From assembly GCA_907163375.1 (NCBI GenBank), contig CAJQUW010008927.1, positions 1-64,000 of the forward strand: a DNA stretch of 64,000 bases. Direction: 5' to 3'. Under the pieces are notes generated by a model. It was given only the letters and a program-made list of their open reading frames with translations. It ran no database searches and was not told the DNA's origin. Position 1 is the first letter of the stretch. Each line of letters opens with the position of its first letter. The position numbers and the translations under genes were made by a program. This stretch comes from Prostheceraeus crozeri. Its lineage: Eukaryota > Platyhelminthes > Polycladida > Euryleptidae. Shown piece by piece: positions 1-64,000 of this stretch.

Positions 1-57
1 GAAAAGAAGATTCTAAATGAAGAGGATTATAAAAGTATAACGAACCGAGTGATCTAG
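1..57 (+). CDS. C-terminal tail of an unidentified ORF
   Basis: The first frame is open from base 1 to a TAG at 55-57 (18 codons, Lys/Glu/Asn rich). It is too short to identify. It may be the end of another gene of element A, or chance. Confidence 0.2.
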   Translation, partial: EKKILNEEDYKSITNRVI

Positions 58-138
58 GACTTCGCCCGTAGCTGAAATATGTTGTTGTTTTACTTTTTTC
101 ATTAAAAAAATATTTATTTAATTTTTAGTTTTTTAAAA

Positions 139-928
139 ATGTGTTCAGCAGATTTAGACAAAATTAATAATCATTTAGAAAATTTGATAGAGATTTTTGG
201 GTTCATCAAAATTTAGTACGACGTTAAAAATTATAACAACTACTTCATCACACACTTGTAATTTAGAACCTATTCTACATTTGGAACAAAATAAAAATTA
301 TCAAATTGCATTGACTAGTTTCTCTACATTTAACACTATTCAAAACGTTATCAAAGGTGTGAATGATCAATTTAGATATTCTACTGATAAAGGTAAAACA
401 TGGAAAATACTAACTTTTCTTCCTGGTTCTTACGAAGTTGAATCAATATCAAATGAAATTAAGAGACATTTAGGGATACCATTTAAAGATAAGAAACAAT
501 TACATTTTGCAGTTGAACCGGCAGTTAATAAATTTTCTCTTACTTTAGACGAAAATCATCAAGTTGATTTTAATCATGATAGATCATTGTCAAAGCTATT
601 AGGATTTAATAAACAAACTTATAGTCAAGGTTATCATTTAAGTGAGAAGATTCCAAAAATAACTGAAATAAATTCAATTGTTGTACATTGTGACATTATT
701 GAAGGAGGTTATATAAATGGTAAATTATCAAATTTAATATTCAGTTTTCCAGCTTTTACTGTTCCCATTGGTTATAGATTAAATGTAATTCCACAAACAT
801 TAATATATTTCCCTATTACAAGAAAAACTATTAACAACATTAACATTAGAATCACTGATGAGAAAGGACAAGAAATAAATTTTGGAGGCGAAGAGATTAT
901 GATAGATCTTTTGGTTCGAGAGGTATAA
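139..928 (+). pseudogene. penton-like minor capsid protein, one frameshift
   Basis: A likely single-jelly-roll minor capsid (penton-type) protein of a Polinton. An ATG at 139 opens frame 1 for about 20 codons. Coding then continues in frame 2 from about 197 to the TAA at 926-928, so one indel lies in or near the T-run at 194-198. The frame-2 part has about 243 residues, close to the usual 230-260. It shows features I associate with Polinton penton-like proteins: a GSYEVESISNEI segment, a LSKLLGF motif (nt ~587-607), a VHCDIIEGGYI segment and a beta-rich C-terminus ending in hydrophobic LLVREV. The ATPase gene follows in the same direction. The frameshift sits at a homopolymer, so either sequencing error or decay is possible. 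The family assignment rests on pattern recognition. Confidence 0.6.
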
Positions 929-998
929 ACTCCCGTTCGGGAGGTATAAACTCCCGTTCGAGAGGTATAAACTCCCGTTCGAGAGGTATAAACTCCCA
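920..998. repeat. 21-bp tandem repeat, four units, each with TATAAA
   Basis: Four units start at 920, 941, 962 and 983, each reading GAGGTATAAACTCCC and separated by GTTCG. Each unit has dyad symmetry (GGGAG/CTCCC with a TATAAA core). The first unit contains the stop codon of the penton-like gene. The array lies 80-160 bp upstream of the ATPase ATG, so it could act as a TATA cluster or as an RNA hairpin array. Confidence 0.8.
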
Positions 999-1077
999 CG
1001 CGAAGCTAGAAAAGTTTAATTTTCTTCTTCTTCTTTAAAAATAAAAATAAAATAAAAATAAATTTTTTTATTAAAAA

Positions 1078-1843
1078 ATGAGTGTAATGTCTTTAAATAA
1101 AAAAAAACTTAAATTTAATCATCATCCAAATTTATCTAATAAAGTTTTGTCAGTTATTTGCGGAAGATCAGGTTGTGGAAAAACGTATCTATTATTTAAA
1201 ATTTTAACGACTCCAAATTTTTTGGATTATAACAATCTTATAATTTATACAACAACAGCAGAACAACCTGTCTATCAATTTTTAAAATATGGATTTGAAA
1301 AATAATCTTAAAAAAACAGCAATTGCTTCCCTATTCGAAGAATACGAAAAATCTGAATATGAAGAAGAAATAAGTTCATGGTGTGAGGAAGCAGTAGAAA
1401 ATAGTCAGTTAGTAGAATCTAATAAAAATAACCATATAAAGATACAATTAATAGATGATAGTGGTAATATGCAAGATCCTAGTAAACTAGATAAAACAAT
1501 GAAACATTGTGTAATTTTTGATGATTGTGTTAATGATAGAAATCAGTCAGTTCAGAGAAATTATTTTACAAGAGGTAGACATAATAACTGTAGTGTATTT
1601 TATTTGACACAAAGTATGTATTCATTAGATGGAAGTGTTATTAGAAAGAATGCAAATATATTTATACTATTTGAAATAAATGCAAGAAACTTAAGTGATT
1701 TGCTAAGAGATTTATGTATAAGAGATAAAGATGAATTTAAACAATCGTGTAATAATGCTTGGGCAAAAGATTATGGATTCATTACAATTAATATTGATAA
1801 AAAAATTCATGATAGAGTTATCGAACAATTGTTCTCTGACTGA
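1078..1843 (+). pseudogene. genome-packaging ATPase (FtsK/HerA, A32-like), one frameshift
   Basis: A P-loop ATPase that pumps the viral genome into capsids. The first ORF (1078-1305) carries Walker A, GRSGCGKT, at residues 29-36 after a short basic N-terminus. The second ORF (1289-1843) carries a Walker B-like CVIFDDC and a sensor region with a TQSMY motif. The two frames overlap at an A-run near 1299-1303, where a single-base indel would account for the break. The combined length of about 250 residues is normal for the family. An AATAAA follows at about 1872. As with the penton-like gene, the frameshift is at a homopolymer, so it may be a base-calling error or real decay. Nothing in the sequence supports programmed frameshifting. 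Confidence 0.85.
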
Positions 1844-2088
1844 AAGTCGATCGAAGATTTGTTTACTGAGTAATAAAAAATATACAACATAGTGGTATAA
1901 TATTTTTTTGTTATTATCAGCTTTAATTTTATCTATTTTTTAAAATATAATATTTGAATTTTGTGGTAACATTGGAATACAGCAAAAACATTTTACTGAA
2001 CAAATTATTTTTTTATTGCTTTGTTGTTTGTAATCTTTTCGTTTAAACTTTTCTCGTTTAAAGTTTTCTCGTTTAAAGTTTTCTCGTA

Positions 2089-2832
2089 TTAAGTTTTGTT
2101 TAATAAAGTTTTGTCTAATAAAGTTTTTAGCTCTTCTAAAAAAATTTTATCATCACTAAAAGTTTTACCATCACTAGAAATTTTACCATCCTTTTTATTT
2201 TTATCATTAACTTTTTCTGTCTGTGATTGAAATGATATTTGATTTACTTCATTAGCTATTTGATCAAATTTTTCAATCTCATCTAACGTAATAACATTAT
2301 CATCACATACTCTTTGAAAGTAGTAATGTAGTTTATCATAGACTTCTTTAATATGTAAATGCTTAGTTTTTAATGATTTTCGTTTCTTAGTTATTAAAGA
2401 TTTATCTAACATTGTAGCAAGTGAAGTTGCAAAAACACCCGTACCTGTTAAAGCTGTAGCAACTACTGGAATTACTAAAACACCTGAAGATATAACAATT
2501 GTTAACGTACCTAAACTTATTGTTAAGAATATGCCAATTCCTTGTGTTACATTCTTAACTTTAGTCCATCTCTTTCTTAATTTTTTATAATGCTCTAATC
2601 TTAATAATAATTGGGATTCCTTATCTTTCATATAACGTACTCTATCTTTGTGTTTTTCAATATTTAATTCACTTATTTTTAATTGAGATAACGAAGGATA
2701 TATTCTTGAGGTTCCTTCCACTTTTGTTTCATTCATTTCTGAAGTTCCTTCCATTTTTGTTTCTTCCATTTTTAAAGAAATATTATTAGTCACATGATAT
2801 ATTTTAAAAACCTGAAAAACGTCTAAACTCAT
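2089..2832 (-). CDS. Polinton-type protein with a hydrophobic membrane segment
   Basis: A 247-residue protein starting at ATG 2832, convergent with the ATPase gene. Near the N-terminus a short motif is duplicated (KMEETKMEGTS / MNETKVEGTS). A highly charged segment follows (KHKDRVRYMKDKES, HYKKLRKRW). Then comes a long hydrophobic stretch (about residues 97-140) that probably spans the membrane once or twice, followed by a basic patch and a Ser/Asp/Lys-rich tail. I recall similar proteins in cnidarian and other invertebrate Polintons, where the function is unknown. A structural or membrane-active role is an inference only. An AATAAA on this strand lies downstream near 2010. Confidence 0.55.
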   Translation of the reverse strand: MSLDVFQVFKIYHVTNNISLKMEETKMEGTSEMNETKVEGTSRIYPSLSQLKISELNIEKHKDRVRYMKDKESQLLLRLEHYKKLRKRWTKVKNVTQGIGIFLTISLGTLTIVISSGVLVIPVVATALTGTGVFATSLATMLDKSLITKKRKSLKTKHLHIKEVYDKLHYYFQRVCDDNVITLDEIEKFDQIANEVNQISFQSQTEKVNDKNKKDGKISSDGKTFSDDKIFLEELKTLLDKTLLNKT

Positions 2833-2849
2833 GAATTTGAAATTCTCAA

Positions 2850-3455
2850 CTTTTATGATTTTCGGTGTCCGGTTTTAGATGACCTTGAACGGTCATGATT
2901 TAAGCAATGAAAATCGAACCGAAGGTTCTAGGGCTTCGCGCTTCGCCCGATTGTAATTCTCAAATTTGAGATACTCAACTTTTATAATTTTTAGTGTCCT
3001 AGAACGGTCATGATTTTCAAGGTAAAAATTGTAATTCTCAAATTTGAGATTTTCAACTTTTATGATTTTCGGTGTCCTGGAACGGTCATGATTTTAAGGG
3101 TGAAAATCGAACCGAAGGTTCTAGGGCTTCGCCCGATTGTAATTCTCAAATTTGAGATTTTGAAAAATTTGAAAATTGGGTATTTTCAAAAACGCCCAAA
3201 TCGGAGCGAAGCTCCTCTGGCTTTAGCCGATTTATGAATTTAGGTCTTCATAACCTGAAAAAGGGTTCAAATTCATGAATTTATGTTGTTTTTAAAAATA
3301 CCATTTTTTGAAAAAATGGTACTTTTTGAATGGACTAAATTCATGTATTTAGGTCTTAAAAACCTGAAAAAGGGTTCAAATTCATGAATTTATGTCGTTT
3401 TTAAAGATACCAATTTTTTTGATTTTATGGTGTCCTGGAACGGTCTTTTGACCAT
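2850..3455. repeat. subterminal imperfect repeats of element A
   Basis: At least three copies of a module built on a TTTTATGATTTTCGGTGTCC and GAACGGTCATGATTTT core, alternating with ATCGAACCGAAGGTTCTAGG, occur between 2850 and 3140. A second short motif (CATGAATTTATG..GTTTTTAAA..ATACCA) repeats at 3230-3440. No gene is visible here. This is probably the terminal or subterminal region of the AT-rich Polinton. Confidence 0.6.
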
Positions 3456-3458
3456 TAC

Positions 3459-4059
3459 TGCCATAATAAATTTTTATTTCGTATTATCTTTGCTTTCATA
3501 CTGACTTACTTGAATGGGGCTTCAGTGGATGATTTAACCATGTATACTTTTTCATTTGGAAATAGTAGCACGCTTAGTTTAACTTGTAAATCTTATAACA
3601 TTTCATATGGATGATAATGGTAGATGAAATAGTGTTAAATAAAATTAAGATGGCTTACACTTCTGATACAGGGATCGCAATCGACTGCGATCCATGTGTA
3701 AAGAGCTTGTTAGACTACGGAAGAGAGAAGTGTGTTATGTTGCGTGTGACGCGTGAGTGTCTTCCCATTTCATTCCATTCATCAATTCGTCTCATTGATA
3801 GAGACAGGTAGAACTCATGGTTCTCATAACGTATGCAATGGAAAGTTTTAGGCAACCTTCGACAGTTGGCTAAATGTCGCCCTGGCGCGAATGCATACTA
3901 CGTTGAGACAGAGGCAATCACTTGCAAACATGACGCAGAGAGGTTTAACAAGATTGACCATTGCCGAATGTCCCTTGCGGTATACATGGCTACGGGTTTC
4001 ACCGCCGCCCTTTACAGGAACGCCCGTCGAAAGGAAGTATTACACCGAACTTCATTTGC
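3459..4059. repeat. early-region end repeat, remnant ORF inside
   Basis: This segment is the inverted counterpart of 58.3-59.095 kb. It is also related to 38.69-39.36 kb (inverted) and 50.39-51.06 kb (same orientation). A 66-codon frame at about 3611-3811 (residues like AIDCDPCVKSLLDYGREKC) and a following frame from 3833 recur in several copies. The frames are broken differently in each copy, and a possible splice donor CAG/GTAGAA follows at about 3807. I read it as a decayed or spliced small gene and do not assign a function. Confidence 0.6.
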
Positions 4060-4204
4060 AACGTTCAAGTTGACTGATAGCAGATTCAACTTAATGATAG
4101 TATTCGCCAGTCCGAAGACTGCCCAGGGCAAACCGCGTGGAGGTTCTATCATGTCTTGCCCATGGTGGCCCTTAAGAGAGCCGATGGTTCGTTCTCGGGA
4201 GTAA
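4060..4204 (-). promoter_or_regulatory. 144-bp upstream module, copy L1
   Basis: One of nine near-identical modules in the window (three in L, three per palindrome arm). Read on the minus strand it runs from CGAGAACGAACCATCGGC through GGGCCACC to CAACTTGAACGTT, with an inner dyad GTTGA..TCAAC. This copy has lost one G after the internal ATG, so the small frame inside it is broken. It lies just past the 3-prime end of the 74-aa gene. Confidence 0.75.
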
Positions 4205-4212
4205 CAAGTTGA

Positions 4213-4437
4213 CTATTGGCTTGAATAGTCAATAGGTATGACGGTCAGGTTGTCATAGACCCTATACCGCCTAGGTCGTGCTGGTGCATCTGGCACCTTT
4301 CGGATGCGGGTGGTATTCGGAGTCCGCACCTCATCCGTCCAAACGATCTTCTTGATCTTCCCCTTCTTCTCATCCTCTTCATCGCACTCGTCGAGGATGA
4401 TGAAGTCGGGAATGGTACTAGCAGATGTTGCTTCCAT
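4213..4437 (-). CDS. small acidic/basic early protein, 74 aa (L copy)
   Basis: An intact ORF from ATG 4437, orthologous to the 84-aa ORF of the palindrome arms (38261-38515) but 10 residues shorter near the N-terminus. It has an acidic run (DECDEEDEKK), then a basic one (KGKIKK) and an Arg/Pro-rich C-terminal half (PARPRRYRVYDN). A TATATAAG box lies on this strand at about 4479-4486. The family is unknown to me. Conservation with mostly conservative substitutions between L and the palindrome suggests real selection for coding. Confidence 0.6.
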   Translation of the reverse strand: MEATSASTIPDFIILDECDEEDEKKGKIKKIVWTDEVRTPNTTRIRKVPDAPARPRRYRVYDNLTVIPIDYSSQ

Positions 4438-4550
4438 CGTGACTTAAAATTGAATGAGAAACTCTACAATCTTCTGGCTTATATAGGGTTTTCAACAATG
4501 AATTGCTCAACAGCGAATCAGAATGCTTCAGGGATGGCAATCGACTGCAT

Positions 4551-4693
4551 AACGTTCAAGTTGACTGATAGCAGATTCAACTTAATGATAGTATTCGCCA
4601 GTCTGAAGACTGCCCAGGGCAAACCGCGTGGAGGTTCTATCATGTCTTGCCCCATGGTGGCCCTTATGAGGGCCGGTGGTTCGTTCTCGGGAT
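4551..4693 (-). promoter_or_regulatory. 144-bp upstream module, copy L2
   Basis: Located directly upstream of the TATA box of the 74-aa gene and directly downstream of the 88-aa gene. This copy keeps GCCACCATGG at its centre, a perfect Kozak context, followed by an open frame. Confidence 0.75.
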
Positions 4694-4701
4694 TCGTCAT
4701 C

Positions 4702-4968
4702 TTACAGCCTACCGATTCTGCTGAGAGAGTCTTTGACTCTCTCTTTGGTAGCAGTGTCGGCTTCCACGCTAATTGGCACGTGGCTGAAAATTGGAATGTA
4801 GCGCCATTCCGTTGGATTGACAACACTTGCTGTCATCGGATTGCCAATCCGAGCAAGATTGTTGTGGACTCTGTCTTGCTCATCTAGCCTAACAAATTCC
4901 TCAAATAAATTTCGCGGTCTTAACTGTGGTCCGCGAGGAGAGCTGACTTGACTGTTCGGCGTCTGCAT
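4702..4968 (-). CDS. small early-region protein, 88 aa (L copy)
   Basis: An intact ORF starting at ATG 4968. It is orthologous and colinear with the 88-aa ORF of the palindrome (37730-37996), with about ten scattered substitutions. It has a Pro/Ser/Gln-rich start (MQTPNSQVSSPRGPQ), then charged EEFVRLDEQDRV, a central TEWRYIP and the C-terminus SLSRIGRL. No known domain is recognised. A TATATAA box sits at about 5000-5010 on this strand, roughly 30-40 nt upstream of the start. An L-versus-palindrome comparison of synonymous and non-synonymous changes would test selection. Confidence 0.6.
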   Translation of the reverse strand: MQTPNSQVSSPRGPQLRPRNLFEEFVRLDEQDRVHNNLARIGNPMTASVVNPTEWRYIPIFSHVPISVEADTATKERVKDSLSRIGRL

Positions 4969-5023
4969 GATTGAAATGAAATGAAATGAGAGGTAGTGGT
5001 TTATATACCCCTCTAACGCGACG

Positions 5024-5168
5024 CAACGTTCAAGTTGACTGATAGCAGATTCAACTTAATGATAGTATTCGCCAGTCCGAAGACTGCCCAGGGCAAACCG
5101 CGTGGAGGTTCTATCATGTCTTGCCCCTAGGTGGCCCTTAAGAGAGCCGATGGTTCGTTCTCGGGAGT
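5024..5168 (-). promoter_or_regulatory. 144-bp upstream module, copy L3
   Basis: Located upstream of the TATA box of the 88-aa gene. At the central site it carries GCCACCTAGG instead of GCCACCATGG. The same variant occurs in the positional counterparts in both palindrome arms, so the difference predates the split of L and the palindrome. Confidence 0.75.
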
Positions 5169-5265
5169 AACGTGATGGGGTGGTGAAGGCGGGTAAAAGA
5201 TCTGCAATGAAAATGATATGTATTAGAATAGGATATACTATCTTATTTGCTTTTCACTTACCAAG

Positions 5266-6199
5266 TTAGCCATCCTTAGGCAGTCTCGCGCGCTTCCTAA
5301 CAGAAAATTTATGGAGATGGCCGCGCATTCTCAGTGTGGCATGCAGACATTTCTTGGTCGGATGGTACTTGTAGCAAATGATTGACTCGTCGAGACTACG
5401 GTTGACGAGGACTTCACCGTCCAAATGATTATCCCGAATAGGGATGTGAAACTCAAGCAACCTATCCTCATTCACACGATTCCACTCATCCCTCATGCGC
5501 TCCAACTTCTCAAACGCCTGTCTCTCATCACCTTCTTTTTCAACGCATCTAACTCATTCACGACTTCATCCTTCACCTTCTTCAAACTCTCATACTTATT
5601 TATCAACAAATCATGCGCCATCTGCTGCGACACATGCTTCTTCTCTTCATCCTTCAACCACCTCGCCGACTGCACACGAATCCCACCACTCTTCACTTTT
5701 GGAAAGATGAGCTCTGCGGGGGGTCCTCAACAACTATGTTGGAGACCTCCGAGGAAGAAGAGCTCAACTTCCTCGCACGCTTCCTCACACGCTCCCTATC
5801 TAAATCCACATCATCCTCATCATCACTCTCAAGCACTCTCTTTCGCTCAATCTCAGCCTCCAACGAAGCAACTGCTTTCGCCAACTCATCCTTCTCAACA
5901 ACATTCTCCACCTTGCCGTCTCGCTCTATCGCCAACATTCGCTCCCTCTCTTCAACAATCAACTGCGTGAATCTCAAGTCATTCACCAAACCTCCACTGC
6001 AATCTGCATGCACTCTGTAAAATCGCGCCTCATCCTCATCACCCTTCAACACTCTACACTTTACCCACGCAACCCTATTCAGGATAATCATGTGGTCGGT
6101 GCCCGCCTTCTTAACATGCACCTTGGCGTCCGCACTGCGATTGATTCGCCCACATGTGCACATTTTGATATGGAATTTTCTGTTTTTGTCGTTTGCCAT
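5266..6199 (-). pseudogene. decayed early coiled-coil protein (L copy)
   Basis: This is the counterpart of the intact 396-aa ORF of the palindrome arms (36243-37433). The N-terminal part is open from ATG 6199 to 5693. The middle and C-terminal parts lie in other frames (5493-5696 and 5266-5505). Most of the coiled-coil section, roughly 300 bp compared with the intact copy, is deleted. The Cys-containing N-terminus (MCTCGRINRS, WVKCRV), the acidic ESDDEDDVD run, the basic RKRARK patch and the C-terminal RMRGHLHKF are all still recognisable. The protein is probably not made from this copy. Confidence 0.85.
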
Positions 6200-6831
6200 G
6201 CCTGAGATTTTATCGCTAACTGTAAGATAATGAAATTTGTATAAGTTTGGAATGATGTAGTACAGTCATATTCCTAAAGCATTACACTCAGTGAGGAATG
6301 ATAGATTTGAGTGTAGTGAGTGGCACTCGATCCCGTCGACAGCCCGAAGGCCTTGTACTGATCACTAGGGAAGTGAGAGATCTTCCCCGATACCCGCTCT
6401 TTACAGCTGAAGACATCATTGTCACTGCCCCGAAGTGGTAACAGCAACGCCGAGTCAAAGGTAGTGATCAGTAGCTGGGATCTAACCCCTCAAAGCTGCC
6501 TTAGACTTAGTTAAATTTCAAATCTGATAGCAGATTTGAACTCAGCATACTTGAAAACCTTAGACTACATGTTAAAACTTTGAAAAAACTGAAAATTAAG
6601 AATTTTTAAAAAATTCCGCATTTTACTACTCATACTACTTTTAAAAAATTTTATCAGTAGTAAAGACACTATCAAACTCTATCACAAAAACTTTGAAGTA
6701 AGAAGATAGCTTGCCTACTTCAAAAGATAGAGTCCTTTGAAACACCCGATATCGGGAGCTCAGAGCGACGACCGTCGCTTACCTCGTCTTTCGATGAAGT
6801 GATCAGACTTACCTTGCCGGGGGTTTATATA
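6200..6831 (-). promoter_or_regulatory. early-region leader and TATA box (L copy)
   Basis: Read on the minus strand, a TTTATATA/TATATAAA box (about 6824-6831) is followed about 50 nt later by a splice donor GAG/GTAAGC near 6778, with candidate acceptors just before the ATG at 6199. The same arrangement is conserved in both palindrome arms (TATA at 35646-35653). The intervening 500 bp holds no other ORF, but it contains the A/T-rich stretch TTTTTAAAAAATT and a short inverted repeat (AAATCTGATAGCAGATTT). Confidence 0.65.
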
Positions 6832-7029
6832 TGCTCGGAAGAAAACTTAAAATGGCTCTATCTCCGAAAGTATTCATCGTAGCGACATGCGGTTTGTTGC
6901 AAACGATTCGTCTCATCATTCTCTATCATATGACACCCGAACCATTCTCATGTGACCACGGGAAGTTGGTGGGTCAGCACATGGCCATGTAACATGCCAC
7001 AAGTGAAAAAATTCCTAAGTGTGAGAGCT

Positions 7030-7680
7030 CCAGTGTGGTGAAAATTTTGAAAAATTTAAAACTTCCGAATTTCAATCTGGGACCCTTACCAAAACTTTTT
7101 TCATCAAATTTCACTGAGCCCCCCTCCCCCCACCGTTCGGAGAAATTTGATGAAACAAACTTTGGTGAGGGTCCCAGGTCGAAATGCCACACTTTGGAAA
7201 ATTTTCAAAATTTTGACCATACAAAGCCACTCTGAGACTTAGGATTTTTTTTTAAGGTGAGCTCCGACCCAAAATCTTGTAACAGCTCTAACTTTTGAAC
7301 GGCTGGTCCGATTGACTCGCAACAAAAATGTCACCGAGCAGTTTTTTCTCCTCTTTCAAACGAGTATCTATAAGACAAAATCCATCCACTAGAACCAAAA
7401 TTAGAAGATCGCTGTCGGGGGGGGGGTCGGTGAAATTTGATGAAACAAACTTTGGTCAGGGTCCCAGGTCGAAATGCGACACTTTGGAAAATTTTCAAAA
7501 TTTTGTCCATACAAAGTCACTCTGACACTTAGGATTTTTTCAGGTGAGCTCCGACATTCCACCCTCCCAACCTGGTCGGCACACCACGCCAACCTGGTCG
7601 GCACACCACGACAACCTGGAGAGCGCATCACAAACCACCTCTCGCCACCTCGTCGGGCCAGAGGGGGGGGGACGTCAACC
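7030..7680. repeat. G-tract repeat block, L inner copy
   Basis: About two units of a ~300-bp repeat. Each has a run of 6-10 G or C and a GGTCCCAGGTCGAAATG-type segment. Each also has TTTGGAAAATTTTCAAAATTTT and GAGCTCCGACC..AATCTTGTAAC. The last 120 bp (CAACCTGG and CACACCACG repeats, then a G-run and GACGTCA) match 15.66-15.79 kb in the same orientation, so the structural cluster lies between direct repeats. No gene is supported here. Confidence 0.8.
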
Positions 7681-7686
7681 AACTCA

Positions 7687-8969
7687 TTAACGATTATACT
7701 GAAGAATCACGTCACGATACTTTGTAATTTCAATATTTGAATCGAAGACTGCATAAATTAATACATTGATCGTCTCAGGTAGTGTTCTTTTGAACGTCAA
7801 ATCCAAACGAATATTATGAGGCACGTTCGCTTGACGATAGGGTGCACTAATATCGCTGTCAGCAGTCAAATCAAATGCATAAATAGTATATCCACTCTTA
7901 AACTCTTTCATAGTCAGTCCGTTGGTGTCATCCGTATTGTAAAAGCCAAAGACATCCATAAAATCAACATAACTGCGCATAAATTGATCCGAAGCAAAAT
8001 CTGGTTTGTAGGGTGGACCAGGATGACTCACACCATTTACACGTAAAGCAATTTCACTTAACTGATTGTGTTTAAAATTGAAAGGATTCTTCTTTATATT
8101 ACCATTAAATGCATCATTTTCAACCATTGCCACCATGAGGAGCTTCGGTGCTTCCGATGGAAAGAGGCCATCTTTCATGAAACTCTTTTGATCTTTCGGA
8201 ATTGTAAAGGTGAGAAGCTTTGTATGCTGAATGGGGTAAATGGCATTTTGGTGGTTAAGACCTTCAGCATGCCCTCTAATGACACTTGGATTCGGTACTA
8301 CTCGACGAATGTAAAGTGCAATATCTTCCACATGAATTCTAAAATTGTCAACTTTAGCAAATGCATTCAGCGCAAATTCAGGCTTATTCAATGTCAGCTT
8401 GAGTCGCATGCTGGTATTACAGAGTAAAAACTTTGACTGTCTAAAGAAGTCTAAATTCAGCGGACCATATAGCTGACATACTTTACTATCTTTAATCATA
8501 GCAGATCGCTTTACAAAGCCACTGTTTGTTTCAACATCAAATTTTCCTGCTTCATCTCTATACCATCCCATGGCTTCCATATGACTTTTTTGTGCTGCTG
8601 GATGAAACTGTGATACATGATTGAAATATGATTTATAGGGATAATCGCTTTGACCACCTTCCACCTGCTGCTCTCCAATCGTTAGAGAAACATCGTTAGA
8701 GAAACATAGTCAATGGTAAATTGTTCAGTCCAACTTTATGTGCATCGTCAATAGCAGTTCCATCTGCTTGCTGAATTCTAAACCTCAAATCAACCATCGC
8801 ATAACTCATATCTATGTAGTCATCACTACCACCAGGAATAACAAATTCAATGAGGCCAGCATGCATTCTCAGCTGTTCGAGGATGATAATCTACAATACT
8901 TGAACTAAGAATATCTGTCTGTATGGCTTGTTGATCAAACAAACAAAACCCGGAAGTTTTACACTCCAT
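7687..8969 (-). pseudogene. major capsid protein (Polinton double-jelly-roll type), broken
   Basis: This is the hexon-like major capsid protein of a Polinton. The frame 7687-8664 (325 residues) has family features: a GPLNLDFF segment, YPIQHTKLLTFTIP, VENDAFNG..KNPFNFKHNQLSE, SGYTIYAFDLT and a C-terminus with IYAVFDSNIEI. I recognise these from animal proteins annotated as F54H12.2-like. The N-terminal 90 or so codons are present upstream in two other frames, beginning at ATG 8969. One shift is caused by a 14-bp tandem duplication at 8680-8693/8694-8707, which also places a stop there. A second, one-base shift lies near 8880-8890. The start is only 2 nt after the core protein stop. The gene looks recently inactivated. 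Confidence 0.85.
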
Positions 8970-8971
8970 GA

Positions 8972-9427
8972 TTAGAAGTTATGGCAGCGTCGTCGTTTAG
9001 CGCCTGATGAATGATTAGAGCCTCTGCGACGTTTGCGTGAATGCCTTTTGACTGAAGATCGCACCTTACCAGCTCCGCGATGTTTCCTCCTTCCTTTATT
9101 CATTCGTTTAGGTGATTTCTTTCCTTGAGTAACACCAGCAATGGTCTGCTTCAATGTTTTTAAACCGCGTTCCTTCCCACGATTCAACAAACTGCTCTTG
9201 AAACTTCTACCTCTGGAAAGATCACTAGCAACATCACCAGCAAAGCCAACGGCATTACTTAAAACATTTCGTTTTAAAGATCTACCGACATTGGATATGA
9301 GAGGTGCTACAACAGATTTCAGTGCACCAAGTATGGTACCTCCACGTTGGCGGCGAGCGCCGATGTAAATTTGTCCTCCACCACTTACATAGGAGGGTCG
9401 TGAATAAAATGAGGCAGTTGGATTCAT
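8972..9427 (-). CDS. basic virion core-like protein (Polinton pVI/pX-type)
   Basis: A 151-residue protein from ATG 9427. It has a Gly-rich N-terminus and a QRGG motif at residues 27-30, followed by an amphipathic stretch (TILGALKSVVAPLI). A central Arg/Lys/Ala/Ser segment follows (LLNRGKERGLKTLKQTI), and the C-terminus is extremely basic (KGRRKHRGAGKV, KRHSRKRRRGS). Similar small proteins accompany capsid genes in Polintons and adintoviruses. By analogy with adenovirus pVI or pX they may bind DNA and be cut at the GG site by an adenain-type protease, though no protease is seen in this window. It lies between integrase and major capsid on the same strand. The QRGG motif recurs in the palindrome peptides. 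Confidence 0.65.
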   Translation of the reverse strand: MNPTASFYSRPSYVSGGGQIYIGARRQRGGTILGALKSVVAPLISNVGRSLKRNVLSNAVGFAGDVASDLSRGRSFKSSLLNRGKERGLKTLKQTIAGVTQGKKSPKRMNKGRRKHRGAGKVRSSVKRHSRKRRRGSNHSSGAKRRRCHNF

Positions 9428-9468
9428 AGCTCAAACCCTAAACATTGTTAGTTACAACTTTGCATGAA

Positions 9469-10689
9469 TCACTGTCGATCACTTAGATGAAAGATGTCGG
9501 CACGACGCATCCAAGAGTTCATACTTGAAGGATAACCAGTCCATTTAACAAGACACCATTCTTCACCTTGCCGTTTTTTACATCGAATGATTTTCTCTAC
9601 CAAATATGTTTCACTTTCAGTGACTACCTCAATCTCATCGCGGTAAAAGCTACCCTCAATTTCTTCATTATCGTAATCTTTCAACTTGTAGGTGGTCGGA
9701 GAGTCTTTTTGATTAATCCTTGATACTGTAAATACCTCCTCTGTCCAATTCCGAAGGTACCCTTTAGCAACAACACTCTTCACTTTTGAGATACGAACTT
9801 TGTCACCAATTTTCACATCACTTTTCACATGAGTGCGTTTACGTTGGAATGATTCGCGCACTTTATCTACATTGTCAGCATTTACATCTACTGGTCTGAG
9901 TCCAATAGAACGATGGATAGAGTGATTGTAGGCATGGAGTGTATCTTGTAGAACCTTTGTCCAATTTTGTGTCAAGTTGGCAGTAAAATGTCGCCACAAG
10001 TGATTTTTTAATGTGCGATTAAAACGTTCAACGAGTGAAGCTTTATAAGCACTCTTTACACTAAACAACTCAATGTCATGCCTCTCAAATAATCTTCTCA
10101 CATGCTGATTTTCAAACTCTTTTCCTTGATCACTCTGAATTCTTTTTGGAATGCGACCTTCTCGAAAAATTGTTTGGAATGCTTTTGCTACTCCTTTCCC
10201 TTCTTTAGTTTTTAAAGGTTGAGCCCACGCATAACGCGAGAAAATATCAATGACGGTTAAAATAAAATTATTGCCCGAGTTATGTTTTGAAATGGAGGCA
10301 ACATCGCACAAATGTGCTTGCCACTGTTCATCGATGTCATGAACAATATAATGGTGGGTGCGGTACTTCTTTTTCGCTTGTTTGTGGAGTGTATAGGTAG
10401 CCTGACTCTTTAACCATCGTTTCACTTGTGATTGTGGAAGACCACTCGCTTTTGATAATTTCTCGATAGATGCAAATCCCGCCGGATGTTTTACATCATA
10501 ATAGATTGACTTCAAACGTTCAGTCGATGACGACTGACTCTTTTTCCTCCTTCTCATCTTTTTGTTTTCTTGCCTTTCTACATTTACAACAACTGCAGCA
10601 GTTAGCTTTAGCGGTTTTGCGATCGTGTTCACATTGCTTAGGGGTTTCATTGTGAGAGCTGGCGCAGCAAGTGCAAGTGACAACGACAT
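9469..10689 (-). CDS. retroviral-type integrase with C-terminal chromodomain
   Basis: The DDE integrase of a Polinton, responsible for insertion with 6-bp target duplications. The catalytic triad is visible as D129 (HLCDVAS), D187 (QSDQGKEF) and E221 (VERFNRTLK) in the 406-residue frame. It is preceded by a helix-rich N-terminal domain with SGLPQSQVKRWL. Residues ~355-400 form a chromodomain (YLVEKIIRCKK, WCLVKWTGYPSS..SW), which in this family may steer integration. The first ~45-55 residues overlap a Cys-rich ORF in another frame (10520-10735) and are low-complexity Ala/Leu, so translation may really start at an internal Met such as the one before RRRKKSQSS. No break is seen in the catalytic part. 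Confidence 0.93.
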   Translation of the reverse strand: MSLSLALAAPALTMKPLSNVNTIAKPLKLTAAVVVNVERQENKKMRRRKKSQSSSTERLKSIYYDVKHPAGFASIEKLSKASGLPQSQVKRWLKSQATYTLHKQAKKKYRTHHYIVHDIDEQWQAHLCDVASISKHNSGNNFILTVIDIFSRYAWAQPLKTKEGKGVAKAFQTIFREGRIPKRIQSDQGKEFENQHVRRLFERHDIELFSVKSAYKASLVERFNRTLKNHLWRHFTANLTQNWTKVLQDTLHAYNHSIHRSIGLRPVDVNADNVDKVRESFQRKRTHVKSDVKIGDKVRISKVKSVVAKGYLRNWTEEVFTVSRINQKDSPTTYKLKDYDNEEIEGSFYRDEIEVVTESETYLVEKIIRCKKRQGEEWCLVKWTGYPSSMNSWMRRADIFHLSDRQ

Positions 10690-10735
10690 TCACTTCTGGC
10701 GGCTCATTACATGGCAAGCAACACATCTGCTTCAT
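10520..10735 (-). CDS. small Cys-rich protein, 71 aa, overlapping the integrase start
   Basis: An ORF from ATG 10735 that begins one base after the stop codon of the 230-aa gene. It has about 12 cysteines in clusters (MCCLPC, CTCCASSH, CCSCCKCRK) and then a Lys/Glu-rich tail, suggesting a zinc-binding or disulphide-rich peptide. It overlaps the first ~55 codons of the integrase frame. The Cys pattern is far from random, so this frame is probably the coding one in the overlap. It has no known family. Splicing from this exon into integrase is an alternative that cannot be excluded. Confidence 0.5.
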   Translation of the reverse strand: MKQMCCLPCNEPPEVNVVVTCTCCASSHNETPKQCEHDRKTAKANCCSCCKCRKARKQKDEKEEKESVVID

Positions 10736-10736
10736 A

Positions 10737-11429
10737 TTAATAGTCTGAGAACATGTATTTCCTGGGAGGAGCTGTTTTGCGTTTTCCTTTTACTAGTTTT
10801 GGTGGTGGTGTAGATCTACGTCGAGTTCTTCCTCTTGTTTGCTTAGTGAGTGTGGGAGGGAATGTAGCAAGTGACGTCTTAAACCAATGTGTTGGCATTT
10901 TCATCGTCTGAAGCATTGGAGCAGTAGCCACTGTTGAATCAGGTTCTTTCCATGTCTCATTATTCAAAGCAAATTTTGGCACATTATGCTTTTTCAATAG
11001 TTTAAGAAAGTATGACCAACCAGGTGGAACATAGCCCTGACGGCGCTTTCTACGTGTCGCATACTGAATCAAGTCTTCATAACGTGAAGCATCAATCACT
11101 TTATTTTCATCTGTAATGATTTCTCCTCTATCATTTACATTGAGATGGGGTTCAATACTATTGAAAAGAGATATGGCATGTGCGCGAGATGCTAAAGGTG
11201 TAGCAGTCGATACAGAGCCACGCATCTTATTCTTCAAGTTTTTCAATTGCTCAACAGTTTCCGCTTGTAATAATACAGCACGATGTGGATCTTTGATGTG
11301 AACATTTTGCTGATAATCTATTTCTTTCCTATACATTTGATTTGCAAGAGGTTGCTTTACTTGCTGCATGGCAGTCAATTGTACATATTCATCCTGAGGA
11401 ATAACAATCATGCGAGAATAAGAACTCAT
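10737..11429 (-). CDS. unidentified Polinton cluster protein, 230 aa
   Basis: An ORF from ATG 11429 whose start overlaps the ATPase stop in an ATGA (4-bp overlap). The N-terminus SRMIVIPQDEYVQL resembles the opening of proteins that I associate with a Polinton gene neighbouring the ATPase or capsid genes. The middle is helical and charged. A conserved-looking segment PPGWSYFLKLLKKHNVPKF lies around residues 136-154. The C-terminus is basic and Pro-rich (RGRTRRRSTPPPKLVKGKRK), like a nucleic-acid-binding tail or nuclear localisation signal. Function is unknown. Its place between ATPase and integrase suggests a virion or packaging role. Confidence 0.5.
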   Translation of the reverse strand: MSSYSRMIVIPQDEYVQLTAMQQVKQPLANQMYRKEIDYQQNVHIKDPHRAVLLQAETVEQLKNLKNKMRGSVSTATPLASRAHAISLFNSIEPHLNVNDRGEIITDENKVIDASRYEDLIQYATRRKRRQGYVPPGWSYFLKLLKKHNVPKFALNNETWKEPDSTVATAPMLQTMKMPTHWFKTSLATFPPTLTKQTRGRTRRRSTPPPKLVKGKRKTAPPRKYMFSDY

Positions 11430-12442
11430 AGTTTGTAGATAATCATGGGAGTTTTCAAAATATCACTTCGAAATCTAAATTCTTCCGGACAGTCTTGCGT
11501 AAAGTCAATGAATAAGTAACCGTATGGTTTTTCAGTAGCTGCTTGAAAAATTTCAATTAAGGCTTTTGATCCTCTTGGTGCAACTTGTCGCGCTAAAATT
11601 TCAAATTGACTTTTATCTCGCGGATTCTTGAAAATAGCATAATAGTGTGTATTCAGGTTTCGTGTGCGAGCTTCTTTTCCATCAGGAAACAAATTTTGTG
11701 TGATATAGATGATAAAGCACCTTTTATGATGTGCTGCGCGAGTGAACATATCTGTAACATCTTTTGAATTCTTACTTTCTTTTAATAAATCATCCAATAC
11801 AACAACATCATTAGACTGAAGTTTATCCACTGGAATAATTCCTTCATGTCGAATAAAGTTGCGACTTTGCAATTCCTGAAACAGGGACGGTTGATAAATA
11901 CCATAACACCAAATCACTCGATTGATAGGTTCCTTAAACAACTCCCTTCTTTTATCCAATAAATTCAGCGTGAAAACAGTTTTACCTGCATGAGATGGAC
12001 CTGATACAGTCAGAACTTTATCACATTGAAGTCTGAAATCCATTATAATAATTTGAGATTCAACATTTGCATAATTAACGTCTAGAGCCAAAGATATTAC
12101 CCAATACGTTTTACCCACGATAGGAGCTAGCATCGGTAGTAACGCTGGAAGGAGACCACCCTTTTGTGTTAGAGTTTTCCTCTTTCTTTGAAGGGTGACT
12201 TTAGGATTGGAGATGAAACGCAATTTCGTAGCATATCGCTTAAGTAACTTTCGTTGTTTTGGTGCTAATTTCTTCGTCCTCAACTTTCTCACATGAGAAA
12301 TAATTTCACAAATAAATTTATCGTTAGCATGTCGTATAGCATTGTATCGCTGATTTGCTTTCATTCGTCGGAGAGCTTGAATGGCTGAAGAAAACTTTGA
12401 AGACTTTTGACTTTTACGTTTCGTCATTTTACGTTTCGCCAT
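11426..12442 (-). CDS. fusion ORF: basic QKGG protein plus packaging ATPase
   Basis: The 338-residue frame from ATG 12442 holds two parts that are separate genes in other Polintons. Residues 1-~110 form a basic helical protein (KFICEIISHVRKLR.., LQRKRKTLTQ) ending in QKGG (93-96) and a hydrophobic LLPALLPMLAPIVG. After a ~25-residue linker, Met134 (codon at 12043-12041) begins the ATPase, with Walker A GPSHAGKT (148-155), Walker B DVVVLDD (~212-218) and a YITQNLF sensor-type motif. The linker is in frame without a stop, so this is either a true fusion, a polyprotein cut at GG, or two genes joined by loss of a stop. The ATPase part alone is 205 residues. The ORF stop overlaps the next gene start. 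Confidence 0.82.
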   Translation of the reverse strand: MAKRKMTKRKSQKSSKFSSAIQALRRMKANQRYNAIRHANDKFICEIISHVRKLRTKKLAPKQRKLLKRYATKLRFISNPKVTLQRKRKTLTQKGGLLPALLPMLAPIVGKTYWVISLALDVNYANVESQIIIMDFRLQCDKVLTVSGPSHAGKTVFTLNLLDKRRELFKEPINRVIWCYGIYQPSLFQELQSRNFIRHEGIIPVDKLQSNDVVVLDDLLKESKNSKDVTDMFTRAAHHKRCFIIYITQNLFPDGKEARTRNLNTHYYAIFKNPRDKSQFEILARQVAPRGSKALIEIFQAATEKPYGYLFIDFTQDCPEEFRFRSDILKTPMIIYKL

Positions 12443-12493
12443 TTTCCGTGTTAGTCTTTGCTAAAACCTATCTTTACCACATTTGCATAGGTA

Positions 12494-12817
12494 CTAACTA
12501 TTGCGGCATAAGTGACACTCGAAATGAGCAATATCACGGTGGTTACATTTGCAAAGTTGAATGCAATTACGTATGAAACAGCGTTGACAAAAAGCATGCT
12601 TACATCTCTTGAAGATGCGCTTTTCATTTCCATCCTTTCGCTTACATACATCACAACACATAGTTTCACCGTTACTGATGTCTGTAGCAAGTCTTCTTGA
12701 AGATATGAATTTGCTAGCCTTTTCTGAATAAAAGACGCATGTACAGAAGGAATATACTTCGAGAGTGAGCAGACATAGCTCGAAAACCAGTTGTGCTACA
12801 ATCAAGTACCACTGCAT
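12494..12817 (-). CDS. membrane-anchored RING-type zinc-finger protein
   Basis: About 107 residues from ATG 12817, two bases after the TGA of the upstream 136-aa gene. The N-terminus is hydrophobic (WYLIVAQLVFELCLLTLEV), probably a signal anchor. The C-terminal half has a RING-like spacing: CDVC, 13 residues, C-K-H-A-F-C-Q-R-C, and finally CHLC. RING proteins usually act as E3 ubiquitin ligases, so a role in modifying host proteins is a family-based inference. The overlapping minus-strand frame at 12451-12690 shows no such pattern and is a shadow. Confidence 0.6.
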   Translation of the reverse strand: MQWYLIVAQLVFELCLLTLEVYSFCTCVFYSEKASKFISSRRLATDISNGETMCCDVCKRKDGNEKRIFKRCKHAFCQRCFIRNCIQLCKCNHRDIAHFECHLCRNS

Positions 12818-12819
12818 TT

Positions 12820-13230
12820 TCAATTTTTCTTTATGGAAAGTTGAATGTGAATATCTGAAATCGCTTCAATCACTAGACTGCTACCATGATGGTTAAATGC
12901 GTTAAGACGTTCAGCAATTTTTATCATATGTCTTTTAAAAAATTCTTGGGGGTGATCTACCACTTCCATTGAATAAGAAACAAAATGGAAAGAGCGACTT
13001 TCCACCTCTTCCTTTCCAAAATGACTAAACTTAATTTTCGCAACTAATCGCGCCATGATAATGCTATCAGAGAATGTATTTATTAACTCTAGAAATAGAG
13101 TGCTAGCATCATCGACCACTGCTTCGATGTCGGTCTTATCTTTATGAAAATTTATCACATAATCTTGAACAGCTACTTTTAAACTTTGCCTATGAAAATG
13201 TAATGTTCCGCAGTCGTTTGAGAAAGACAT
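12820..13230 (-). CDS. unidentified protein, 136 aa
   Basis: An ORF from ATG 13230 with no hydrophobic segment. The C-terminal part (IKIAERLNAFNHHGSSLVIEAI) resembles a short segment (RGSGW-type) found near the N-terminus of many transposon- and virus-encoded polymerase-associated proteins. That resemblance is weak. The ORF follows the exonuclease-like gene after 84 nt, and the RING gene starts two bases after its stop. Function is unknown. Confidence 0.45.
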   Translation of the reverse strand: MSFSNDCGTLHFHRQSLKVAVQDYVINFHKDKTDIEAVVDDASTLFLELINTFSDSIIMARLVAKIKFSHFGKEEVESRSFHFVSYSMEVVDHPQEFFKRHMIKIAERLNAFNHHGSSLVIEAISDIHIQLSIKKN

Positions 13231-13314
13231 GATCGCCCTTTATCTAACCCATCCATTGCATGAAAACAACTCTTCTCATAGTAACATTTATTGAATCACT
13301 ATAACAAGCATGCA

Positions 13315-13863
13315 TTATAAATCAATGGTTTGAAAGAGATAAAATAGATACAGCTGGTAACTATCATACAGCGAGCAATGATAACCATACAGGACTTTGG
13401 CAGTGTTGAGGTGAGGAGGAAAGAAGCATTGGTTATGAACGTAGCTACTACAACGAACAGACAAAATAGGAACACACAAATCCTTAAAACGTTTCGTGAC
13501 TTCATGGTAGTGTTGATTCACTCTACTATCCCAAGGCGGGAGCAAAATATCATCAATGATTAGATTGGGAAATACTTTCCTCTCCTTACCAGGATTATTG
13601 CAAAAGATGCGTATAACATTGAAAGCAGCTAACCATCGTTTAAAGTCAATAAGAAGAGCACTCTCACAAGAAAAGCCATAGTCTTGCAAATATTTCAGAT
13701 TAAGTCCTTGAATGTGTTTTCTCGCCCATTGATCAACATTGGGATCGCAGTTGGCATGTTGATGATAGACACTAACAATCTGATATGTCCAATTGTTCAT
13801 AGCAATAGCACTGAGCTCCTGTACAGGTTCACCCTCACAATCCATAAAAATGATGATAGAAGC
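13315..13863 (-). CDS. DEDD exonuclease-like protein
   Basis: The ORF has a first ATG at 13845 (176 residues). A possible splice acceptor TTTTAG just before 13863 would add six in-frame residues, ASIIIF. The N-terminus then reads as a hydrophobic strand followed by MDCEGEPVQELSAI, which fits the D-x-E Exo I motif of DnaQ/DEDD 3-5 exonucleases. Further on are a NNPGKE segment and IIDDILLPPW, plausible positions for later acidic residues. The polymerase of the family has its own exonuclease domain, so this would be an extra nuclease. Assignment is by motif only. The C-terminus is hydrophobic and aromatic. No leader exon carrying ATG/GT was found nearby. Confidence 0.45.
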   Translation of the reverse strand, partial: ASIIIFMDCEGEPVQELSAIAMNNWTYQIVSVYHQHANCDPNVDQWARKHIQGLNLKYLQDYGFSCESALLIDFKRWLAAFNVIRIFCNNPGKERKVFPNLIIDDILLPPWDSRVNQHYHEVTKRFKDLCVPILSVRCSSYVHNQCFFPPHLNTAKVLYGYHCSLYDSYQLYLFYLFQTIDL

Positions 13864-13897
13864 CTAAAACGGAAATTTACACATCTAAGGAAACGTT

Positions 13898-14023
13898 CTA
13901 TAACATATTACAAAATGAAGAATTACATCGATGCTTTTCACGACAAAATACACAAATGATATGATGGCAACGAAGAAGTAAAATGTATCTAATAAGACCA
14001 CGTCTACGACACTCAAAGCACAT
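13898..14023 (-). CDS. very small RING-like zinc protein, 41 aa
   Basis: The frame extends upstream of its first ATG only through overlap with the preceding gene, so ATG 14023, 10 nt after that gene's TGA, is the likely start. Cysteines and histidines are spaced C-x2-C-x12-C-x-H-x2-C-x2-C-x5-C-x4-C, similar to the RING of the 107-aa protein two genes downstream. It may instead be an exon spliced to another gene. No family name can be given. Confidence 0.4.
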   Translation of the reverse strand: MCFECRRRGLIRYILLLRCHHIICVFCREKHRCNSSFCNML

Positions 14024-14033
14024 AAGCGAATTG

Positions 14034-14832
14034 TCATAGGGTAGAGTTAGGAAAAGACCAGTAATTCTCCTTCTTTGATTTGCGTTTTGAGGCAGCATTC
14101 TTCTCCGACTTGCGCTTCGTACCACTGCTGTTAAGGATTTGATCAATTATGTCATCCACGTTGGGTGGTTTTGGAATATATAGGATGGATTCCATATGCA
14201 TGGAGAGCGATGCTATTTTATTATCCTTGTGCCGACCATAATATAGCCCATTCACTTTGAAAAGGATATCCCAAGTACCTTCTCCGAGCTCGTCGCATGT
14301 GATGGGTGTTGAATGATCTCCCTCCTTCTTATAGTAAGTGCACCAATGTGATACCGGTAGGCAAATTTGATTACCATCCCAAATCTTTCTATAGGGAGTA
14401 TCCTTGTCATCTCTCGCCTTCCACTCTTGAGCAAGAGGAGTAGGAATGTCCATATTTAATGTCACGTACTCCTCAATAATATCAAGTTGGTGGCGAATGT
14501 ACGGACTCACGGGGATCAGTATGTAGTCCCCATACTGATTGTGCATTATCTTGACATCCGTGGAAGGGAGCATTCCCGTTTGGAGTACTACGCTATGATC
14601 GTAATAACGCAAGACTTGTTTAAATTTACGCTGTAGCGGTGTAGGATTATGTACCTTGGTTGTTTCTTCCACTGGCCTCAGTTGTAGATGATCTGATCGT
14701 AGCGAACCTTGTAACGTTTGACCGCCATTTTGTCCTACTAGTGCAGCAGATGGAGTAGATGCCTGAAAATGAAAAAGATTGTATTAAGTTTACGTTCAAG
14801 GGAGGAGAGGGAGGAAAGTAGCGACTTACCAT
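14034..14832 (-). CDS. spliced gene, 243-aa protein of unknown function
   Basis: On the minus strand an ATG (14832-14830) lies directly at a donor, ATG/GTAAGT. A 67-nt intron (14829-14763) ends in TTTTCAG. Exon 2 runs from 14762 to the TGA at 14034, in frame, giving 243 residues that begin MASTPSA. The body is soluble with aromatic and acidic segments (YYDHSV, CTYYKKEGDH, GTWDILFKVNGLYYGRH), and it ends in a Lys-rich, nuclear-signal-like tail (KRKSEKNAASKRKSKKE). Its leader, intron placement, N-terminus and promoter match those of the polymerase gene at 59765 (MASTSSP). That suggests co-regulation, perhaps replication genes. No domain is recognised. Confidence 0.7.
14763..14829 (-). other. 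67-nt intron immediately after the start codon
   Basis: GTAAGT donor at 14829 and CATTTTCAG acceptor at 14763 with a pyrimidine-rich 3-prime part. Without splicing, translation from this ATG would enter a different short frame. Confidence 0.7.
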
Positions 14833-14923
14833 TTTAGTTGGATAATAGAATAGAGAGAGAGAGAAAATGTGCGTCCGTCACTCGTGAAATTCAACGATGG
14901 AATGATTCTCACTGTGGAAGGCT

Positions 14924-14985
14924 CGCTATTTATATAGAAATGCTTGATTCTCATTGGAAGATGATCCTCATTGGACAATAACATC
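14924..14985 (-). promoter_or_regulatory. CCAAT-CCAAT-TATA promoter of the 243-aa gene
   Basis: On the minus strand two CCAAT boxes (TCCAATGAG, about 20 nt apart, near 14950-14975) are followed by TATATAAATA at about 14928-14937, roughly 100 nt before the ATG. PolB has the same order and spacing. Confidence 0.65.
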
Positions 14986-15227
14986 AAGCTGATTCCAAAT
15001 CTGAAATCCGTTTACCAATCCGAGCCTTCGTTCGCCCGCTGGAGCTGTTTCTTGGGAAATTCTAACTCTGTCGTTTTTTCACCAATCTCCCAAATCTTGA
15101 ATGGCGTCTCACATCTAAACGAAGACAGATATGAACAAGCCGTTTCTTTCAGTGAATTTGTCTCACTCTTAGCTTTCAAACGAGCTATTGCACGACAAAA
15201 TCCATCCACTAGAAGCAAAATTGGAAG

Positions 15228-15945
15228 TTTGGTGTCGGGGGGGGTCAGTGAAATTTGATGAAAAATGTTTTGGTGAAGGTCCCAGGTCGAAATGACACAC
15301 TTTGGAAAATTTTCAAAATTTTGTCCATACAAAGTCACTCTGACACTTAGGATTTTTTTAGGTGAGCTCCGACCTAAAATCTTGTAACAGCTCTAACTTT
15401 TGAACGGCTGATCCGATTGACTCGCTACAAAAATGTCGTCGAGCAGTTTTTTCTCCTCTTTCAAACGAGTGGCTGTAAGACAAAATCCGTCCTCTAGAAC
15501 CAAAGTTAGAAGATTGCTGTCGGGGGGGGGGTCGGTGAAATTTGATGAAACAAACTTTGGTGAGGGTCCCAGGTCGAAATGACACACTTTGGAAAATTTT
15601 CAAAATTTTACCCATACAAAGTCACTCTGACACATAGGATTTTTTCAGGTGAGCTACGACAGTCCACCCTCCCAACCTGGCCGGCACACCACGCCAACCT
15701 GGCCGGTACACCACGCCAACCTGGAGAGCGCAGCACACACCACCTCGCGGTAGGACGGCCGGCCAGAGGGGGGGGGACGTCAGACTCGAAGCAACACGGC
15801 GGCACACCACGACCGACTCGACGGACAGGAGGGGGGGGACGTCAGACTCGAAGCAACACGACCGACACGACGGACAGGAGGGGGGGACGTCAGCGATGGC
15901 GGCCATCTTGCGCGGTCCAGAAGTGGAGTTTTGCTTACTACTACT
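15228..15945. repeat. G-tract repeat block and right terminus of element L
   Basis: G-runs of 6-9 occur at about 15236, 15520, 15768, 15828 and 15882, several followed by GACGTCAG. CAACCTGGCCGGCACACC repeats lie at 15670-15730. The last 55 bp hold GATGGCGGCCATCTTGCGC and then GTGGAGTTTTGCTTACTACTACT-type sequence, the inverse of the AGTAGTAAG termini at 33091 and 33187. The exact end is 15942 or 15945 because an extra ACT unit is present. No ORF is supported. Confidence 0.85.
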
Positions 15946-16964
15946 CGGGCATTCGCCCGCGGGCACGGGGATTTACAATAATGGCTTAATCTGCGAATTC
16001 ATATCCGGTCAGTGGATATGCAGGTAGGGATTCATGGCGGCATATATGACGTGAGCCTAATGTATATAGCCTAAGCTCATTATGCAATTGAATCTAGTCA
16101 CTATCGAATTTAGTCACATCGTATTCTTTAGTCACTATTTCTGAAGGCTAGACCTAGGCCTATGCTAGTTGGCAAGTTCCAAGCACTGTGCAAGCGAAGT
16201 GTCAAATGGGTGAACATCGATCCATCGTCACCTATAGCAAATTCGTGCAGCGTGATGCTGCTAAAGCGTGTTATAGGCTAATCATCAAGACAGAAGGATT
16301 ATGACTTTCTCTATTGATTTTGATATTCCCTAGCTTGATTGGGTTTGATACAAGGGGCGTGTTTGACGTCAACTTATATTTCGCATTGTCATTGTGGGAC
16401 AATAACGACAACGAAATTTTCGATAGGACAGCTTGTATTATTTCACGATGTCAGATGGGAGAGCGCCCTGCATCACCAGCTTCCACATTTCTCTGAATAA
16501 ACCAATATTAGCTAGAAACGACAGCACTATAAAGGGTCCATCAAAATTGAACATTGTTTTGATTTAGAAGGAACGATTTAAACGGGTGTTTTATGCCATG
16601 AACGAACGGAAAGGGGTAATAGGTCATTTGAGCGGTGAACGAACGAACGGGTCTGAAAGGCTAATGAACGGAAGATCGAACGAACGGGGGGAAATATGAC
16701 CGTTCAAATGCCCTGGGTATGAAACACAATAATCGAAAGACATTCCTGATCGTTTTCTTACATCGAAGAGTCAGGACGATTGCAGGAAACTGCTCATCTG
16801 AGGAGCCATCTGGGAGTGATGGTCGCAGTTCACTGCATGTTATGAGGGAATACATGAGCTCCGAACGCTACGTTCAAGTGAACGAAGAACATGTTTATCC
16901 TTTAGCATACAGTTTAGGTGGTCCCTCATCTGATTGAATTCTCATGGATGACAATGCTCCATGC
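15946..16964. other. host spacer, no gene seen
   Basis: Unique-looking host DNA with TAGGCCTA-like strings (about 16150-16165) and GAACGAACGG repeats (16620-16700). No convincing ORF or RNA gene is seen. Confidence 0.5.
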
Positions 16965-17106
16965 TGTGATGTATTTGATATTTGTTTATATATGCTATGA
17001 TAAATTGATCACAACTGAAAGTGATTTTGATGTGCATGTTTCACAACATATAAATACGCATCCTCGTGACAACGCTCGTTTTCACCTCGTCCATACATAT
17101 AGCACA
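16965..17106 (+). repeat. 5-prime LTR
   Basis: 142 bp, starting TGTGATG and ending AGCACA, preceded by the target duplication CATGC. It is very short for an LTR. It contains ATATAAATACG, a possible TATA element. Confidence 0.93.
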
Positions 17107-17166
17107 TATGGCGACGAATTGACTGTTCTTTCACGAATTGAGAAGAAACTTCAGTGATATATCAAT

Positions 17167-19947
17167 ATGGAATTCAGAATTGAGCCAATGCCATGGCAGC
17201 GCGAAGCAACGAACGACTGGCAAGAGAGATTTGAGGCTTTGGCAAGAGCGAAAGGCGTTGAAGACAATGAAATTACTGCGAAAGAGCCCACGTCGAAGAT
17301 GACTGACTTATTCTTGACTGTTGTAGGGAAGGACGCGTATTCTGAGATTAAGACACTGTTGGCTCCAATTTTGCCTTCAGCCCGGAAATATGTCGATATA
17401 AAGAATTCTATTGAATCGCATTTACGTCCGAAGACGATAGAGATAGCGGAGCGGTATAAGTTCCATTTGATCAGACAGGATCGTGATGGTGTTGCTACTT
17501 ACGTTAACAAGCTTAGGAAAGCGGCTGAGACTTGCAATTTTGGTAAGCAGCTGGATTCCATGCTTAGGGACAGATTCGTGATGGGTCTGAGTGACGAAGC
17601 TGTTTTGAGGAAGTTGTTACTCGAAGAGAGACTGACTTTTGACAAAGCGGTTGGTATAGCTGCAGCGTCCGAGGAGGTTGCAAGCTGTCAAGCAGTTTTA
17701 CGTCCACTACAGGTCAACCGTGTCGATATGAGTAAAAGAAAGCCATTTAAGCCCAATAGGCCTAGGCAAGTCCATGATGTTCCAAAGAAGTTTGAGAAAC
17801 AATCCAATTCTGCTACTCATGATCCGAATCTTTCATGCAAGTTCTGTGGTAACAAACACAATCGTGGTGCTTGTCCCGCATATGGCAAGGCATGCAGTCT
17901 GTGTAAGAAAATGAACCATTTTGCAAAAGTATGCATGAGCAGAGTGAAACTGATTTCTGATGTTAATAAAGTTCGAGAAATGCCTACTTACTCTAACTAC
18001 CAAGCAATGCCCGAGTCCATTTTGAGCGTGAATTCAGGAGATGGAAGTTCCAAAATTATGGTAGATGCAAGGATTGATGGAATAGATTTGGAGATCCAAG
18101 TTGATAGCGGTGCAGTCAGATCCTTGATACCTTGGCACTTTGTGAGTAGATATGAGAATTTGAAGTGTAAGGCTGTTGATTATCGCTTGTCACTATCTTC
18201 TTACACTGGTGATGTTGTCAATATTATTGGTTTATTGAAAAATGTGATCTTTGAGGTTGGTCAGAAGCGAAGTGAAGTTGATTTCCACGTGGTTGAGAGA
18301 GGTGACATTGTTTTGGGAATGGATATCATAAATCGAATGAGTTTATTGAAACTGACTATTAACCAAGTGAGTTCACCACTTGTCAAGTCCATTGAGATTA
18401 GGTCAGGTGCTACGCCAGTTTTCATGAAACCACGCAAGTTACCGTATGCGTTGGAAGAACCAGTGAAAGATGAATTGAGCAGACTATCCAAAGTTGGCAC
18501 TATTGAAAAGGTTGAAAGTTCTGAATGGGCTACACCGATTGTCGTTGTGCATAAGCCAAATGGAAAAGTTCGCATCTGTGGCGACTACCAATCTACGATC
18601 AACCCACACATACCTTCAACCATAGTCCCAGGATTAGAAATTGATGATACATTGAGCAAGCTAGGAAAATGCAATTTGTTTTCGAAAATTGATTTAACAG
18701 ATGCGTACCTGCAAGTAAGGCTTGATGACTCATCTCAGATGCTTACTGTGATTTCCACACCTTTTGGATTGTACAAGTACAGATCTCTTCCTTTTGGAGT
18801 AAAATCTTCACCACACATTTTCCAGTCGATTATGTTGGAAATGACCAGGGATTTACCTCAAGTACACTGTCATATGGATGACATTCTGATAGCCACTTCT
18901 AGGTCTGATGATCACCAGACAATTTTGACTGAAGTGAAACGGAGACTGTCCGTGAATGGATTTTCGATTAATGAAAGTAAATCGAGTTATCTCCAAACAA
19001 AAGTGAGACATCTAGGATATCTGATAGATGCTGATTCTGATTTTTCAGGTCAATCGAAGTTGTTGCCGGATCCCTCTAAGGTCAGTGATTTACTTGTGAT
19101 GCCAGAACCGAAAGATATTGCGGAAGTCCAGAGATTTATTGGATCCGTAGGATTTTATTCCAAGTTTATTCAGAATTTTTCGGACACAGTGAAACCGTTA
19201 CGTGACATGGTGACCAAAAGAGAATTTAAGTGGACCAGAGATGCTAGATTGTCATTTGAAACCTTGAAGACCGCACTTATTTCAGGCATTCTAAAACCAT
19301 TTGATCCCCAGGATGACATTGAGATTGTTTGTGATGCTTCTCCTACTGCTGTTGGTGCTGTTTTGCAGCAAAAAGGTCAGCCAGTGTTGTACATTAGCAA
19401 GACATTGAATTCTGCTGAAAGGAATTACTCCCAACTAGACAGAGAAGGTTTAGCGATAGTTTATGCTGTGCGCAGATTGCACAAATATCTGTACGGTCGG
19501 AAATTTTTCATTGTTACAGATCACAAGCCGTTAGAATTTTTGTTCAAACCTGATGGCTGTAGAAGTTCTCACGCAAACCAGCGAATTTTGAGATGGTCAA
19601 TTTTTCTAGGAAGCTATGATTATACGATTGTCGGAAAGCGAACGAATGAAATTCCAGTAGCTGACATGTTATCAAGAATTGAAACCGGATTGCACACTGA
19701 ACAATTTGATGTTGGTGCGATCGATCTATTTTTTGAACCAGACCAAAATCTTGAGAAAGAAGTTCGTGATTGCTTTGAGTCCTCACAAGAATTTTCCAAG
19801 TTGAAACATTTTGTCAAGTTCGGATGGCCAGGAGTTTTAAAACATTTGACTGAAAACATGCGTCCATATTACCATGTGAGAAGTGAGTTGACGTTTCATA
19901 AAGGTCTACTATACAGGAAACTCGTTTGGTCATACCGAGATCTCTGA
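17167..19947 (+). CDS. gag-pol polyprotein of the Ty3/gypsy element (gag, protease, RT, RNase H)
   Basis: A 926-residue frame. An N-terminal gag-like helical region is followed by two zinc knuckles (about residues 224-256; C-x2-C-x3-H-x4-C and C-x2-C-x4-H-x4-C). An aspartic protease with VDSGAVRSLIP lies near residue 312. The reverse transcriptase (about 410-640) has the active-site variant HMDD near residue 568 in place of Y-x-DD. RNase H follows, with CDASPTAVGAVLQQ near 721 and VTDHKPLEF. The frame ends in a stop at 19947, just where the linker to integrase should continue. The integrase continues in the overlapping -1 frame from 19926, so one base is gained or lost near 19920-19945. Replication of this copy probably needs help unless the shift is a sequencing error. 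Confidence 0.93.
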   Translation: MEFRIEPMPWQREATNDWQERFEALARAKGVEDNEITAKEPTSKMTDLFLTVVGKDAYSEIKTLLAPILPSARKYVDIKNSIESHLRPKTIEIAERYKFHLIRQDRDGVATYVNKLRKAAETCNFGKQLDSMLRDRFVMGLSDEAVLRKLLLEERLTFDKAVGIAAASEEVASCQAVLRPLQVNRVDMSKRKPFKPNRPRQVHDVPKKFEKQSNSATHDPNLSCKFCGNKHNRGACPAYGKACSLCKKMNHFAKVCMSRVKLISDVNKVREMPTYSNYQAMPESILSVNSGDGSSKIMVDARIDGIDLEIQVDSGAVRSLIPWHFVSRYENLKCKAVDYRLSLSSYTGDVVNIIGLLKNVIFEVGQKRSEVDFHVVERGDIVLGMDIINRMSLLKLTINQVSSPLVKSIEIRSGATPVFMKPRKLPYALEEPVKDELSRLSKVGTIEKVESSEWATPIVVVHKPNGKVRICGDYQSTINPHIPSTIVPGLEIDDTLSKLGKCNLFSKIDLTDAYLQVRLDDSSQMLTVISTPFGLYKYRSLPFGVKSSPHIFQSIMLEMTRDLPQVHCHMDDILIATSRSDDHQTILTEVKRRLSVNGFSINESKSSYLQTKVRHLGYLIDADSDFSGQSKLLPDPSKVSDLLVMPEPKDIAEVQRFIGSVGFYSKFIQNFSDTVKPLRDMVTKREFKWTRDARLSFETLKTALISGILKPFDPQDDIEIVCDASPTAVGAVLQQKGQPVLYISKTLNSAERNYSQLDREGLAIVYAVRRLHKYLYGRKFFIVTDHKPLEFLFKPDGCRSSHANQRILRWSIFLGSYDYTIVGKRTNEIPVADMLSRIETGLHTEQFDVGAIDLFFEPDQNLEKEVRDCFESSQEFSKLKHFVKFGWPGVLKHLTENMRPYYHVRSELTFHKGLLYRKLVWSYRDL

Positions 19948-20768
19948 GAAAAAAGGTTTTAAAAACTTTGCACTCATCTCATCTAGGAATTGTTAAGATG
20001 AAGTCGATTGCTAGAAATCAAGTTTGGTGGCCTTCCATTGATCAGATGATTGAAAATGAATGCAGAGATTGTCAGGATTGTAGCAAGATTAAGGTTCCAC
20101 CGAAGGTTAATGTGAATGCAGATGTCAGTTGGCCAGAGAATTCACACGTTTTTGACAGAATCCATATGGATTACATGGGTCCATTTGAGAATAGTTACTT
20201 TTTAGTTGTTGTTGATGCTCATAGCAATTACCCATTTGTTGTAAGAACCACAGGATTGTCAACTCGAGAAACGTTGAACGCATTGAAAAACATTTTTGCG
20301 ATGTTTGGAGTTCCAAAAACCATTGTTGCAGATAACGGACCTGCATTTCGTTCTGATGATTTTATGGATTATATGCGCAAGAGAGGCATAAGTGTTTGGC
20401 ATACTCCAGTTGCACATCCAAAAAGTAATGGATTAGCTGAGCGATTCGTAGGGAATCTGAAGCTCCATTTGAAAGCAACGGTAGGAAAGGGAGACATAGA
20501 CAGTCGCTTGCACAGCTTTTTGCTACAATACAGAAATGCGTCAGTGAAAGGCAATAGAAGTCCTGCAGAAATGGTATTCAATTTCCGTCCGAAGCTGCCC
20601 ATGAATCTGCTAGAACCGGAGCAACCTGTGCTATTCCAAAACTTCCGTGGCTCCTCGAGTACCTTCGAACCTGGATCGGTGATCTCAACTACTGCGAGAT
20701 GTCGAGAACAAGGTTCATACGAGACACATGGATCAAATCAAGGTCGAACGAATGGATGGAACGAGTGA
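19926..20768 (+). pseudogene. integrase part of the Ty3/gypsy pol, frame-displaced
   Basis: This frame starts as a continuation of pol. It has a HHCC zinc-binding region (HSSHLG..CRDCQDC), then the integrase core with catalytic D in HMDYMG, D in VADNGPAF and E in GLAERFVGNL, and the GPY-side region RSPAEMVFNFRPK. It then runs out of frame near 20680. The true C-terminal tail appears in another frame (20728-20922). At least two frame breaks therefore separate it from a working polyprotein. Confidence 0.88.
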
Positions 20769-20922
20769 TGTGGACAACGAAACTCGCGATACCGTCACTG
20801 GAGCTGGCGATGCAGATAGCGAAGCTGCTGAGACTGTGACCATGACTACAAACGACATTACGCAACCTTTGCGTAGATCAAATCGTGTGATTGAACCTCC
20901 TCACTTTTTTATGAATGACTAA
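20728..20922 (+). pseudogene. C-terminal tail of gypsy pol in a third frame
   Basis: An open frame ending in LRRSNRVIEPPHFFMND just before the polypurine tract. The RRS-R-x-I-x-PP ending is typical of this retrotransposon lineage, so this is the displaced end of pol and not a separate gene. Confidence 0.65.
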
Positions 20923-20928
20923 TTGTCA

Positions 20929-20940
20929 AGAGGGGAGGAA
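20929..20940 (+). promoter_or_regulatory. polypurine tract
   Basis: AGAGGGGAGGAA ends exactly at the 3-prime LTR start, as expected for the plus-strand primer. Confidence 0.85.
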
Positions 20941-21082
20941 TGTGATGTATTTGATATTTGTTTATATATGCTATGATAAATTGATCACAACTGAAAGTGA
21001 TTTTGATGTGCATGTTTCACAACATATAAATACGCATCCTCGTGACAACGCTCGTTTTCACCTCGTCCATACATATAGCACA
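20941..21082 (+). repeat. 3-prime LTR
   Basis: 142 bp, identical by eye to the 5-prime LTR, followed by the duplication CATGC. Confidence 0.93.
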
Positions 21083-22411
21083 CATGCCATCGTGCCAGCG
21101 CAACTCAATTGTATAAAAGACAGGTAGGAATACGAACCTTAGACTGGCCGGCAAGGTGTAGTCCCTTTTAACGACTGGGTCCTTACTGGGCCAACATATA
21201 ACAGAGAAAAATATTTAATATGATATAGGAAGCAAATTCATTCAATTATAGTTAGAAAACTTACTGTTTACTATAAAATGTCTTGCTCTAGCTCATTTTT
21301 AACTGTTTATAAAACGGACTGTATGCGTGTTTGATATGCAGGCTATTCCATGTAGGGCCTAGACATCAATCTTGTCGTTCTCAGATAAGTAAATTCCTAG
21401 TACACTCAACTCGTTTAGCATTGCAAATAGCAATAATTGAGGAGACAGAATAGAAAAATGTCCTTAGACATGATGTTTGAGGACATCTTTCCATTCATTA
21501 TTTGTCCAGGCGGGGCACTCTGCAATCTTTATCACTGAGGAAATGCTTCGCTTAAGTTCGGTAGAACTTCAGTTTTTTTAAAAAAAATCTGCCAAAATTG
21601 GTGATTTTACATCTTGAATTGCTTTTTACAACATGGGGATGAATGAGTTGGAGCAAATGAACATCACGATAAGAAAGCTCAGAACCTAAATATGTTGAAC
21701 AGTGAATTTCATGTGATTTGAAACATTGGTTTGGATGTTCAAGGGAAGGCCGATTCAGTCCTACGCGCTTCAGAGTTTGGTATGGATAGGGTTAAAATGA
21801 ACCAATGTCTTGAAATCAATGTACCGCACAGTGGAAGCCATATAGGCCCTATGCCTACATTAGGATTGTCCGTGTGTAGGCCTAATTTGGTTGGTTTCAA
21901 TTCTTCCTAAAGTTTCAGCTCTATCGCAGCTCTTTCGCGTTTACGGTACTGAATGTCTCTCAAGGATCTGCATGTGTGAATAAATAATGTGTCGATGGTC
22001 AGATTCTGAGTACATCATCGATCACAAAGACCTTCTTCTTGCTAAGTTCATGTTCACAAGAAGAATCCAGACAGCCATTTAATGCATATCGTCAAGAGTG
22101 TGAGAACCACAGAAGAGGGAAAAAATTCGGATGTTTTGAATGAATGAATGACGAATTTTATTCATCAATCAAGTTATATACATGCATGTACTATAAAAAG
22201 ACTTTTATAGAAAGCATTTTTAAAAGACATAATAAGCTCATACGTTGACAATGACAAACAACGATTCAAGGAAAACAATAACAATTATTCGAATACTTTC
22301 AAGAAAAGAGATTTACCATTAAGACCTAGGGTTTGATTTAATCTAGGAGTTTTATCATTTATTAACAACGCTTCTACTATACGAGTTTCAAATTCACTAC
22401 GTCCTGTGTAT
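21083..22411. other. host spacer, no gene seen
   Basis: AT-rich non-coding DNA with TAGGCCTA-like strings near 21830-21890. No ORF over 60 codons is supported. Confidence 0.5.
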
Positions 22412-23280
22412 TTAACAAAAAAAACAATTATTAATGTCGTTACTACAGTTTGGACATATGTTCAGATGGCTACTTGCGGCTGAGTTACCTCTTATATGCT
22501 CTTCTATTCTTTGATGTAATCTGCGTTTCGCTTGTCCCAAGTATTGGGCATCAAGATCAACCCGACATTCAAAATTATACGCAACGCATGATCGCATCAG
22601 CTTATTTGTTTTATCTTTCAGACTAAAATGCTGTCCTGTTTTACAAGTATAGAATATTATTTTAACATCATGGTCCAATCTCCTAAATACTTTAACAAGT
22701 TTGCGTCCTCTTTGTTTGCGTCGGAATTTTATGGATGTTTTACCTACAAACGGAAGTATCATAAACTTGGTATCCTACCATTCATCTTTCTTCGTTACTT
22801 TGTTATCCGTATTATAGTTTATTTTCAGGAACTGCTTTACTAACGAGTTGATGAAGTCAATGGGATATGAGCTGCTTAATAGAATGTTTGTGATACTTTT
22901 GATCTCTATGTCAAAAAGTTTCCAGCTTGAGCATACATTATGCGCTCTATGCAACATTCTTATCACAAGGGTACGTTTCCATTGGATAGGGCAGAATTCA
23001 TTAAAAGACCTGTATATGTACTTTACCTAAAAATCGATGTGGATAGGCCACTACTTTTGTCAATTTCCACATCCAAAAGTGAAATTATATTTTTGCTTTT
23101 CTCTACTGTAAACTTTAAATTGGGGTGTTGTGAATTCAAAAAAGAATGAAATTTATCTATATTCTCAATATTATCAAAAACAACTAATATGTCATCGACA
23201 TACCGTCTATTAAATTTAGGGGCAAATGTTTCATTCATCCAACTTTGCTCAAGGTTAGAAGGAAATAAATTTGCGCCCAA
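22412..23280 (-). pseudogene. Penelope-like element fragment (RT end and GIY-YIG endonuclease)
   Basis: Read leftwards on the minus strand, the piece 23280-23023 holds the reverse-transcriptase palm, with KFNRRYVDDILVVF (Y-V-D-D) and LLDVEID. The piece 22966-22775 holds the thumb/linker with a CSSWKLFDIEI-type segment. The piece 22762-22412 holds the C-terminal domain, with LPFVGKTSIKFRRK, KLMRSCVAYNFEC and AQYLGQAKRRLHQRIEEH (a GIY-YIG nuclease), and ends with a HLNICPNC motif. The pieces are in shifted frames and the N-terminal RT half is absent, so this is a 5-prime truncated, dead copy. The order RT then GIY-YIG is diagnostic for Penelope-like elements. Confidence 0.85.
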
Positions 23281-23674
23281 GGAAAAAATGATGAGCCCAT
23301 ACTAACATTATACATTAATACATTGCCATTAAAGGATAGACACTCATTGACTTCTTTTTTCCTTAACTTGCGAGTTTCCAGTGAATGATCATTCGAACTT
23401 TCCTATTTGAGATTGGCTACATGGTCAGAAGCTAAAATAATAATTCTGCGATAGTAAAAGTTTACTAAATTTAAAATTCAACATTCATTAACTCAGCACT
23501 AAAACAGTGAGTGGTATTTAGCCGATCAACCCACCAGATTTGGATATGTAGAATTTGAGGATAGGTGCATAAATTTGATCACGAAGCTTTACCATGTGAG
23601 TCTGTCTAATTTTTTTGTCGACATGACAGAGTTAAGTGGACGATTTTTTATAAATTTGGCTTAAGTGCCCTTCC

Positions 23675-23835
23675 GCACAAAAATCAAAAACTAAGCGTGT
23701 ATGAGTGCTTCCCAAATTCTCACACTGGGGCTTGATAACGGGCAATGCAAGTAATTTTTTGTATTGCCCCTGGTCAAACCTCCGTGCGAAAATTTGGGAA
23801 GCACTCATACAAGTTAAGCTTTTGATTTTTGTGCG
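23675..23835. repeat. 160-bp hairpin (foldback/MITE-like) repeat
   Basis: Arms GCACAAAAATCAAAAACTAA..GTATGAGTGCTTCCCAAATT on the left and their complement on the right. An inner dyad GGGCAAT..ATTGCCC surrounds the centre. Confidence 0.75.
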
Positions 23836-25523
23836 AAAGAAGAAAGCTTCTTCTAAACCTAGGCTTCTGTACATGATGATGATTGCTCAATGGTAATCGA
23901 AGCATTTTGTATATCTTCACGAGAAAGAATTATTAAAATCTTGTAAATACCAGACTCTTTCCAACCAAAAAGATATTATACTATGGTTAGTCAAGGCATC
24001 TTCCAAATAACATATATTAGTTCAACAACAAATAAATTCCAATCAATTTCTTTCTTCTTCACGAAGCTTTCTTCTCGGGAACTAAACGTGAGTATCATTA
24101 GACGGAGAAATTGCGTGCATTTGTTTTCGATTGGAATACGGTCATTACAGTCCAATTAGTTTACTTGTATTATCGTATTAGGGTGATGTGAGGTGATTCC
24201 GGTTCGATGGCACACTTTGCAAAACTATAATTTTTACCAGCGCTTAAGTCCGACCTCCATAATTCCCGTAAACCATTTTTATACATAAACTTTGATCGAT
24301 AAAAGTTCAAATTGCCATTGATCTTGAAGATTCCTTAAAATTTGAGAAGTTAGGAAATATTTTATTGTAAGGATAACTGTAAAAACATTGTAAAAACATT
24401 GATCGATGCATCCCTAGAGTGCAGGATGATGCAGCTTTTCAATGAATGGCCATAGCTGTCTTTTATTTTGATTATTGAAAATGGTCTAATATATTGCTTT
24501 CTTTTAATCGAGCAACCCCCAGCTTCATTCAAAGTTCGCACCTGTATTAGGGGTGAAAAGGGGATGGCGCATGGAGACAACGCCATTTATGGCATGTTGA
24601 AAAAATCAACGATATCGTCGTTATATTATAGCGACGGACAAGAAGGTAGATTTGGCTTTTGCATAATAATTTGCATGATGAGAAATGAATCCGTCACCTG
24701 GCATCAGGGTTTTTTATGACAACGCTTTGCAGGGATGGCTTGAATTGTTATCCGGCGACTGAGATCAACTTAAAATTTTTAAATGTTTTGTGAGGCAAAA
24801 ATATAGGCGATCTTTAGATATCTGTGTAACCTCTCTAGCCACCCTTGTCGTCAATATGTGGTCATCAATGTTTCATGATGATGCTTCAAGCTACTGTGCG
24901 GTTAATAACATTGCGCGTTTTAAGAGTCGTTCACATAGAAATTGATCTACATCCATGAAAAAAAAACGAAAAATAATAGGGAATTTTACCACACCCTTGC
25001 CCTTGACATCCAGGAAAAATCGAGAGATATTTTATGAAATATTTGATACCGCGCACGGAAATTCTTTGCGGTGCTCTGACGGCTAAGATAACCTTTTAAA
25101 ATCTCGCCTGATCATTAATCTATCCATTAACACTGTGTTGAATATTTTCATAAACAGAAATAATAGTGCGGCTTTGTCTATACGAAAATTGGGCTTAGCC
25201 ATCGTCAATGTCTGAGCAGCGAAACATGAGGTGAGAATGCCTTTCCCCATATGTAAGTTTGTGAAGCATTAGTCCGTTCATGAACTGGATAAAACAGTAA
25301 GTTCAGTTCAGTTGCAGTTATATTAGGAAATCTCGATCGATCATTTAGTTCAGAATGAACTAGTGTATTAGCTCAGCTAGCTATTGCTAGTGAATGACTA
25401 GAAACCTCGTATACTCACATTCGAAAGCTCAAATGCAATGGCTAGAATTATTAACTAAACAAGCTGCTGGTCCCTTTAATCATGACCATCACGATCATTC
25501 CAGCATGAGGGTCTTTCTGTTAT
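23836..25523. other. host spacer, no gene seen
   Basis: Non-coding DNA. Short frames here lack any recognisable pattern. Confidence 0.5.
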
Positions 25524-27072
25524 CCCGGTGAAAAAAAATCGTCGGCGATTACTCGGCAAATAGTCGGGCAGTGTCGGCTGTCAACCGTGTCGGCGCACCG
25601 AGTGAATGCCGACACAGGTGTTGTCGGTACCCATCGGTTAAGTGACGGCTGCACCGACATGATGATTAGAAAATCGGAAAGTGTCGGCATGTTCTCCCTA
25701 TATGCCGACAGCAACTCTGATTGGACAATTATTAGCAAATCTCGTCCACTCCAATTCGTGTGATCTATATAACTTAAACACTGCTGTGATTTACAACAGA
25801 GGACTCCTGCTGCGCTCGAGGAGCATAGTCAGCACATTCTGCTTCTTTGCAAGTGGCACAGATGAAAGACAAAATGGCAACCTCTTGCAAAAAGGATTAC
25901 AGAATTCCTCATACCAGATATCAGGACCAGATTTCCGGCAGCATGTGGTAAGTTAAGATATCAATACATGTCTACATATAGCGGCAGCTATGGGTCAACA
26001 GTTCTGTCTCCGTTACTTGTATTTTCTTTTTGAGTGATTCAAAATGTAGATAGAATTACATGGAAATTCACAGAACATCCTGACAAGAAGAAGAAAAACG
26101 CCTGTTAATGTATTAGATGTACATCTAATACACGTGTGTATACAATCCTACATTAAAACAGCCCGATTTTAATCGGTGCATTAATCTGTTGCACATTCTT
26201 TACTGCAGCGCAGAAAATGTTGCTAGTACTCAAACGCTGTGAGAAAGCAAACGAAAGAAAAAAAATCTTTTGAAAGTTGAAAACCCTGCTGAGAACACAT
26301 TGTTGTGCTGTTTTAAGTAGCCATTTATCTGTCTATTTTTGCTATCTCCGAACGACCGTGAATTAGGGTAATTCCTTTTGAAAGGGCTTCTTCCAACCTT
26401 CTATTTCTAGCCATTGTGAGATATCTAGAGCACGAATAGATTTTCACGAATAGTCCACACTCGATACAGACTCAGGACTGATAGATTTCATTGTTCGATA
26501 GCGCAAAGCGCAATTCATTGGCAATTCATTGAGCTGCTGTTCACGGGAAGTTTCATACAGGACAGCACAACAGTGTGTGCACACGCAGTCATAATACTGC
26601 CTTTGTCCTTCGTCCTCACAGTGATCTGCCGAATCTGCATGCAAATATGTGAGGCAAGCGTCATCTGATTGATCGATGCGTTGCTATAGCATCAAGTTGG
26701 TTAGCTTGTCTCAAAACATATTATGCGTGCGCCTGACTGGGAAAGCAGCGCGCCCAGTTAACGTCCTGCGATAATAAACAGCAAGTGCACAAAAGCACAT
26801 CAGATAGCTCAACGAATGTGCATATTTCGTTTTTTGCATTTTCTCATGACCAGACTCTTCGCGACAAATGGATAAGACAAAGATCAATTAAACGAGAGGA
26901 TGTCGATAATTTTGGCCAAAGAAGCGTCTTCCTTCCAACCATTCTCTTCGCGAATTTGTTCTCTGCACTTCCTCGAAAATGATTTGATCAAGACAAGTTA
27001 ACAATTCAATATCATCTAAGCGTCCCAGAAAAGAATTGAAACTATTGCAACTCAAATCTTCGGCAGTTCCCA

Positions 27073-27474
27073 GTGTTTTCAACAACTTTCCATCTTACTA
27101 TACCTCGGCATCTTTATCAACCAAACCAAACTTTTTGTGGAAAACGCATCAACGGCAACAGCTCGCATGGAAGGAGAGAACACAAGAATGGAAACTTGAT
27201 AATTCGAATTCCCAAGGATGATATCACCGATTTCGAGGATCTCTTAGATTGGCTTCCTTCAATATATCTCCCAACAAATTACACATATATTACGACTTCC
27301 GAGTGCGCAGTGTTATCTCATTTTTCTTCAGAATCATTTAACAATAAATTGTCTCCACACTTTCAAAGTTTCATTCGTATATTTCATGATTTGTCATTTG
27401 ACTTCTACATCGATGGAATCAGGATACTTGGCAATCGATTTTATTATCTCTTGGAAACGAATGACACAATCTAA
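27073..27474 (+). CDS. unidentified ORF inside the CCCGGTGA-bounded interval
   Basis: A 133-residue frame. The central part (IRIPKDDITDFEDLLDWLP and later a C with SHFSSESF) is faintly like a THAP-type DNA-binding domain of P-element transposases. The Cys/His spacing does not fit properly, so I do not assign it. It may be a remnant exon of the transposase of this interval, or chance. Confidence 0.25.
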   Translation: MFSTTFHLTIPRHLYQPNQTFCGKRINGNSSHGRREHKNGNLIIRIPKDDITDFEDLLDWLPSIYLPTNYTYITTSECAVLSHFSSESFNNKLSPHFQSFIRIFHDLSFDFYIDGIRILGNRFYYLLETNDTI

Positions 27475-28468
27475 GAAACGGAATTGACTAATTTATGCAA
27501 AATGCAAGTAATTGCTATGACTCGAACAATCATGTTGTTAATAGGTAAGCTGATCTATAAATATTTCTCTCCATCGGTTGTTAGTTATAATTTGTACAGG
27601 ATTTAGTAATTTTATTATTGTACGCATAGGTCTATCACTGGCAATATTTGTTCAGAAATAAAGGCGTTCCACATTTTACATCGTTAAGCTTATCCTGATG
27701 TTATTACAATGATATGATAATTTGCATTTTTCATGATGAATTGATGACAGTATATAACACGTCTACTCATTACCTAATGTGCCTCTACAGAAGTAAAACC
27801 CACTTCATAAATCATAATTTTTAAACATGAAATCGTGTTGATGAAGAGATGAAACCCGCATGAGATGAGCAGTCAAATCCTAGGCTTTTATTTGACGTAT
27901 TGTTCATTAAGATACGTCAACTTTTAGTGAAAATGTGTGGTTATGACTCTAAAAATCTGCTTGATTGCTTAATTGAAAAACTGCCATTATTAATTTAGGT
28001 TAAACTGCTTTTGGTTGTGAGTCACTAGCGTATTTGTTACAGCTGTCAGTTTGTGGTGCGATCTTCGATGAGAATCCGTTGACATGTGTATTTATATTTA
28101 ATAACATCATGCCAGGCAATCACAGCGAAGTACAAATCAATTTTCGAATTATAGTTGTGATTCGTTGATACTGGCTTTGACAGGGCAATCCAAAGTTAGC
28201 AATATACTGACGTCAGTCTTCAATACAGTTCGCGGTACATTTCAAACAGCGATCAGTCAGAGGACTTGCTGCATCTCCATTCTTGATAGGGGCGGGTAGG
28301 GCACATTGAACATGTTTTTGATCTTTTCTCAACAGTTTGAATATACTAAATCAAATGAACCAAAATCAAACTCGGATGAAAGGTTGAGGATATCCTTAGT
28401 AATCTCAAAGTTGTTGGACGTTTTTGTGACATTTAATCTCCTCACAATTTTAATTTTGAAATTTCTAC

Positions 28469-28512
28469 CAAAGTGGTTCAATGTGCCTCATGCGTGGGGC
28501 ACATTGAACCAC
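28469..28512. repeat. short perfect hairpin
   Basis: GTGGTTCAATGTGCC and its complement GGCACATTGAACCAC are separated by about nine bases. A third copy, GGGCACATTGAAC, lies near 28299. Confidence 0.7.
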
Positions 28513-30052
28513 CCACTGGGGTGGCTACATTGCGATGTTCATCAAATCTCAAACGAAAAGGGCGTGAAGATCATCTATGTAACTATTAGAACTAAAATGA
28601 CAAATAAACGGATAAACAACAAAACTAATATTGCAATTATTATGATTAAGAAGTTACTACAAAGAAAACAATTAGTCAGCGTGTATTATTATTATTATTG
28701 TTTCGAAATAAGCAACATAATTTTAGGTTGCTTTCATTTGCGAATTTAATGTCAAGTTTATATTTACGAATACGATAATTAATTTTGCGAGAAAACGATC
28801 ACTAATAAAATCAATATTTAGAACAACTTTATTTTCATTAAAATAGTTTTTTATTTACGCGAGCTTTTGTTAATAACGAAATCTCTATCAGAGCGACCAT
28901 TACACTTGAGACGAGATTTGGTTTTGTTTCCAGCTTCGATGCCAAGAGAGTTAGAGCTCTACTTCTTTTATCGATGCTGTCAAAGGTGTTGACAGTGAAG
29001 TTTCTCTTCACATAACTGGAGACCCAACTATCTTTACAAAGGACGGGTACAACTTGACGTACGATTTCATTTTGATAATGGCAAAAATTAATTTTGCTTA
29101 ACCCATAGTGAAATCTTATATAATAGTTCAAGTAGTTATTTTCAGGGATATCGGTCGCAAGCTTGGTATCCTTATTTAGTTAGTTTAACAGTTTTTAGCT
29201 TTTAACTCAGTAAACAAAAATGTAGTTTAATAAAGTTTATAGATATAAATAATAATATACAATAAGAAAAGTTAATCCTTTTTATGAATAAGTCTATTAA
29301 TAATCTTTTTCTTCTAATTTAAGTCATTTTTTTCTTCTCTAGAATGAGTGATCAATAATCAATGATGTCAAGCAATAATCAACCATTAAAGCGATAGTAA
29401 GTATTCGTGTTTGAAAAAGGTTATAAAACTTCTGTGTGAAAGTGAAAATACCGCAGTGATTAGGCCTACATTGTCGGCTCTCTTGGCCTGATGAACCAAG
29501 CCTAAACGTTTCGGACGAGTTGCTGAATGACAGACTTTTGAATTGTGTAGTCGCAATCTTCATCTATCTAAAATTGGTTTAGTGACAACACAACGATGAT
29601 AAAAACTGTAAAAATCCTGCATGTAAAAAAGTGCATATGGTCCGTTTTATGGAAACAGGACCATATTGACATTGTAATCATGCTTCCATTGGTTCGTTGC
29701 TTCTTTTTTGCACTGATACTGTTATCGAAATACAAATGAAAATAGGAAAGCCATAACTGATGCAATTGTGAAAAAAATGCGTACACTCAATGTAAACATT
29801 TCAAAAGTAAGGGAATGCCAAGTTAGTTACTACATCATTTTATGAAAAAAATTAATGACAATTAATTAATTAACTTCTGGTTGCCGGACTATTTGTCTAA
29901 CTTATAATTAATTAAACATGACCTAACATTTATGTTCCCTGAAGATAGCTTCGTGAGGAAAACATAAATTCATCTACAAATGTAATTACATTTGTTTAGT
30001 AACAATAAATGCAAATTAATTGAAGCATTTTATAATTGAAAGCATTTAGAAA

Positions 30053-30480
30053 TATACCTTTATGCATTTCCTTCATTCACATATCTAAAAATGCCTAAAA
30101 TCTCATCAAGGCATGCTCTTTTCAGTTATCATTTTATACCCTGAAGATGACTGCATGCGTTCTGCAGTTGAAATTACTCGAAATTGGTACGGCTGAATAA
30201 ATCACATCATTAAGTGACATATACATCAGATAATAATTCAAAAGTAAGGGAATGCTAAATTGCTGCTAATTTGGCATTCCCATACTTTTGAATTATTATC
30301 TGATGTAATTTATGCATGTGTAACTTAATGATGTGATTTATTCATCCGTACCAATTTCGAGTAATTTCAACTACAGAACGCAGTCATCTTCAGGGTATAA
30401 AATGATAATTGAACAGAGCATGCCTTGATGGAATTTTAGGCATTTATATACATGCGAATGAAGAATATGCGTAAAGGTAT
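30053..30480. repeat. 430-bp foldback repeat
   Basis: Two ~200-bp imperfect inverted arms around a centre near 30262. Paired landmarks are TTTTATACCCTGAAGATGAC against GTCATCTTCAGGGTATAAAA, and CAAAAGTAAGGGAATGC against GCATTCCC..TTTTG. The central motif recurs at about 29803, so it belongs to a repeat family. Confidence 0.75.
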
Positions 30481-31623
30481 ATTTATGAATGCTTAAAATT
30501 TCATCAATGCATTTTCATTTTTTATACCCTGAAAATGGCTACGCTCAGTATAGTTGAAATTAATTGGTTCATGATCTAATAAATTAGCATCATATTAGCA
30601 ATCCTACTTTCACTTTCATTTAGAATGTCCAACCAAAGAGGCATCATCTCTACGTGATTGTTGGCTGTTTATAATTATCTTAAAAGATTTTCCAAATTAG
30701 ACTTGACTTGACTTGAACCACCGTCTTAATCATGTTTGCAAGTGGACAGGTATTTGCTATAGTTATTTTTCATGATTGTTAGCTGTTTGTAATTGTCTTT
30801 AAAGATTTCCAAAAATGCGCTATTGGTCCACACTCACAATCATGTTCTCATATGGATATATATTAGTCATATGTACTTCCTTTTTATACTGATCGTCAGC
30901 TACATATTTGCTTTTTGAAAATTCCCAGACTGAACACTTTATCTCCTTCGTAATCATCCTGAATTTCGTCATTTGTTTTATGACACATTTTTCATCGGAA
31001 CTTGTCTAGTGCTCATGTAATACTTATAGTGATTCCTGTCGTTTTATTATTTTTTGCCTGGAAATAATAGCAGGTCGGGTAATTAATGCAATGCTATTGA
31101 TTTTAAGCAGCATAATTACATGAAGTGAATAAAAGCTCATGTCGTTTTCCTATTTTTTATGTTAAATGTACATGTATGTTCCTATTTATTTTAATTATGT
31201 TAGATTCTATAACTTCTTTTTATGCGTCAATAATATTCAATATTTTTTGCATCAAGCATCTTACTGCGCATTTTAGACCAAAGTCGTTGTCTCTCAAAAA
31301 GATACCATCAATGGAGACCGGACACTACCAAGCCAGCACAACCGATGGCAGAGAAGCATACCACTGTTCTGTAGGCCGACATTTACTTTTGAGGTGAGTC
31401 GCTAAAATAATTTCTTGTGCGATTATTTGTCACTGCCTCCGAATGTTTTGGTTTTAGCAGCATTGAGTTTTTCTGCTGTTAATCCTTGGAACATTTCGTA
31501 GCAGGATGACTTTGATCAACACTATTCATCACTATCAACAGCAAATTTCTTCAATATTTTGCTACAACGTCAAGTAGGCTATAACTGTAATTTCATCAAA
31601 AGAATGTGAACATATAATTAGAT

Positions 31624-31780
31624 GTCGGCGGCTGTCGGGGAATTGTCGGCGGCAGCTGTCGGGGAATTTTCGGAGGCTGTCGGGGAATTGTCGGTGGCTG
31701 TCGGGGAATTGTCGGTAGTGTGTCGGCGAAACAGTCGGGGAATTGTCGGCTCACCGATTCGTCGGCAGATAGTCGGGGAA
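31624..31780. repeat. GTCGG tandem cluster
   Basis: About ten GTCGG(GGAATT) units in one orientation, just inside the right end of the candidate transposon. Likely subterminal binding sites for its transposase. Confidence 0.65.
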
Positions 31781-31859
31781 TTAGGACCTTTGCCGTCATT
31801 AAGCCGAGTCGGCTTCCCGACAATGGACCGACAGTTCACCGACAGTTTTTTTCACCGGG

Positions 31860-33090
31860 TATGGCACTTAAAGCGCATGGAAAAATTTCAAATATGAAAT
31901 GAGTTTAATTTGGTCTTATTTTTGGGTGAATTATTGTTTTCAACAAGTCTTTCAATTTTTTCATGAGTCTGTAAATTAACCTCCGAAAATGCGCACATTC
32001 ATGGGTATGACCTTCTCGATTGCGCGATTGCTTTTTATTGTTGTAGCCATACACCATACAAACCCCATGTTTCCCAAATTATATGGTCCATGGTTATTGC
32101 AAGTTTTAACTATTATAAATCCGTCAATAAATAGACTACCCCTGAAAAAATTCTCTCAATTCTTCAAAAGAATTAAATTTCAAGTGTACTTTGTTGAATA
32201 CGGCATAGGCCTACTCTTGTCACATACAATAGGATATCAAAGATAGGATAAGAAGTGGAAAACACAATACGATACAGTCAGTCAATTAGTTCTAAGCTTA
32301 TATATTACTCTATAATATACTAATAAGGGAAACATACATTGACTGTGCATATTTGAAAGTAGGTTTTAAAAAGTCAAATTTTGCATTATGCAAAATGTAT
32401 ATAAAAGTTAAGCAATTTATTTCGGTTATTCACACCATAGCCATTATCAGCAAAAGACGGATGACTATTACAGATCAATTATATCCAGAAGGAAAGGAAA
32501 GAATCAAGAAGAGATGTGCATCTAATATTGACTTTCGTAAACATGAAAACGAATTCAGAGAAACACTCAGGTTTAATGATTATCCTGATACAATTATCCA
32601 ACATTCGAGAAACAAGAAAAATTCTTAACTTAGGAAATTAAGAGATTAACATCAGCGAACGACTAGCCAAATTTAAGACTCAAAGAATCGATCTTCATGC
32701 GGAAACATAAACCCTCGATCGACAAATAGTCGAGTTGAATGTGAAGGACTGAAGAGGAATTTTTACATGCGCAATTTTTATATCTCTTGCAACAAAATTC
32801 TGGTAGGGAGGTTGGGGAGAGATGGGTCAGCAGCACATTTTTGATGCCAGATATCTTTCCATTCTATGCATATTAGATATCATTCATGCTTCACAGTCAA
32901 TACGGCACCAATTCACAATTAGCAATTCTCGATTCTTTACAATAGATCAAAATATCATTTTTTTTCATTTATGGCATGAGCTTTGTTTGTGGCTATAATA
33001 ATAGCCGAAATATATTGGTTAGCGTTTTTGTACATTTAACATAATACAAAACTTGACTTTTCAATCTTGTTTTCAATTGTCTTCTTCCTC
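31860..33090. other. host spacer, no gene seen
   Basis: AT-rich non-coding DNA between the candidate transposon and the left terminus of element R. The last bases before the terminus are TTCCTC, which may be one half of R's target duplication. The partner would lie beyond the window. Confidence 0.5.
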
Positions 33091-33180
33091 AGTAGTAAGT
33101 AAAACTCCACCACTGGATAGCGCAAGATGGCCGCCGTCGAAAAGTGGTCGCTGACGTCCCCCCCTGGAACGTGAGAGGTT

Positions 33181-33186
33181 GCGGTC
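33181..33186. other. target-site duplication, left copy (GCGGTC)
   Basis: GCGGTC directly precedes the AGTAGTAAG terminus and is repeated directly after the opposite terminus. Confidence 0.9.
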
Positions 33187-35440
33187 AGTAGTAAGTAAAA
33201 CTCCACTTCTGGACCGCGCAAGATGGCGGCCATCGCTGCGTCCCCCCCCCCTCTGGCACGGCAGAGTGTCGTGGTCGGCCGCCGTGGTGCTTCGTGTCTG
33301 AGTCCCCCCCCCCCTCTGCAACGACAGAGTGTGAGACTCGGGTGAGTTGGTCCGACCGCCTGGTTGACGTGGGCGACCGTCTAGGTTGACGTGGGCGACC
33401 GCCAGGATTAGTCTTGAGGCTATAGTGTGTGATGTTTTTGGTGCAATCTGCTGAATGTTGGGTTGTAAAATGGGTTGTTTCGAGTGGAAGGAGTGGTCGG
33501 ATGAGAAAACGGAGGTCAGATTCGGATTCAGCGTGAAATTCTGCATCGGTAGGGTGAGTTTCAAGGCAATCGGCGAGAAAAACTGGTTTTGGTGTGTTAG
33601 CCCCAACGAACGCAGGATCGGAAAAGAAAAACGAGTCCAATTCTCGTGAATTACGTGAAATTCATTGCATCGTAGTCAAGGCAATCGGCGAGAAAAAACT
33701 GTTTCTTCAAAATTTTGACATAGAATGTGGGACGTTTTGGTGTGTAGCGCCCAAACGAAGCATCGGATGAGAAAACGGAGTCCAGATTCGGAATCTACGT
33801 GAAATTTTGGGTTAGGAAGGATGTTTCCAGCGAAATCGGAGAGAAAAAATTTTCGGCTGACGTCCCCCCCCCCCTCTGGACAGCTTGCTTCGATTTTGGC
33901 TTCTAGTGGACGGATTTTGTCGTGCGATAGCTCGTTTGAAAGCTAAGAGTGAGACAAATTCAGTGAAACAATCGGCTTGTTCCTATCTGTCTTCGTTCAA
34001 AAGTTAGAGCGGTTACAAGATTTTAGGTCGGAGCTCGCTTACCTGAAAAAATCCTAAGTGTCAGAGTGACTTTGTATGGGTAAAATTTTGAAAATTTTCC
34101 AAAGTGTGGAATTTCGACCTGGGACCGTCACCAAAACATTTTTCATCAAATTTCGCTGACCCCCCCCCCCGACAACAATCTTCTAACTTTGGTTCTAGTG
34201 GACGGATTTTGTCTTACAGCTACTCGTTTGAAAGAGGAGAAAAAACTGCTCGACAACATTTTTTGTTGCGAGTCAATCGGACCAGCCGTTCACAAGTTAG
34301 AGCGGTTACAAGATTTTAGGTCGGAGCTCGCTCACCTGAAAAATCCTAAGTGTCAGAGTGACTTTGTATGGGTAAAAATTTGAAAATTTTCCAAAGTGTG
34401 GAATTTCGACCTGGGACCGTCACCAAAACATTTTTCATCAAATTTCACTGACCTCCCCCCCCCCCTCTGGACAGCTTGCTTCGATTTTGGCTTCTAGTGG
34501 ACGGATTTTGTCGTGCGATAGCTCGTTTGAAAGCTAAGAGTGAGACAAATTCAGTGAAACAATCGGCTTGTTCCTATCTGTCTTCGTTCAAAAGTTAGAG
34601 CGGTTACAAGATTTTAGGTCGGAGCTCGCTTACCTGAAAAAATCCTAAGTGTCAGAGTGACTTTGTATGGGTAAAATTTTGAAAATTTTCCAAAGTGTGG
34701 AATTTCGACCTGGGACCGTCACCAAAACATTTTTCATCAAATTTCGCTGACCCCCCCCCCCCGACAACAATCTTCTAACTTTGGTTCTAGTGGACGGATT
34801 TTGTCTTACAGCTACTCGTTTGAAAGAGGAGAAAAAACTGCTCGACAACATTTTTTGTTGCGAGTCAATCGGACCAGCCGTTCACAAGTTAGAGCGGTTA
34901 CAAGATTTTAGGTCGGAGCTCGCTCACCTGAAAAATCCTAAGTGTCAGAGTGACTTTGTATGGGTAAAAATTTGAAAATTTTCCAAAGTGTGGAATTTCG
35001 ACCTGGGACCGTCACCAAAACATTTTTCATCAAATTTCACTGACCTCCCCCCCCCCTCTGGACAGCTTGCTTCGATTTTGGCTTCTAGTGGACGGATTTT
35101 GTCGTGCGATAGCTCGTTTGAAAGCTAAGAGTGAGACAAATTCAGTGAAACAATCGGCTTGTTCCTATCTGTCTTCGTTCAAAAGTTAGAGCGGTTACAA
35201 GATTTTAGGTCGGAGCTCGCTTACCTGAAAAAATCCTAAGTGTCAGAGTGACTTTGTATGGGTAAAATTTTGAAAATTTTCCAAAGTGTGGAATTTCGAC
35301 CTGGGACCGTCACCAAAACATTTTTCATCAAATTTCGCTGACGTCCCCCCCCCCTCGTTCGGACAAAATTTCTTGAAACAAACTTTGGTAAAGGTCCCAG
35401 GTCAAAATTCGGAAGTTTTAAATTTTTCAAAATTTTCACC
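33187..35440. repeat. left-arm terminal G-tract repeat array
   Basis: C-runs of 7-13 occur at about 33243, 33304, 33865, 34160, 34454, 34751, 35047 and 35344. From 33.87 to 35.34 kb a ~591-bp unit repeats about 2.5 times. Each unit is made of two ~296-bp halves that differ after the C-run (CTCTGGACAGCTTGC versus GACAACAATCTTC). The terminal 50 bp hold GCGCAAGATGGCGGCCATC. All ORFs here are short shadows of the repeat. Confidence 0.85.
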
Positions 35441-35645
35441 ACACTGGAGCTCCCACACTTAGGAATTTTTTCACTTGTGGCATGTTACATGCACATGTGC
35501 TGACGGACCAACTTCCCGTGGTCATATGAGAATGGTTGAGGTGTCATATTGTAAAGAATGATGAGACAAATCGTTTGCAACAAACCGCATGTCGCTACGA
35601 TGAATACTTTCGGAGATAGAGCCATTTTAAGTTTTCTTCCGAGCA

Positions 35646-36240
35646 TATATAAACCCCCGACAACGCAAGTCTGATCACTTCATCGAAAGACGAGGTAAGC
35701 GACGGTCGTCGCTCTGAGCTCCCGATATCGGGTTGCAAAGGACTCTATCTTTTGAAGTAGGCAAGCTATCTTGCTACTTCAAAGTTTGTATGATAGAGTT
35801 TGATAGTGTCTTTACTACTGATAAAATTTTTTAAAAGTAGTATGAGTAGTAAAATGCGGAATTTTTTAAAAATTCTTAATTTTCACTTTTTTCAAAGTTT
35901 TAACATATAGACTAAGGTTTTCAAGTATCCTGAGTTCAAATCTGCTATCAGATTTGAAATTTAACTAAGTCTAAGGCAGCTTTGAGGGGTTAGATCCCAG
36001 CTACTGATCACTACCTTTGACTCGGCGTTCCTGTTACCACTTCGGGGCAGTGACAATGATGTCTTCAGCTGTAAAGAGCGGGTATCGGGGAAGATCTCTC
36101 ACTTCCCTAGTGATCGGTACAAGGCCTTCGGGCTGTCGACGGGATCGAGTGCCACTCACTACACTCTTTAGGAATATGACTGTACTACATGATTCCAAAC
36201 TTATACAAATTTCATTATCTTACAGCTAACGATAAATCAG
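35646..36240 (+). promoter_or_regulatory. early promoter, leader exon and leader intron (left arm)
   Basis: TATATAAA at 35646-35653 is followed by a short leader and a donor GAG/GTAAGC (GT at 35695). Candidate acceptors are CTTACAG (ending 36225) and AATCAG (ending 36240), the latter two bases before the ATG of the early coiled-coil gene. The arrangement is conserved in element L (about 10 percent diverged) and, in a shorter form, at 57473 in element R, which supports function. Confidence 0.65.
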
Positions 36241-36242
36241 GC

Positions 36243-37433
36243 ATGGCCAACGACAAAAATCGAAAGTATCATATCAAAATGTGTGTGTGCGGTCGTATAA
36301 ATCGCAGTGCGGACGCCAAGGCTCACGTCAAGAAGGCGGGCACCGGCCACATGATTGTCTTGAATAGGGTTGCGTGCGTGAAGTGTAGAGTGCTGAAGGG
36401 TGATGAGGATGAGGCGCGTTTCTACAGAGTGCATGCTGACTGTAGTGGTGGTTTAGTGACTGATTTGAGATTTACACAGTTGATTGTGGAAGAGAGGGAG
36501 CGAATGTTGGCGAATGTTGCGAATGTTGTTGAGAATGTTGTTGAGAATGTTGTTGAGAATGTTGTTGAGAATGATGAGTTGGCGAGAGCGGTTGCGTCGT
36601 TGGAGGGTGAGATTGAGCAGCGGAAGAGAGTGCTTGAGAGTGATGATGAGGATGATGTGGATTTAGATAGGGAGCGTGTGAGGAAGCGTGTGAGGAAGTT
36701 GAGCTCTTCGTCATCGGAGGTGTCCGACATCGTCATCACCGACCCCCCGAAGAGCTCATCTTCCCCAAAAGTGAAGAGTGGTGGGATTCGTGTGCAGTCG
36801 GCGAGGTGGTTGAAGGATGAAGAGAAGAGACATGTTTCGCAGCAGATGGCGCATGAGTTGTTAGTGAATAAGTTTGAGAGTTTGAAGAAAGTGAAGGATG
36901 AAGTTGTGAAGGAGTTGGATGAGTTGAAAAAGAAGGATTTGAAGTCGAAGGAGGTGGCGGATGAAAACATTAGAATGAGGCGTTGTGTGACTGATTTGAA
37001 GAATAAGACGCGAGAGTTGGAAGAGAAGAATGATGCGTGTGAGAAGAGGGCGAGTGCTGCGGAGAGAAGAATGAGAGATGCAGAGGCGAAGTTTGAGGAG
37101 ATGATGAAGGAGATGAGTGTGTTGAGAGCGAGGAATGTTGAGTTGGAGAGGACTGTGGCTCGGCGGGGTGATGAGAGGCAGGCGTGTGAGAAGTTGGAGC
37201 GCATGAGGGATGAGTGGGAACGTGTGAATGAGGATCGTTTGTTTGAGTTTCACATCCCTATTCGGGACAATCATTTGGCCGGCGAAGTATTGGTGAATAA
37301 AAATCTGGACGAATCGATTATTTGCTACAACGGTCATCCCACGAAAAAGTGTCTCCATGCCAGCCTGAGAATGCGCGGCCATCTCCATAAATTTTCGATT
37401 CGGAAACGCGCGAGACTACCTAAGGATGACTAA
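36243..37433 (+). CDS. early coiled-coil protein, 396 aa (left arm)
   Basis: ATG 36243 lies in a good context directly after a possible acceptor. N-terminal residues 14-67 hold paired cysteines (C14, C16, C45, C48, C67) and histidines, possibly a zinc-binding domain. A four-fold VEN(V) repeat encoded by a 12-bp tandem follows near residues 95-110. Next are an acidic run (ESDDEDDVDLD), a basic RKRVRK nuclear-signal candidate near 160, and a Ser-rich linker. A long coiled coil occupies about residues 215-345 (heptad-like Leu/Met with Glu/Lys). The compact C-terminal domain (CYNGHPTKKC, RMRGHLHKF) has Cys/His. The family is unknown to me, and the build suggests a nuclear regulatory or scaffold protein. 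It is intact in both palindrome arms but broken in element L. Confidence 0.75.
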   Translation: MANDKNRKYHIKMCVCGRINRSADAKAHVKKAGTGHMIVLNRVACVKCRVLKGDEDEARFYRVHADCSGGLVTDLRFTQLIVEERERMLANVANVVENVVENVVENVVENDELARAVASLEGEIEQRKRVLESDDEDDVDLDRERVRKRVRKLSSSSSEVSDIVITDPPKSSSSPKVKSGGIRVQSARWLKDEEKRHVSQQMAHELLVNKFESLKKVKDEVVKELDELKKKDLKSKEVADENIRMRRCVTDLKNKTRELEEKNDACEKRASAAERRMRDAEAKFEEMMKEMSVLRARNVELERTVARRGDERQACEKLERMRDEWERVNEDRLFEFHIPIRDNHLAGEVLVNKNLDESIICYNGHPTKKCLHASLRMRGHLHKFSIRKRARLPKDD

Positions 37434-37437
37434 CTTG

Positions 37438-37497
37438 GTAAGTGAAAAGCAAATAAGATAGTATATCCTATTCTAATACATATCATTTTCATTGCAG
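37438..37497 (+). other. 60-nt intron just after the stop codon (left arm)
   Basis: Donor TTG/GTAAGT four bases after the TAA, branch-like TTCTAATAC, acceptor TTTCATTGCAG. Conserved in element L (about 5205-5262, minus). Mirror copy at 52249-52308. It would splice the early mRNA into the first 144-bp module. Confidence 0.6.
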
Positions 37498-37530
37498 ATC
37501 TTTGCCCGCCTTCACCACCCCATCAATTTA

Positions 37531-37674
37531 CTCCCGAGAACGAACCATCGGCTCTCTTAAGGGCCACCTAGGGGCAAGACATGATAGAACCTCCACGCGG
37601 TTTGCCCTGGGCAGTCTTCGGACTGGCGAATACTATCATTAAGTTGAATCTGCTATCAGTCAACTTGAACGTTG
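37531..37674 (+). promoter_or_regulatory. 144-bp upstream module, copy 1 (left arm)
   Basis: Starts CTCCCGAGAACGAACC and ends CAACTTGAACGTTG. It lies 17 bp upstream of TATATAAA (37691-37698) of the 88-aa gene and has the GCCACCTAGG variant. Confidence 0.8.
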
Positions 37675-37729
37675 CGTCGCATTAGAGGGGTATATAAACC
37701 ACTGCCTCTCATTTCATTTCATTTCAATC

Positions 37730-37996
37730 ATGCAGACGCCGAACAGTCAAGTCAGCTCTCCTCGCGGACCGCAGTTAAGGCCGCGAAATTTATTTGAGGA
37801 GTTCGTCAGGCTAGAGGAGCAAGACAGAGTTTTTAATAATCTTGCTCGGATTGGCAATCCGATGACAGCAACTGCTGTCAATCCAACGGAATGGCGCTAC
37901 ATTCCACTCTATACTCACATGCCAGTTAGTGTGGAAGTCGACAGTGCTACCAAAGAGAGAGTCTTTGACTCTCTCAGCAGAATTGGTAGGCTGTAG
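37730..37996 (+). CDS. small early-region protein, 88 aa (left arm)
   Basis: ATG 37730 lies 32 bp after TATATAAA. The sequence has a Pro/Ser/Gln-rich start, an acidic-basic helix (LFEEFVRLEEQDRVFNNL), TEWRYIPLYTHMPV and a C-terminal SATKERVFDSLSRIGRL. No known domain. The ORF is conserved in element L over its full length with no indel, which supports coding. The next 144-bp module begins about 10 bp after its stop, so 3-prime end and upstream control of the next gene are fused. Confidence 0.65.
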   Translation: MQTPNSQVSSPRGPQLRPRNLFEEFVRLEEQDRVFNNLARIGNPMTATAVNPTEWRYIPLYTHMPVSVEVDSATKERVFDSLSRIGRL

Positions 37997-38004
37997 GATG
38001 ACGA

Positions 38005-38147
38005 CTCCCGAGAACGAACCATCGGCTCTCTTAAGGGCCACCATGGGGCAAGACATGATAGAACCTCCTCGCGGTTTGCTCTGGGCAGTCTTCGGACTGG
38101 CGAATACTATCATTAAGTTGAATCTGCTATCAGTCAACTTGAACATT
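38005..38147 (+). promoter_or_regulatory. 144-bp upstream module, copy 2 (left arm)
   Basis: Carries GCCACCATGG at the centre, followed by an open frame of 45 codons (begins MGQDMIEPPRG). TATATAAG of the 84-aa gene follows at 38213-38220. Confidence 0.8.
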
Positions 38148-38260
38148 ATGCAGTCGATTGCTATCCCTGAAGCATTCTGATTCGCTGTTGAGCAATTCAT
38201 TGTTGAAAACCCTATATAAGCCAGAAGATTGTAGCGCTTCTCATTCAATTTGAAGTCACG

Positions 38261-38515
38261 ATGGAAGCGACATCTGCCGACAACATTCCCGTCTTCACCG
38301 ATGAAGACAACGGCATTCCCAACTTCATCATCCTCGACGAGTGGGATGAAGAGGATGAGAAGAAGGGGAAGATCAAGAAGATCATTTGGACGGATGGGGT
38401 GTGGACTCCTAAAACCACCCGCATCCGAAAGGTGCCAGATGCACCAGTACGACCTCGGCGGTATAGGGTCTATGACAACCTAGCTGTCATACCTATTGAC
38501 TATTCAAGCCAATAG
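38261..38515 (+). CDS. small acidic/basic early protein, 84 aa (left arm)
   Basis: ATG 38261 lies 40 bp after the TATA box. Residues 8-40 are acidic (FTDEDNG, LDEWDEEDEKK), followed by KGKIKKIIWTD, TTRIRKV and a PVRPRRYRVYDN segment. An ordered acidic-then-basic small protein like this could be a protein-interaction or DNA-mimic factor, but nothing in the sequence proves it. The L orthologue lacks 10 residues (about 12-22) in frame, another sign of coding constraint. Confidence 0.65.
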   Translation: MEATSADNIPVFTDEDNGIPNFIILDEWDEEDEKKGKIKKIIWTDGVWTPKTTRIRKVPDAPVRPRRYRVYDNLAVIPIDYSSQ

Positions 38516-38539
38516 TCAACTTAATTGACACCATTGACA

Positions 38540-38680
38540 CCGAGAACGAACCATCGGCTCTCTTAAGGGCCACCATGGGGCAAGACATGATAGAACCTCC
38601 TCGCGGTTTGCCCTGGGCAGTCTTCGGACTGGCGAATACTATCATTAAGTTGAATCTGCTATCAGTCAACTTGAACGTTG
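38540..38680 (+). promoter_or_regulatory. 144-bp module, copy 3 (left arm)
   Basis: Follows the 84-aa gene and again has GCCACCATGG and an open frame (about 50 codons). No TATA gene is directly downstream; the decayed repeat 38.69-39.36 kb follows instead. Confidence 0.75.
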
Positions 38681-38689
38681 CAAATGAAG

Positions 38690-39359
38690 TTCGGTGTAAT
38701 ACTTCCTTTCGACGGGCGTTCCTGTAAAGGGCGGCGGTGAAACCCGTAGCTATGCATACCGCAAGGGACATTCGGCAATGGTCAATCTTGTTAAACCTCT
38801 CTGCGTCATGTTTGCAAGTGATTGCCTCTGTCTCAACGTAGTATGCATTCGCGCCAGGGCGACATTTAGCCAACTGTCGAAGGTTGCCTAAAACTTTCCA
38901 TTGCATACGTTATGAGAACCATGAGTTCTACCTGTCTCTATCAATGAGATGAATTGATGAATGGAATGAAATGGGAGGACACTCACGCGCCACACGCAAC
39001 ATAACACACTTCTCTCTTCCGTAGTCTAACAAGCTCTTTACACATGGATCGCAGTCGATTGCTATCCCTGTATCAGAAGTGTAAGCTATCTTAATTTATT
39101 TGACACTATTTTATCTACCATCATCGTCCATATGAAATGTTTTTAGATTTACAAGTTAGACTAAGCGTGCTACTATTTCCAAATGAAAAAGTATACATGG
39201 TTAAATCATCCACTTAAGCCCATCCATAGTCTAACAAGCTCTTTACACATGGATCGCAGTCGATTGCTATCCCTGTATCAGAAGTGTAAGCTATCTTAAT
39301 TTATTTGACACTATTTTATCTACCATCATCGTCCATATGAAATGTTTTTAGATTTACAA
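38690..39359. repeat. early-region end repeat with ~205-bp tandem duplication (left arm)
   Basis: Inverted relative to 3.6-4.06 kb. The stretch with TCTAACAAGCTCTTTACAC..ATTTACA occurs twice (starts near 39028 and 39230). The remnant ORF (AIDCDPCVKSLLDYG) is shifted and stopped here. Sequence homology with L and R ends abruptly at ATTTACA (39359), where the gene A promoter begins. Confidence 0.7.
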
Positions 39360-39420
39360 ACGGGTCCCGTAACTAAGGGACCCGTTACTAAGGGTCGGGC
39401 CCCTTTAGAGAATATATAAG
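39360..39420 (+). promoter_or_regulatory. gene A promoter (left arm)
   Basis: GGGTCCCG, GGGACCCGTT and GGGTCGGGCCCC boxes are followed by TATATAAG (39413-39420). Mirror copy at 50326-50386. Confidence 0.7.
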
Positions 39421-39475
39421 AAGGAGTTTGAATGTAGATGAATTATACCGTTGAAGAAGACTACTCAGATACAAT

Positions 39476-40075
39476 ATGGCAGTAGCCGGTGAAGTAACGA
39501 TATCTACAACGTCAGCATCAACGTCAGCATCAACGTCAGCATCTATTTTCTTCCCATTGCTTCGGGATCGAGTACCTGCAATGGTGTATCGAGATATTCC
39601 CCTTTTCGCTGGGGATGTGATCCTATCAGATAAGATATCATGTGTGGTGGTCAAGCGGGCTGTGGTACAGACAGAGACTCACATATTTCCAACTACGATT
39701 GACACTTTTTATTTTACTAAATCACCTGTATATCGTATACATTCAAGTACGAATGACCCACCGGAGAAGCCACTATACATGGAACGAGATGTGCCTATGT
39801 ACGAAGGGGATGTAATTCTGGGGTACTCCCCTACAAGAATGATGATACGTCGTGCACCAGGATGGGTGGATGATGGAAGGTGGATGGGGGCGTATGTGGA
39901 AGTTGAACATCATTCAAAGCCACTCATGGACCCACCGTATGAGACGCAACGATTCCGTCTAGATGGTGAAGCATGGATTCGTGTCATTCCCAACGGATGG
40001 TACAGAGACATTGATGAAGAGAGAGGTGATTATAAGTCCTTTAGTGAAATAAGTGGAGAATTTGTATTTCAATGA
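39476..40075 (+). CDS. gene A: unknown protein with internal duplication, 199 aa (left arm)
   Basis: ATG 39476 lies 56 bp after TATATAAG. After a Thr/Ser/Ala repeat (STSASTSAST; 12-bp DNA repeats) the protein holds two copies of one motif: RDIPLFAGDVILSDKISCVVVKR (split: RDIPLFAGDVIL at ~39-50, CVVVKR after it) and RDVPMYEGDVIL with MMIRR at ~104-125. Between them is PTTIDTFYF, and later QRFRLDGEAWIRVI. Gene B is a paralogue with the same layout. The strand-rich pattern suggests two small beta domains. The family is unknown to me and shows no capsid or enzyme signature. An AATAAA follows about 30-40 bp after the stop. Confidence 0.75.
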   Translation: MAVAGEVTISTTSASTSASTSASIFFPLLRDRVPAMVYRDIPLFAGDVILSDKISCVVVKRAVVQTETHIFPTTIDTFYFTKSPVYRIHSSTNDPPEKPLYMERDVPMYEGDVILGYSPTRMMIRRAPGWVDDGRWMGAYVEVEHHSKPLMDPPYETQRFRLDGEAWIRVIPNGWYRDIDEERGDYKSFSEISGEFVFQ

Positions 40076-40234
40076 ACTTTTATGTATATATTGAATGAAC
40101 TTTTATTGAATAAACATACTTCATACATGTGATCATTTTCCTTTGAGTTATACTATAATGAATAGGATGGTATTAGAAGAAGATGGATATGGGTATAAAT
40201 AAGTTAAGTGAAAATAGATGGGAATATAATCATC

Positions 40235-40789
40235 ATGAGTGAGGTTCCAGAGTGTGAGGTTCCAGAGTGTGAGGTACGTTATCCAATACGTCATTGGAAA
40301 GGTAAATTTTGGCAATATCACCGTACCATTCCATTATTTCATGGAGACAAGATAATTTCAGAGACGAAGAACTGTGTAGTGATATCACGCCGTAAGATAG
40401 AATTGGAAAATGAAATAATTCCAACGTATATTGACACATTCTATTTTGAAGTAACACCGACATATCAGCATCCAATTACAACAACGGTGGAGAAACCGAA
40501 AGACTGTCTTTATTTTGAACGTGATTACATTCCAATGTATGAAGGAGATGTAGTTATATCATGGAATCCTACAGAAACATGTATTCGACGTTCTCCAGGT
40601 AGAAAGCGTGAAGATGGAGGAGGTTTGGCACGGGCTATGTATATAGTATATCAACATACTCCAGAAGTGTATAAACGACCGAAATTGACACGACGATTTC
40701 GTTTGGATATTGAGAAGAAGGTGTGGGTTCAGATTCTTCATACTGATACATTGACTGACATTGAATGGACGGGTGGACAAACGAGGTGA
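40235..40789 (+). CDS. gene B: paralogue of gene A, 184 aa (left arm)
   Basis: The frame is open from 40208, but the first ATG is 40235, after TATAAATA at 40194-40201. An exact repeat PECEVPECEV is followed by RTIPLFHGDKII..CVVISRR, PTYIDTFYFEVTPTY, ERDYIPMYEGDVVISW..CIRRSPG and TRRFRLDIEKKVWVQI. These align in order with gene A, so A and B arose by tandem duplication and then diverged strongly (roughly 35-40 percent identity by eye in the shared blocks). The divergence while keeping the GD motifs argues for functional proteins. Function is unknown. Confidence 0.75.
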   Translation: MSEVPECEVPECEVRYPIRHWKGKFWQYHRTIPLFHGDKIISETKNCVVISRRKIELENEIIPTYIDTFYFEVTPTYQHPITTTVEKPKDCLYFERDYIPMYEGDVVISWNPTETCIRRSPGRKREDGGGLARAMYIVYQHTPEVYKRPKLTRRFRLDIEKKVWVQILHTDTLTDIEWTGGQTR

Positions 40790-40794
40790 TTTCA

Positions 40795-40850
40795 GGGTCC
40801 CCTGAAGGGGACCCATGAAGGGATCGGGTCCTTTGAGAGATGTATATAAG
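40795..40850 (+). promoter_or_regulatory. gene C promoter (left arm)
   Basis: GGGTCCCC, GGGGACCC and ATCGGGTCC boxes precede TATATAAG (40843-40850). They start directly after the gene B stop. Mirror copy at 48896-48951. Confidence 0.7.
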
Positions 40851-40881
40851 AGTGGATGAAATGAGTGTCACAATCATAATC

Positions 40882-41121
40882 ATGGTAGAAACAAGAGAAG
40901 AGTTGAGAGTAAGGCAGCGTGAGGAGATGAAGACCATCAAACAAATGATTGAAAGATATAAGAGGAGAGCCTATAAATCGAAGAATCCAGAGAAGATCAG
41001 AGAGTGTGAGGACACATGCGACTTTGTGCTGAAAGCGACGATAGTGAGTCATCAACGACAATCAAATTATTGGAGAGATGGATTGTGGAAGGGACCCGAT
41101 AGAGGACCCGATACCTTTTAG
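40882..41121 (+). CDS. gene C: small helical basic protein, 79 aa (left arm)
   Basis: The open frame extends up to 40840, but that ATG overlaps the TATA box. The first ATGs downstream are 40861 and 40882, and 40882 (MVETREELRV) suits a start site ~30 bp after TATA. The protein is almost wholly helical and charged (RQREEMKTIKQMIERYKRRA, then CEDTCDFVL), perhaps a coiled coil. The C-terminal KGPDRGPD is encoded by the GGACCCGAT boxes of the gene D promoter, so coding and promoter overlap. Function is unknown. Confidence 0.6.
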   Translation: MVETREELRVRQREEMKTIKQMIERYKRRAYKSKNPEKIRECEDTCDFVLKATIVSHQRQSNYWRDGLWKGPDRGPDTF

Positions 41122-41171
41122 AGGACCTGATACCTTTTAGAGGACCCGATCCACTAAAAACTGTATATAAA
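41092..41171 (+). promoter_or_regulatory. gene D promoter (left arm)
   Basis: Four GGACC(C/T)GAT boxes, several followed by ACCTTTTAGA, then TATATAAA (41164-41171). Mirror copy at 48575-48654. Confidence 0.75.
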
Positions 41172-41218
41172 TGACTTTTGAAATCATTTACTTCATATTT
41201 TGACTTGAGCTAGTGAAC

Positions 41219-41716
41219 ATGCCCGACGTAACGATGATCCAACCTTTACGGATTCGCATTCCCGAAGTGTTAGTGCCAGAGAGCGACGAGGAAGACTGGC
41301 CAACTGATCTTCCGTCTGGATGGGGATCGTGGCCCGATTTGAGTGAATTGACTGATGAAGGACTTCCAGAGTTGGTGACGCCTACCCCGATGGACAATCT
41401 TCCTCCAAGGTTTTCACCAGACATTACACAGTTGGACAGATTTTTAAATTCACCATCTTCCAGTCGGACGAATTTTAGTGAAATGACGGATGAAGAGTGG
41501 GTGACGTACGAAAAGGAGAAGGAGAAGGAGAATAATCCACCTAACTCGAGGGCAGGATCTCCGGTGGTCCCATTGGGATTACGTATGCTTATCCCACAAT
41601 TGCCGCATCGACAGTTTCATGGACGCATTTCATCAGAATCAAATATACGACGTGAGGTGGATTTGGTGGATGAAGCGTTGGTGCATGTCATTGATATGAA
41701 CAGTGTTTTCTCATGA
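41219..41716 (+). CDS. gene D: acidic Pro/Ser-rich protein, 165 aa (left arm)
   Basis: The first ATG is 41219 (MPDVTMIQPL), 48 bp after TATATAAA; the frame upstream begins only with GTG. The protein is acidic and probably disordered (PESDEEDWPTDLP, LTDEGLPELVTPTP, MTDEEWVTYEKEKEKE), with a more hydrophobic C-terminal part (GLRMLIPQLPHRQFH, VDLVDEALVHVI). Acidic and aromatic clusters resemble viral transcription-activation or host-factor-binding regions, which is an inference only. A TTTACTTTCTCATGA repeat and an AATAAA (~41756) follow the stop. Confidence 0.7.
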   Translation: MPDVTMIQPLRIRIPEVLVPESDEEDWPTDLPSGWGSWPDLSELTDEGLPELVTPTPMDNLPPRFSPDITQLDRFLNSPSSSRTNFSEMTDEEWVTYEKEKEKENNPPNSRAGSPVVPLGLRMLIPQLPHRQFHGRISSESNIRREVDLVDEALVHVIDMNSVFS

Positions 41717-41850
41717 TTTACTTTCTCATGATTTACTTTCTCGTGTGTGCTTCTTCAATAAACTTACATGGTAAGCCTTGATTCTTTTGAATGAAAGGGT
41801 ATGGGATGTAGAAGTTTAAGTAATCATATACATAGCAGATTGTATGAATC

Positions 41851-42006
41851 ATGCCATGTTATAGACGAAGACGAAGACGTCAGAGAGGGGGTATTCTTTT
41901 ACCTCTAGCGGGAATGCTTGGTAAACATTTTGCAGGAACTATTACAAAGGGTGTTTCACGACATATAGCAAGGAAAGCCATTAGACGTATTAAGCGAAAG
42001 CGCTAA
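41851..42006 (+). CDS. Arg-rich core-like peptide, 51 aa (left arm)
   Basis: A short ORF (MPCYRRRRRRQRGG, then ILLPLAGMLGKHFAG, ending in AIRRIKRKR). Six consecutive Arg and QRGG precede an amphipathic stretch, and the C-terminus is basic. The design resembles adenovirus core protein X/pVI-type peptides and the 151-aa core protein of element L, which has RRQRGG at the same relative place. It likely binds viral DNA or membranes. QRGG could be a viral protease site, but no protease gene is seen. Confidence 0.6.
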   Translation: MPCYRRRRRRQRGGILLPLAGMLGKHFAGTITKGVSRHIARKAIRRIKRKR

Positions 42007-42029
42007 GTAACAGTGAATGGAATGTTATT

Positions 42030-42197
42030 ATGACAATGCCATATCGTACTAGACGAAGACGAAGACGAAGACGACGTCAGAGGGGTGGTCTTATCATTTC
42101 AATTTTACCACGTGTCCTTAATAAAGTAATGAAAGTAATGACACATCGAGATCTAGGTGCAGGTCCTACATTGCTGCATAGATTTGGTGACGAATAA
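42030..42197 (+). CDS. Arg-rich core-like peptide, 55 aa (left arm)
   Basis: Begins MTMPYRT, then nine Arg and QRGG, then an amphipathic LIISILPRVLNKVMKVM and an uncharged tail ending HRFGDE. Parallel design with the 51-aa peptide 24 bp upstream marks the two as tandem paralogues. Both lie between gene D and the minisatellite. The start could also be the second Met (42036). Confidence 0.6.
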   Translation: MTMPYRTRRRRRRRRRQRGGLIISILPRVLNKVMKVMTHRDLGAGPTLLHRFGDE

Positions 42198-42204
42198 GAT
42201 TTAC

Positions 42205-44840
42205 TAGTTTGCAATTTAGACTAAGCGTTCTATTATTTGTAAATGAAAGATATAGTTTCAATAGTTTACACGTTAAAAATAAAAATTCAATAGTGTGTAT
42301 GTTAAGAATAAAGTTCTATCTGTTTGTATGTTAGAAATAAAATGAAGTTTCATCAGTTTACAAGTTAAGAATAAAGTTTTATCTGTTTGTATGTTAGAAA
42401 TAAAACAAAGTTTCAACGGTTAACAAGTTAAAAATAAAGTTTCAATAGTTTACAAGTTAAAACTAATGTTTCAATAGTGCGTATGTTAAGAATAAAGTTT
42501 TATCTGTTTATATGTTAGAAATAAAATGAAGTTTCGCCAGTTTACAAGTTAAGAATAAATTTTATCTGCTTGTATGTTAGAATTAAAACAAAGTTTCAAC
42601 CGTTTACAGGTTAAAAATAAAGTTTCAATAGTTAACACGTTAAAAATAAAGTTTCAATAGTGTGTATGTTAAGAATAAAGTTCTATCTGTTTCTATGTTA
42701 GAAATAAAATGAAGGTTCATCAGTTTACAAGTTAAGAATAAAGTTTTATCTGTTTGTATGTTAGAAATAAAACAAAGTTTCAACCGTTAACAAGTTAAAA
42801 ATAAAGTTTCAATAGTTTGCAAGTTAAAACTAATGTTTCAATAGTGCGTATGTTAAGAATAAAGTTTTATCTGTTTCTATGTTAGAAATAAAATGAAGTT
42901 TCGCCAGTTTACAAGTTAAGAATAAATTTTATCTGCTTGTATGTTAGAATTAAAACAAAGTTTCAACCGTTTACAAGTTAAAAATGAAGTTTCAATAGTG
43001 TATATGTTAAGAATAAAGTTCTATCTGTTTATATGTTAGAAATAAAAATGAAGGTTCACCAGTTTACAAGTTAAGAATAAAGTTTTATCTGCTTGTATGT
43101 CAGAAATGAAATAAAGTTTCACCAGTTTACAAGTTAAAAATGAAGTTTCAATAGTGTGTACGTTAGAAATAAAGTTTCAATAGTGTGTATGTTAAGAATA
43201 AAGTTTTATCTGTTTGTATGTTAGAATTAAAAAACCGGTTTCAACCGTATACAAGTTAAAAATAAAGTTTCAATAGTTAACACGTTAAAAATAAAGTTTC
43301 AATAGTGTGTATGTTAAGAATAAAGTTCTATCTGCTTCTATGTTAGAAATAAAATGAAGTTTCATCAGTTTACAAGTTAATAATAAAGTTGTATCTGTTT
43401 GTATGTTAGACATAAAATAAAGTTTTAGCTGTTTGTATGTTAAAAATAAAATAAAGTTTCAATAGTGTGTATGTTAAGATTAAAGTTCTATCTGCTTCTA
43501 TGTTAGAAATAAAATGAAGTTTCATCAGTTTACAAGTTAATAATAGAGTTTTATCTGTTTGTATGTTAGACATAAAACAAAGTTTCAACCGTTAACAAGT
43601 TAAAAATAAAGTTTCAGATTAAAATAAAGTTTCAATAGTGTGTATGATGGAAATAAAGTTTAAGCGCTTTGTGCGTTAAAAATAAAGTTTCAACATTGTG
43701 TACGTTAAGAATAAAGTTCTATCTGTTTATATGTTAGAAATAAAATGAAGTTTCGCCAGTTTACAAGTTAAGAATAAATTTTATCTGCTTGTATGTTAGA
43801 ATTAAAACAAAGTTTCAACCGTTTACAGGTTAAAAATAAAGTTTCAATAGTTAACACGTTAAAAATAAAGTTTCAATAGTGTGTATGTTAAGAATAAAGT
43901 TCTATCTGTTTCTATGTTAGAAATAAAATGAAGGTTCATCAGTTTACAAGTTAAGAATAAAGTTTTATCTGTTTGTATGTTAGACATAAAACAAAGTTTC
44001 AACCGTTAACAAGTTAAAAATAAAGTTTCAATAGTTTACAAGTTAAAACTAATGTTTCAATAGTGCGTATGTTAAGAATAAAGTTTTATCTGTTTCTATG
44101 TTAGAAATAAAATGAAGCTTCACCAGTTTACAAGTTAAGAATAAAGTTTTATCAGCTTGTATGTTAGAAATAAAATGAAGTTTCACCAGTTTACAATTTA
44201 AAAATAAAGTTTCAATAGTGTGTACGTTAGAAATAAAGTTTCAACCGTTTACAAGTTGAAAAATAAAGTTTTAACAGTGTCTACGTTAGAAATAAAGTTT
44301 TATCTGTTTGTAAAGTACGATCGTAGGATTTACTAGTTTGCAAGTTAGACTCAGCATTCTACTAGTTGTAAATGAAAATATCGTTTCAACAGTTTACAGA
44401 TTAAAATAAACTTTTAACAGTGTGTACGTTAGAAATAAAGTTTTAGCTGTTTATATGTTAGAAACAAAATAAAGTTTCAACAGTTTACAAGTTGAAAAAT
44501 AAAGTTTCAACAGTGTGTACGTTAGAAATAAATGAAAGTAAAAACTTCATCGTATGAGTATTCAAAGCATGTTTTGTAAATCAAATGTGTGTAGTCCTGA
44601 CATGATAGAATCGCGTTAGAAATAAAGTTTCAGCCGTTTACAAGTTAAAAATAAAGTTTCAACGGTGTGTACGTTAGAAATAAAGTTTTAGCTGTTTATA
44701 TGTTAGAAACAAAATAAAGTTTCAACAGTTTACAAGTTGAAAATAAAGTTTCAACAGTGTGTACATTAGAAATAAATGAAAGTAAGAACTTCATCGTATG
44801 AGTATTCAAAGCATGTTTTGTAAATCAATTGTGTGTAGTC
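42205..44840. repeat. AATAAA-rich minisatellite (left arm)
   Basis: Degenerate tandem units of about 29-35 bp, such as GTTTCAATAGTTTACAAGTT followed by AAAAATAAA. Most units carry AATAAA on the plus strand, the strand of genes A-D. Two internal ~65-bp segments (42205-42260, 44330-44395) contain the TTTGCAAGTTAGACT / GTAAATGAAA motif. Two copies of a ~100-bp segment (44519-44620, 44761-44855) lie near the apex. No gene. Confidence 0.85.
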
Positions 44841-44907
44841 CTGACATGATAGAATTAAGCTTGACAAACGCGTTTTGTCAAGTTCATTTGATTCTATCAT
44901 GTCAGGA
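44839..44907. other. asymmetric palindrome apex (hairpin-like)
   Basis: The arms pair perfectly up to ATGATAGAAT/ATTCTATCAT. Inside lies an asymmetric loop (left TAAG, right TTCATTTG), then a 6-bp stem CTTGAC/GTCAAG (44860-44865, 44877-44882), then AAA opposite TTTT around CGCG. The local symmetry centre is shifted by 2 bp relative to the arms. Confidence 0.8.
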
Positions 44908-47541
44908 CTACACACAATTGATTTACAAAACATGCTTTGAATACTCATACGATGAAGTTCTTACTTTCATTTATTTCTAATGTACACACTGTTGAAACTT
45001 TATTTTCAACTTGTAAACTGTTGAAACTTTATTTTGTTTCTAACATATAAACAGCTAAAACTTTATTTCTAACGTACACACCGTTGAAACTTTATTTTTA
45101 ACTTGTAAACGGCTGAAACTTTATTTCTAACGCGATTCTATCATGTCAGGACTACACACATTTGATTTACAAAACATGCTTTGAATACTCATACGATGAA
45201 GTTTTTACTTTCATTTATTTCTAACGTACACACTGTTGAAACTTTATTTTTCAACTTGTAAACTGTTGAAACTTTATTTTGTTTCTAACATATAAACAGC
45301 TAAAACTTTATTTCTAACGTACACACTGTTAAAAGTTTATTTTAATCTGTAAACTGTTGAAACGATATTTTCATTTACAACTAGTAGAATGCTGAGTCTA
45401 ACTTGCAAACTAGTAAATCCTACGATCGTACTTTACAAACAGATAAAACTTTATTTCTAACGTAGACACTGTTAAAACTTTATTTTTCAACTTGTAAACG
45501 GTTGAAACTTTATTTCTAACGTACACACTATTGAAACTTTATTTTTAAATTGTAAACTGGTGAAACTTCATTTTATTTCTAACATACAAGCTGATAAAAC
45601 TTTATTCTTAACTTGTAAACTGGTGAAGCTTCATTTTATTTCTAACATAGAAACAGATAAAACTTTATTCTTAACATACGCACTATTGAAACATTAGTTT
45701 TAACTTGTAAACTATTGAAACTTTATTTTTAACTTGTTAACGGTTGAAACTTTGTTTTATGTCTAACATACAAACAGATAAAACTTTATTCTTAACTTGT
45801 AAACTGATGAACCTTCATTTTATTTCTAACATAGAAACAGATAGAACTTTATTCTTAACATACACACTATTGAAACTTTATTTTTAACGTGTTAACTATT
45901 GAAACTTTATTTTTAACCTGTAAACGGTTGAAACTTTGTTTTAATTCTAACATACAAGCAGATAAAATTTATTCTTAACTTGTAAACTGGCGAAACTTCA
46001 TTTTATTTCTAACATATAAACAGATAGAACTTTATTCTTAACGTACACAATGTTGAAACTTTATTTTTAACGCACAAAGCGCTTAAACTTTATTTCCATC
46101 ATACACACTATTGAAACTTTATTTTAATCTGAAACTTTATTTTTAACTTGTTAACGGTTGAAACTTTGTTTTATGTCTAACATACAAACAGATAAAACTC
46201 TATTATTAACTTGTAAACTGATGAAACTTCATTTTATTTCTAACATAGAAGCAGATAGAACTTTAATCTTAACATACACACTATTGAAACTTTATTTTAT
46301 TTTTAACATACAAACAGCTAAAACTTTATTTTATGTCTAACATACAAACAGATACAACTTTATTATTAACTTGTAAACTGATGAAACTTCATTTTATTTC
46401 TAACATAGAAGCAGATAGAACTTTATTCTTAACATACACACTATTGAAACTTTATTTTTAACGTGTTAACTATTGAAACTTTATTTTTAACTTGTATACG
46501 GTTGAAACCGGTTTTTTAATTCTAACATACAAACAGATAAAACTTTATTCTTAACATACACACTATTGAAACTTTATTTCTAACGTACACACTATTGAAA
46601 CTTCATTTTTAACTTGTAAACTGGTGAAACTTTATTTCATTTCTGACATACAAGCAGATAAAACTTTATTCTTAACTTGTAAACTGGTGAACCTTCATTT
46701 TTATTTCTAACATATAAACAGATAGAACTTTATTCTTAACATATACACTATTGAAACTTCATTTTTAACTTGTAAACGGTTGAAACTTTGTTTTAATTCT
46801 AACATACAAGCAGATAAAATTTATTCTTAACTTGTAAACTGGCGAAACTTCATTTTATTTCTAACATAGAAACAGATAAAACTTTATTCTTAACATACGC
46901 ACTATTGAAACATTAGTTTTAACTTGCAAACTATTGAAACTTTATTTTTAACTTGTTAACGGTTGAAACTTTGTTTTATTTCTAACATACAAACAGATAA
47001 AACTTTATTCTTAACTTGTAAACTGATGAACCTTCATTTTATTTCTAACATAGAAACAGATAGAACTTTATTCTTAACATACACACTATTGAAACTTTAT
47101 TTTTAACGTGTTAACTATTGAAACTTTATTTTTAACCTGTAAACGGTTGAAACTTTGTTTTAATTCTAACATACAAGCAGATAAAATTTATTCTTAACTT
47201 GTAAACTGGCGAAACTTCATTTTATTTCTAACATATAAACAGATAAAACTTTATTCTTAACATACGCACTATTGAAACATTAGTTTTAACTTGTAAACTA
47301 TTGAAACTTTATTTTTAACTTGTTAACCGTTGAAACTTTGTTTTATTTCTAACATACAAACAGATAAAACTTTATTCTTAACTTGTAAACTGATGAAACT
47401 TCATTTTATTTCTAACATACAAACAGATAGAACTTTATTCTTAACATACACACTATTGAATTTTTATTTTTAACGTGTAAACTATTGAAACTATATCTTT
47501 CATTTACAAATAATAGAACGCTTAGTCTAAATTGCAAACTA
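44906..47541. repeat. AATAAA-rich minisatellite (right arm)
   Basis: Mirror of the left-arm array. Here AATAAA reads on the minus strand, again the coding strand of the arm. Confidence 0.85.
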
Positions 47542-47548
47542 GTAAATC

Positions 47549-47716
47549 TTATTCGTCACCAAATCTATGCAGCAATGTAGGACCTGCACCTAGATCTCGA
47601 TGTGTCATTACTTTCATTACTTTATTAAGGACACGTGGTAAAATTGAAATGATAAGACCACCCCTCTGACGTCGTCTTCGTCTTCGTCTTCGTCTAGTAC
47701 GATATGGCATTGTCAT
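47549..47716 (-). CDS. Arg-rich core-like peptide, 55 aa (right arm)
   Basis: Mirror copy of the 55-aa peptide. Confidence 0.6.
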   Translation of the reverse strand: MTMPYRTRRRRRRRRRQRGGLIISILPRVLNKVMKVMTHRDLGAGPTLLHRFGDE

Positions 47717-47739
47717 AATAACATTCCATTCACTGTTAC

Positions 47740-47895
47740 TTAGCGCTTTCGCTTAATACGTCTAATGGCTTTCCTTGCTATATGTCGTGAAACACCCTTT
47801 GTAATAGTTCCTGCAAAATGTTTACCAAGCATTCCCGCTAGAGGTAAAAGAATACCCCCTCTCTGACGTCTTCGTCTTCGTCTATAACATGGCAT
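47740..47895 (-). CDS. Arg-rich core-like peptide, 51 aa (right arm)
   Basis: Mirror copy of the 51-aa peptide. Confidence 0.6.
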   Translation of the reverse strand: MPCYRRRRRRQRGGILLPLAGMLGKHFAGTITKGVSRHIARKAIRRIKRKR

Positions 47896-48029
47896 GATTC
47901 ATACAATCTGCTATGTATATGATTACTTAAACTTCTACATCCCATACCCTTTCATTCAAAAGAATCAAGGCTTACCATGTAAGTTTATTGAAGAAGCACA
48001 CACGAGAAAGTAAATCATGAGAAAGTAAA

Positions 48030-48527
48030 TCATGAGAAAACACTGTTCATATCAATGACATGCACCAACGCTTCATCCACCAAATCCACCTCACGTCGTA
48101 TATTTGATTCTGATGAAATGCGTCCATGAAACTGTCGATGCGGCAATTGTGGGATAAGCATACGTAATCCCAATGGGACCACCGGAGATCCTGCCCTCGA
48201 GTTAGGTGGATTATTCTCCTTCTCCTTCTCCTTTTCGTACGTCACCCACTCTTCATCCGTCATTTCACTAAAATTCGTCCGACTGGAAGATGGTGAATTT
48301 AAAAATCTGTCCAACTGTGTAATGTCTGGTGAAAACCTTGGAGGAAGATTGTCCATCGGGGTAGGCGTCACCAACTCTGGAAGTCCTTCATCAGTCAATT
48401 CACTCAAATCGGGCCACGATCCCCATCCAGACGGAAGATCAGTTGGCCAGTCTTCCTCGTCGCTCTCTGGCACTAACACTTCGGGAATGCGAATCCGTAA
48501 AGGTTGGATCATCGTTACGTCGGGCAT
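48030..48527 (-). CDS. gene D, 165 aa (right arm)
   Basis: Mirror copy with an identical protein. TATA at 48575-48582. Confidence 0.7.
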   Translation of the reverse strand: MPDVTMIQPLRIRIPEVLVPESDEEDWPTDLPSGWGSWPDLSELTDEGLPELVTPTPMDNLPPRFSPDITQLDRFLNSPSSSRTNFSEMTDEEWVTYEKEKEKENNPPNSRAGSPVVPLGLRMLIPQLPHRQFHGRISSESNIRREVDLVDEALVHVIDMNSVFS

Positions 48528-48624
48528 GTTCACTAGCTCAAGTCAAAATATGAAGTAAATGATTTCAAAAGTCATTTATATACAGTTTTTAGTGGATCGG
48601 GTCCTCTAAAAGGTATCAGGTCCT

Positions 48625-48864
48625 CTAAAAGGTATCGGGTCCTCTATCGGGTCCCTTCCACAATCCATCTCTCCAATAATTTGATTGTCGTTGATGACTC
48701 ACTATCGTCGCTTTCAGCACAAAGTCGCATGTGTCCTCACACTCTCTGATCTTCTCTGGATTCTTCGATTTATAGGCTCTCCTCTTATATCTTTCAATCA
48801 TTTGTTTGATGGTCTTCATCTCCTCACGCTGCCTTACTCTCAACTCTTCTCTTGTTTCTACCAT
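48625..48864 (-). CDS. gene C, 79 aa (right arm)
   Basis: Mirror copy with an identical protein. TATA at 48896-48903. Confidence 0.6.
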   Translation of the reverse strand: MVETREELRVRQREEMKTIKQMIERYKRRAYKSKNPEKIRECEDTCDFVLKATIVSHQRQSNYWRDGLWKGPDRGPDTF

Positions 48865-48956
48865 GATTATGATTGTGACACTCATTTCATCCACTCTTAT
48901 ATACATCTCTCAAAGGACCCGATCCCTTCATGGGTCCCCTTCAGGGGACCCTGAAA

Positions 48957-49511
48957 TCACCTCGTTTGTCCACCCGTCCATTCAATGTCAGTCAATGTAT
49001 CAGTATGAAGAATCTGAACCCACACCTTCTTCTCAATATCCAAACGAAATCGTCGTGTCAATTTCGGTCGTTTATACACTTCTGGAGTATGTTGATATAC
49101 TATATACATAGCCCGTGCCAAACCTCCTCCATCTTCACGCTTTCTACCTGGAGAACGTCGAATACATGTTTCTGTAGGATTCCATGATATAACTACATCT
49201 CCTTCATACATTGGAATGTAATCACGTTCAAAATAAAGACAGTCTTTCGGTTTCTCCACCGTTGTTGTAATTGGATGCTGATATGTCGGTGTTACTTCAA
49301 AATAGAATGTGTCAATATACGTTGGAATTATTTCATTTTCCAATTCTATCTTACGGCGTGATATCACTACACAGTTCTTCGTCTCTGAAATTATCTTGTC
49401 TCCATGAAATAATGGAATGGTACGGTGATATTGCCAAAATTTACCTTTCCAATGACGTATTGGATAACGTACCTCACACTCTGGAACCTCACACTCTGGA
49501 ACCTCACTCAT
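48957..49511 (-). CDS. gene B, 184 aa (right arm)
   Basis: Mirror copy with an identical protein. TATA at 49545-49552. Confidence 0.75.
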   Translation of the reverse strand: MSEVPECEVPECEVRYPIRHWKGKFWQYHRTIPLFHGDKIISETKNCVVISRRKIELENEIIPTYIDTFYFEVTPTYQHPITTTVEKPKDCLYFERDYIPMYEGDVVISWNPTETCIRRSPGRKREDGGGLARAMYIVYQHTPEVYKRPKLTRRFRLDIEKKVWVQILHTDTLTDIEWTGGQTR

Positions 49512-49670
49512 GATGATTATATTCCCATCTATTTTCACTTAACTTATTTATACCCATATCCATCTTCTTCTAATACCATCCTATTCATTATAGTATAACT
49601 CAAAGGAAAATGATCACATGTATGAAGTATGTTTATTCAATAAAAGTTCATTCAATATATACATAAAAGT

Positions 49671-50270
49671 TCATTGAAATACAAATTCTCCACTTATTTC
49701 ACTAAAGGACTTATAATCACCTCTCTCTTCATCAATGTCTCTGTACCATCCGTTGGGAATGACACGAATCCATGCTTCACCATCTAGACGGAATCGTTGC
49801 GTCTCATACGGTGGGTCCATGAGTGGCTTTGAATGATGTTCAACTTCCACATACGCCCCCATCCACCTTCCATCATCCACCCATCCTGGTGCACGACGTA
49901 TCATCATTCTTGTAGGGGAGTACCCCAGAATTACATCCCCTTCGTACATAGGCACATCTCGTTCCATGTATAGTGGCTTCTCCGGTGGGTCATTCGTACT
50001 TGAATGTATACGATATACAGGTGATTTAGTAAAATAAAAAGTGTCAATCGTAGTTGGAAATATGTGAGTCTCTGTCTGTACCACAGCCCGCTTGACCACC
50101 ACACATGATATCTTATCTGATAGGATCACATCCCCAGCGAAAAGGGGAATATCTCGATACACCATTGCAGGTACTCGATCCCGAAGCAATGGGAAGAAAA
50201 TAGATGCTGACGTTGATGCTGACGTTGATGCTGACGTTGTAGATATCGTTACTTCACCGGCTACTGCCAT
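49671..50270 (-). CDS. gene A, 199 aa (right arm)
   Basis: Mirror copy with an identical protein. TATA at 50326-50333. Confidence 0.75.
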   Translation of the reverse strand: MAVAGEVTISTTSASTSASTSASIFFPLLRDRVPAMVYRDIPLFAGDVILSDKISCVVVKRAVVQTETHIFPTTIDTFYFTKSPVYRIHSSTNDPPEKPLYMERDVPMYEGDVILGYSPTRMMIRRAPGWVDDGRWMGAYVEVEHHSKPLMDPPYETQRFRLDGEAWIRVIPNGWYRDIDEERGDYKSFSEISGEFVFQ

Positions 50271-50386
50271 ATTGTATCTGAGTAGTCTTCTTCAACGGTA
50301 TAATTCATCTACATTCAAACTCCTTCTTATATATTCTCTAAAGGGGCCCGACCCTTAGTAACGGGTCCCTTAGTTACGGGACCCGT

Positions 50387-51056
50387 TTGTAAATCTAAAA
50401 ACATTTCATATGGACGATGATGGTAGATAAAATAGTGTCAAATAAATTAAGATAGCTTACACTTCTGATACAGGGATAGCAATCGACTGCGATCCATGTG
50501 TAAAGAGCTTGTTAGACTATGGATGGGCTTAAGTGGATGATTTAACCATGTATACTTTTTCATTTGGAAATAGTAGCACGCTTAGTCTAACTTGTAAATC
50601 TAAAAACATTTCATATGGACGATGATGGTAGATAAAATAGTGTCAAATAAATTAAGATAGCTTACACTTCTGATACAGGGATAGCAATCGACTGCGATCC
50701 ATGTGTAAAGAGCTTGTTAGACTACGGAAGAGAGAAGTGTGTTATGTTGCGTGTGGCGCGTGAGTGTCCTCCCATTTCATTCCATTCATCAATTCATCTC
50801 ATTGATAGAGACAGGTAGAACTCATGGTTCTCATAACGTATGCAATGGAAAGTTTTAGGCAACCTTCGACAGTTGGCTAAATGTCGCCCTGGCGCGAATG
50901 CATACTACGTTGAGACAGAGGCAATCACTTGCAAACATGACGCAGAGAGGTTTAACAAGATTGACCATTGCCGAATGTCCCTTGCGGTATGCATAGCTAC
51001 GGGTTTCACCGCCGCCCTTTACAGGAACGCCCGTCGAAAGGAAGTATTACACCGAA
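50387..51056. repeat. early-region end repeat with tandem duplication (right arm)
   Basis: Mirror of 38690-39359. Confidence 0.7.
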
Positions 51057-51065
51057 CTTCATTTG

Positions 51066-51206
51066 CAACGTTCAAGTTGACTGATAGCAGATTCAACTTA
51101 ATGATAGTATTCGCCAGTCCGAAGACTGCCCAGGGCAAACCGCGAGGAGGTTCTATCATGTCTTGCCCCATGGTGGCCCTTAAGAGAGCCGATGGTTCGT
51201 TCTCGG
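51066..51206 (-). promoter_or_regulatory. 144-bp module, copy 3 (right arm)
   Basis: Mirror of 38540-38680. Confidence 0.75.
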
Positions 51207-51230
51207 TGTCAATGGTGTCAATTAAGTTGA

Positions 51231-51485
51231 CTATTGGCTTGAATAGTCAATAGGTATGACAGCTAGGTTGTCATAGACCCTATACCGCCGAGGTCGTACT
51301 GGTGCATCTGGCACCTTTCGGATGCGGGTGGTTTTAGGAGTCCACACCCCATCCGTCCAAATGATCTTCTTGATCTTCCCCTTCTTCTCATCCTCTTCAT
51401 CCCACTCGTCGAGGATGATGAAGTTGGGAATGCCGTTGTCTTCATCGGTGAAGACGGGAATGTTGTCGGCAGATGTCGCTTCCAT
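51231..51485 (-). CDS. small acidic/basic early protein, 84 aa (right arm)
   Basis: Mirror copy of the 84-aa gene with an identical protein. TATA at 51526-51533. Confidence 0.65.
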   Translation of the reverse strand: MEATSADNIPVFTDEDNGIPNFIILDEWDEEDEKKGKIKKIIWTDGVWTPKTTRIRKVPDAPVRPRRYRVYDNLAVIPIDYSSQ

Positions 51486-51598
51486 CGTGACTTCAAATTG
51501 AATGAGAAGCGCTACAATCTTCTGGCTTATATAGGGTTTTCAACAATGAATTGCTCAACAGCGAATCAGAATGCTTCAGGGATAGCAATCGACTGCAT

Positions 51599-51741
51599 AA
51601 TGTTCAAGTTGACTGATAGCAGATTCAACTTAATGATAGTATTCGCCAGTCCGAAGACTGCCCAGAGCAAACCGCGAGGAGGTTCTATCATGTCTTGCCC
51701 CATGGTGGCCCTTAAGAGAGCCGATGGTTCGTTCTCGGGAG
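51599..51741 (-). promoter_or_regulatory. 144-bp upstream module, copy 2 (right arm)
   Basis: Mirror of 38005-38147. Confidence 0.8.
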
Positions 51742-51749
51742 TCGTCATC

Positions 51750-52016
51750 CTACAGCCTACCAATTCTGCTGAGAGAGTCAAAGACTCTCTCTTTGGTAGC
51801 ACTGTCGACTTCCACACTAACTGGCATGTGAGTATAGAGTGGAATGTAGCGCCATTCCGTTGGATTGACAGCAGTTGCTGTCATCGGATTGCCAATCCGA
51901 GCAAGATTATTAAAAACTCTGTCTTGCTCCTCTAGCCTGACGAACTCCTCAAATAAATTTCGCGGCCTTAACTGCGGTCCGCGAGGAGAGCTGACTTGAC
52001 TGTTCGGCGTCTGCAT
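51750..52016 (-). CDS. small early-region protein, 88 aa (right arm)
   Basis: Mirror copy of the 88-aa gene with an identical protein. TATA at 52048-52055. Confidence 0.65.
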   Translation of the reverse strand: MQTPNSQVSSPRGPQLRPRNLFEEFVRLEEQDRVFNNLARIGNPMTATAVNPTEWRYIPLYTHMPVSVEVDSATKERVFDSLSRIGRL

Positions 52017-52071
52017 GATTGAAATGAAATGAAATGAGAGGCAGTGGTTTATATACCCCTCTAATGCGACG

Positions 52072-52215
52072 CAACGTTCAAGTTGACTGATAGCAGATTC
52101 AACTTAATGATAGTATTCGCCAGTCCGAAGACTGCCCAGGGCAAACCGCGTGGAGGTTCTATCATGTCTTGCCCCTAGGTGGCCCTTAAGAGAGCCGATG
52201 GTTCGTTCTCGGGAG
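52072..52215 (-). promoter_or_regulatory. 144-bp upstream module, copy 1 (right arm)
   Basis: Mirror of 37531-37674, TAGG variant. Confidence 0.8.
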
Positions 52216-52312
52216 TAAATTGATGGGGTGGTGAAGGCGGGCAAAGATCTGCAATGAAAATGATATGTATTAGAATAGGATATACTATCTTATTTGCTTT
52301 TCACTTACCAAG

Positions 52313-53503
52313 TTAGTCATCCTTAGGTAGTCTCGCGCGTTTCCGAATCGAAAATTTATGGAGATGGCCGCGCATTCTCAGGCTGGCATGGAGACACTTT
52401 TTCGTGGGATGACCGTTGTAGCAAATAATCGATTCGTCCAGATTTTTATTCACCAATACTTCGCCGGCCAAATGATTGTCCCGAATAGGGATGTGAAACT
52501 CAAACAAACGATCCTCATTCACACGTTCCCACTCATCCCTCATGCGCTCCAACTTCTCACACGCCTGCCTCTCATCACCCCGCCGAGCCACAGTCCTCTC
52601 CAACTCAACATTCCTCGCTCTCAACACACTCATCTCCTTCATCATCTCCTCAAACTTCGCCTCTGCATCTCTCATTCTTCTCTCCGCAGCACTCGCCCTC
52701 TTCTCACACGCATCATTCTTCTCTTCCAACTCTCGCGTCTTATTCTTCAAATCAGTCACACAACGCCTCATTCTAATGTTTTCATCCGCCACCTCCTTCG
52801 ACTTCAAATCCTTCTTTTTCAACTCATCCAACTCCTTCACAACTTCATCCTTCACTTTCTTCAAACTCTCAAACTTATTCACTAACAACTCATGCGCCAT
52901 CTGCTGCGAAACATGTCTCTTCTCTTCATCCTTCAACCACCTCGCCGACTGCACACGAATCCCACCACTCTTCACTTTTGGGGAAGATGAGCTCTTCGGG
53001 GGGTCGGTGATGACGATGTCGGACACCTCCGATGACGAAGAGCTCAACTTCCTCACACGCTTCCTCACACGCTCCCTATCTAAATCCACATCATCCTCAT
53101 CATCACTCTCAAGCACTCTCTTCCGCTGCTCAATCTCACCCTCCAACGACGCAACCGCTCTCGCCAACTCATCATTCTCAACAACATTCTCAACAACATT
53201 CTCAACAACATTCTCAACAACATTCGCAACATTCGCCAACATTCGCTCCCTCTCTTCCACAATCAACTGTGTAAATCTCAAATCAGTCACTAAACCACCA
53301 CTACAGTCAGCATGCACTCTGTAGAAACGCGCCTCATCCTCATCACCCTTCAGCACTCTACACTTCACGCACGCAACCCTATTCAAGACAATCATGTGGC
53401 CGGTGCCCGCCTTCTTGACGTGAGCCTTGGCGTCCGCACTGCGATTTATACGACCGCACACACACATTTTGATATGATACTTTCGATTTTTGTCGTTGGC
53501 CAT
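52313..53503 (-). CDS. early coiled-coil protein, 396 aa (right arm)
   Basis: Mirror copy encoding the same protein residue for residue. ATG at 53503. Transcription is directed towards the palindrome centre, as for all genes of the arms. Confidence 0.75.
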   Translation of the reverse strand: MANDKNRKYHIKMCVCGRINRSADAKAHVKKAGTGHMIVLNRVACVKCRVLKGDEDEARFYRVHADCSGGLVTDLRFTQLIVEERERMLANVANVVENVVENVVENVVENDELARAVASLEGEIEQRKRVLESDDEDDVDLDRERVRKRVRKLSSSSSEVSDIVITDPPKSSSSPKVKSGGIRVQSARWLKDEEKRHVSQQMAHELLVNKFESLKKVKDEVVKELDELKKKDLKSKEVADENIRMRRCVTDLKNKTRELEEKNDACEKRASAAERRMRDAEAKFEEMMKEMSVLRARNVELERTVARRGDERQACEKLERMRDEWERVNEDRLFEFHIPIRDNHLAGEVLVNKNLDESIICYNGHPTKKCLHASLRMRGHLHKFSIRKRARLPKDD

Positions 53504-53505
53504 GC

Positions 53506-54100
53506 CTGATTTATCGTTAGCTGTAAGATAATGAAATTTGTATAAGTTTGGAATCATGTAGTACAGTCATATTCCTAAAGAGTGTAGTGAGTGGCACTCG
53601 ATCCCGTCGACAGCCCGAAGGCCTTGTACCGATCACTAGGGAAGTGAGAGATCTTCCCCGATACCCGCTCTTTACAGCTGAAGACATCATTGTCACTGCC
53701 CCGAAGTGGTAACAGGAACGCCGAGTCAAAGGTAGTGATCAGTAGCTGGGATCTAACCCCTCAAAGCTGCCTTAGACTTAGTTAAATTTCAAATCTGATA
53801 GCAGATTTGAACTCAGGATACTTGAAAACCTTAGTCTATATGTTAAAACTTTGAAAAAAGTGAAAATTAAGAATTTTTAAAAAATTCCGCATTTTACTAC
53901 TCATACTACTTTTAAAAAATTTTATCAGTAGTAAAGACACTATCAAACTCTATCATACAAACTTTGAAGTAGCAAGATAGCTTGCCTACTTCAAAAGATA
54001 GAGTCCTTTGCAACCCGATATCGGGAGCTCAGAGCGACGACCGTCGCTTACCTCGTCTTTCGATGAAGTGATCAGACTTGCGTTGTCGGGGGTTTATATA
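53506..54100 (-). promoter_or_regulatory. early promoter, leader exon and leader intron (right arm)
   Basis: Mirror copy: TATA at 54093-54100, donor near 54051, acceptors near 53521 and 53506. Confidence 0.65.
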
Positions 54101-54305
54101 TGCTCGGAAGAAAACTTAAAATGGCTCTATCTCCGAAAGTATTCATCGTAGCGACATGCGGTTTGTTGCAAACGATTTGTCTCATCATTCTTTACAATAT
54201 GACACCTCAACCATTCTCATATGACCACGGGAAGTTGGTCCGTCAGCACATGTGCATGTAACATGCCACAAGTGAAAAAATTCCTAAGTGTGGGAGCTCC
54301 AGTGT

Positions 54306-56454
54306 GGTGAAAATTTTGAAAAATTTAAAACTTCCGAATTTTGACCTGGGACCTTTACCAAAGTTTGTTTCAAGAAATTTTGTCCGAACGAGGGGGGGGG
54401 GACGTCAGCGAAATTTGATGAAAAATGTTTTGGTGACGGTCCCAGGTCGAAATTCCACACTTTGGAAAATTTTCAAAATTTTACCCATACAAAGTCACTC
54501 TGACACTTAGGATTTTTTCAGGTAAGCGAGCTCCGACCTAAAATCTTGTAACCGCTCTAACTTTTGAACGAAGACAGATAGGAACAAGCCGATTGTTTCA
54601 CTGAATTTGTCTCACTCTTAGCTTTCAAACGAGCTATCGCACGACAAAATCCGTCCACTAGAAGCCAAAATCGAAGCAAGCTGTCCAGAGGGGGGGGGGA
54701 GGTCAGTGAAATTTGATGAAAAATGTTTTGGTGACGGTCCCAGGTCGAAATTCCACACTTTGGAAAATTTTCAAATTTTTACCCATACAAAGTCACTCTG
54801 ACACTTAGGATTTTTCAGGTGAGCGAGCTCCGACCTAAAATCTTGTAACCGCTCTAACTTGTGAACGGCTGGTCCGATTGACTCGCAACAAAAAATGTTG
54901 TCGAGCAGTTTTTTCTCCTCTTTCAAACGAGTAGCTGTAAGACAAAATCCGTCCACTAGAACCAAAGTTAGAAGATTGTTGTCGGGGGGGGGGGGGTCAG
55001 CGAAATTTGATGAAAAATGTTTTGGTGACGGTCCCAGGTCGAAATTCCACACTTTGGAAAATTTTCAAAATTTTACCCATACAAAGTCACTCTGACACTT
55101 AGGATTTTTTCAGGTAAGCGAGCTCCGACCTAAAATCTTGTAACCGCTCTAACTTTTGAACGAAGACAGATAGGAACAAGCCGATTGTTTCACTGAATTT
55201 GTCTCACTCTTAGCTTTCAAACGAGCTATCGCACGACAAAATCCGTCCACTAGAAGCCAAAATCGAAGCAAGCTGTCCAGAGGGGGGGGGGAGGTCAGTG
55301 AAATTTGATGAAAAATGTTTTGGTGACGGTCCCAGGTCGAAATTCCACACTTTGGAAAATTTTCAAATTTTTACCCATACAAAGTCACTCTGACACTTAG
55401 GATTTTTCAGGTGAGCGAGCTCCGACCTAAAATCTTGTAACCGCTCTAACTTGTGAACGGCTGGTCCGATTGACTCGCAACAAAAAATGTTGTCGAGCAG
55501 TTTTTTCTCCTCTTTCAAACGAGTAGCTGTAAGACAAAATCCGTCCACTAGAACCAAAGTTAGAAGATTGTTGTCGGGGGGGGGGGTCAGCGAAATTTGA
55601 TGAAAAATGTTTTGGTGACGGTCCCAGGTCGAAATTCCACACTTTGGAAAATTTTCAAAATTTTACCCATACAAAGTCACTCTGACACTTAGGATTTTTT
55701 CAGGTAAGCGAGCTCCGACCTAAAATCTTGTAACCGCTCTAACTTTTGAACGAAGACAGATAGGAACAAGCCGATTGTTTCACTGAATTTGTCTCACTCT
55801 TAGCTTTCAAACGAGCTATCGCACGACAAAATCCGTCCACTAGAAGCCAAAATCGAAGCAAGCTGTCCAGAGGGGGGGGGGGGACGTCAGCCGAAAATTT
55901 TTTCTCTCCGATTTCGCTGGAAACATCCTTCCTAACCCAAAATTTCACGTAGATTCCGAATCTGGACTCCGTTTTCTCATCCGATGCTTCGTTTGGGCGC
56001 TACACACCAAAACGTCCCACATTCTATGTCAAAATTTTGAAGAAACAGTTTTTCAAACAGTTTTTCTCGCCGATTGCCTTGAAACTCACCCTACCGATGC
56101 AGAATTTCACGCTGAATCCGAATCTGACCTCCGTTTTCTCATCCGACCACTCCTTCCACTCGAAACAACCCATTTTACAACCCAACATTCAGCAGATTGC
56201 ACCAAAAACATCACACACTATAGCCTCAAGACTAATCCTGGCGGTCGCCCACGTCAACCTAGACGGTCGCCCACGTCAACCAGGCGGTCGGACCAACTCA
56301 CCCGAGTCTCACACTCTGTCGTTGCAGAGGGGGGGGGACTCAGACACGAAGCACCACGGCGGCCGACCACGACACTCTGCCGTGCCAGAGGGGGGGGGGA
56401 CGCAGCGATGGCCGCCATCTTGCGCGGTCCAGAAGTGGAGTTTTACTTACTACT
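54306..56454. repeat. right-arm terminal G-tract repeat array
   Basis: Mirror of the left-arm array, about 105 bp shorter. One G-run has 13 G where the left arm has 12 C and another has 10 where the left has 11, so the arms are not digital copies. Confidence 0.85.
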
Positions 56455-56460
56455 GCGGTC
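56455..56460. other. target-site duplication, right copy (GCGGTC)
   Basis: GCGGTC directly follows the TTACTACT terminus. The length of 6 bp is that of Polinton integration. Confidence 0.9.
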
Positions 56461-57420
56461 TGCCGTGGTGTGCCGGCCATGTTGGCCGCTCCCATCGTTG
56501 ACAGCAAGCGGAGAGAAAGAATGTTCGCTGACGTCCCCCCCTCGATAAACGACAGAGTGTCGTGGTAGACTTGGGCGACCGCCAGGTTTTGACTTGGTGC
56601 TATAGTGTGTTAGGATTTTCGTGAACATGAATAAATTTTGGGGTGAAAATGGGATGTTTCGAGTTGAAGCAGTGCTCGGAGGACTTTGCAACTGTGATTT
56701 TTGGACTCAGCGTCAAATTCTGCATCTGTGGTGTGATTTCCAGCTCAATCGGCGAGAAAAAATGTTCAACATTTTTCGAAAAAACGACAGAGTTAGAATG
56801 TGGGTTGGTTTTGGGCTGTAGCGTCAAAACGAAGCATCGGATGGGAAAACGGACGCCAGATTCGGATTCAGCGTGAAATTCTGCATCTGTATGGTGAATT
56901 TGAAAGCAATCGGAGAGAAAAAATTTTCGCTGACGTCCCCCCCCGGCACCGATCTTCCAATTTCGCTTCTAGTGATCGTAGAAAGTTGTGCAATAGCTCG
57001 TTTGAAAGCTAAGAGTGAGACAAATTCACTGAAACAAACGGCTTGTTCATATCTGTCTTCGTTTCGATGTGAGACGTCATTTAAGATTTTGGGACATTGG
57101 CGAAAAACGACAGAGTTAGAATTTGGGACGTTTTGGGCTGTAGCTTCAAAACGAAGCATCGGATTGGAAAACGGATTTCAGAGTTGGACTCAGCGTGAAA
57201 TTCTCTATCTGTATGGTGAGTTTCAAGTCAATCGGAGAGAAAAAATTTTCAACATTTTTCGAAAAAACGAGTTAGAATTTTTGCAATGGCTGTGGGCTGT
57301 AGAGCCAAAACGAAGCATCGGATGGGAAAACGGAGGACAGATTTGGATTCAGCGTCAAATTCTACATTGAAATGGTGTATTTCTAGCTCAATCGGACCTC
57401 CAGAATCGGTGATAGAAGCG
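56461..57420. repeat. G-tract repeat block of element R
   Basis: Diverged copies of the terminal repeat with short G/C-runs (TGACGTCCCCCC at about 56530 and 56932). Three or more ~200-bp units contain AAACGAAGCATCGGAT..AACGGA and CAGCGT(G/C)AAATTCT. The frames here are repeat shadows. Confidence 0.75.
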
Positions 57421-57472
57421 TTTTAAGTTTTTGGATGATGGGTATTGCGTCATCAGCTGATCACCACACACT

Positions 57473-58281
57473 ATATAAGCGGAAACCGACTGAGACTTTT
57501 CATTTAGAGGAGAGCGATTGTCAAGGGTAGGTCGTCTCTCTGAGCTCCGATGATAGCTTCGGACATTCCAAATTCCGGGTTTCTATAAGAAACCGACTTA
57601 GATAATTTCATTGCTGAAGTCAGCTAAGGCGTCAGACTTAGAGGTTCGTCAGGAGATGGCCTTCGTCTCCAGGCCATAAAAGACTCCAAAACTTTAATGG
57701 CTTGTAACTTTGCTTCTACAAGTCCGTTTGACTTGATTCAAAAAAGGTTCGGTCGCTATTGACCTGCCCTAAGTGATAAACTACTTACAAAATTTCATAA
57801 GTAGTGCTAAAAAGTTGAAAAATTTAAATTCACTAGTTTTGGAGGTTTTCTTGGGTTTTCGACCCTGCTGAAGTCAATGAAAGCATTTTTAATGATGTCT
57901 GAGCCAGTCTTCTCATGGTATAAGCGGCTTTTCACTGAAAGCGAGCAAGACACGGAGAGTTTTGCTGTAATATTCCACTGACAGGGTGTTCCTTCGGGAC
58001 GGCGGACGATGCCGTAGTGATAAGTGTGGCAAGGGAGTGTGTCATATTTTAGACCGAAACCGCTGGGGCAACTCATGTCTCATGTTGGGCATTTGACACA
58101 GTTCTCAACGTAGCACTTTGAACGCCAATCGGTTGAGTCTTAGCTATCTTGTCATGGGTGGCCTCTAAACATCTCCATTGCAAAACGCTGGTGAATCAAG
58201 CTCTCTACGGCTTGCTATCAAGCTGCTCAAAGTCTGTCAACCTCTTACCAACTCTACAGGTTTTCATGTCTGGCGATCAAG
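57473..58281 (+). promoter_or_regulatory. early leader promoter of element R and non-coding leader
   Basis: TATATAAG (57473-57480), a leader, then a donor AAGG/GTAGGT (GT at 57537) followed by CTCTCTGAGCTCC, which matches the donor region of the palindrome early promoter. About 700 bp downstream holds no supported ORF. The early genes seen in L and the palindrome are missing from this copy. Confidence 0.5.
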
Positions 58282-59092
58282 TCATGGACGGTGCAAGTCA
58301 CGGAGATTTTCGGTGTGATACTTCCTGTGAGTGGGCATTCTTTCAAGACAGCGGTGAAGTCCGTAGCGATGAGTACTGCACGGGACGTAGGCAATGGTAA
58401 TCCTTGTGAAACCTCTCTGCGTCATGTTTGCAAGTGATTGCCTCTGTCTCAACGTAGTATGCATTCGCGCCAGGGCGACATTTAGCCAACTGTCGAAGGT
58501 TGCCTTATAAACTTTCCATTGCATACGTTATGAGAACCATGAGTTCTACCTGTCTCTATCAATGAGACGAATTGATGAATGGAATGAAATGGGAGGACAC
58601 TCACGCGCCACACGCAACATAACACACTTCTCTCTTCCGTAGTCTAACAAGCTCTTTACACATGGATCGCAGTCGATTGCTATCCCTGTATCAGAAGTGT
58701 AAGCTATCTTAATTTTATTTAACACTATTTCATCTACCATCATCGCCCATATGAAATGTTATAAGATTTACAAGTTAAACTAAGCGTGCTACTATTTCCA
58801 AATGAAAAAGTATACATGGTTAAATCATCCACTTAAGCCCATCCGTAGTCTAACAAGCTCTTTACACATGGATCGCAGTCGATTGCTATCCCAGAATCAT
58901 GTAAGCTATCTGAATTTTATTTAACACTATTTCATCTACCATCATCACCCATATGAAATGTTATAAGATTTACAAGTTAAACTAAGCGTGCTACTATTTC
59001 CAAATGAAAAAGTATACATGGTTAAATCATCCACTGAAGCCCCATTCAAGTAAGTCAGTATGAAAGCAAAGATAATACGAAATAAAAATTTA
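58282..59092. repeat. early-region end repeat with tandem duplication (element R)
   Basis: Inverted copy of 3459-4070. It includes the remnant ORF at 58546-58743 (minus; AIDCDPCVKSLLDYGREKC, intact for 65 codons in this copy) and the diverged following frame (58282-58524). The ~205-bp unit is duplicated (58640-58840, 58845-59050). Ends at the stop of the 151-aa gene. Confidence 0.7.
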
Positions 59093-59548
59093 TTATGGCA
59101 TGTATTTCAAAAGGTCTTCATCGTCAATATCGTCCCAGAGTCTGGCTTCACACAGATCACAAAAACAGTTCACTTGCTTCAATCGTTCTTCTACCGCGAG
59201 CCTCACTTTGTCGATGTTCTCCCACTCCGCCATAGTTCGTGGTTGGGAGTTAGGGGTGTACCATTCCCATAATTGATGGAGGAATTTGGTGCTGGTGATC
59301 TCCATCACATCATCAGTATCGTACTGCAGATACTTCCATCGTATGCCTGTTAGGTCGGGACACTCCTTCTCACATACACTCTCCTCTTCGTCATCCGCTG
59401 GTAATGACAACTTTCTAATGTTGTCGAGTCGGTATAATTTCTCCACCTTCCCCTTCGTTGGAGCGCTTGGTGCAACGAGCGCCTTTGGCGATGAGCATGG
59501 AGAAGAGAACTCCAATTTTGTGTTCGGTGTTGTCGGAGGGCTTGTCAT
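59093..59548 (-). CDS. unidentified protein, 151 aa, divergent from PolB
   Basis: ATG 59548. It starts MTSPPTTPNT and continues with a Ser/Pro-rich, basic segment and an acidic DDEEESVCEKECPD. The more ordered half has IRWKYLQYDTDDV, LHQLWEWY, CFCDLCEARLWDDIDDED and the C-terminus KYMP. The CxCxxC group may bind zinc. An AATAAA overlaps the start of the adjacent repeat (59081-59090, read on the minus strand as TTTATT-type A-tail region). Divergent placement with PolB suggests shared control. Element L retains only the sequence after this gene's stop. Confidence 0.6.
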   Translation of the reverse strand: MTSPPTTPNTKLEFSSPCSSPKALVAPSAPTKGKVEKLYRLDNIRKLSLPADDEEESVCEKECPDLTGIRWKYLQYDTDDVMEITSTKFLHQLWEWYTPNSQPRTMAEWENIDKVRLAVEERLKQVNCFCDLCEARLWDDIDDEDLLKYMP

Positions 59549-59599
59549 GTTGACTGTGAATAATAACTTTGAAATGTTTTCTAATTCTTAAGTATAAAC

Positions 59600-59660
59600 A
59601 AGCAACCAATCAGAATGAACAGCCAATGAATGATGAATATGAAAGTATATATGCAAAGTG
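59600..59660. promoter_or_regulatory. divergent promoter of PolB and the 151-aa gene
   Basis: Two CCAAT boxes (AACCAATCAG near 59605, AGCCAATGA near 59621) and TATATATG (59646-59653) read towards PolB. A weaker TATACTT reads towards the 151-aa gene. Confidence 0.6.
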
Positions 59661-59764
59661 ACATTCGTGTCATTTCACTCTGTCTTTGAGACGTGTATGT
59701 AAACTGTTGTCTAGTGAAGTCTCTGTCTTGTTGAAGAATCAACCTTAAACATAATTTCCTTAAA

Positions 59765-62700
59765 ATGGTAAGTTGAAAATTTCTTCACTCATCTCCCTCA
59801 AACGTGTGACTAATAGCATCTTCCTCAATTTCAGGCATCAACTTCATCACCAACGCCCTCCCTTCTCGAGGAAAGTTTAGAGTTGTTGAGTGAAGGTAGG
59901 TTGTAACAATACACTGAGACTTAAACAGAGATGATAGAATGATTTCTCTTTCAGGTGATGTGAGTTCCAGCTCAGGACTCTCGCGACAAGGCAACGAGTG
60001 GGAATGTGCCGACTGCGGACATATTTTTACAAGGAAGCACAGTCTCCTTCGACACATCAAACAACGTGTGTGTCAACGCAAAGCGGCATTAATCTCCGGA
60101 GGTGAAGTTGATTCTGACGATGACATCTCCTTTCCTTGCGATTTGTGCCCTCTTTCTTTTGATAGTCACTTTCAGCGATCTTCGCACAGACTTCAACACA
60201 CGCATGCAAATGATCACTACACCAACGGTACCTCTACCATCTTCCTCATTAATGTTTCACATAATAATTTAGTACGCGACTACTGCATGGAGTCCAATAC
60301 TCAAATAGTAGATTTTCCTGAGTGGCTCCTTCAAAATTCTAACATTATCGAAGCGCTCTTCAACAATTTAGACAATTTTAGAATGAAGGCGCTCATCTAC
60401 CTTAAACTAAAATTCTGCGAGTCTTGGCTAAATTTTCACATTCAATGTTTAAAATCAAATGTAGATAAATTCAATCAACGCGACAGCGCTCTCATTTTTG
60501 ATGGTGTGGACTCAGCCATATTCAAAATTTCCCTATTAGAAACTCATGCAGCTCGAGGCACATTTAAACTACCAAAAACGTTGTATAATAAGAAAGCTGT
60601 CATCAATGTCGATTGTAAATCACAGTGTTTCAAATATGCAGTCCTATCCATCCTTCACTATAATGATATCAACGCGCATCGAGATCACACCTATAGCTAT
60701 AGACAGTGGGAGGATGAACTAGACTTTGAAGGTTGTGATAGTAACAACATGAAAATCAAAGATGTAGAAACGTTGGAAAAACATAATAAGATTAAAATTG
60801 TCGTTCACGTGTGGGAGAAGGGGTTGAAGGGTGCCCGCTATAATTCACGTTCAACTTGTTATGAACGTGTAGTCAACCTCTTATTAGTAAAACAAGATGA
60901 TAGTGAGGAATGGCACTACTGTGGTATTCCCAAAATCTCTCGCTTGTACACTCACTTGGGGCACTCTAAAAGAGGTGAACATTTTGTATGCGACCGCTGC
61001 ATCCGCTCCTTTTGGAGTAAAGATAAATTTGAAACTCACTATGAATGGTGCAAGCGAGGTAAATTACAAATGGAACGCATGCCCAAAGATAAAATATTTT
61101 CACATAGGGATAATGGTGACGAATTAAGTCCCCTGCGTGTCATTTACGCAGACATAGAATGCTACATTGATGATATCATCCACAAGCCAGCAGCCATATC
61201 CTGCTATGAAGTATGGCATGACCACTTTAGAAATAGGCAAAACAAAATGCATACTTGGCAAGGTGAAGATTGTATTTCAAAATTTCTAGAATTTCTCGAT
61301 AAAGCTGCTAAATTTCAACAATCATATGATTCCCAATTGCAGCGTAAGTCACTACATATGTCAGATGAAGACAAACAGAAATTCGAAAGTTGCACATCCT
61401 GTCCTAAATGTCATAAAACGTTTGATGACGATAAAATCAAGAAAGTGCGTGATCATGATCACATCACTGGTAAATTTAGAAACGCACTCTGCTCCAAGTG
61501 TAACTTTTCACATAGGTTGAGACGTCGCGTACTACCCGTCATTTTTCATAACTTTAAGGGTTATGACAGTCATATGATAATAAAAGGAGGGTTGAGCCAG
61601 ATGAAATCGTGGCAGTTTAATGTTATAGCACAAACGAGAGAAAAATTCATGGCAATGACAGCAAAAGTACCAGTTGATAAAACTAAAGAAAATAAGACAA
61701 TCTTCTTCGAAATAAAATTTTTAGATTCACTTCAATTCATGTCAGCGTCACTAGCTTCTCTCGTTCGAAATCTCAAGTTTCTTCCCCATAGTCAAACTTT
61801 GAAGAAACACTATCCAAATTTAACAGATGACATGATCACTCGCAAAGGAGTCTTTCCCTATGCGTATTTTAGCTCAATGTCTAAACTATATGAAACAACC
61901 CTTCCTTCCATTGACAAATTCCAAAACGATTTGACGGGTGAAGATTGTCCAGTAGAAGAATTTGAACATGCTCAAGAGGCATGGTTAAAATTTGATTGTA
62001 AAACGTTTGGCGATTATATGATCGCTTACTTAGAATTAGATGTCATTTTGCTGGCTGATGTCTTTCAGGAATTTCGACGAGTGGCATTAGAAGAAGACAA
62101 ATTAGATCCTGTCCACTTTGTCAGTCTACCAGCCATGTCCTTTAAATCAGCCTTTAAAATGACTGGTGAGACCATTCATCTCTTACAAGACCCCGAGATG
62201 TATAATATATTTGAGCGCGGAATACGCGGTGGTCTCACATTTGTAAATAAACATCATATAAAATCTAAAACAGTAGGTGATGATCATATCCACCTAAAGT
62301 ACCATGACCAAAATAATTTATATGGCTGTTCACTGTCTAAACCGCTACCTCATTCCGAGTTTAGTTGGTTAAATCAAGATGAGCTTGAGTATTACTCCAA
62401 CCCTTCAAACATACTGAAGATTCCAGATGAAGGTGATTGGGGATATTATTTTGAAGTGGATTTGATTTATCCAAATAGCATTAAAAATAAAACTGCTGAT
62501 TTCCCACTCGCACCTGAATCTGGTGAAGTGACTGAAGATATGTTTTCACCATTCATGTCACAATTTCATAATAACTTAACAGAGTGTGGACAGCCAAGGT
62601 ACAAACCATGCCGCAAACTTTTACTCACCCAATATGATAAGAAAAATTATCTCGTACACTTCTGCATACTAAAATTCTATTTAGAAATGGGCATGCTTCT

Positions 62701-63655
62701 AAAGTCAGTTCACCGCATCATCAAAATTAGACAGAAAGCCTTCCTCAAACCATATATTGATAGTAACAGCCAGAAACGTGCACTAGCCCAAAATAATTTT
62801 GAAAAAGATTTTTATAAGTATAAGAATAATAGTCTATTTGGTAGGACGATGGAGGATGTTAGAAAACGCATGAACTACAAACTAGTCATTGATGATAAAA
62901 AATATCACAAATTGACCTCATCACCTCTTTCCATTGATAGAGACATTATCGATGAGGACCTTGTAGGTGTTAAAATGATAAAATCTGAAGTTGAGTTGTG
63001 CAAGCCCATCTATATTGGCCAAGCTGTACTAGATTACTCTAAGCTTGAAATGTACCAACTCTTTTATAAAATACTAAAACCATGTCCTCTCGTAAAAGAG
63101 GTTCGTTTGTTGGGTGGTGATACAGATAGTTTCTTCTTAGGTATTACCACTCAAAAAGATTTAAATTTTAATGAAGTAGCTAAGTCATTAGAAAAATATT
63201 TCGACACATCTAACTACAATCCCACTCATCCACTCTATTCCATACAGAATAAAGCCAAACTTGGTTGTTTTAAGGATGAAACAGCAGGAAAGGAAATAGA
63301 TGAAATGATTCTCCTCCGTCCTAAAATGTATTGCATGAAATTAAAAGAATGTGCAGATAGTATTAAGCGTGCTAAAGGTATATCAAAATCCATTGTTCAC
63401 AAAATGAAACATCGGTCCTATAAGAAGGCCTATAAAAATAAAACTATAACGTTTGTCAATATGACAATCTTAAAATCTCAAGTTCATACTGTGCAAACGC
63501 AGACGTTCAAGAAACGAGCGCTTTCAGCATGGGAGGATAAGAGGTGTTGGATAGGACATAACACATCTTTTCCACATGGACATCCTGACACAAACATACC
63601 TCCACCCAAAAGAATAAAACTCACGCTACCACATTCAGGAGATGTATTGACATAA
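59765..63655 (+). CDS. protein-primed DNA polymerase B, spliced (three exons)
   Basis: The polymerase replicates the element from its ends. ATG 59765-59767 sits at a donor (ATG/GTAAGT). Intron 1 is 59768-59834, exon 2 59835-59895, intron 2 59896-59954, and exon 3 59955-63655. Phases agree, and the N-terminus is MASTSSP. Numbering from 59939: C2H2 fingers at ~21-43 and ~70-95 and a third at ~350-371; exonuclease motifs ADIEC (~403), FHNFKGYDSH (~535) and YLELDVILLADVF (~696). An endonuclease VII-like DHDHITG..CSKCN lies at ~504-522. Palm motifs are DQNNLYG (~790), NNSLFGRT (~962) and GGDTDSFF (~1059), followed by RPKMY (~1126). It is intact over 1,230 residues, typical of Polinton/adintovirus pPolB, and AATAAA follows. 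Confidence 0.95.
59768..59834 (+). other. PolB intron 1, 67 nt
   Basis: GTAAGT donor directly after the ATG, CAATTTCAG acceptor. Same length (67 nt) and position as the intron of the 243-aa gene in element L. Confidence 0.7.
59896..59954 (+). other. PolB intron 2, 59 nt
   Basis: GAAG/GTAGGT donor, TCTCTTTCAG acceptor. Splicing keeps the frame into GDVSSSS of the large exon. Confidence 0.65.
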
Positions 63656-63799
63656 TCAACTTTAACTCAGTATTTTGATGTTGCTTTTTGTAGATATACA
63701 TGGTTGTTTTATGTATCGCATGAGATCGTTTCTTCCTTGTGAATATATGCCTACAGTCAGCCCATTCCCTCTATATCTGTAAAAAGACTTTTTCATACA

Positions 63800-63822
63800 C
63801 ATATTTTTATTTCAATAAACAT
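63800..63822. terminator. overlapping bidirectional polyadenylation signals
   Basis: TTTTATTTCAATAAA contains AATAAA for PolB on the plus strand and AAATAAAA for the capsid gene on the minus strand. Confidence 0.65.
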
Positions 63823-63834
63823 ATCACAATGACC

Positions 63835-64000
63835 TCACTTTGTTTTCCGAAACACTAAAGTTACGAGGGATTTAGTATCTTTCACATGGATGCACTCTTG
63901 TAAACCATTGGTAATTTTGATAGCAATAGAGGGTATAGTTTGTTTGACGACGGGATGATAGAAAATAGATTCAAACATCTTCTCGACTATTCCATATGAA
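63835..64000 (-). CDS. capsid protein C-terminus (penton-like), partial
   Basis: A minus-strand frame open from the window edge to TGA at 63837-63835 (54 codons). It includes FYHPVVKQTIPSIAIKI, then TNG and VKDTKSLVTLVFRKTK. A basic ending after LVTL-x-FR is how Polinton penton-like proteins usually finish, so this is probably the minor capsid gene of element R. Most of it lies outside the window. Confidence 0.5.
   Translation of the reverse strand, partial: SYGIVEKMFESIFYHPVVKQTIPSIAIKITNGLQECIHVKDTKSLVTLVFRKTK

Follow-up and report, generated by a model that had tools for sequence, protein, structure and literature searches.

The giant palindrome P, contained in the window analyzed here (64,000 nucleotides of a Prostheceraeus crozeri contig), is probably a recent insertion from a family of non-autonomous Polinton/Maverick inverted dimers that exists in many copies (Table 1). 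Such dimers would arise repeatedly when a strand folds back in the course of replication, would be renewed in the form of full-length hairpins, and would enter the genome as units through a helper integrase. A preliminary description had reported a near-perfect 23.3-kb palindrome with exactly inverse ends flanked by GCGGTC, and both points were borne out. The inverted self-alignment of positions 33654 to 56111 by BLAST was 99.7% identical over 22,488 columns, and 10,105 base pairs of the arms are uninterrupted and perfectly complementary outward from the loop edges. The tips are exact, with AGTAGTAAG at the left end of P (from 33187) and CTTACTACT at its right end (up to 56454), and a 20-bp tip pattern occurs four times in the window, compared to 0.01 occurrences expected from shuffles. 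Split at position 44873, the arms measure 11,687 and 11,581 bp; because of this difference in length, an ungapped symmetry scan about the centre originally given reached only 32%, and gapped alignment was required. The arms are distinguished only by one 104-bp repeat copy with two substitutions next to it, by the length of four poly-C runs, and by the 35 bp at the centre, which form a hairpin with a z-score of -6.2. A chance origin of the palindrome was rejected.

P is inserted 96 bp inside a second giant palindrome, element C, and its empty site is the uninterrupted tip of the other arm of C (395 of 399 positions identical). The earlier claim that P entered the genome as one unit is supported by this empty site, by the GCGGTC duplication, and by the perfect 6-bp duplications of 9 of 9 further copies. 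Two separate head-to-head insertions were considered and rejected, since a single duplication spans both arms and the same arrangement is found on 45 contigs. As proposed, the ends and the length of the duplication are of Polinton type: vertebrate Mavericks likewise have (AGT)2 ends and 6-bp duplications, and measure 12.7 to 24.6 kb (PMC8097293). Termini of the form AGTAGTAA ((AGT)n) were identified at P, at C, at A', which is a conventional Polinton on the same contig, and at 9 further copies. The structure was thus confirmed, and unit entry and Polinton-type ends were supported, whereas the position of P within the tip of a further palindrome, its many genomic copies, and the absence of Polinton core genes had been overlooked.

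The 199-amino-acid gene of P gave 150 scored matches on 105 contigs of the 2.05-Gb assembly. Two copies of this gene are present on 45 of the 105 contigs, convergent in all 45 cases and spaced by 7 to 13 kb. Ends were retrieved for 10 of the 45 pairs; both were available for 9 copies, the tenth (C9732) extending beyond its contig. These copies measure 21.8 to 24.0 kb, and all nine are flanked by perfect, mutually different 6-bp duplications; for C12697 and C13299, each with two candidate right ends 3 bp apart, the end with the matching duplication was chosen. Of 20 end stretches scanned for exact matches to the 18-mer tip variant of P, only one gave a tip, a low yield explained by the variation of tips among copies, and the tips were recovered by BLAST and a shorter end motif. 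The genome search with 314 bp of the P tip gave no match, probably through the skipping of common words. C4720, the one single-copy contig out of 60 that was inspected beyond the gene, is also palindromic, so that single-copy contigs undercount palindromes.

Fold-back reads or graph errors could conceivably have made a false palindrome from an ordinary Polinton. Consistent with such an assembly or library artefact, the P arms are nearly substitution-free, their poly-C length differences resemble sequencing noise, and 6 of 10 single-copy contigs of known length are too short to reach a partner, which is what would be seen if assemblers break at palindromes. However, this explanation is largely refuted and highly improbable, given that convergent pairs, and no other order, are found on 45 contigs (distinct insertion sites were checked for only nine), that the duplications of the nine copies are perfect and different, that an empty site was found, that C is palindromic although its arms have diverged by 0.6 to 1.6%, and that the identical arms of C2634 are distant from those of other copies.

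Tip identity was 97.8 to 100% within a copy (at least 99.8% in 8 of 10 copies) and 89.5 to 99.8% between copies. Over a 3.6-kb interior, the arms are base-identical in five of nine copies, and a sixth shows no substitution and a single indel, whereas none of the 36 between-copy pairs is identical and one pair has no substitutions. C2634, whose own arms are identical, differs in this interior from every other copy by 38 to 79 substitutions and 24 to 50 indels. As judged from these comparisons, identity within copies points to one arm having been copied from the other, as in snapback, and not to independent inheritance, with three of the nine copies as exceptions. The arms of these three differ by 2 to 11 substitutions and 2 to 4 indels, and the 450-bp tips of P are 98.4% alike (the 104-bp difference lies partly within them), as compared to a higher 99.5% between P and C12833. 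Renewal would accordingly be incomplete, unless these cases reflect recombination or a mixture of copies in the assembly.

The centre of P is present, with small variants, in five of the eight other copies whose middle was retrieved (that of C4444 lay outside the retrieved stretch), and the loop variants differ among the copies having this centre. The occurrence of one centre at P and five other loci, all with different duplications, argues that a ready-made palindrome moved. It speaks against an in-place expansion of the terminal inverted repeats (TIRs), in which, some time after a normal Polinton has inserted, break repair or gene conversion replaces one of its ends with a copy of the opposite end. 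The P arm differences, the central loop aside, are confined to the outer 1.6 kb, as expected were the far tip original, but this pattern is weak since long homopolymers are themselves restricted to the outer 2.2 kb, and the 104-bp site corresponds to a change in repeat copy number. In-place expansion is therefore improbable as the general origin, but may apply to some individual copies.

Poxviruses possess hairpin telomeres and offer a parallel for the P centre. The centre might likewise be a functional hairpin telomere, the normal form being a one-ended hairpin and the integrated palindrome a concatemer junction form; the incompletely paired centre common to P and five of eight retrieved copies, beside AT-rich tandem repeats, would fit. 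This reading is unlikely, though slightly less so than in-place expansion, since the quite different centres of C, C12726, and C13299 indicate that no single sequence is needed, and no resolvase was found among the P arm ORFs scanned. Fold-back during replication, the preferred explanation, is supported by one junction. In C12726, the arms fold back at AAACTTT/AAAGTTT with a 22-nt loop, and the same 7-bp inverted repeat is present unfolded in C4444; the short inverted repeat of a putative parent is thus seen for this junction only and not for the P centre.

Table 1. Positions of elements P and C and of their features in the window
Feature	Position	Strand	Remark
Element P, giant palindrome	33187..56454	.	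23,268 bp; BLAST and gapped alignment
Target site duplication GCGGTC, left copy	33181..33186	+	6 bp; read from sequence
Target site duplication GCGGTC, right copy	56455..56460	+	6 bp; read from sequence
Left arm of P to central loop	33187..44855	+	Inner 10,105 bp perfectly paired with right arm
Centre of P, imperfect hairpin loop	44856..44890	.	35 nt; variants of same centre in other copies
Right arm of P, loop outward	44891..56454	-	Gapped alignment
Extra 104-bp repeat copy, left arm only	33589..33692	+	Between direct repeats; arm comparison
Subterminal repeat array containing poly-C runs, about five units of ~298 bp	33848..35356	+	Mirror 54390-55881
414-aa coiled-coil/Cys-rich ORF, left arm	36189..37433	+	Substitution pattern of protein gene
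414-aa ORF, right arm	52313..53557	-	Mirror copy
199-aa ORF, left arm	39476..40075	+	150 scored genome matches
199-aa ORF, right arm	49671..50270	-	Mirror copy
193-aa ORF, left arm	40208..40789	+	Paralogue of 199-aa ORF, 42% over 150 columns
193-aa ORF, right arm	48957..49538	-	Mirror copy
167-aa acidic ORF, left arm	41213..41716	+	ORF list
167-aa ORF, right arm	48030..48533	-	Mirror copy
AT-rich tandem array	42246..44855	+	Mirror 44891-47500
Element C, second giant palindrome	33091..76346 of contig		Extends past window; own duplication TTCCTC
Tip of C, left of P insertion	33091..33186	+	TTCCTC duplication at 33085-33090
Element C, remainder within window	56461..64000	+	Continues to contig position 76346
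164-aa ORF of C	59093..59587	-	Also present in conventional element A'
1245-aa ORF of C, family B DNA polymerase type, Endonuclease_7 domain present	59918..63655	+	Possible helper function

The scan of the P arm ORFs recognised no gene for a polymerase, integrase, ATPase, or capsid protein, and no protein-primed-type PolB ORF was found in the arms, so that P is a derivative and not an autonomous member of the Polintons. A terminal protein was not identified, and no conventional element was found to carry the parent of the P gene set (414-199-193-167). The 414-amino-acid ORF has the homologues P0001 and P0002 as well as a distant one in A', but comparison of its protein to prokaryote contigs gave nothing. 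For the 199-amino-acid protein no homologue was found in the protein collection. Protein and pattern scans of viral contigs and a search of Rfam gave no matches, the PDB search gave no significant match, and PHROGs contained no match for the arm ORFs and weak matches elsewhere.

Core functions are present in neighbouring elements. C carries its polymerase in both arms, which suggests that the portion of the Polinton gene set contained in a palindrome may vary from one palindrome to another. A', flanked by the duplication GTCCAT, has the same gene order at its polymerase end and a TIR of about 1 kb, as compared to the 11.6-kb arms of P. The flanking element A encodes an rve integrase with a chromodomain, to which homologous DNA is present in A'; its capsid and packaging ATPase assignments derive solely from position and motif, with no firm match in PDB or Pfam. 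The inverted repeats of P resemble those of foldback elements, which are likewise very long and contain many tandem repeats. An FB/Galileo-like cut-and-paste transposon unrelated to Polinton replication is nevertheless barely credible, since P shares its tips and 6-bp duplications with the conventional A' and the polymerase-bearing C, and no transposase was matched among the P arm ORFs scanned. With the vertebrate Mavericks, P shares its termini, duplication length, and size range, and its relatives on the contig contribute a protein-primed-type PolB and an rve integrase; it differs in being all inverted repeat, as opposed to TIRs of 46 to 1447 bp (mean, 402), and in its lack of recognised core genes (PMC8097293).

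From the observed structure of the family, in which each member would consist of one Polinton end joined to its own inverted copy as a dimer, the following replication steps can be inferred. During protein-primed strand-displacement replication, the displaced strand would pair with itself at a short inverted repeat and prime its own copying, giving rise to a dimer whose two ends carry the same origin. A single strand of this dimer would then form a full-length hairpin that is open at one end only, and synthesis through the loop would renew the palindrome and equalise its arms, so that asymmetry would survive only in the loop. A helper Polinton would provide polymerase and integrase in trans, the integrase joining both tips to the target. 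A more tentative proposal, with a little less than an even chance of being correct, is that these are self-perpetuating palindromic elements that replicate as one-ended full-length hairpins, the second arm being rewritten from the first in each cycle and only the loop being able to stay asymmetric, and that they are Polinton satellites with conserved cargo genes and an inward central AATAAA array. In the AT-rich array of the left arm, AATAAA occurs 66 times on the inward strand and never on the other, as compared to 8.5 (sd 2.8) under a first-order model; the array could terminate transcripts that, on reading through the centre, would yield a double-stranded RNA of 11 kb. An AATAAA-rich central array is common to C and P and was not seen in the one stretch of A' checked. 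This sharing counts against the preferred explanation, since purely random end-duplication would not predict it.

Polinton replication has mainly been argued from the protein-primed polymerase and the termini, and observed intermediates are not known. Integrated inverted dimers would be a natural record of this replication, their junctions marking the sites of strand fold-back. Near-perfect palindromes of 22 to 24 kb are usually considered unstable, yet many loci of one genome assembly hold them. Adenovirus incomplete genomes, in which the left end is duplicated, illustrate that protein-primed linear DNA can give rise to symmetric inverted duplications of one end; they are transient defective particles, whereas the P family is integrated. 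MITE-like deletion derivatives of DNA transposons are non-autonomous and helper-dependent, having kept their ends and lost their enzymes, but they arise by internal deletion and the P family by end-duplication into a 22- to 24-kb palindrome with its own ORFs.

The snapback genomes of adeno-associated virus are similarly self-complementary inverted duplications of one genome end, symmetric or looped, that are helper-replicated and dimeric as duplex; this virus is a parvovirus with far smaller packaged DNA, whereas the P family is chromosomal, with 6-bp duplications and Polinton ends (PMC8235507). For fold-back inverted duplications of yeast and human, priming at short inverted repeats is established, and the central short inverted repeat, the loop as spacer, and the order of hairpin then dimer are shared; these are chromosomal accidents, whereas the P family consists of mobile elements that propagate the palindrome (PMC10622511, PMC3907307). 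The P family may thus be seen as a eukaryotic, chromosomal counterpart of viral snapback genomes, and no palindromic Polinton was found in the literature listings searched. Palindromic elements of this type break assemblies and can pass for artefacts. In contigs labelled bacterial or archaeal, 18 polymerase relatives were also detected, at 27 to 36% identity, the longest inverted match in any of these contigs being 268 bp.

The proposal that the element at 33187-56454 (P) is a near-perfect palindrome with Polinton-type ends was borne out. When the window was compared with itself by BLAST, 33654-56111 aligned with its own inverse at 99.7% identity, and direct reading of the sequence confirmed both the ends of P and the flanking GCGGTC duplication. 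The arms measure 11,687 bp (left) and 11,581 bp (right). Alignment of the left arm with the inverse of the right shows an additional copy of a 104-bp repeat in the left (33589-33692) and two substitutions adjoining this copy; the remaining differences are the lengths of four poly-C runs and the central 35 bp (44856-44890), which form the loop. Counted outward from the loop, 10,105 consecutive pairs match unbroken. All homopolymers of at least 7 in the arms are poly-C and lie within the outer 2.2 kb, so that the absence of length differences deeper in P carries little weight.

The contig comprises 122,317 bases of a 2.05-Gb assembly, the window being its first 64,000, and P is inserted 96 bp inward from the tip of another element, C, which begins at 33091, continues from 56461, ends at 76346 and has its own duplication, TTCCTC. 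Like P, element C is a giant palindrome: contig positions 66924-74000 are the inverse of 57008-64000 (98.4-99.4%, with one 85-bp interruption) around an unpaired 55-nt loop at 65617-65671. Its polymerase open reading frame (ORF) is open in the left arm (1245 aa) and broken in the right; at the site of the 104-bp repeat, element C holds a single copy. Because element C is palindromic, its other arm tip represents the empty site of P. Of 399 positions aligned between this tip and the joined flanks of P, 395 are identical, and GCGGTC occurs once.

Copies of P were counted in the genome through the 199-aa protein encoded in each arm, which gave 150 scored matches (633 candidates) on 105 contigs, with exactly two matches on 45 contigs and one on 60. 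In all 45 pairs, counted as contigs and possibly including allelic ones, the first match is on the plus and the second on the minus strand, at a spacing of 7.3-12.6 kb. By arithmetic, 6 of the 10 single-match contigs of known extent stop before a partner could appear; C4720, the one long single-match contig examined, also proved palindromic, with a second gene copy that fell outside the 150 scored matches. Ten of the 45 pairs were examined at both predicted ends, and one of these ten ran off its contig. The remaining nine copies measure 21.8-24.0 kb and all carry perfect 6-bp duplications, each different from the others; in two of them an alternative end 3 bp off has no matching duplication. 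The whole palindrome is thus the integrating unit, and repeatedly so, as the preliminary description had claimed for P as a single event. We see no way in which an assembly artefact would produce nine distinct perfect duplications in nine copies. The copy on C4720 contains a partly GC-rich low-complexity stretch (16508-17895) unlike other family members, possibly assembly noise.

Features of palindrome P, of its family and of the partial Polinton A
Feature	Position	Details
Subterminal array	each P arm	about five repeats of 298 bp
ORFs of 414, 199, 193 and 167 aa	each P arm	all oriented toward the centre
AT-rich tandem array	each P arm	
6-bp duplications of nine further copies		TACATG, TACAAG, TGAGCC, ACTGCA, AGCCAT, CTTCTT, GGCGTG, GCCACA, CACTTG
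Partial Polinton A	15942 down to about 3445	truncated at about 7674, there joined to B
rve integrase with chromodomain	9469-10689	element A
ATPase-like	11426-12460	element A
Capsid-like	7687-8709	element A

The left and right tips of the same copy share 97.8-100% identity (at least 99.8% in eight of ten copies, P being among the ten), two of the right tips compared being short (108 and 184 bp), whereas left tips of different copies share 89.5-99.8%. These ranges overlap: the tips of P are 98.4% identical, a figure affected by the 104-bp difference, which lies partly within the 450 bp compared, and P and the copy on C12833 are 99.5% identical. The interior was compared over 3.6 kb around the 199-aa gene in P and the eight copies for which both arms were available. 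Here, the arms are identical in five of the nine copies, and a sixth shows no substitutions and one indel; the other three have unequal arms, with 7, 2 and 11 substitutions and 4, 2 and 3 indels, respectively. None of the 36 between-copy pairs is identical, one differing by a single indel and another by a single substitution, and the mean number of substitutions is 2.2 within and 23.9 between copies. The copy on C2634 differs from every other by 38-79 substitutions and 24-50 indels, but its own arms are identical. These comparisons imply that, once copies have diverged, one arm normally serves as the template for the other. The unequal arms (2-11 substitutions) of the palindromes on C2918, C5509 and C6699 possibly reflect exchange between palindromes or mixing during assembly.

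The middles of eight copies besides P were also compared. The centre of P recurs in five of them, at 97-100% identity over about 550 bp, so at least one type of palindrome has spread. These copies vary in a few loop bases, and C3127 and C12856 have the same loop in opposite orientations. More than one centre exists, as those of C12726 and C13299 (loop of 18 nt) are other than that of P; the centre of C4444 lay outside the stretch examined. The C12726 junction is the same as the unfolded sequence of C4444 as far as AAAGTTT, beyond which it continues with the complement of the sequence preceding AAACTTT, leaving a 22-nt loop. A fold-back that used a 7-bp inverted repeat for priming would leave such a junction. 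In yeast, the inverted repeats used by published fold-back junctions are 3-15 bp long (PMC10622511), and among 21 human junctions that were sequenced, 13 show 2-8 bp (PMC3907307). We infer that a strand may fold back while a Polinton replicates by protein-primed strand displacement, and that the dimer would be renewed through a full-length hairpin with one open end, which would keep the arms equal and confine lasting asymmetry to the unpaired loop. Polymerase and integrase would be supplied in trans by a helper. The best functional parallel is provided by the snapback genomes of AAV, which are described as self-complementary duplications of one genome end that helper functions replicate, and for which double-stranded RNA from dimers has been proposed (PMC8235507).

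All 66 AATAAA motifs in the array of P lie on its inward strand, with an expectation of 8.5 (sd 2.8, maximum 17) from 300 runs of first-order resampling. The arrays of element C are likewise biased (left array, 24 against 0; right array, 1 against 13); the one 4.1-kb stretch examined of A', a conventional Polinton on the same contig, has 4 and 3 and no such array. Together with the convergent genes, these arrays suggest that transcription is halted short of the centre; read-through would yield long double-stranded RNA.

No Pfam family was matched at its cut-off by the 414-, 199-, 193- or 167-aa ORFs. The 414-aa ORF appears to be a functional protein-coding gene, given its differences from a broken copy at 5.2-6.3 kb (20, 24 and 78 at codon positions 1, 2 and 3), and has two homologues elsewhere among 8000 candidates scored (near full-length, 69-71%; partial, 94-96%). 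The 199-aa ORF shares 42% identity with the 193-aa ORF over 150 columns; none of the 454 candidates in the protein collection reached E 0.001, and no homologue was thus found there. At 37528-39359 and its mirror, the 414-aa gene is separated from the following gene by tandem repeats of ~140 and ~205 bp, which P shares with B and C and partly with A'; minus-strand ORFs within them appear to be by-products.

A' (77632-104585, ~27 kb, duplication GTCCAT) adjoins element C and is non-palindromic, with terminal repeats of about 1 kb. From its right end inward it carries a distant, 407-aa homologue of the 414-aa gene (E 2e-18; 26% identical in 410 columns), a 162-aa ORF resembling a 164-aa ORF of element C, and the polymerase gene, which is interrupted by a stretch whose ORFs, read by eye, are reverse-transcriptase-like. 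This order matches the arms of P and C to that end of a conventional element which holds the polymerase; no conventional element carrying P's own gene set was found. The polymerase label of the 1245-aa ORF has three supports: PF03175 (DNA polymerase type B) in 14 of the 120 listed among 612 relatives, and a GDTDS motif and Endonuclease_7, invariant and present, respectively, in all 18 aligned sequences. The window's own polymerase ORF gave no polymerase match in Pfam. Polinton-type polymerase relatives (L001-L018) also occur on contigs filed under bacterial or archaeal genomes, which are probably misbinned eukaryotic or viral contigs. In the partial Polinton A, rve and the chromodomain firmly identify the integrase, and the capsid and ATPase labels are presumed from position and motif. 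B, the piece joined to A, resembles P at 34.9-39.2 kb and lacks the tip.

Published terminal inverted repeats (TIRs) measure 46-1447 bp in vertebrate Mavericks (PMC8097293) and 232-858 bp in three Oxyrrhis PLVs (PMC12721341), and a PLV survey retained elements whose TIRs were between 100 bp and 8 kb long (PMC12220804), a filter that would have excluded P. The view that no Polinton consisting entirely of TIR has been described agrees with a literature search, which found none among the titles listed; subscription papers lay mostly outside its scope, and it is not proof of novelty.

Several further elements lie on the contig. Two more plus-strand ORFs are found at 191-1843, one of which (1286-1843) has a weak PHROGs terminase match (E 0.0003) and is perhaps another viral-type ATPase fragment. 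A Gypsy-type LTR retrotransposon (16965-21086; 146-bp LTRs, 99.3% identical) lies just beyond the end of Polinton A, and two smaller self-inverse stretches, at 30034-30500 (85%) and 23670-23839 (81%), are perhaps small fold-back elements. Finally, contig positions 112673-122317 hold the start of a further element (AGTAGTAA) and, after it, ~485-bp subterminal repeats in a long array that extends to near the contig end.
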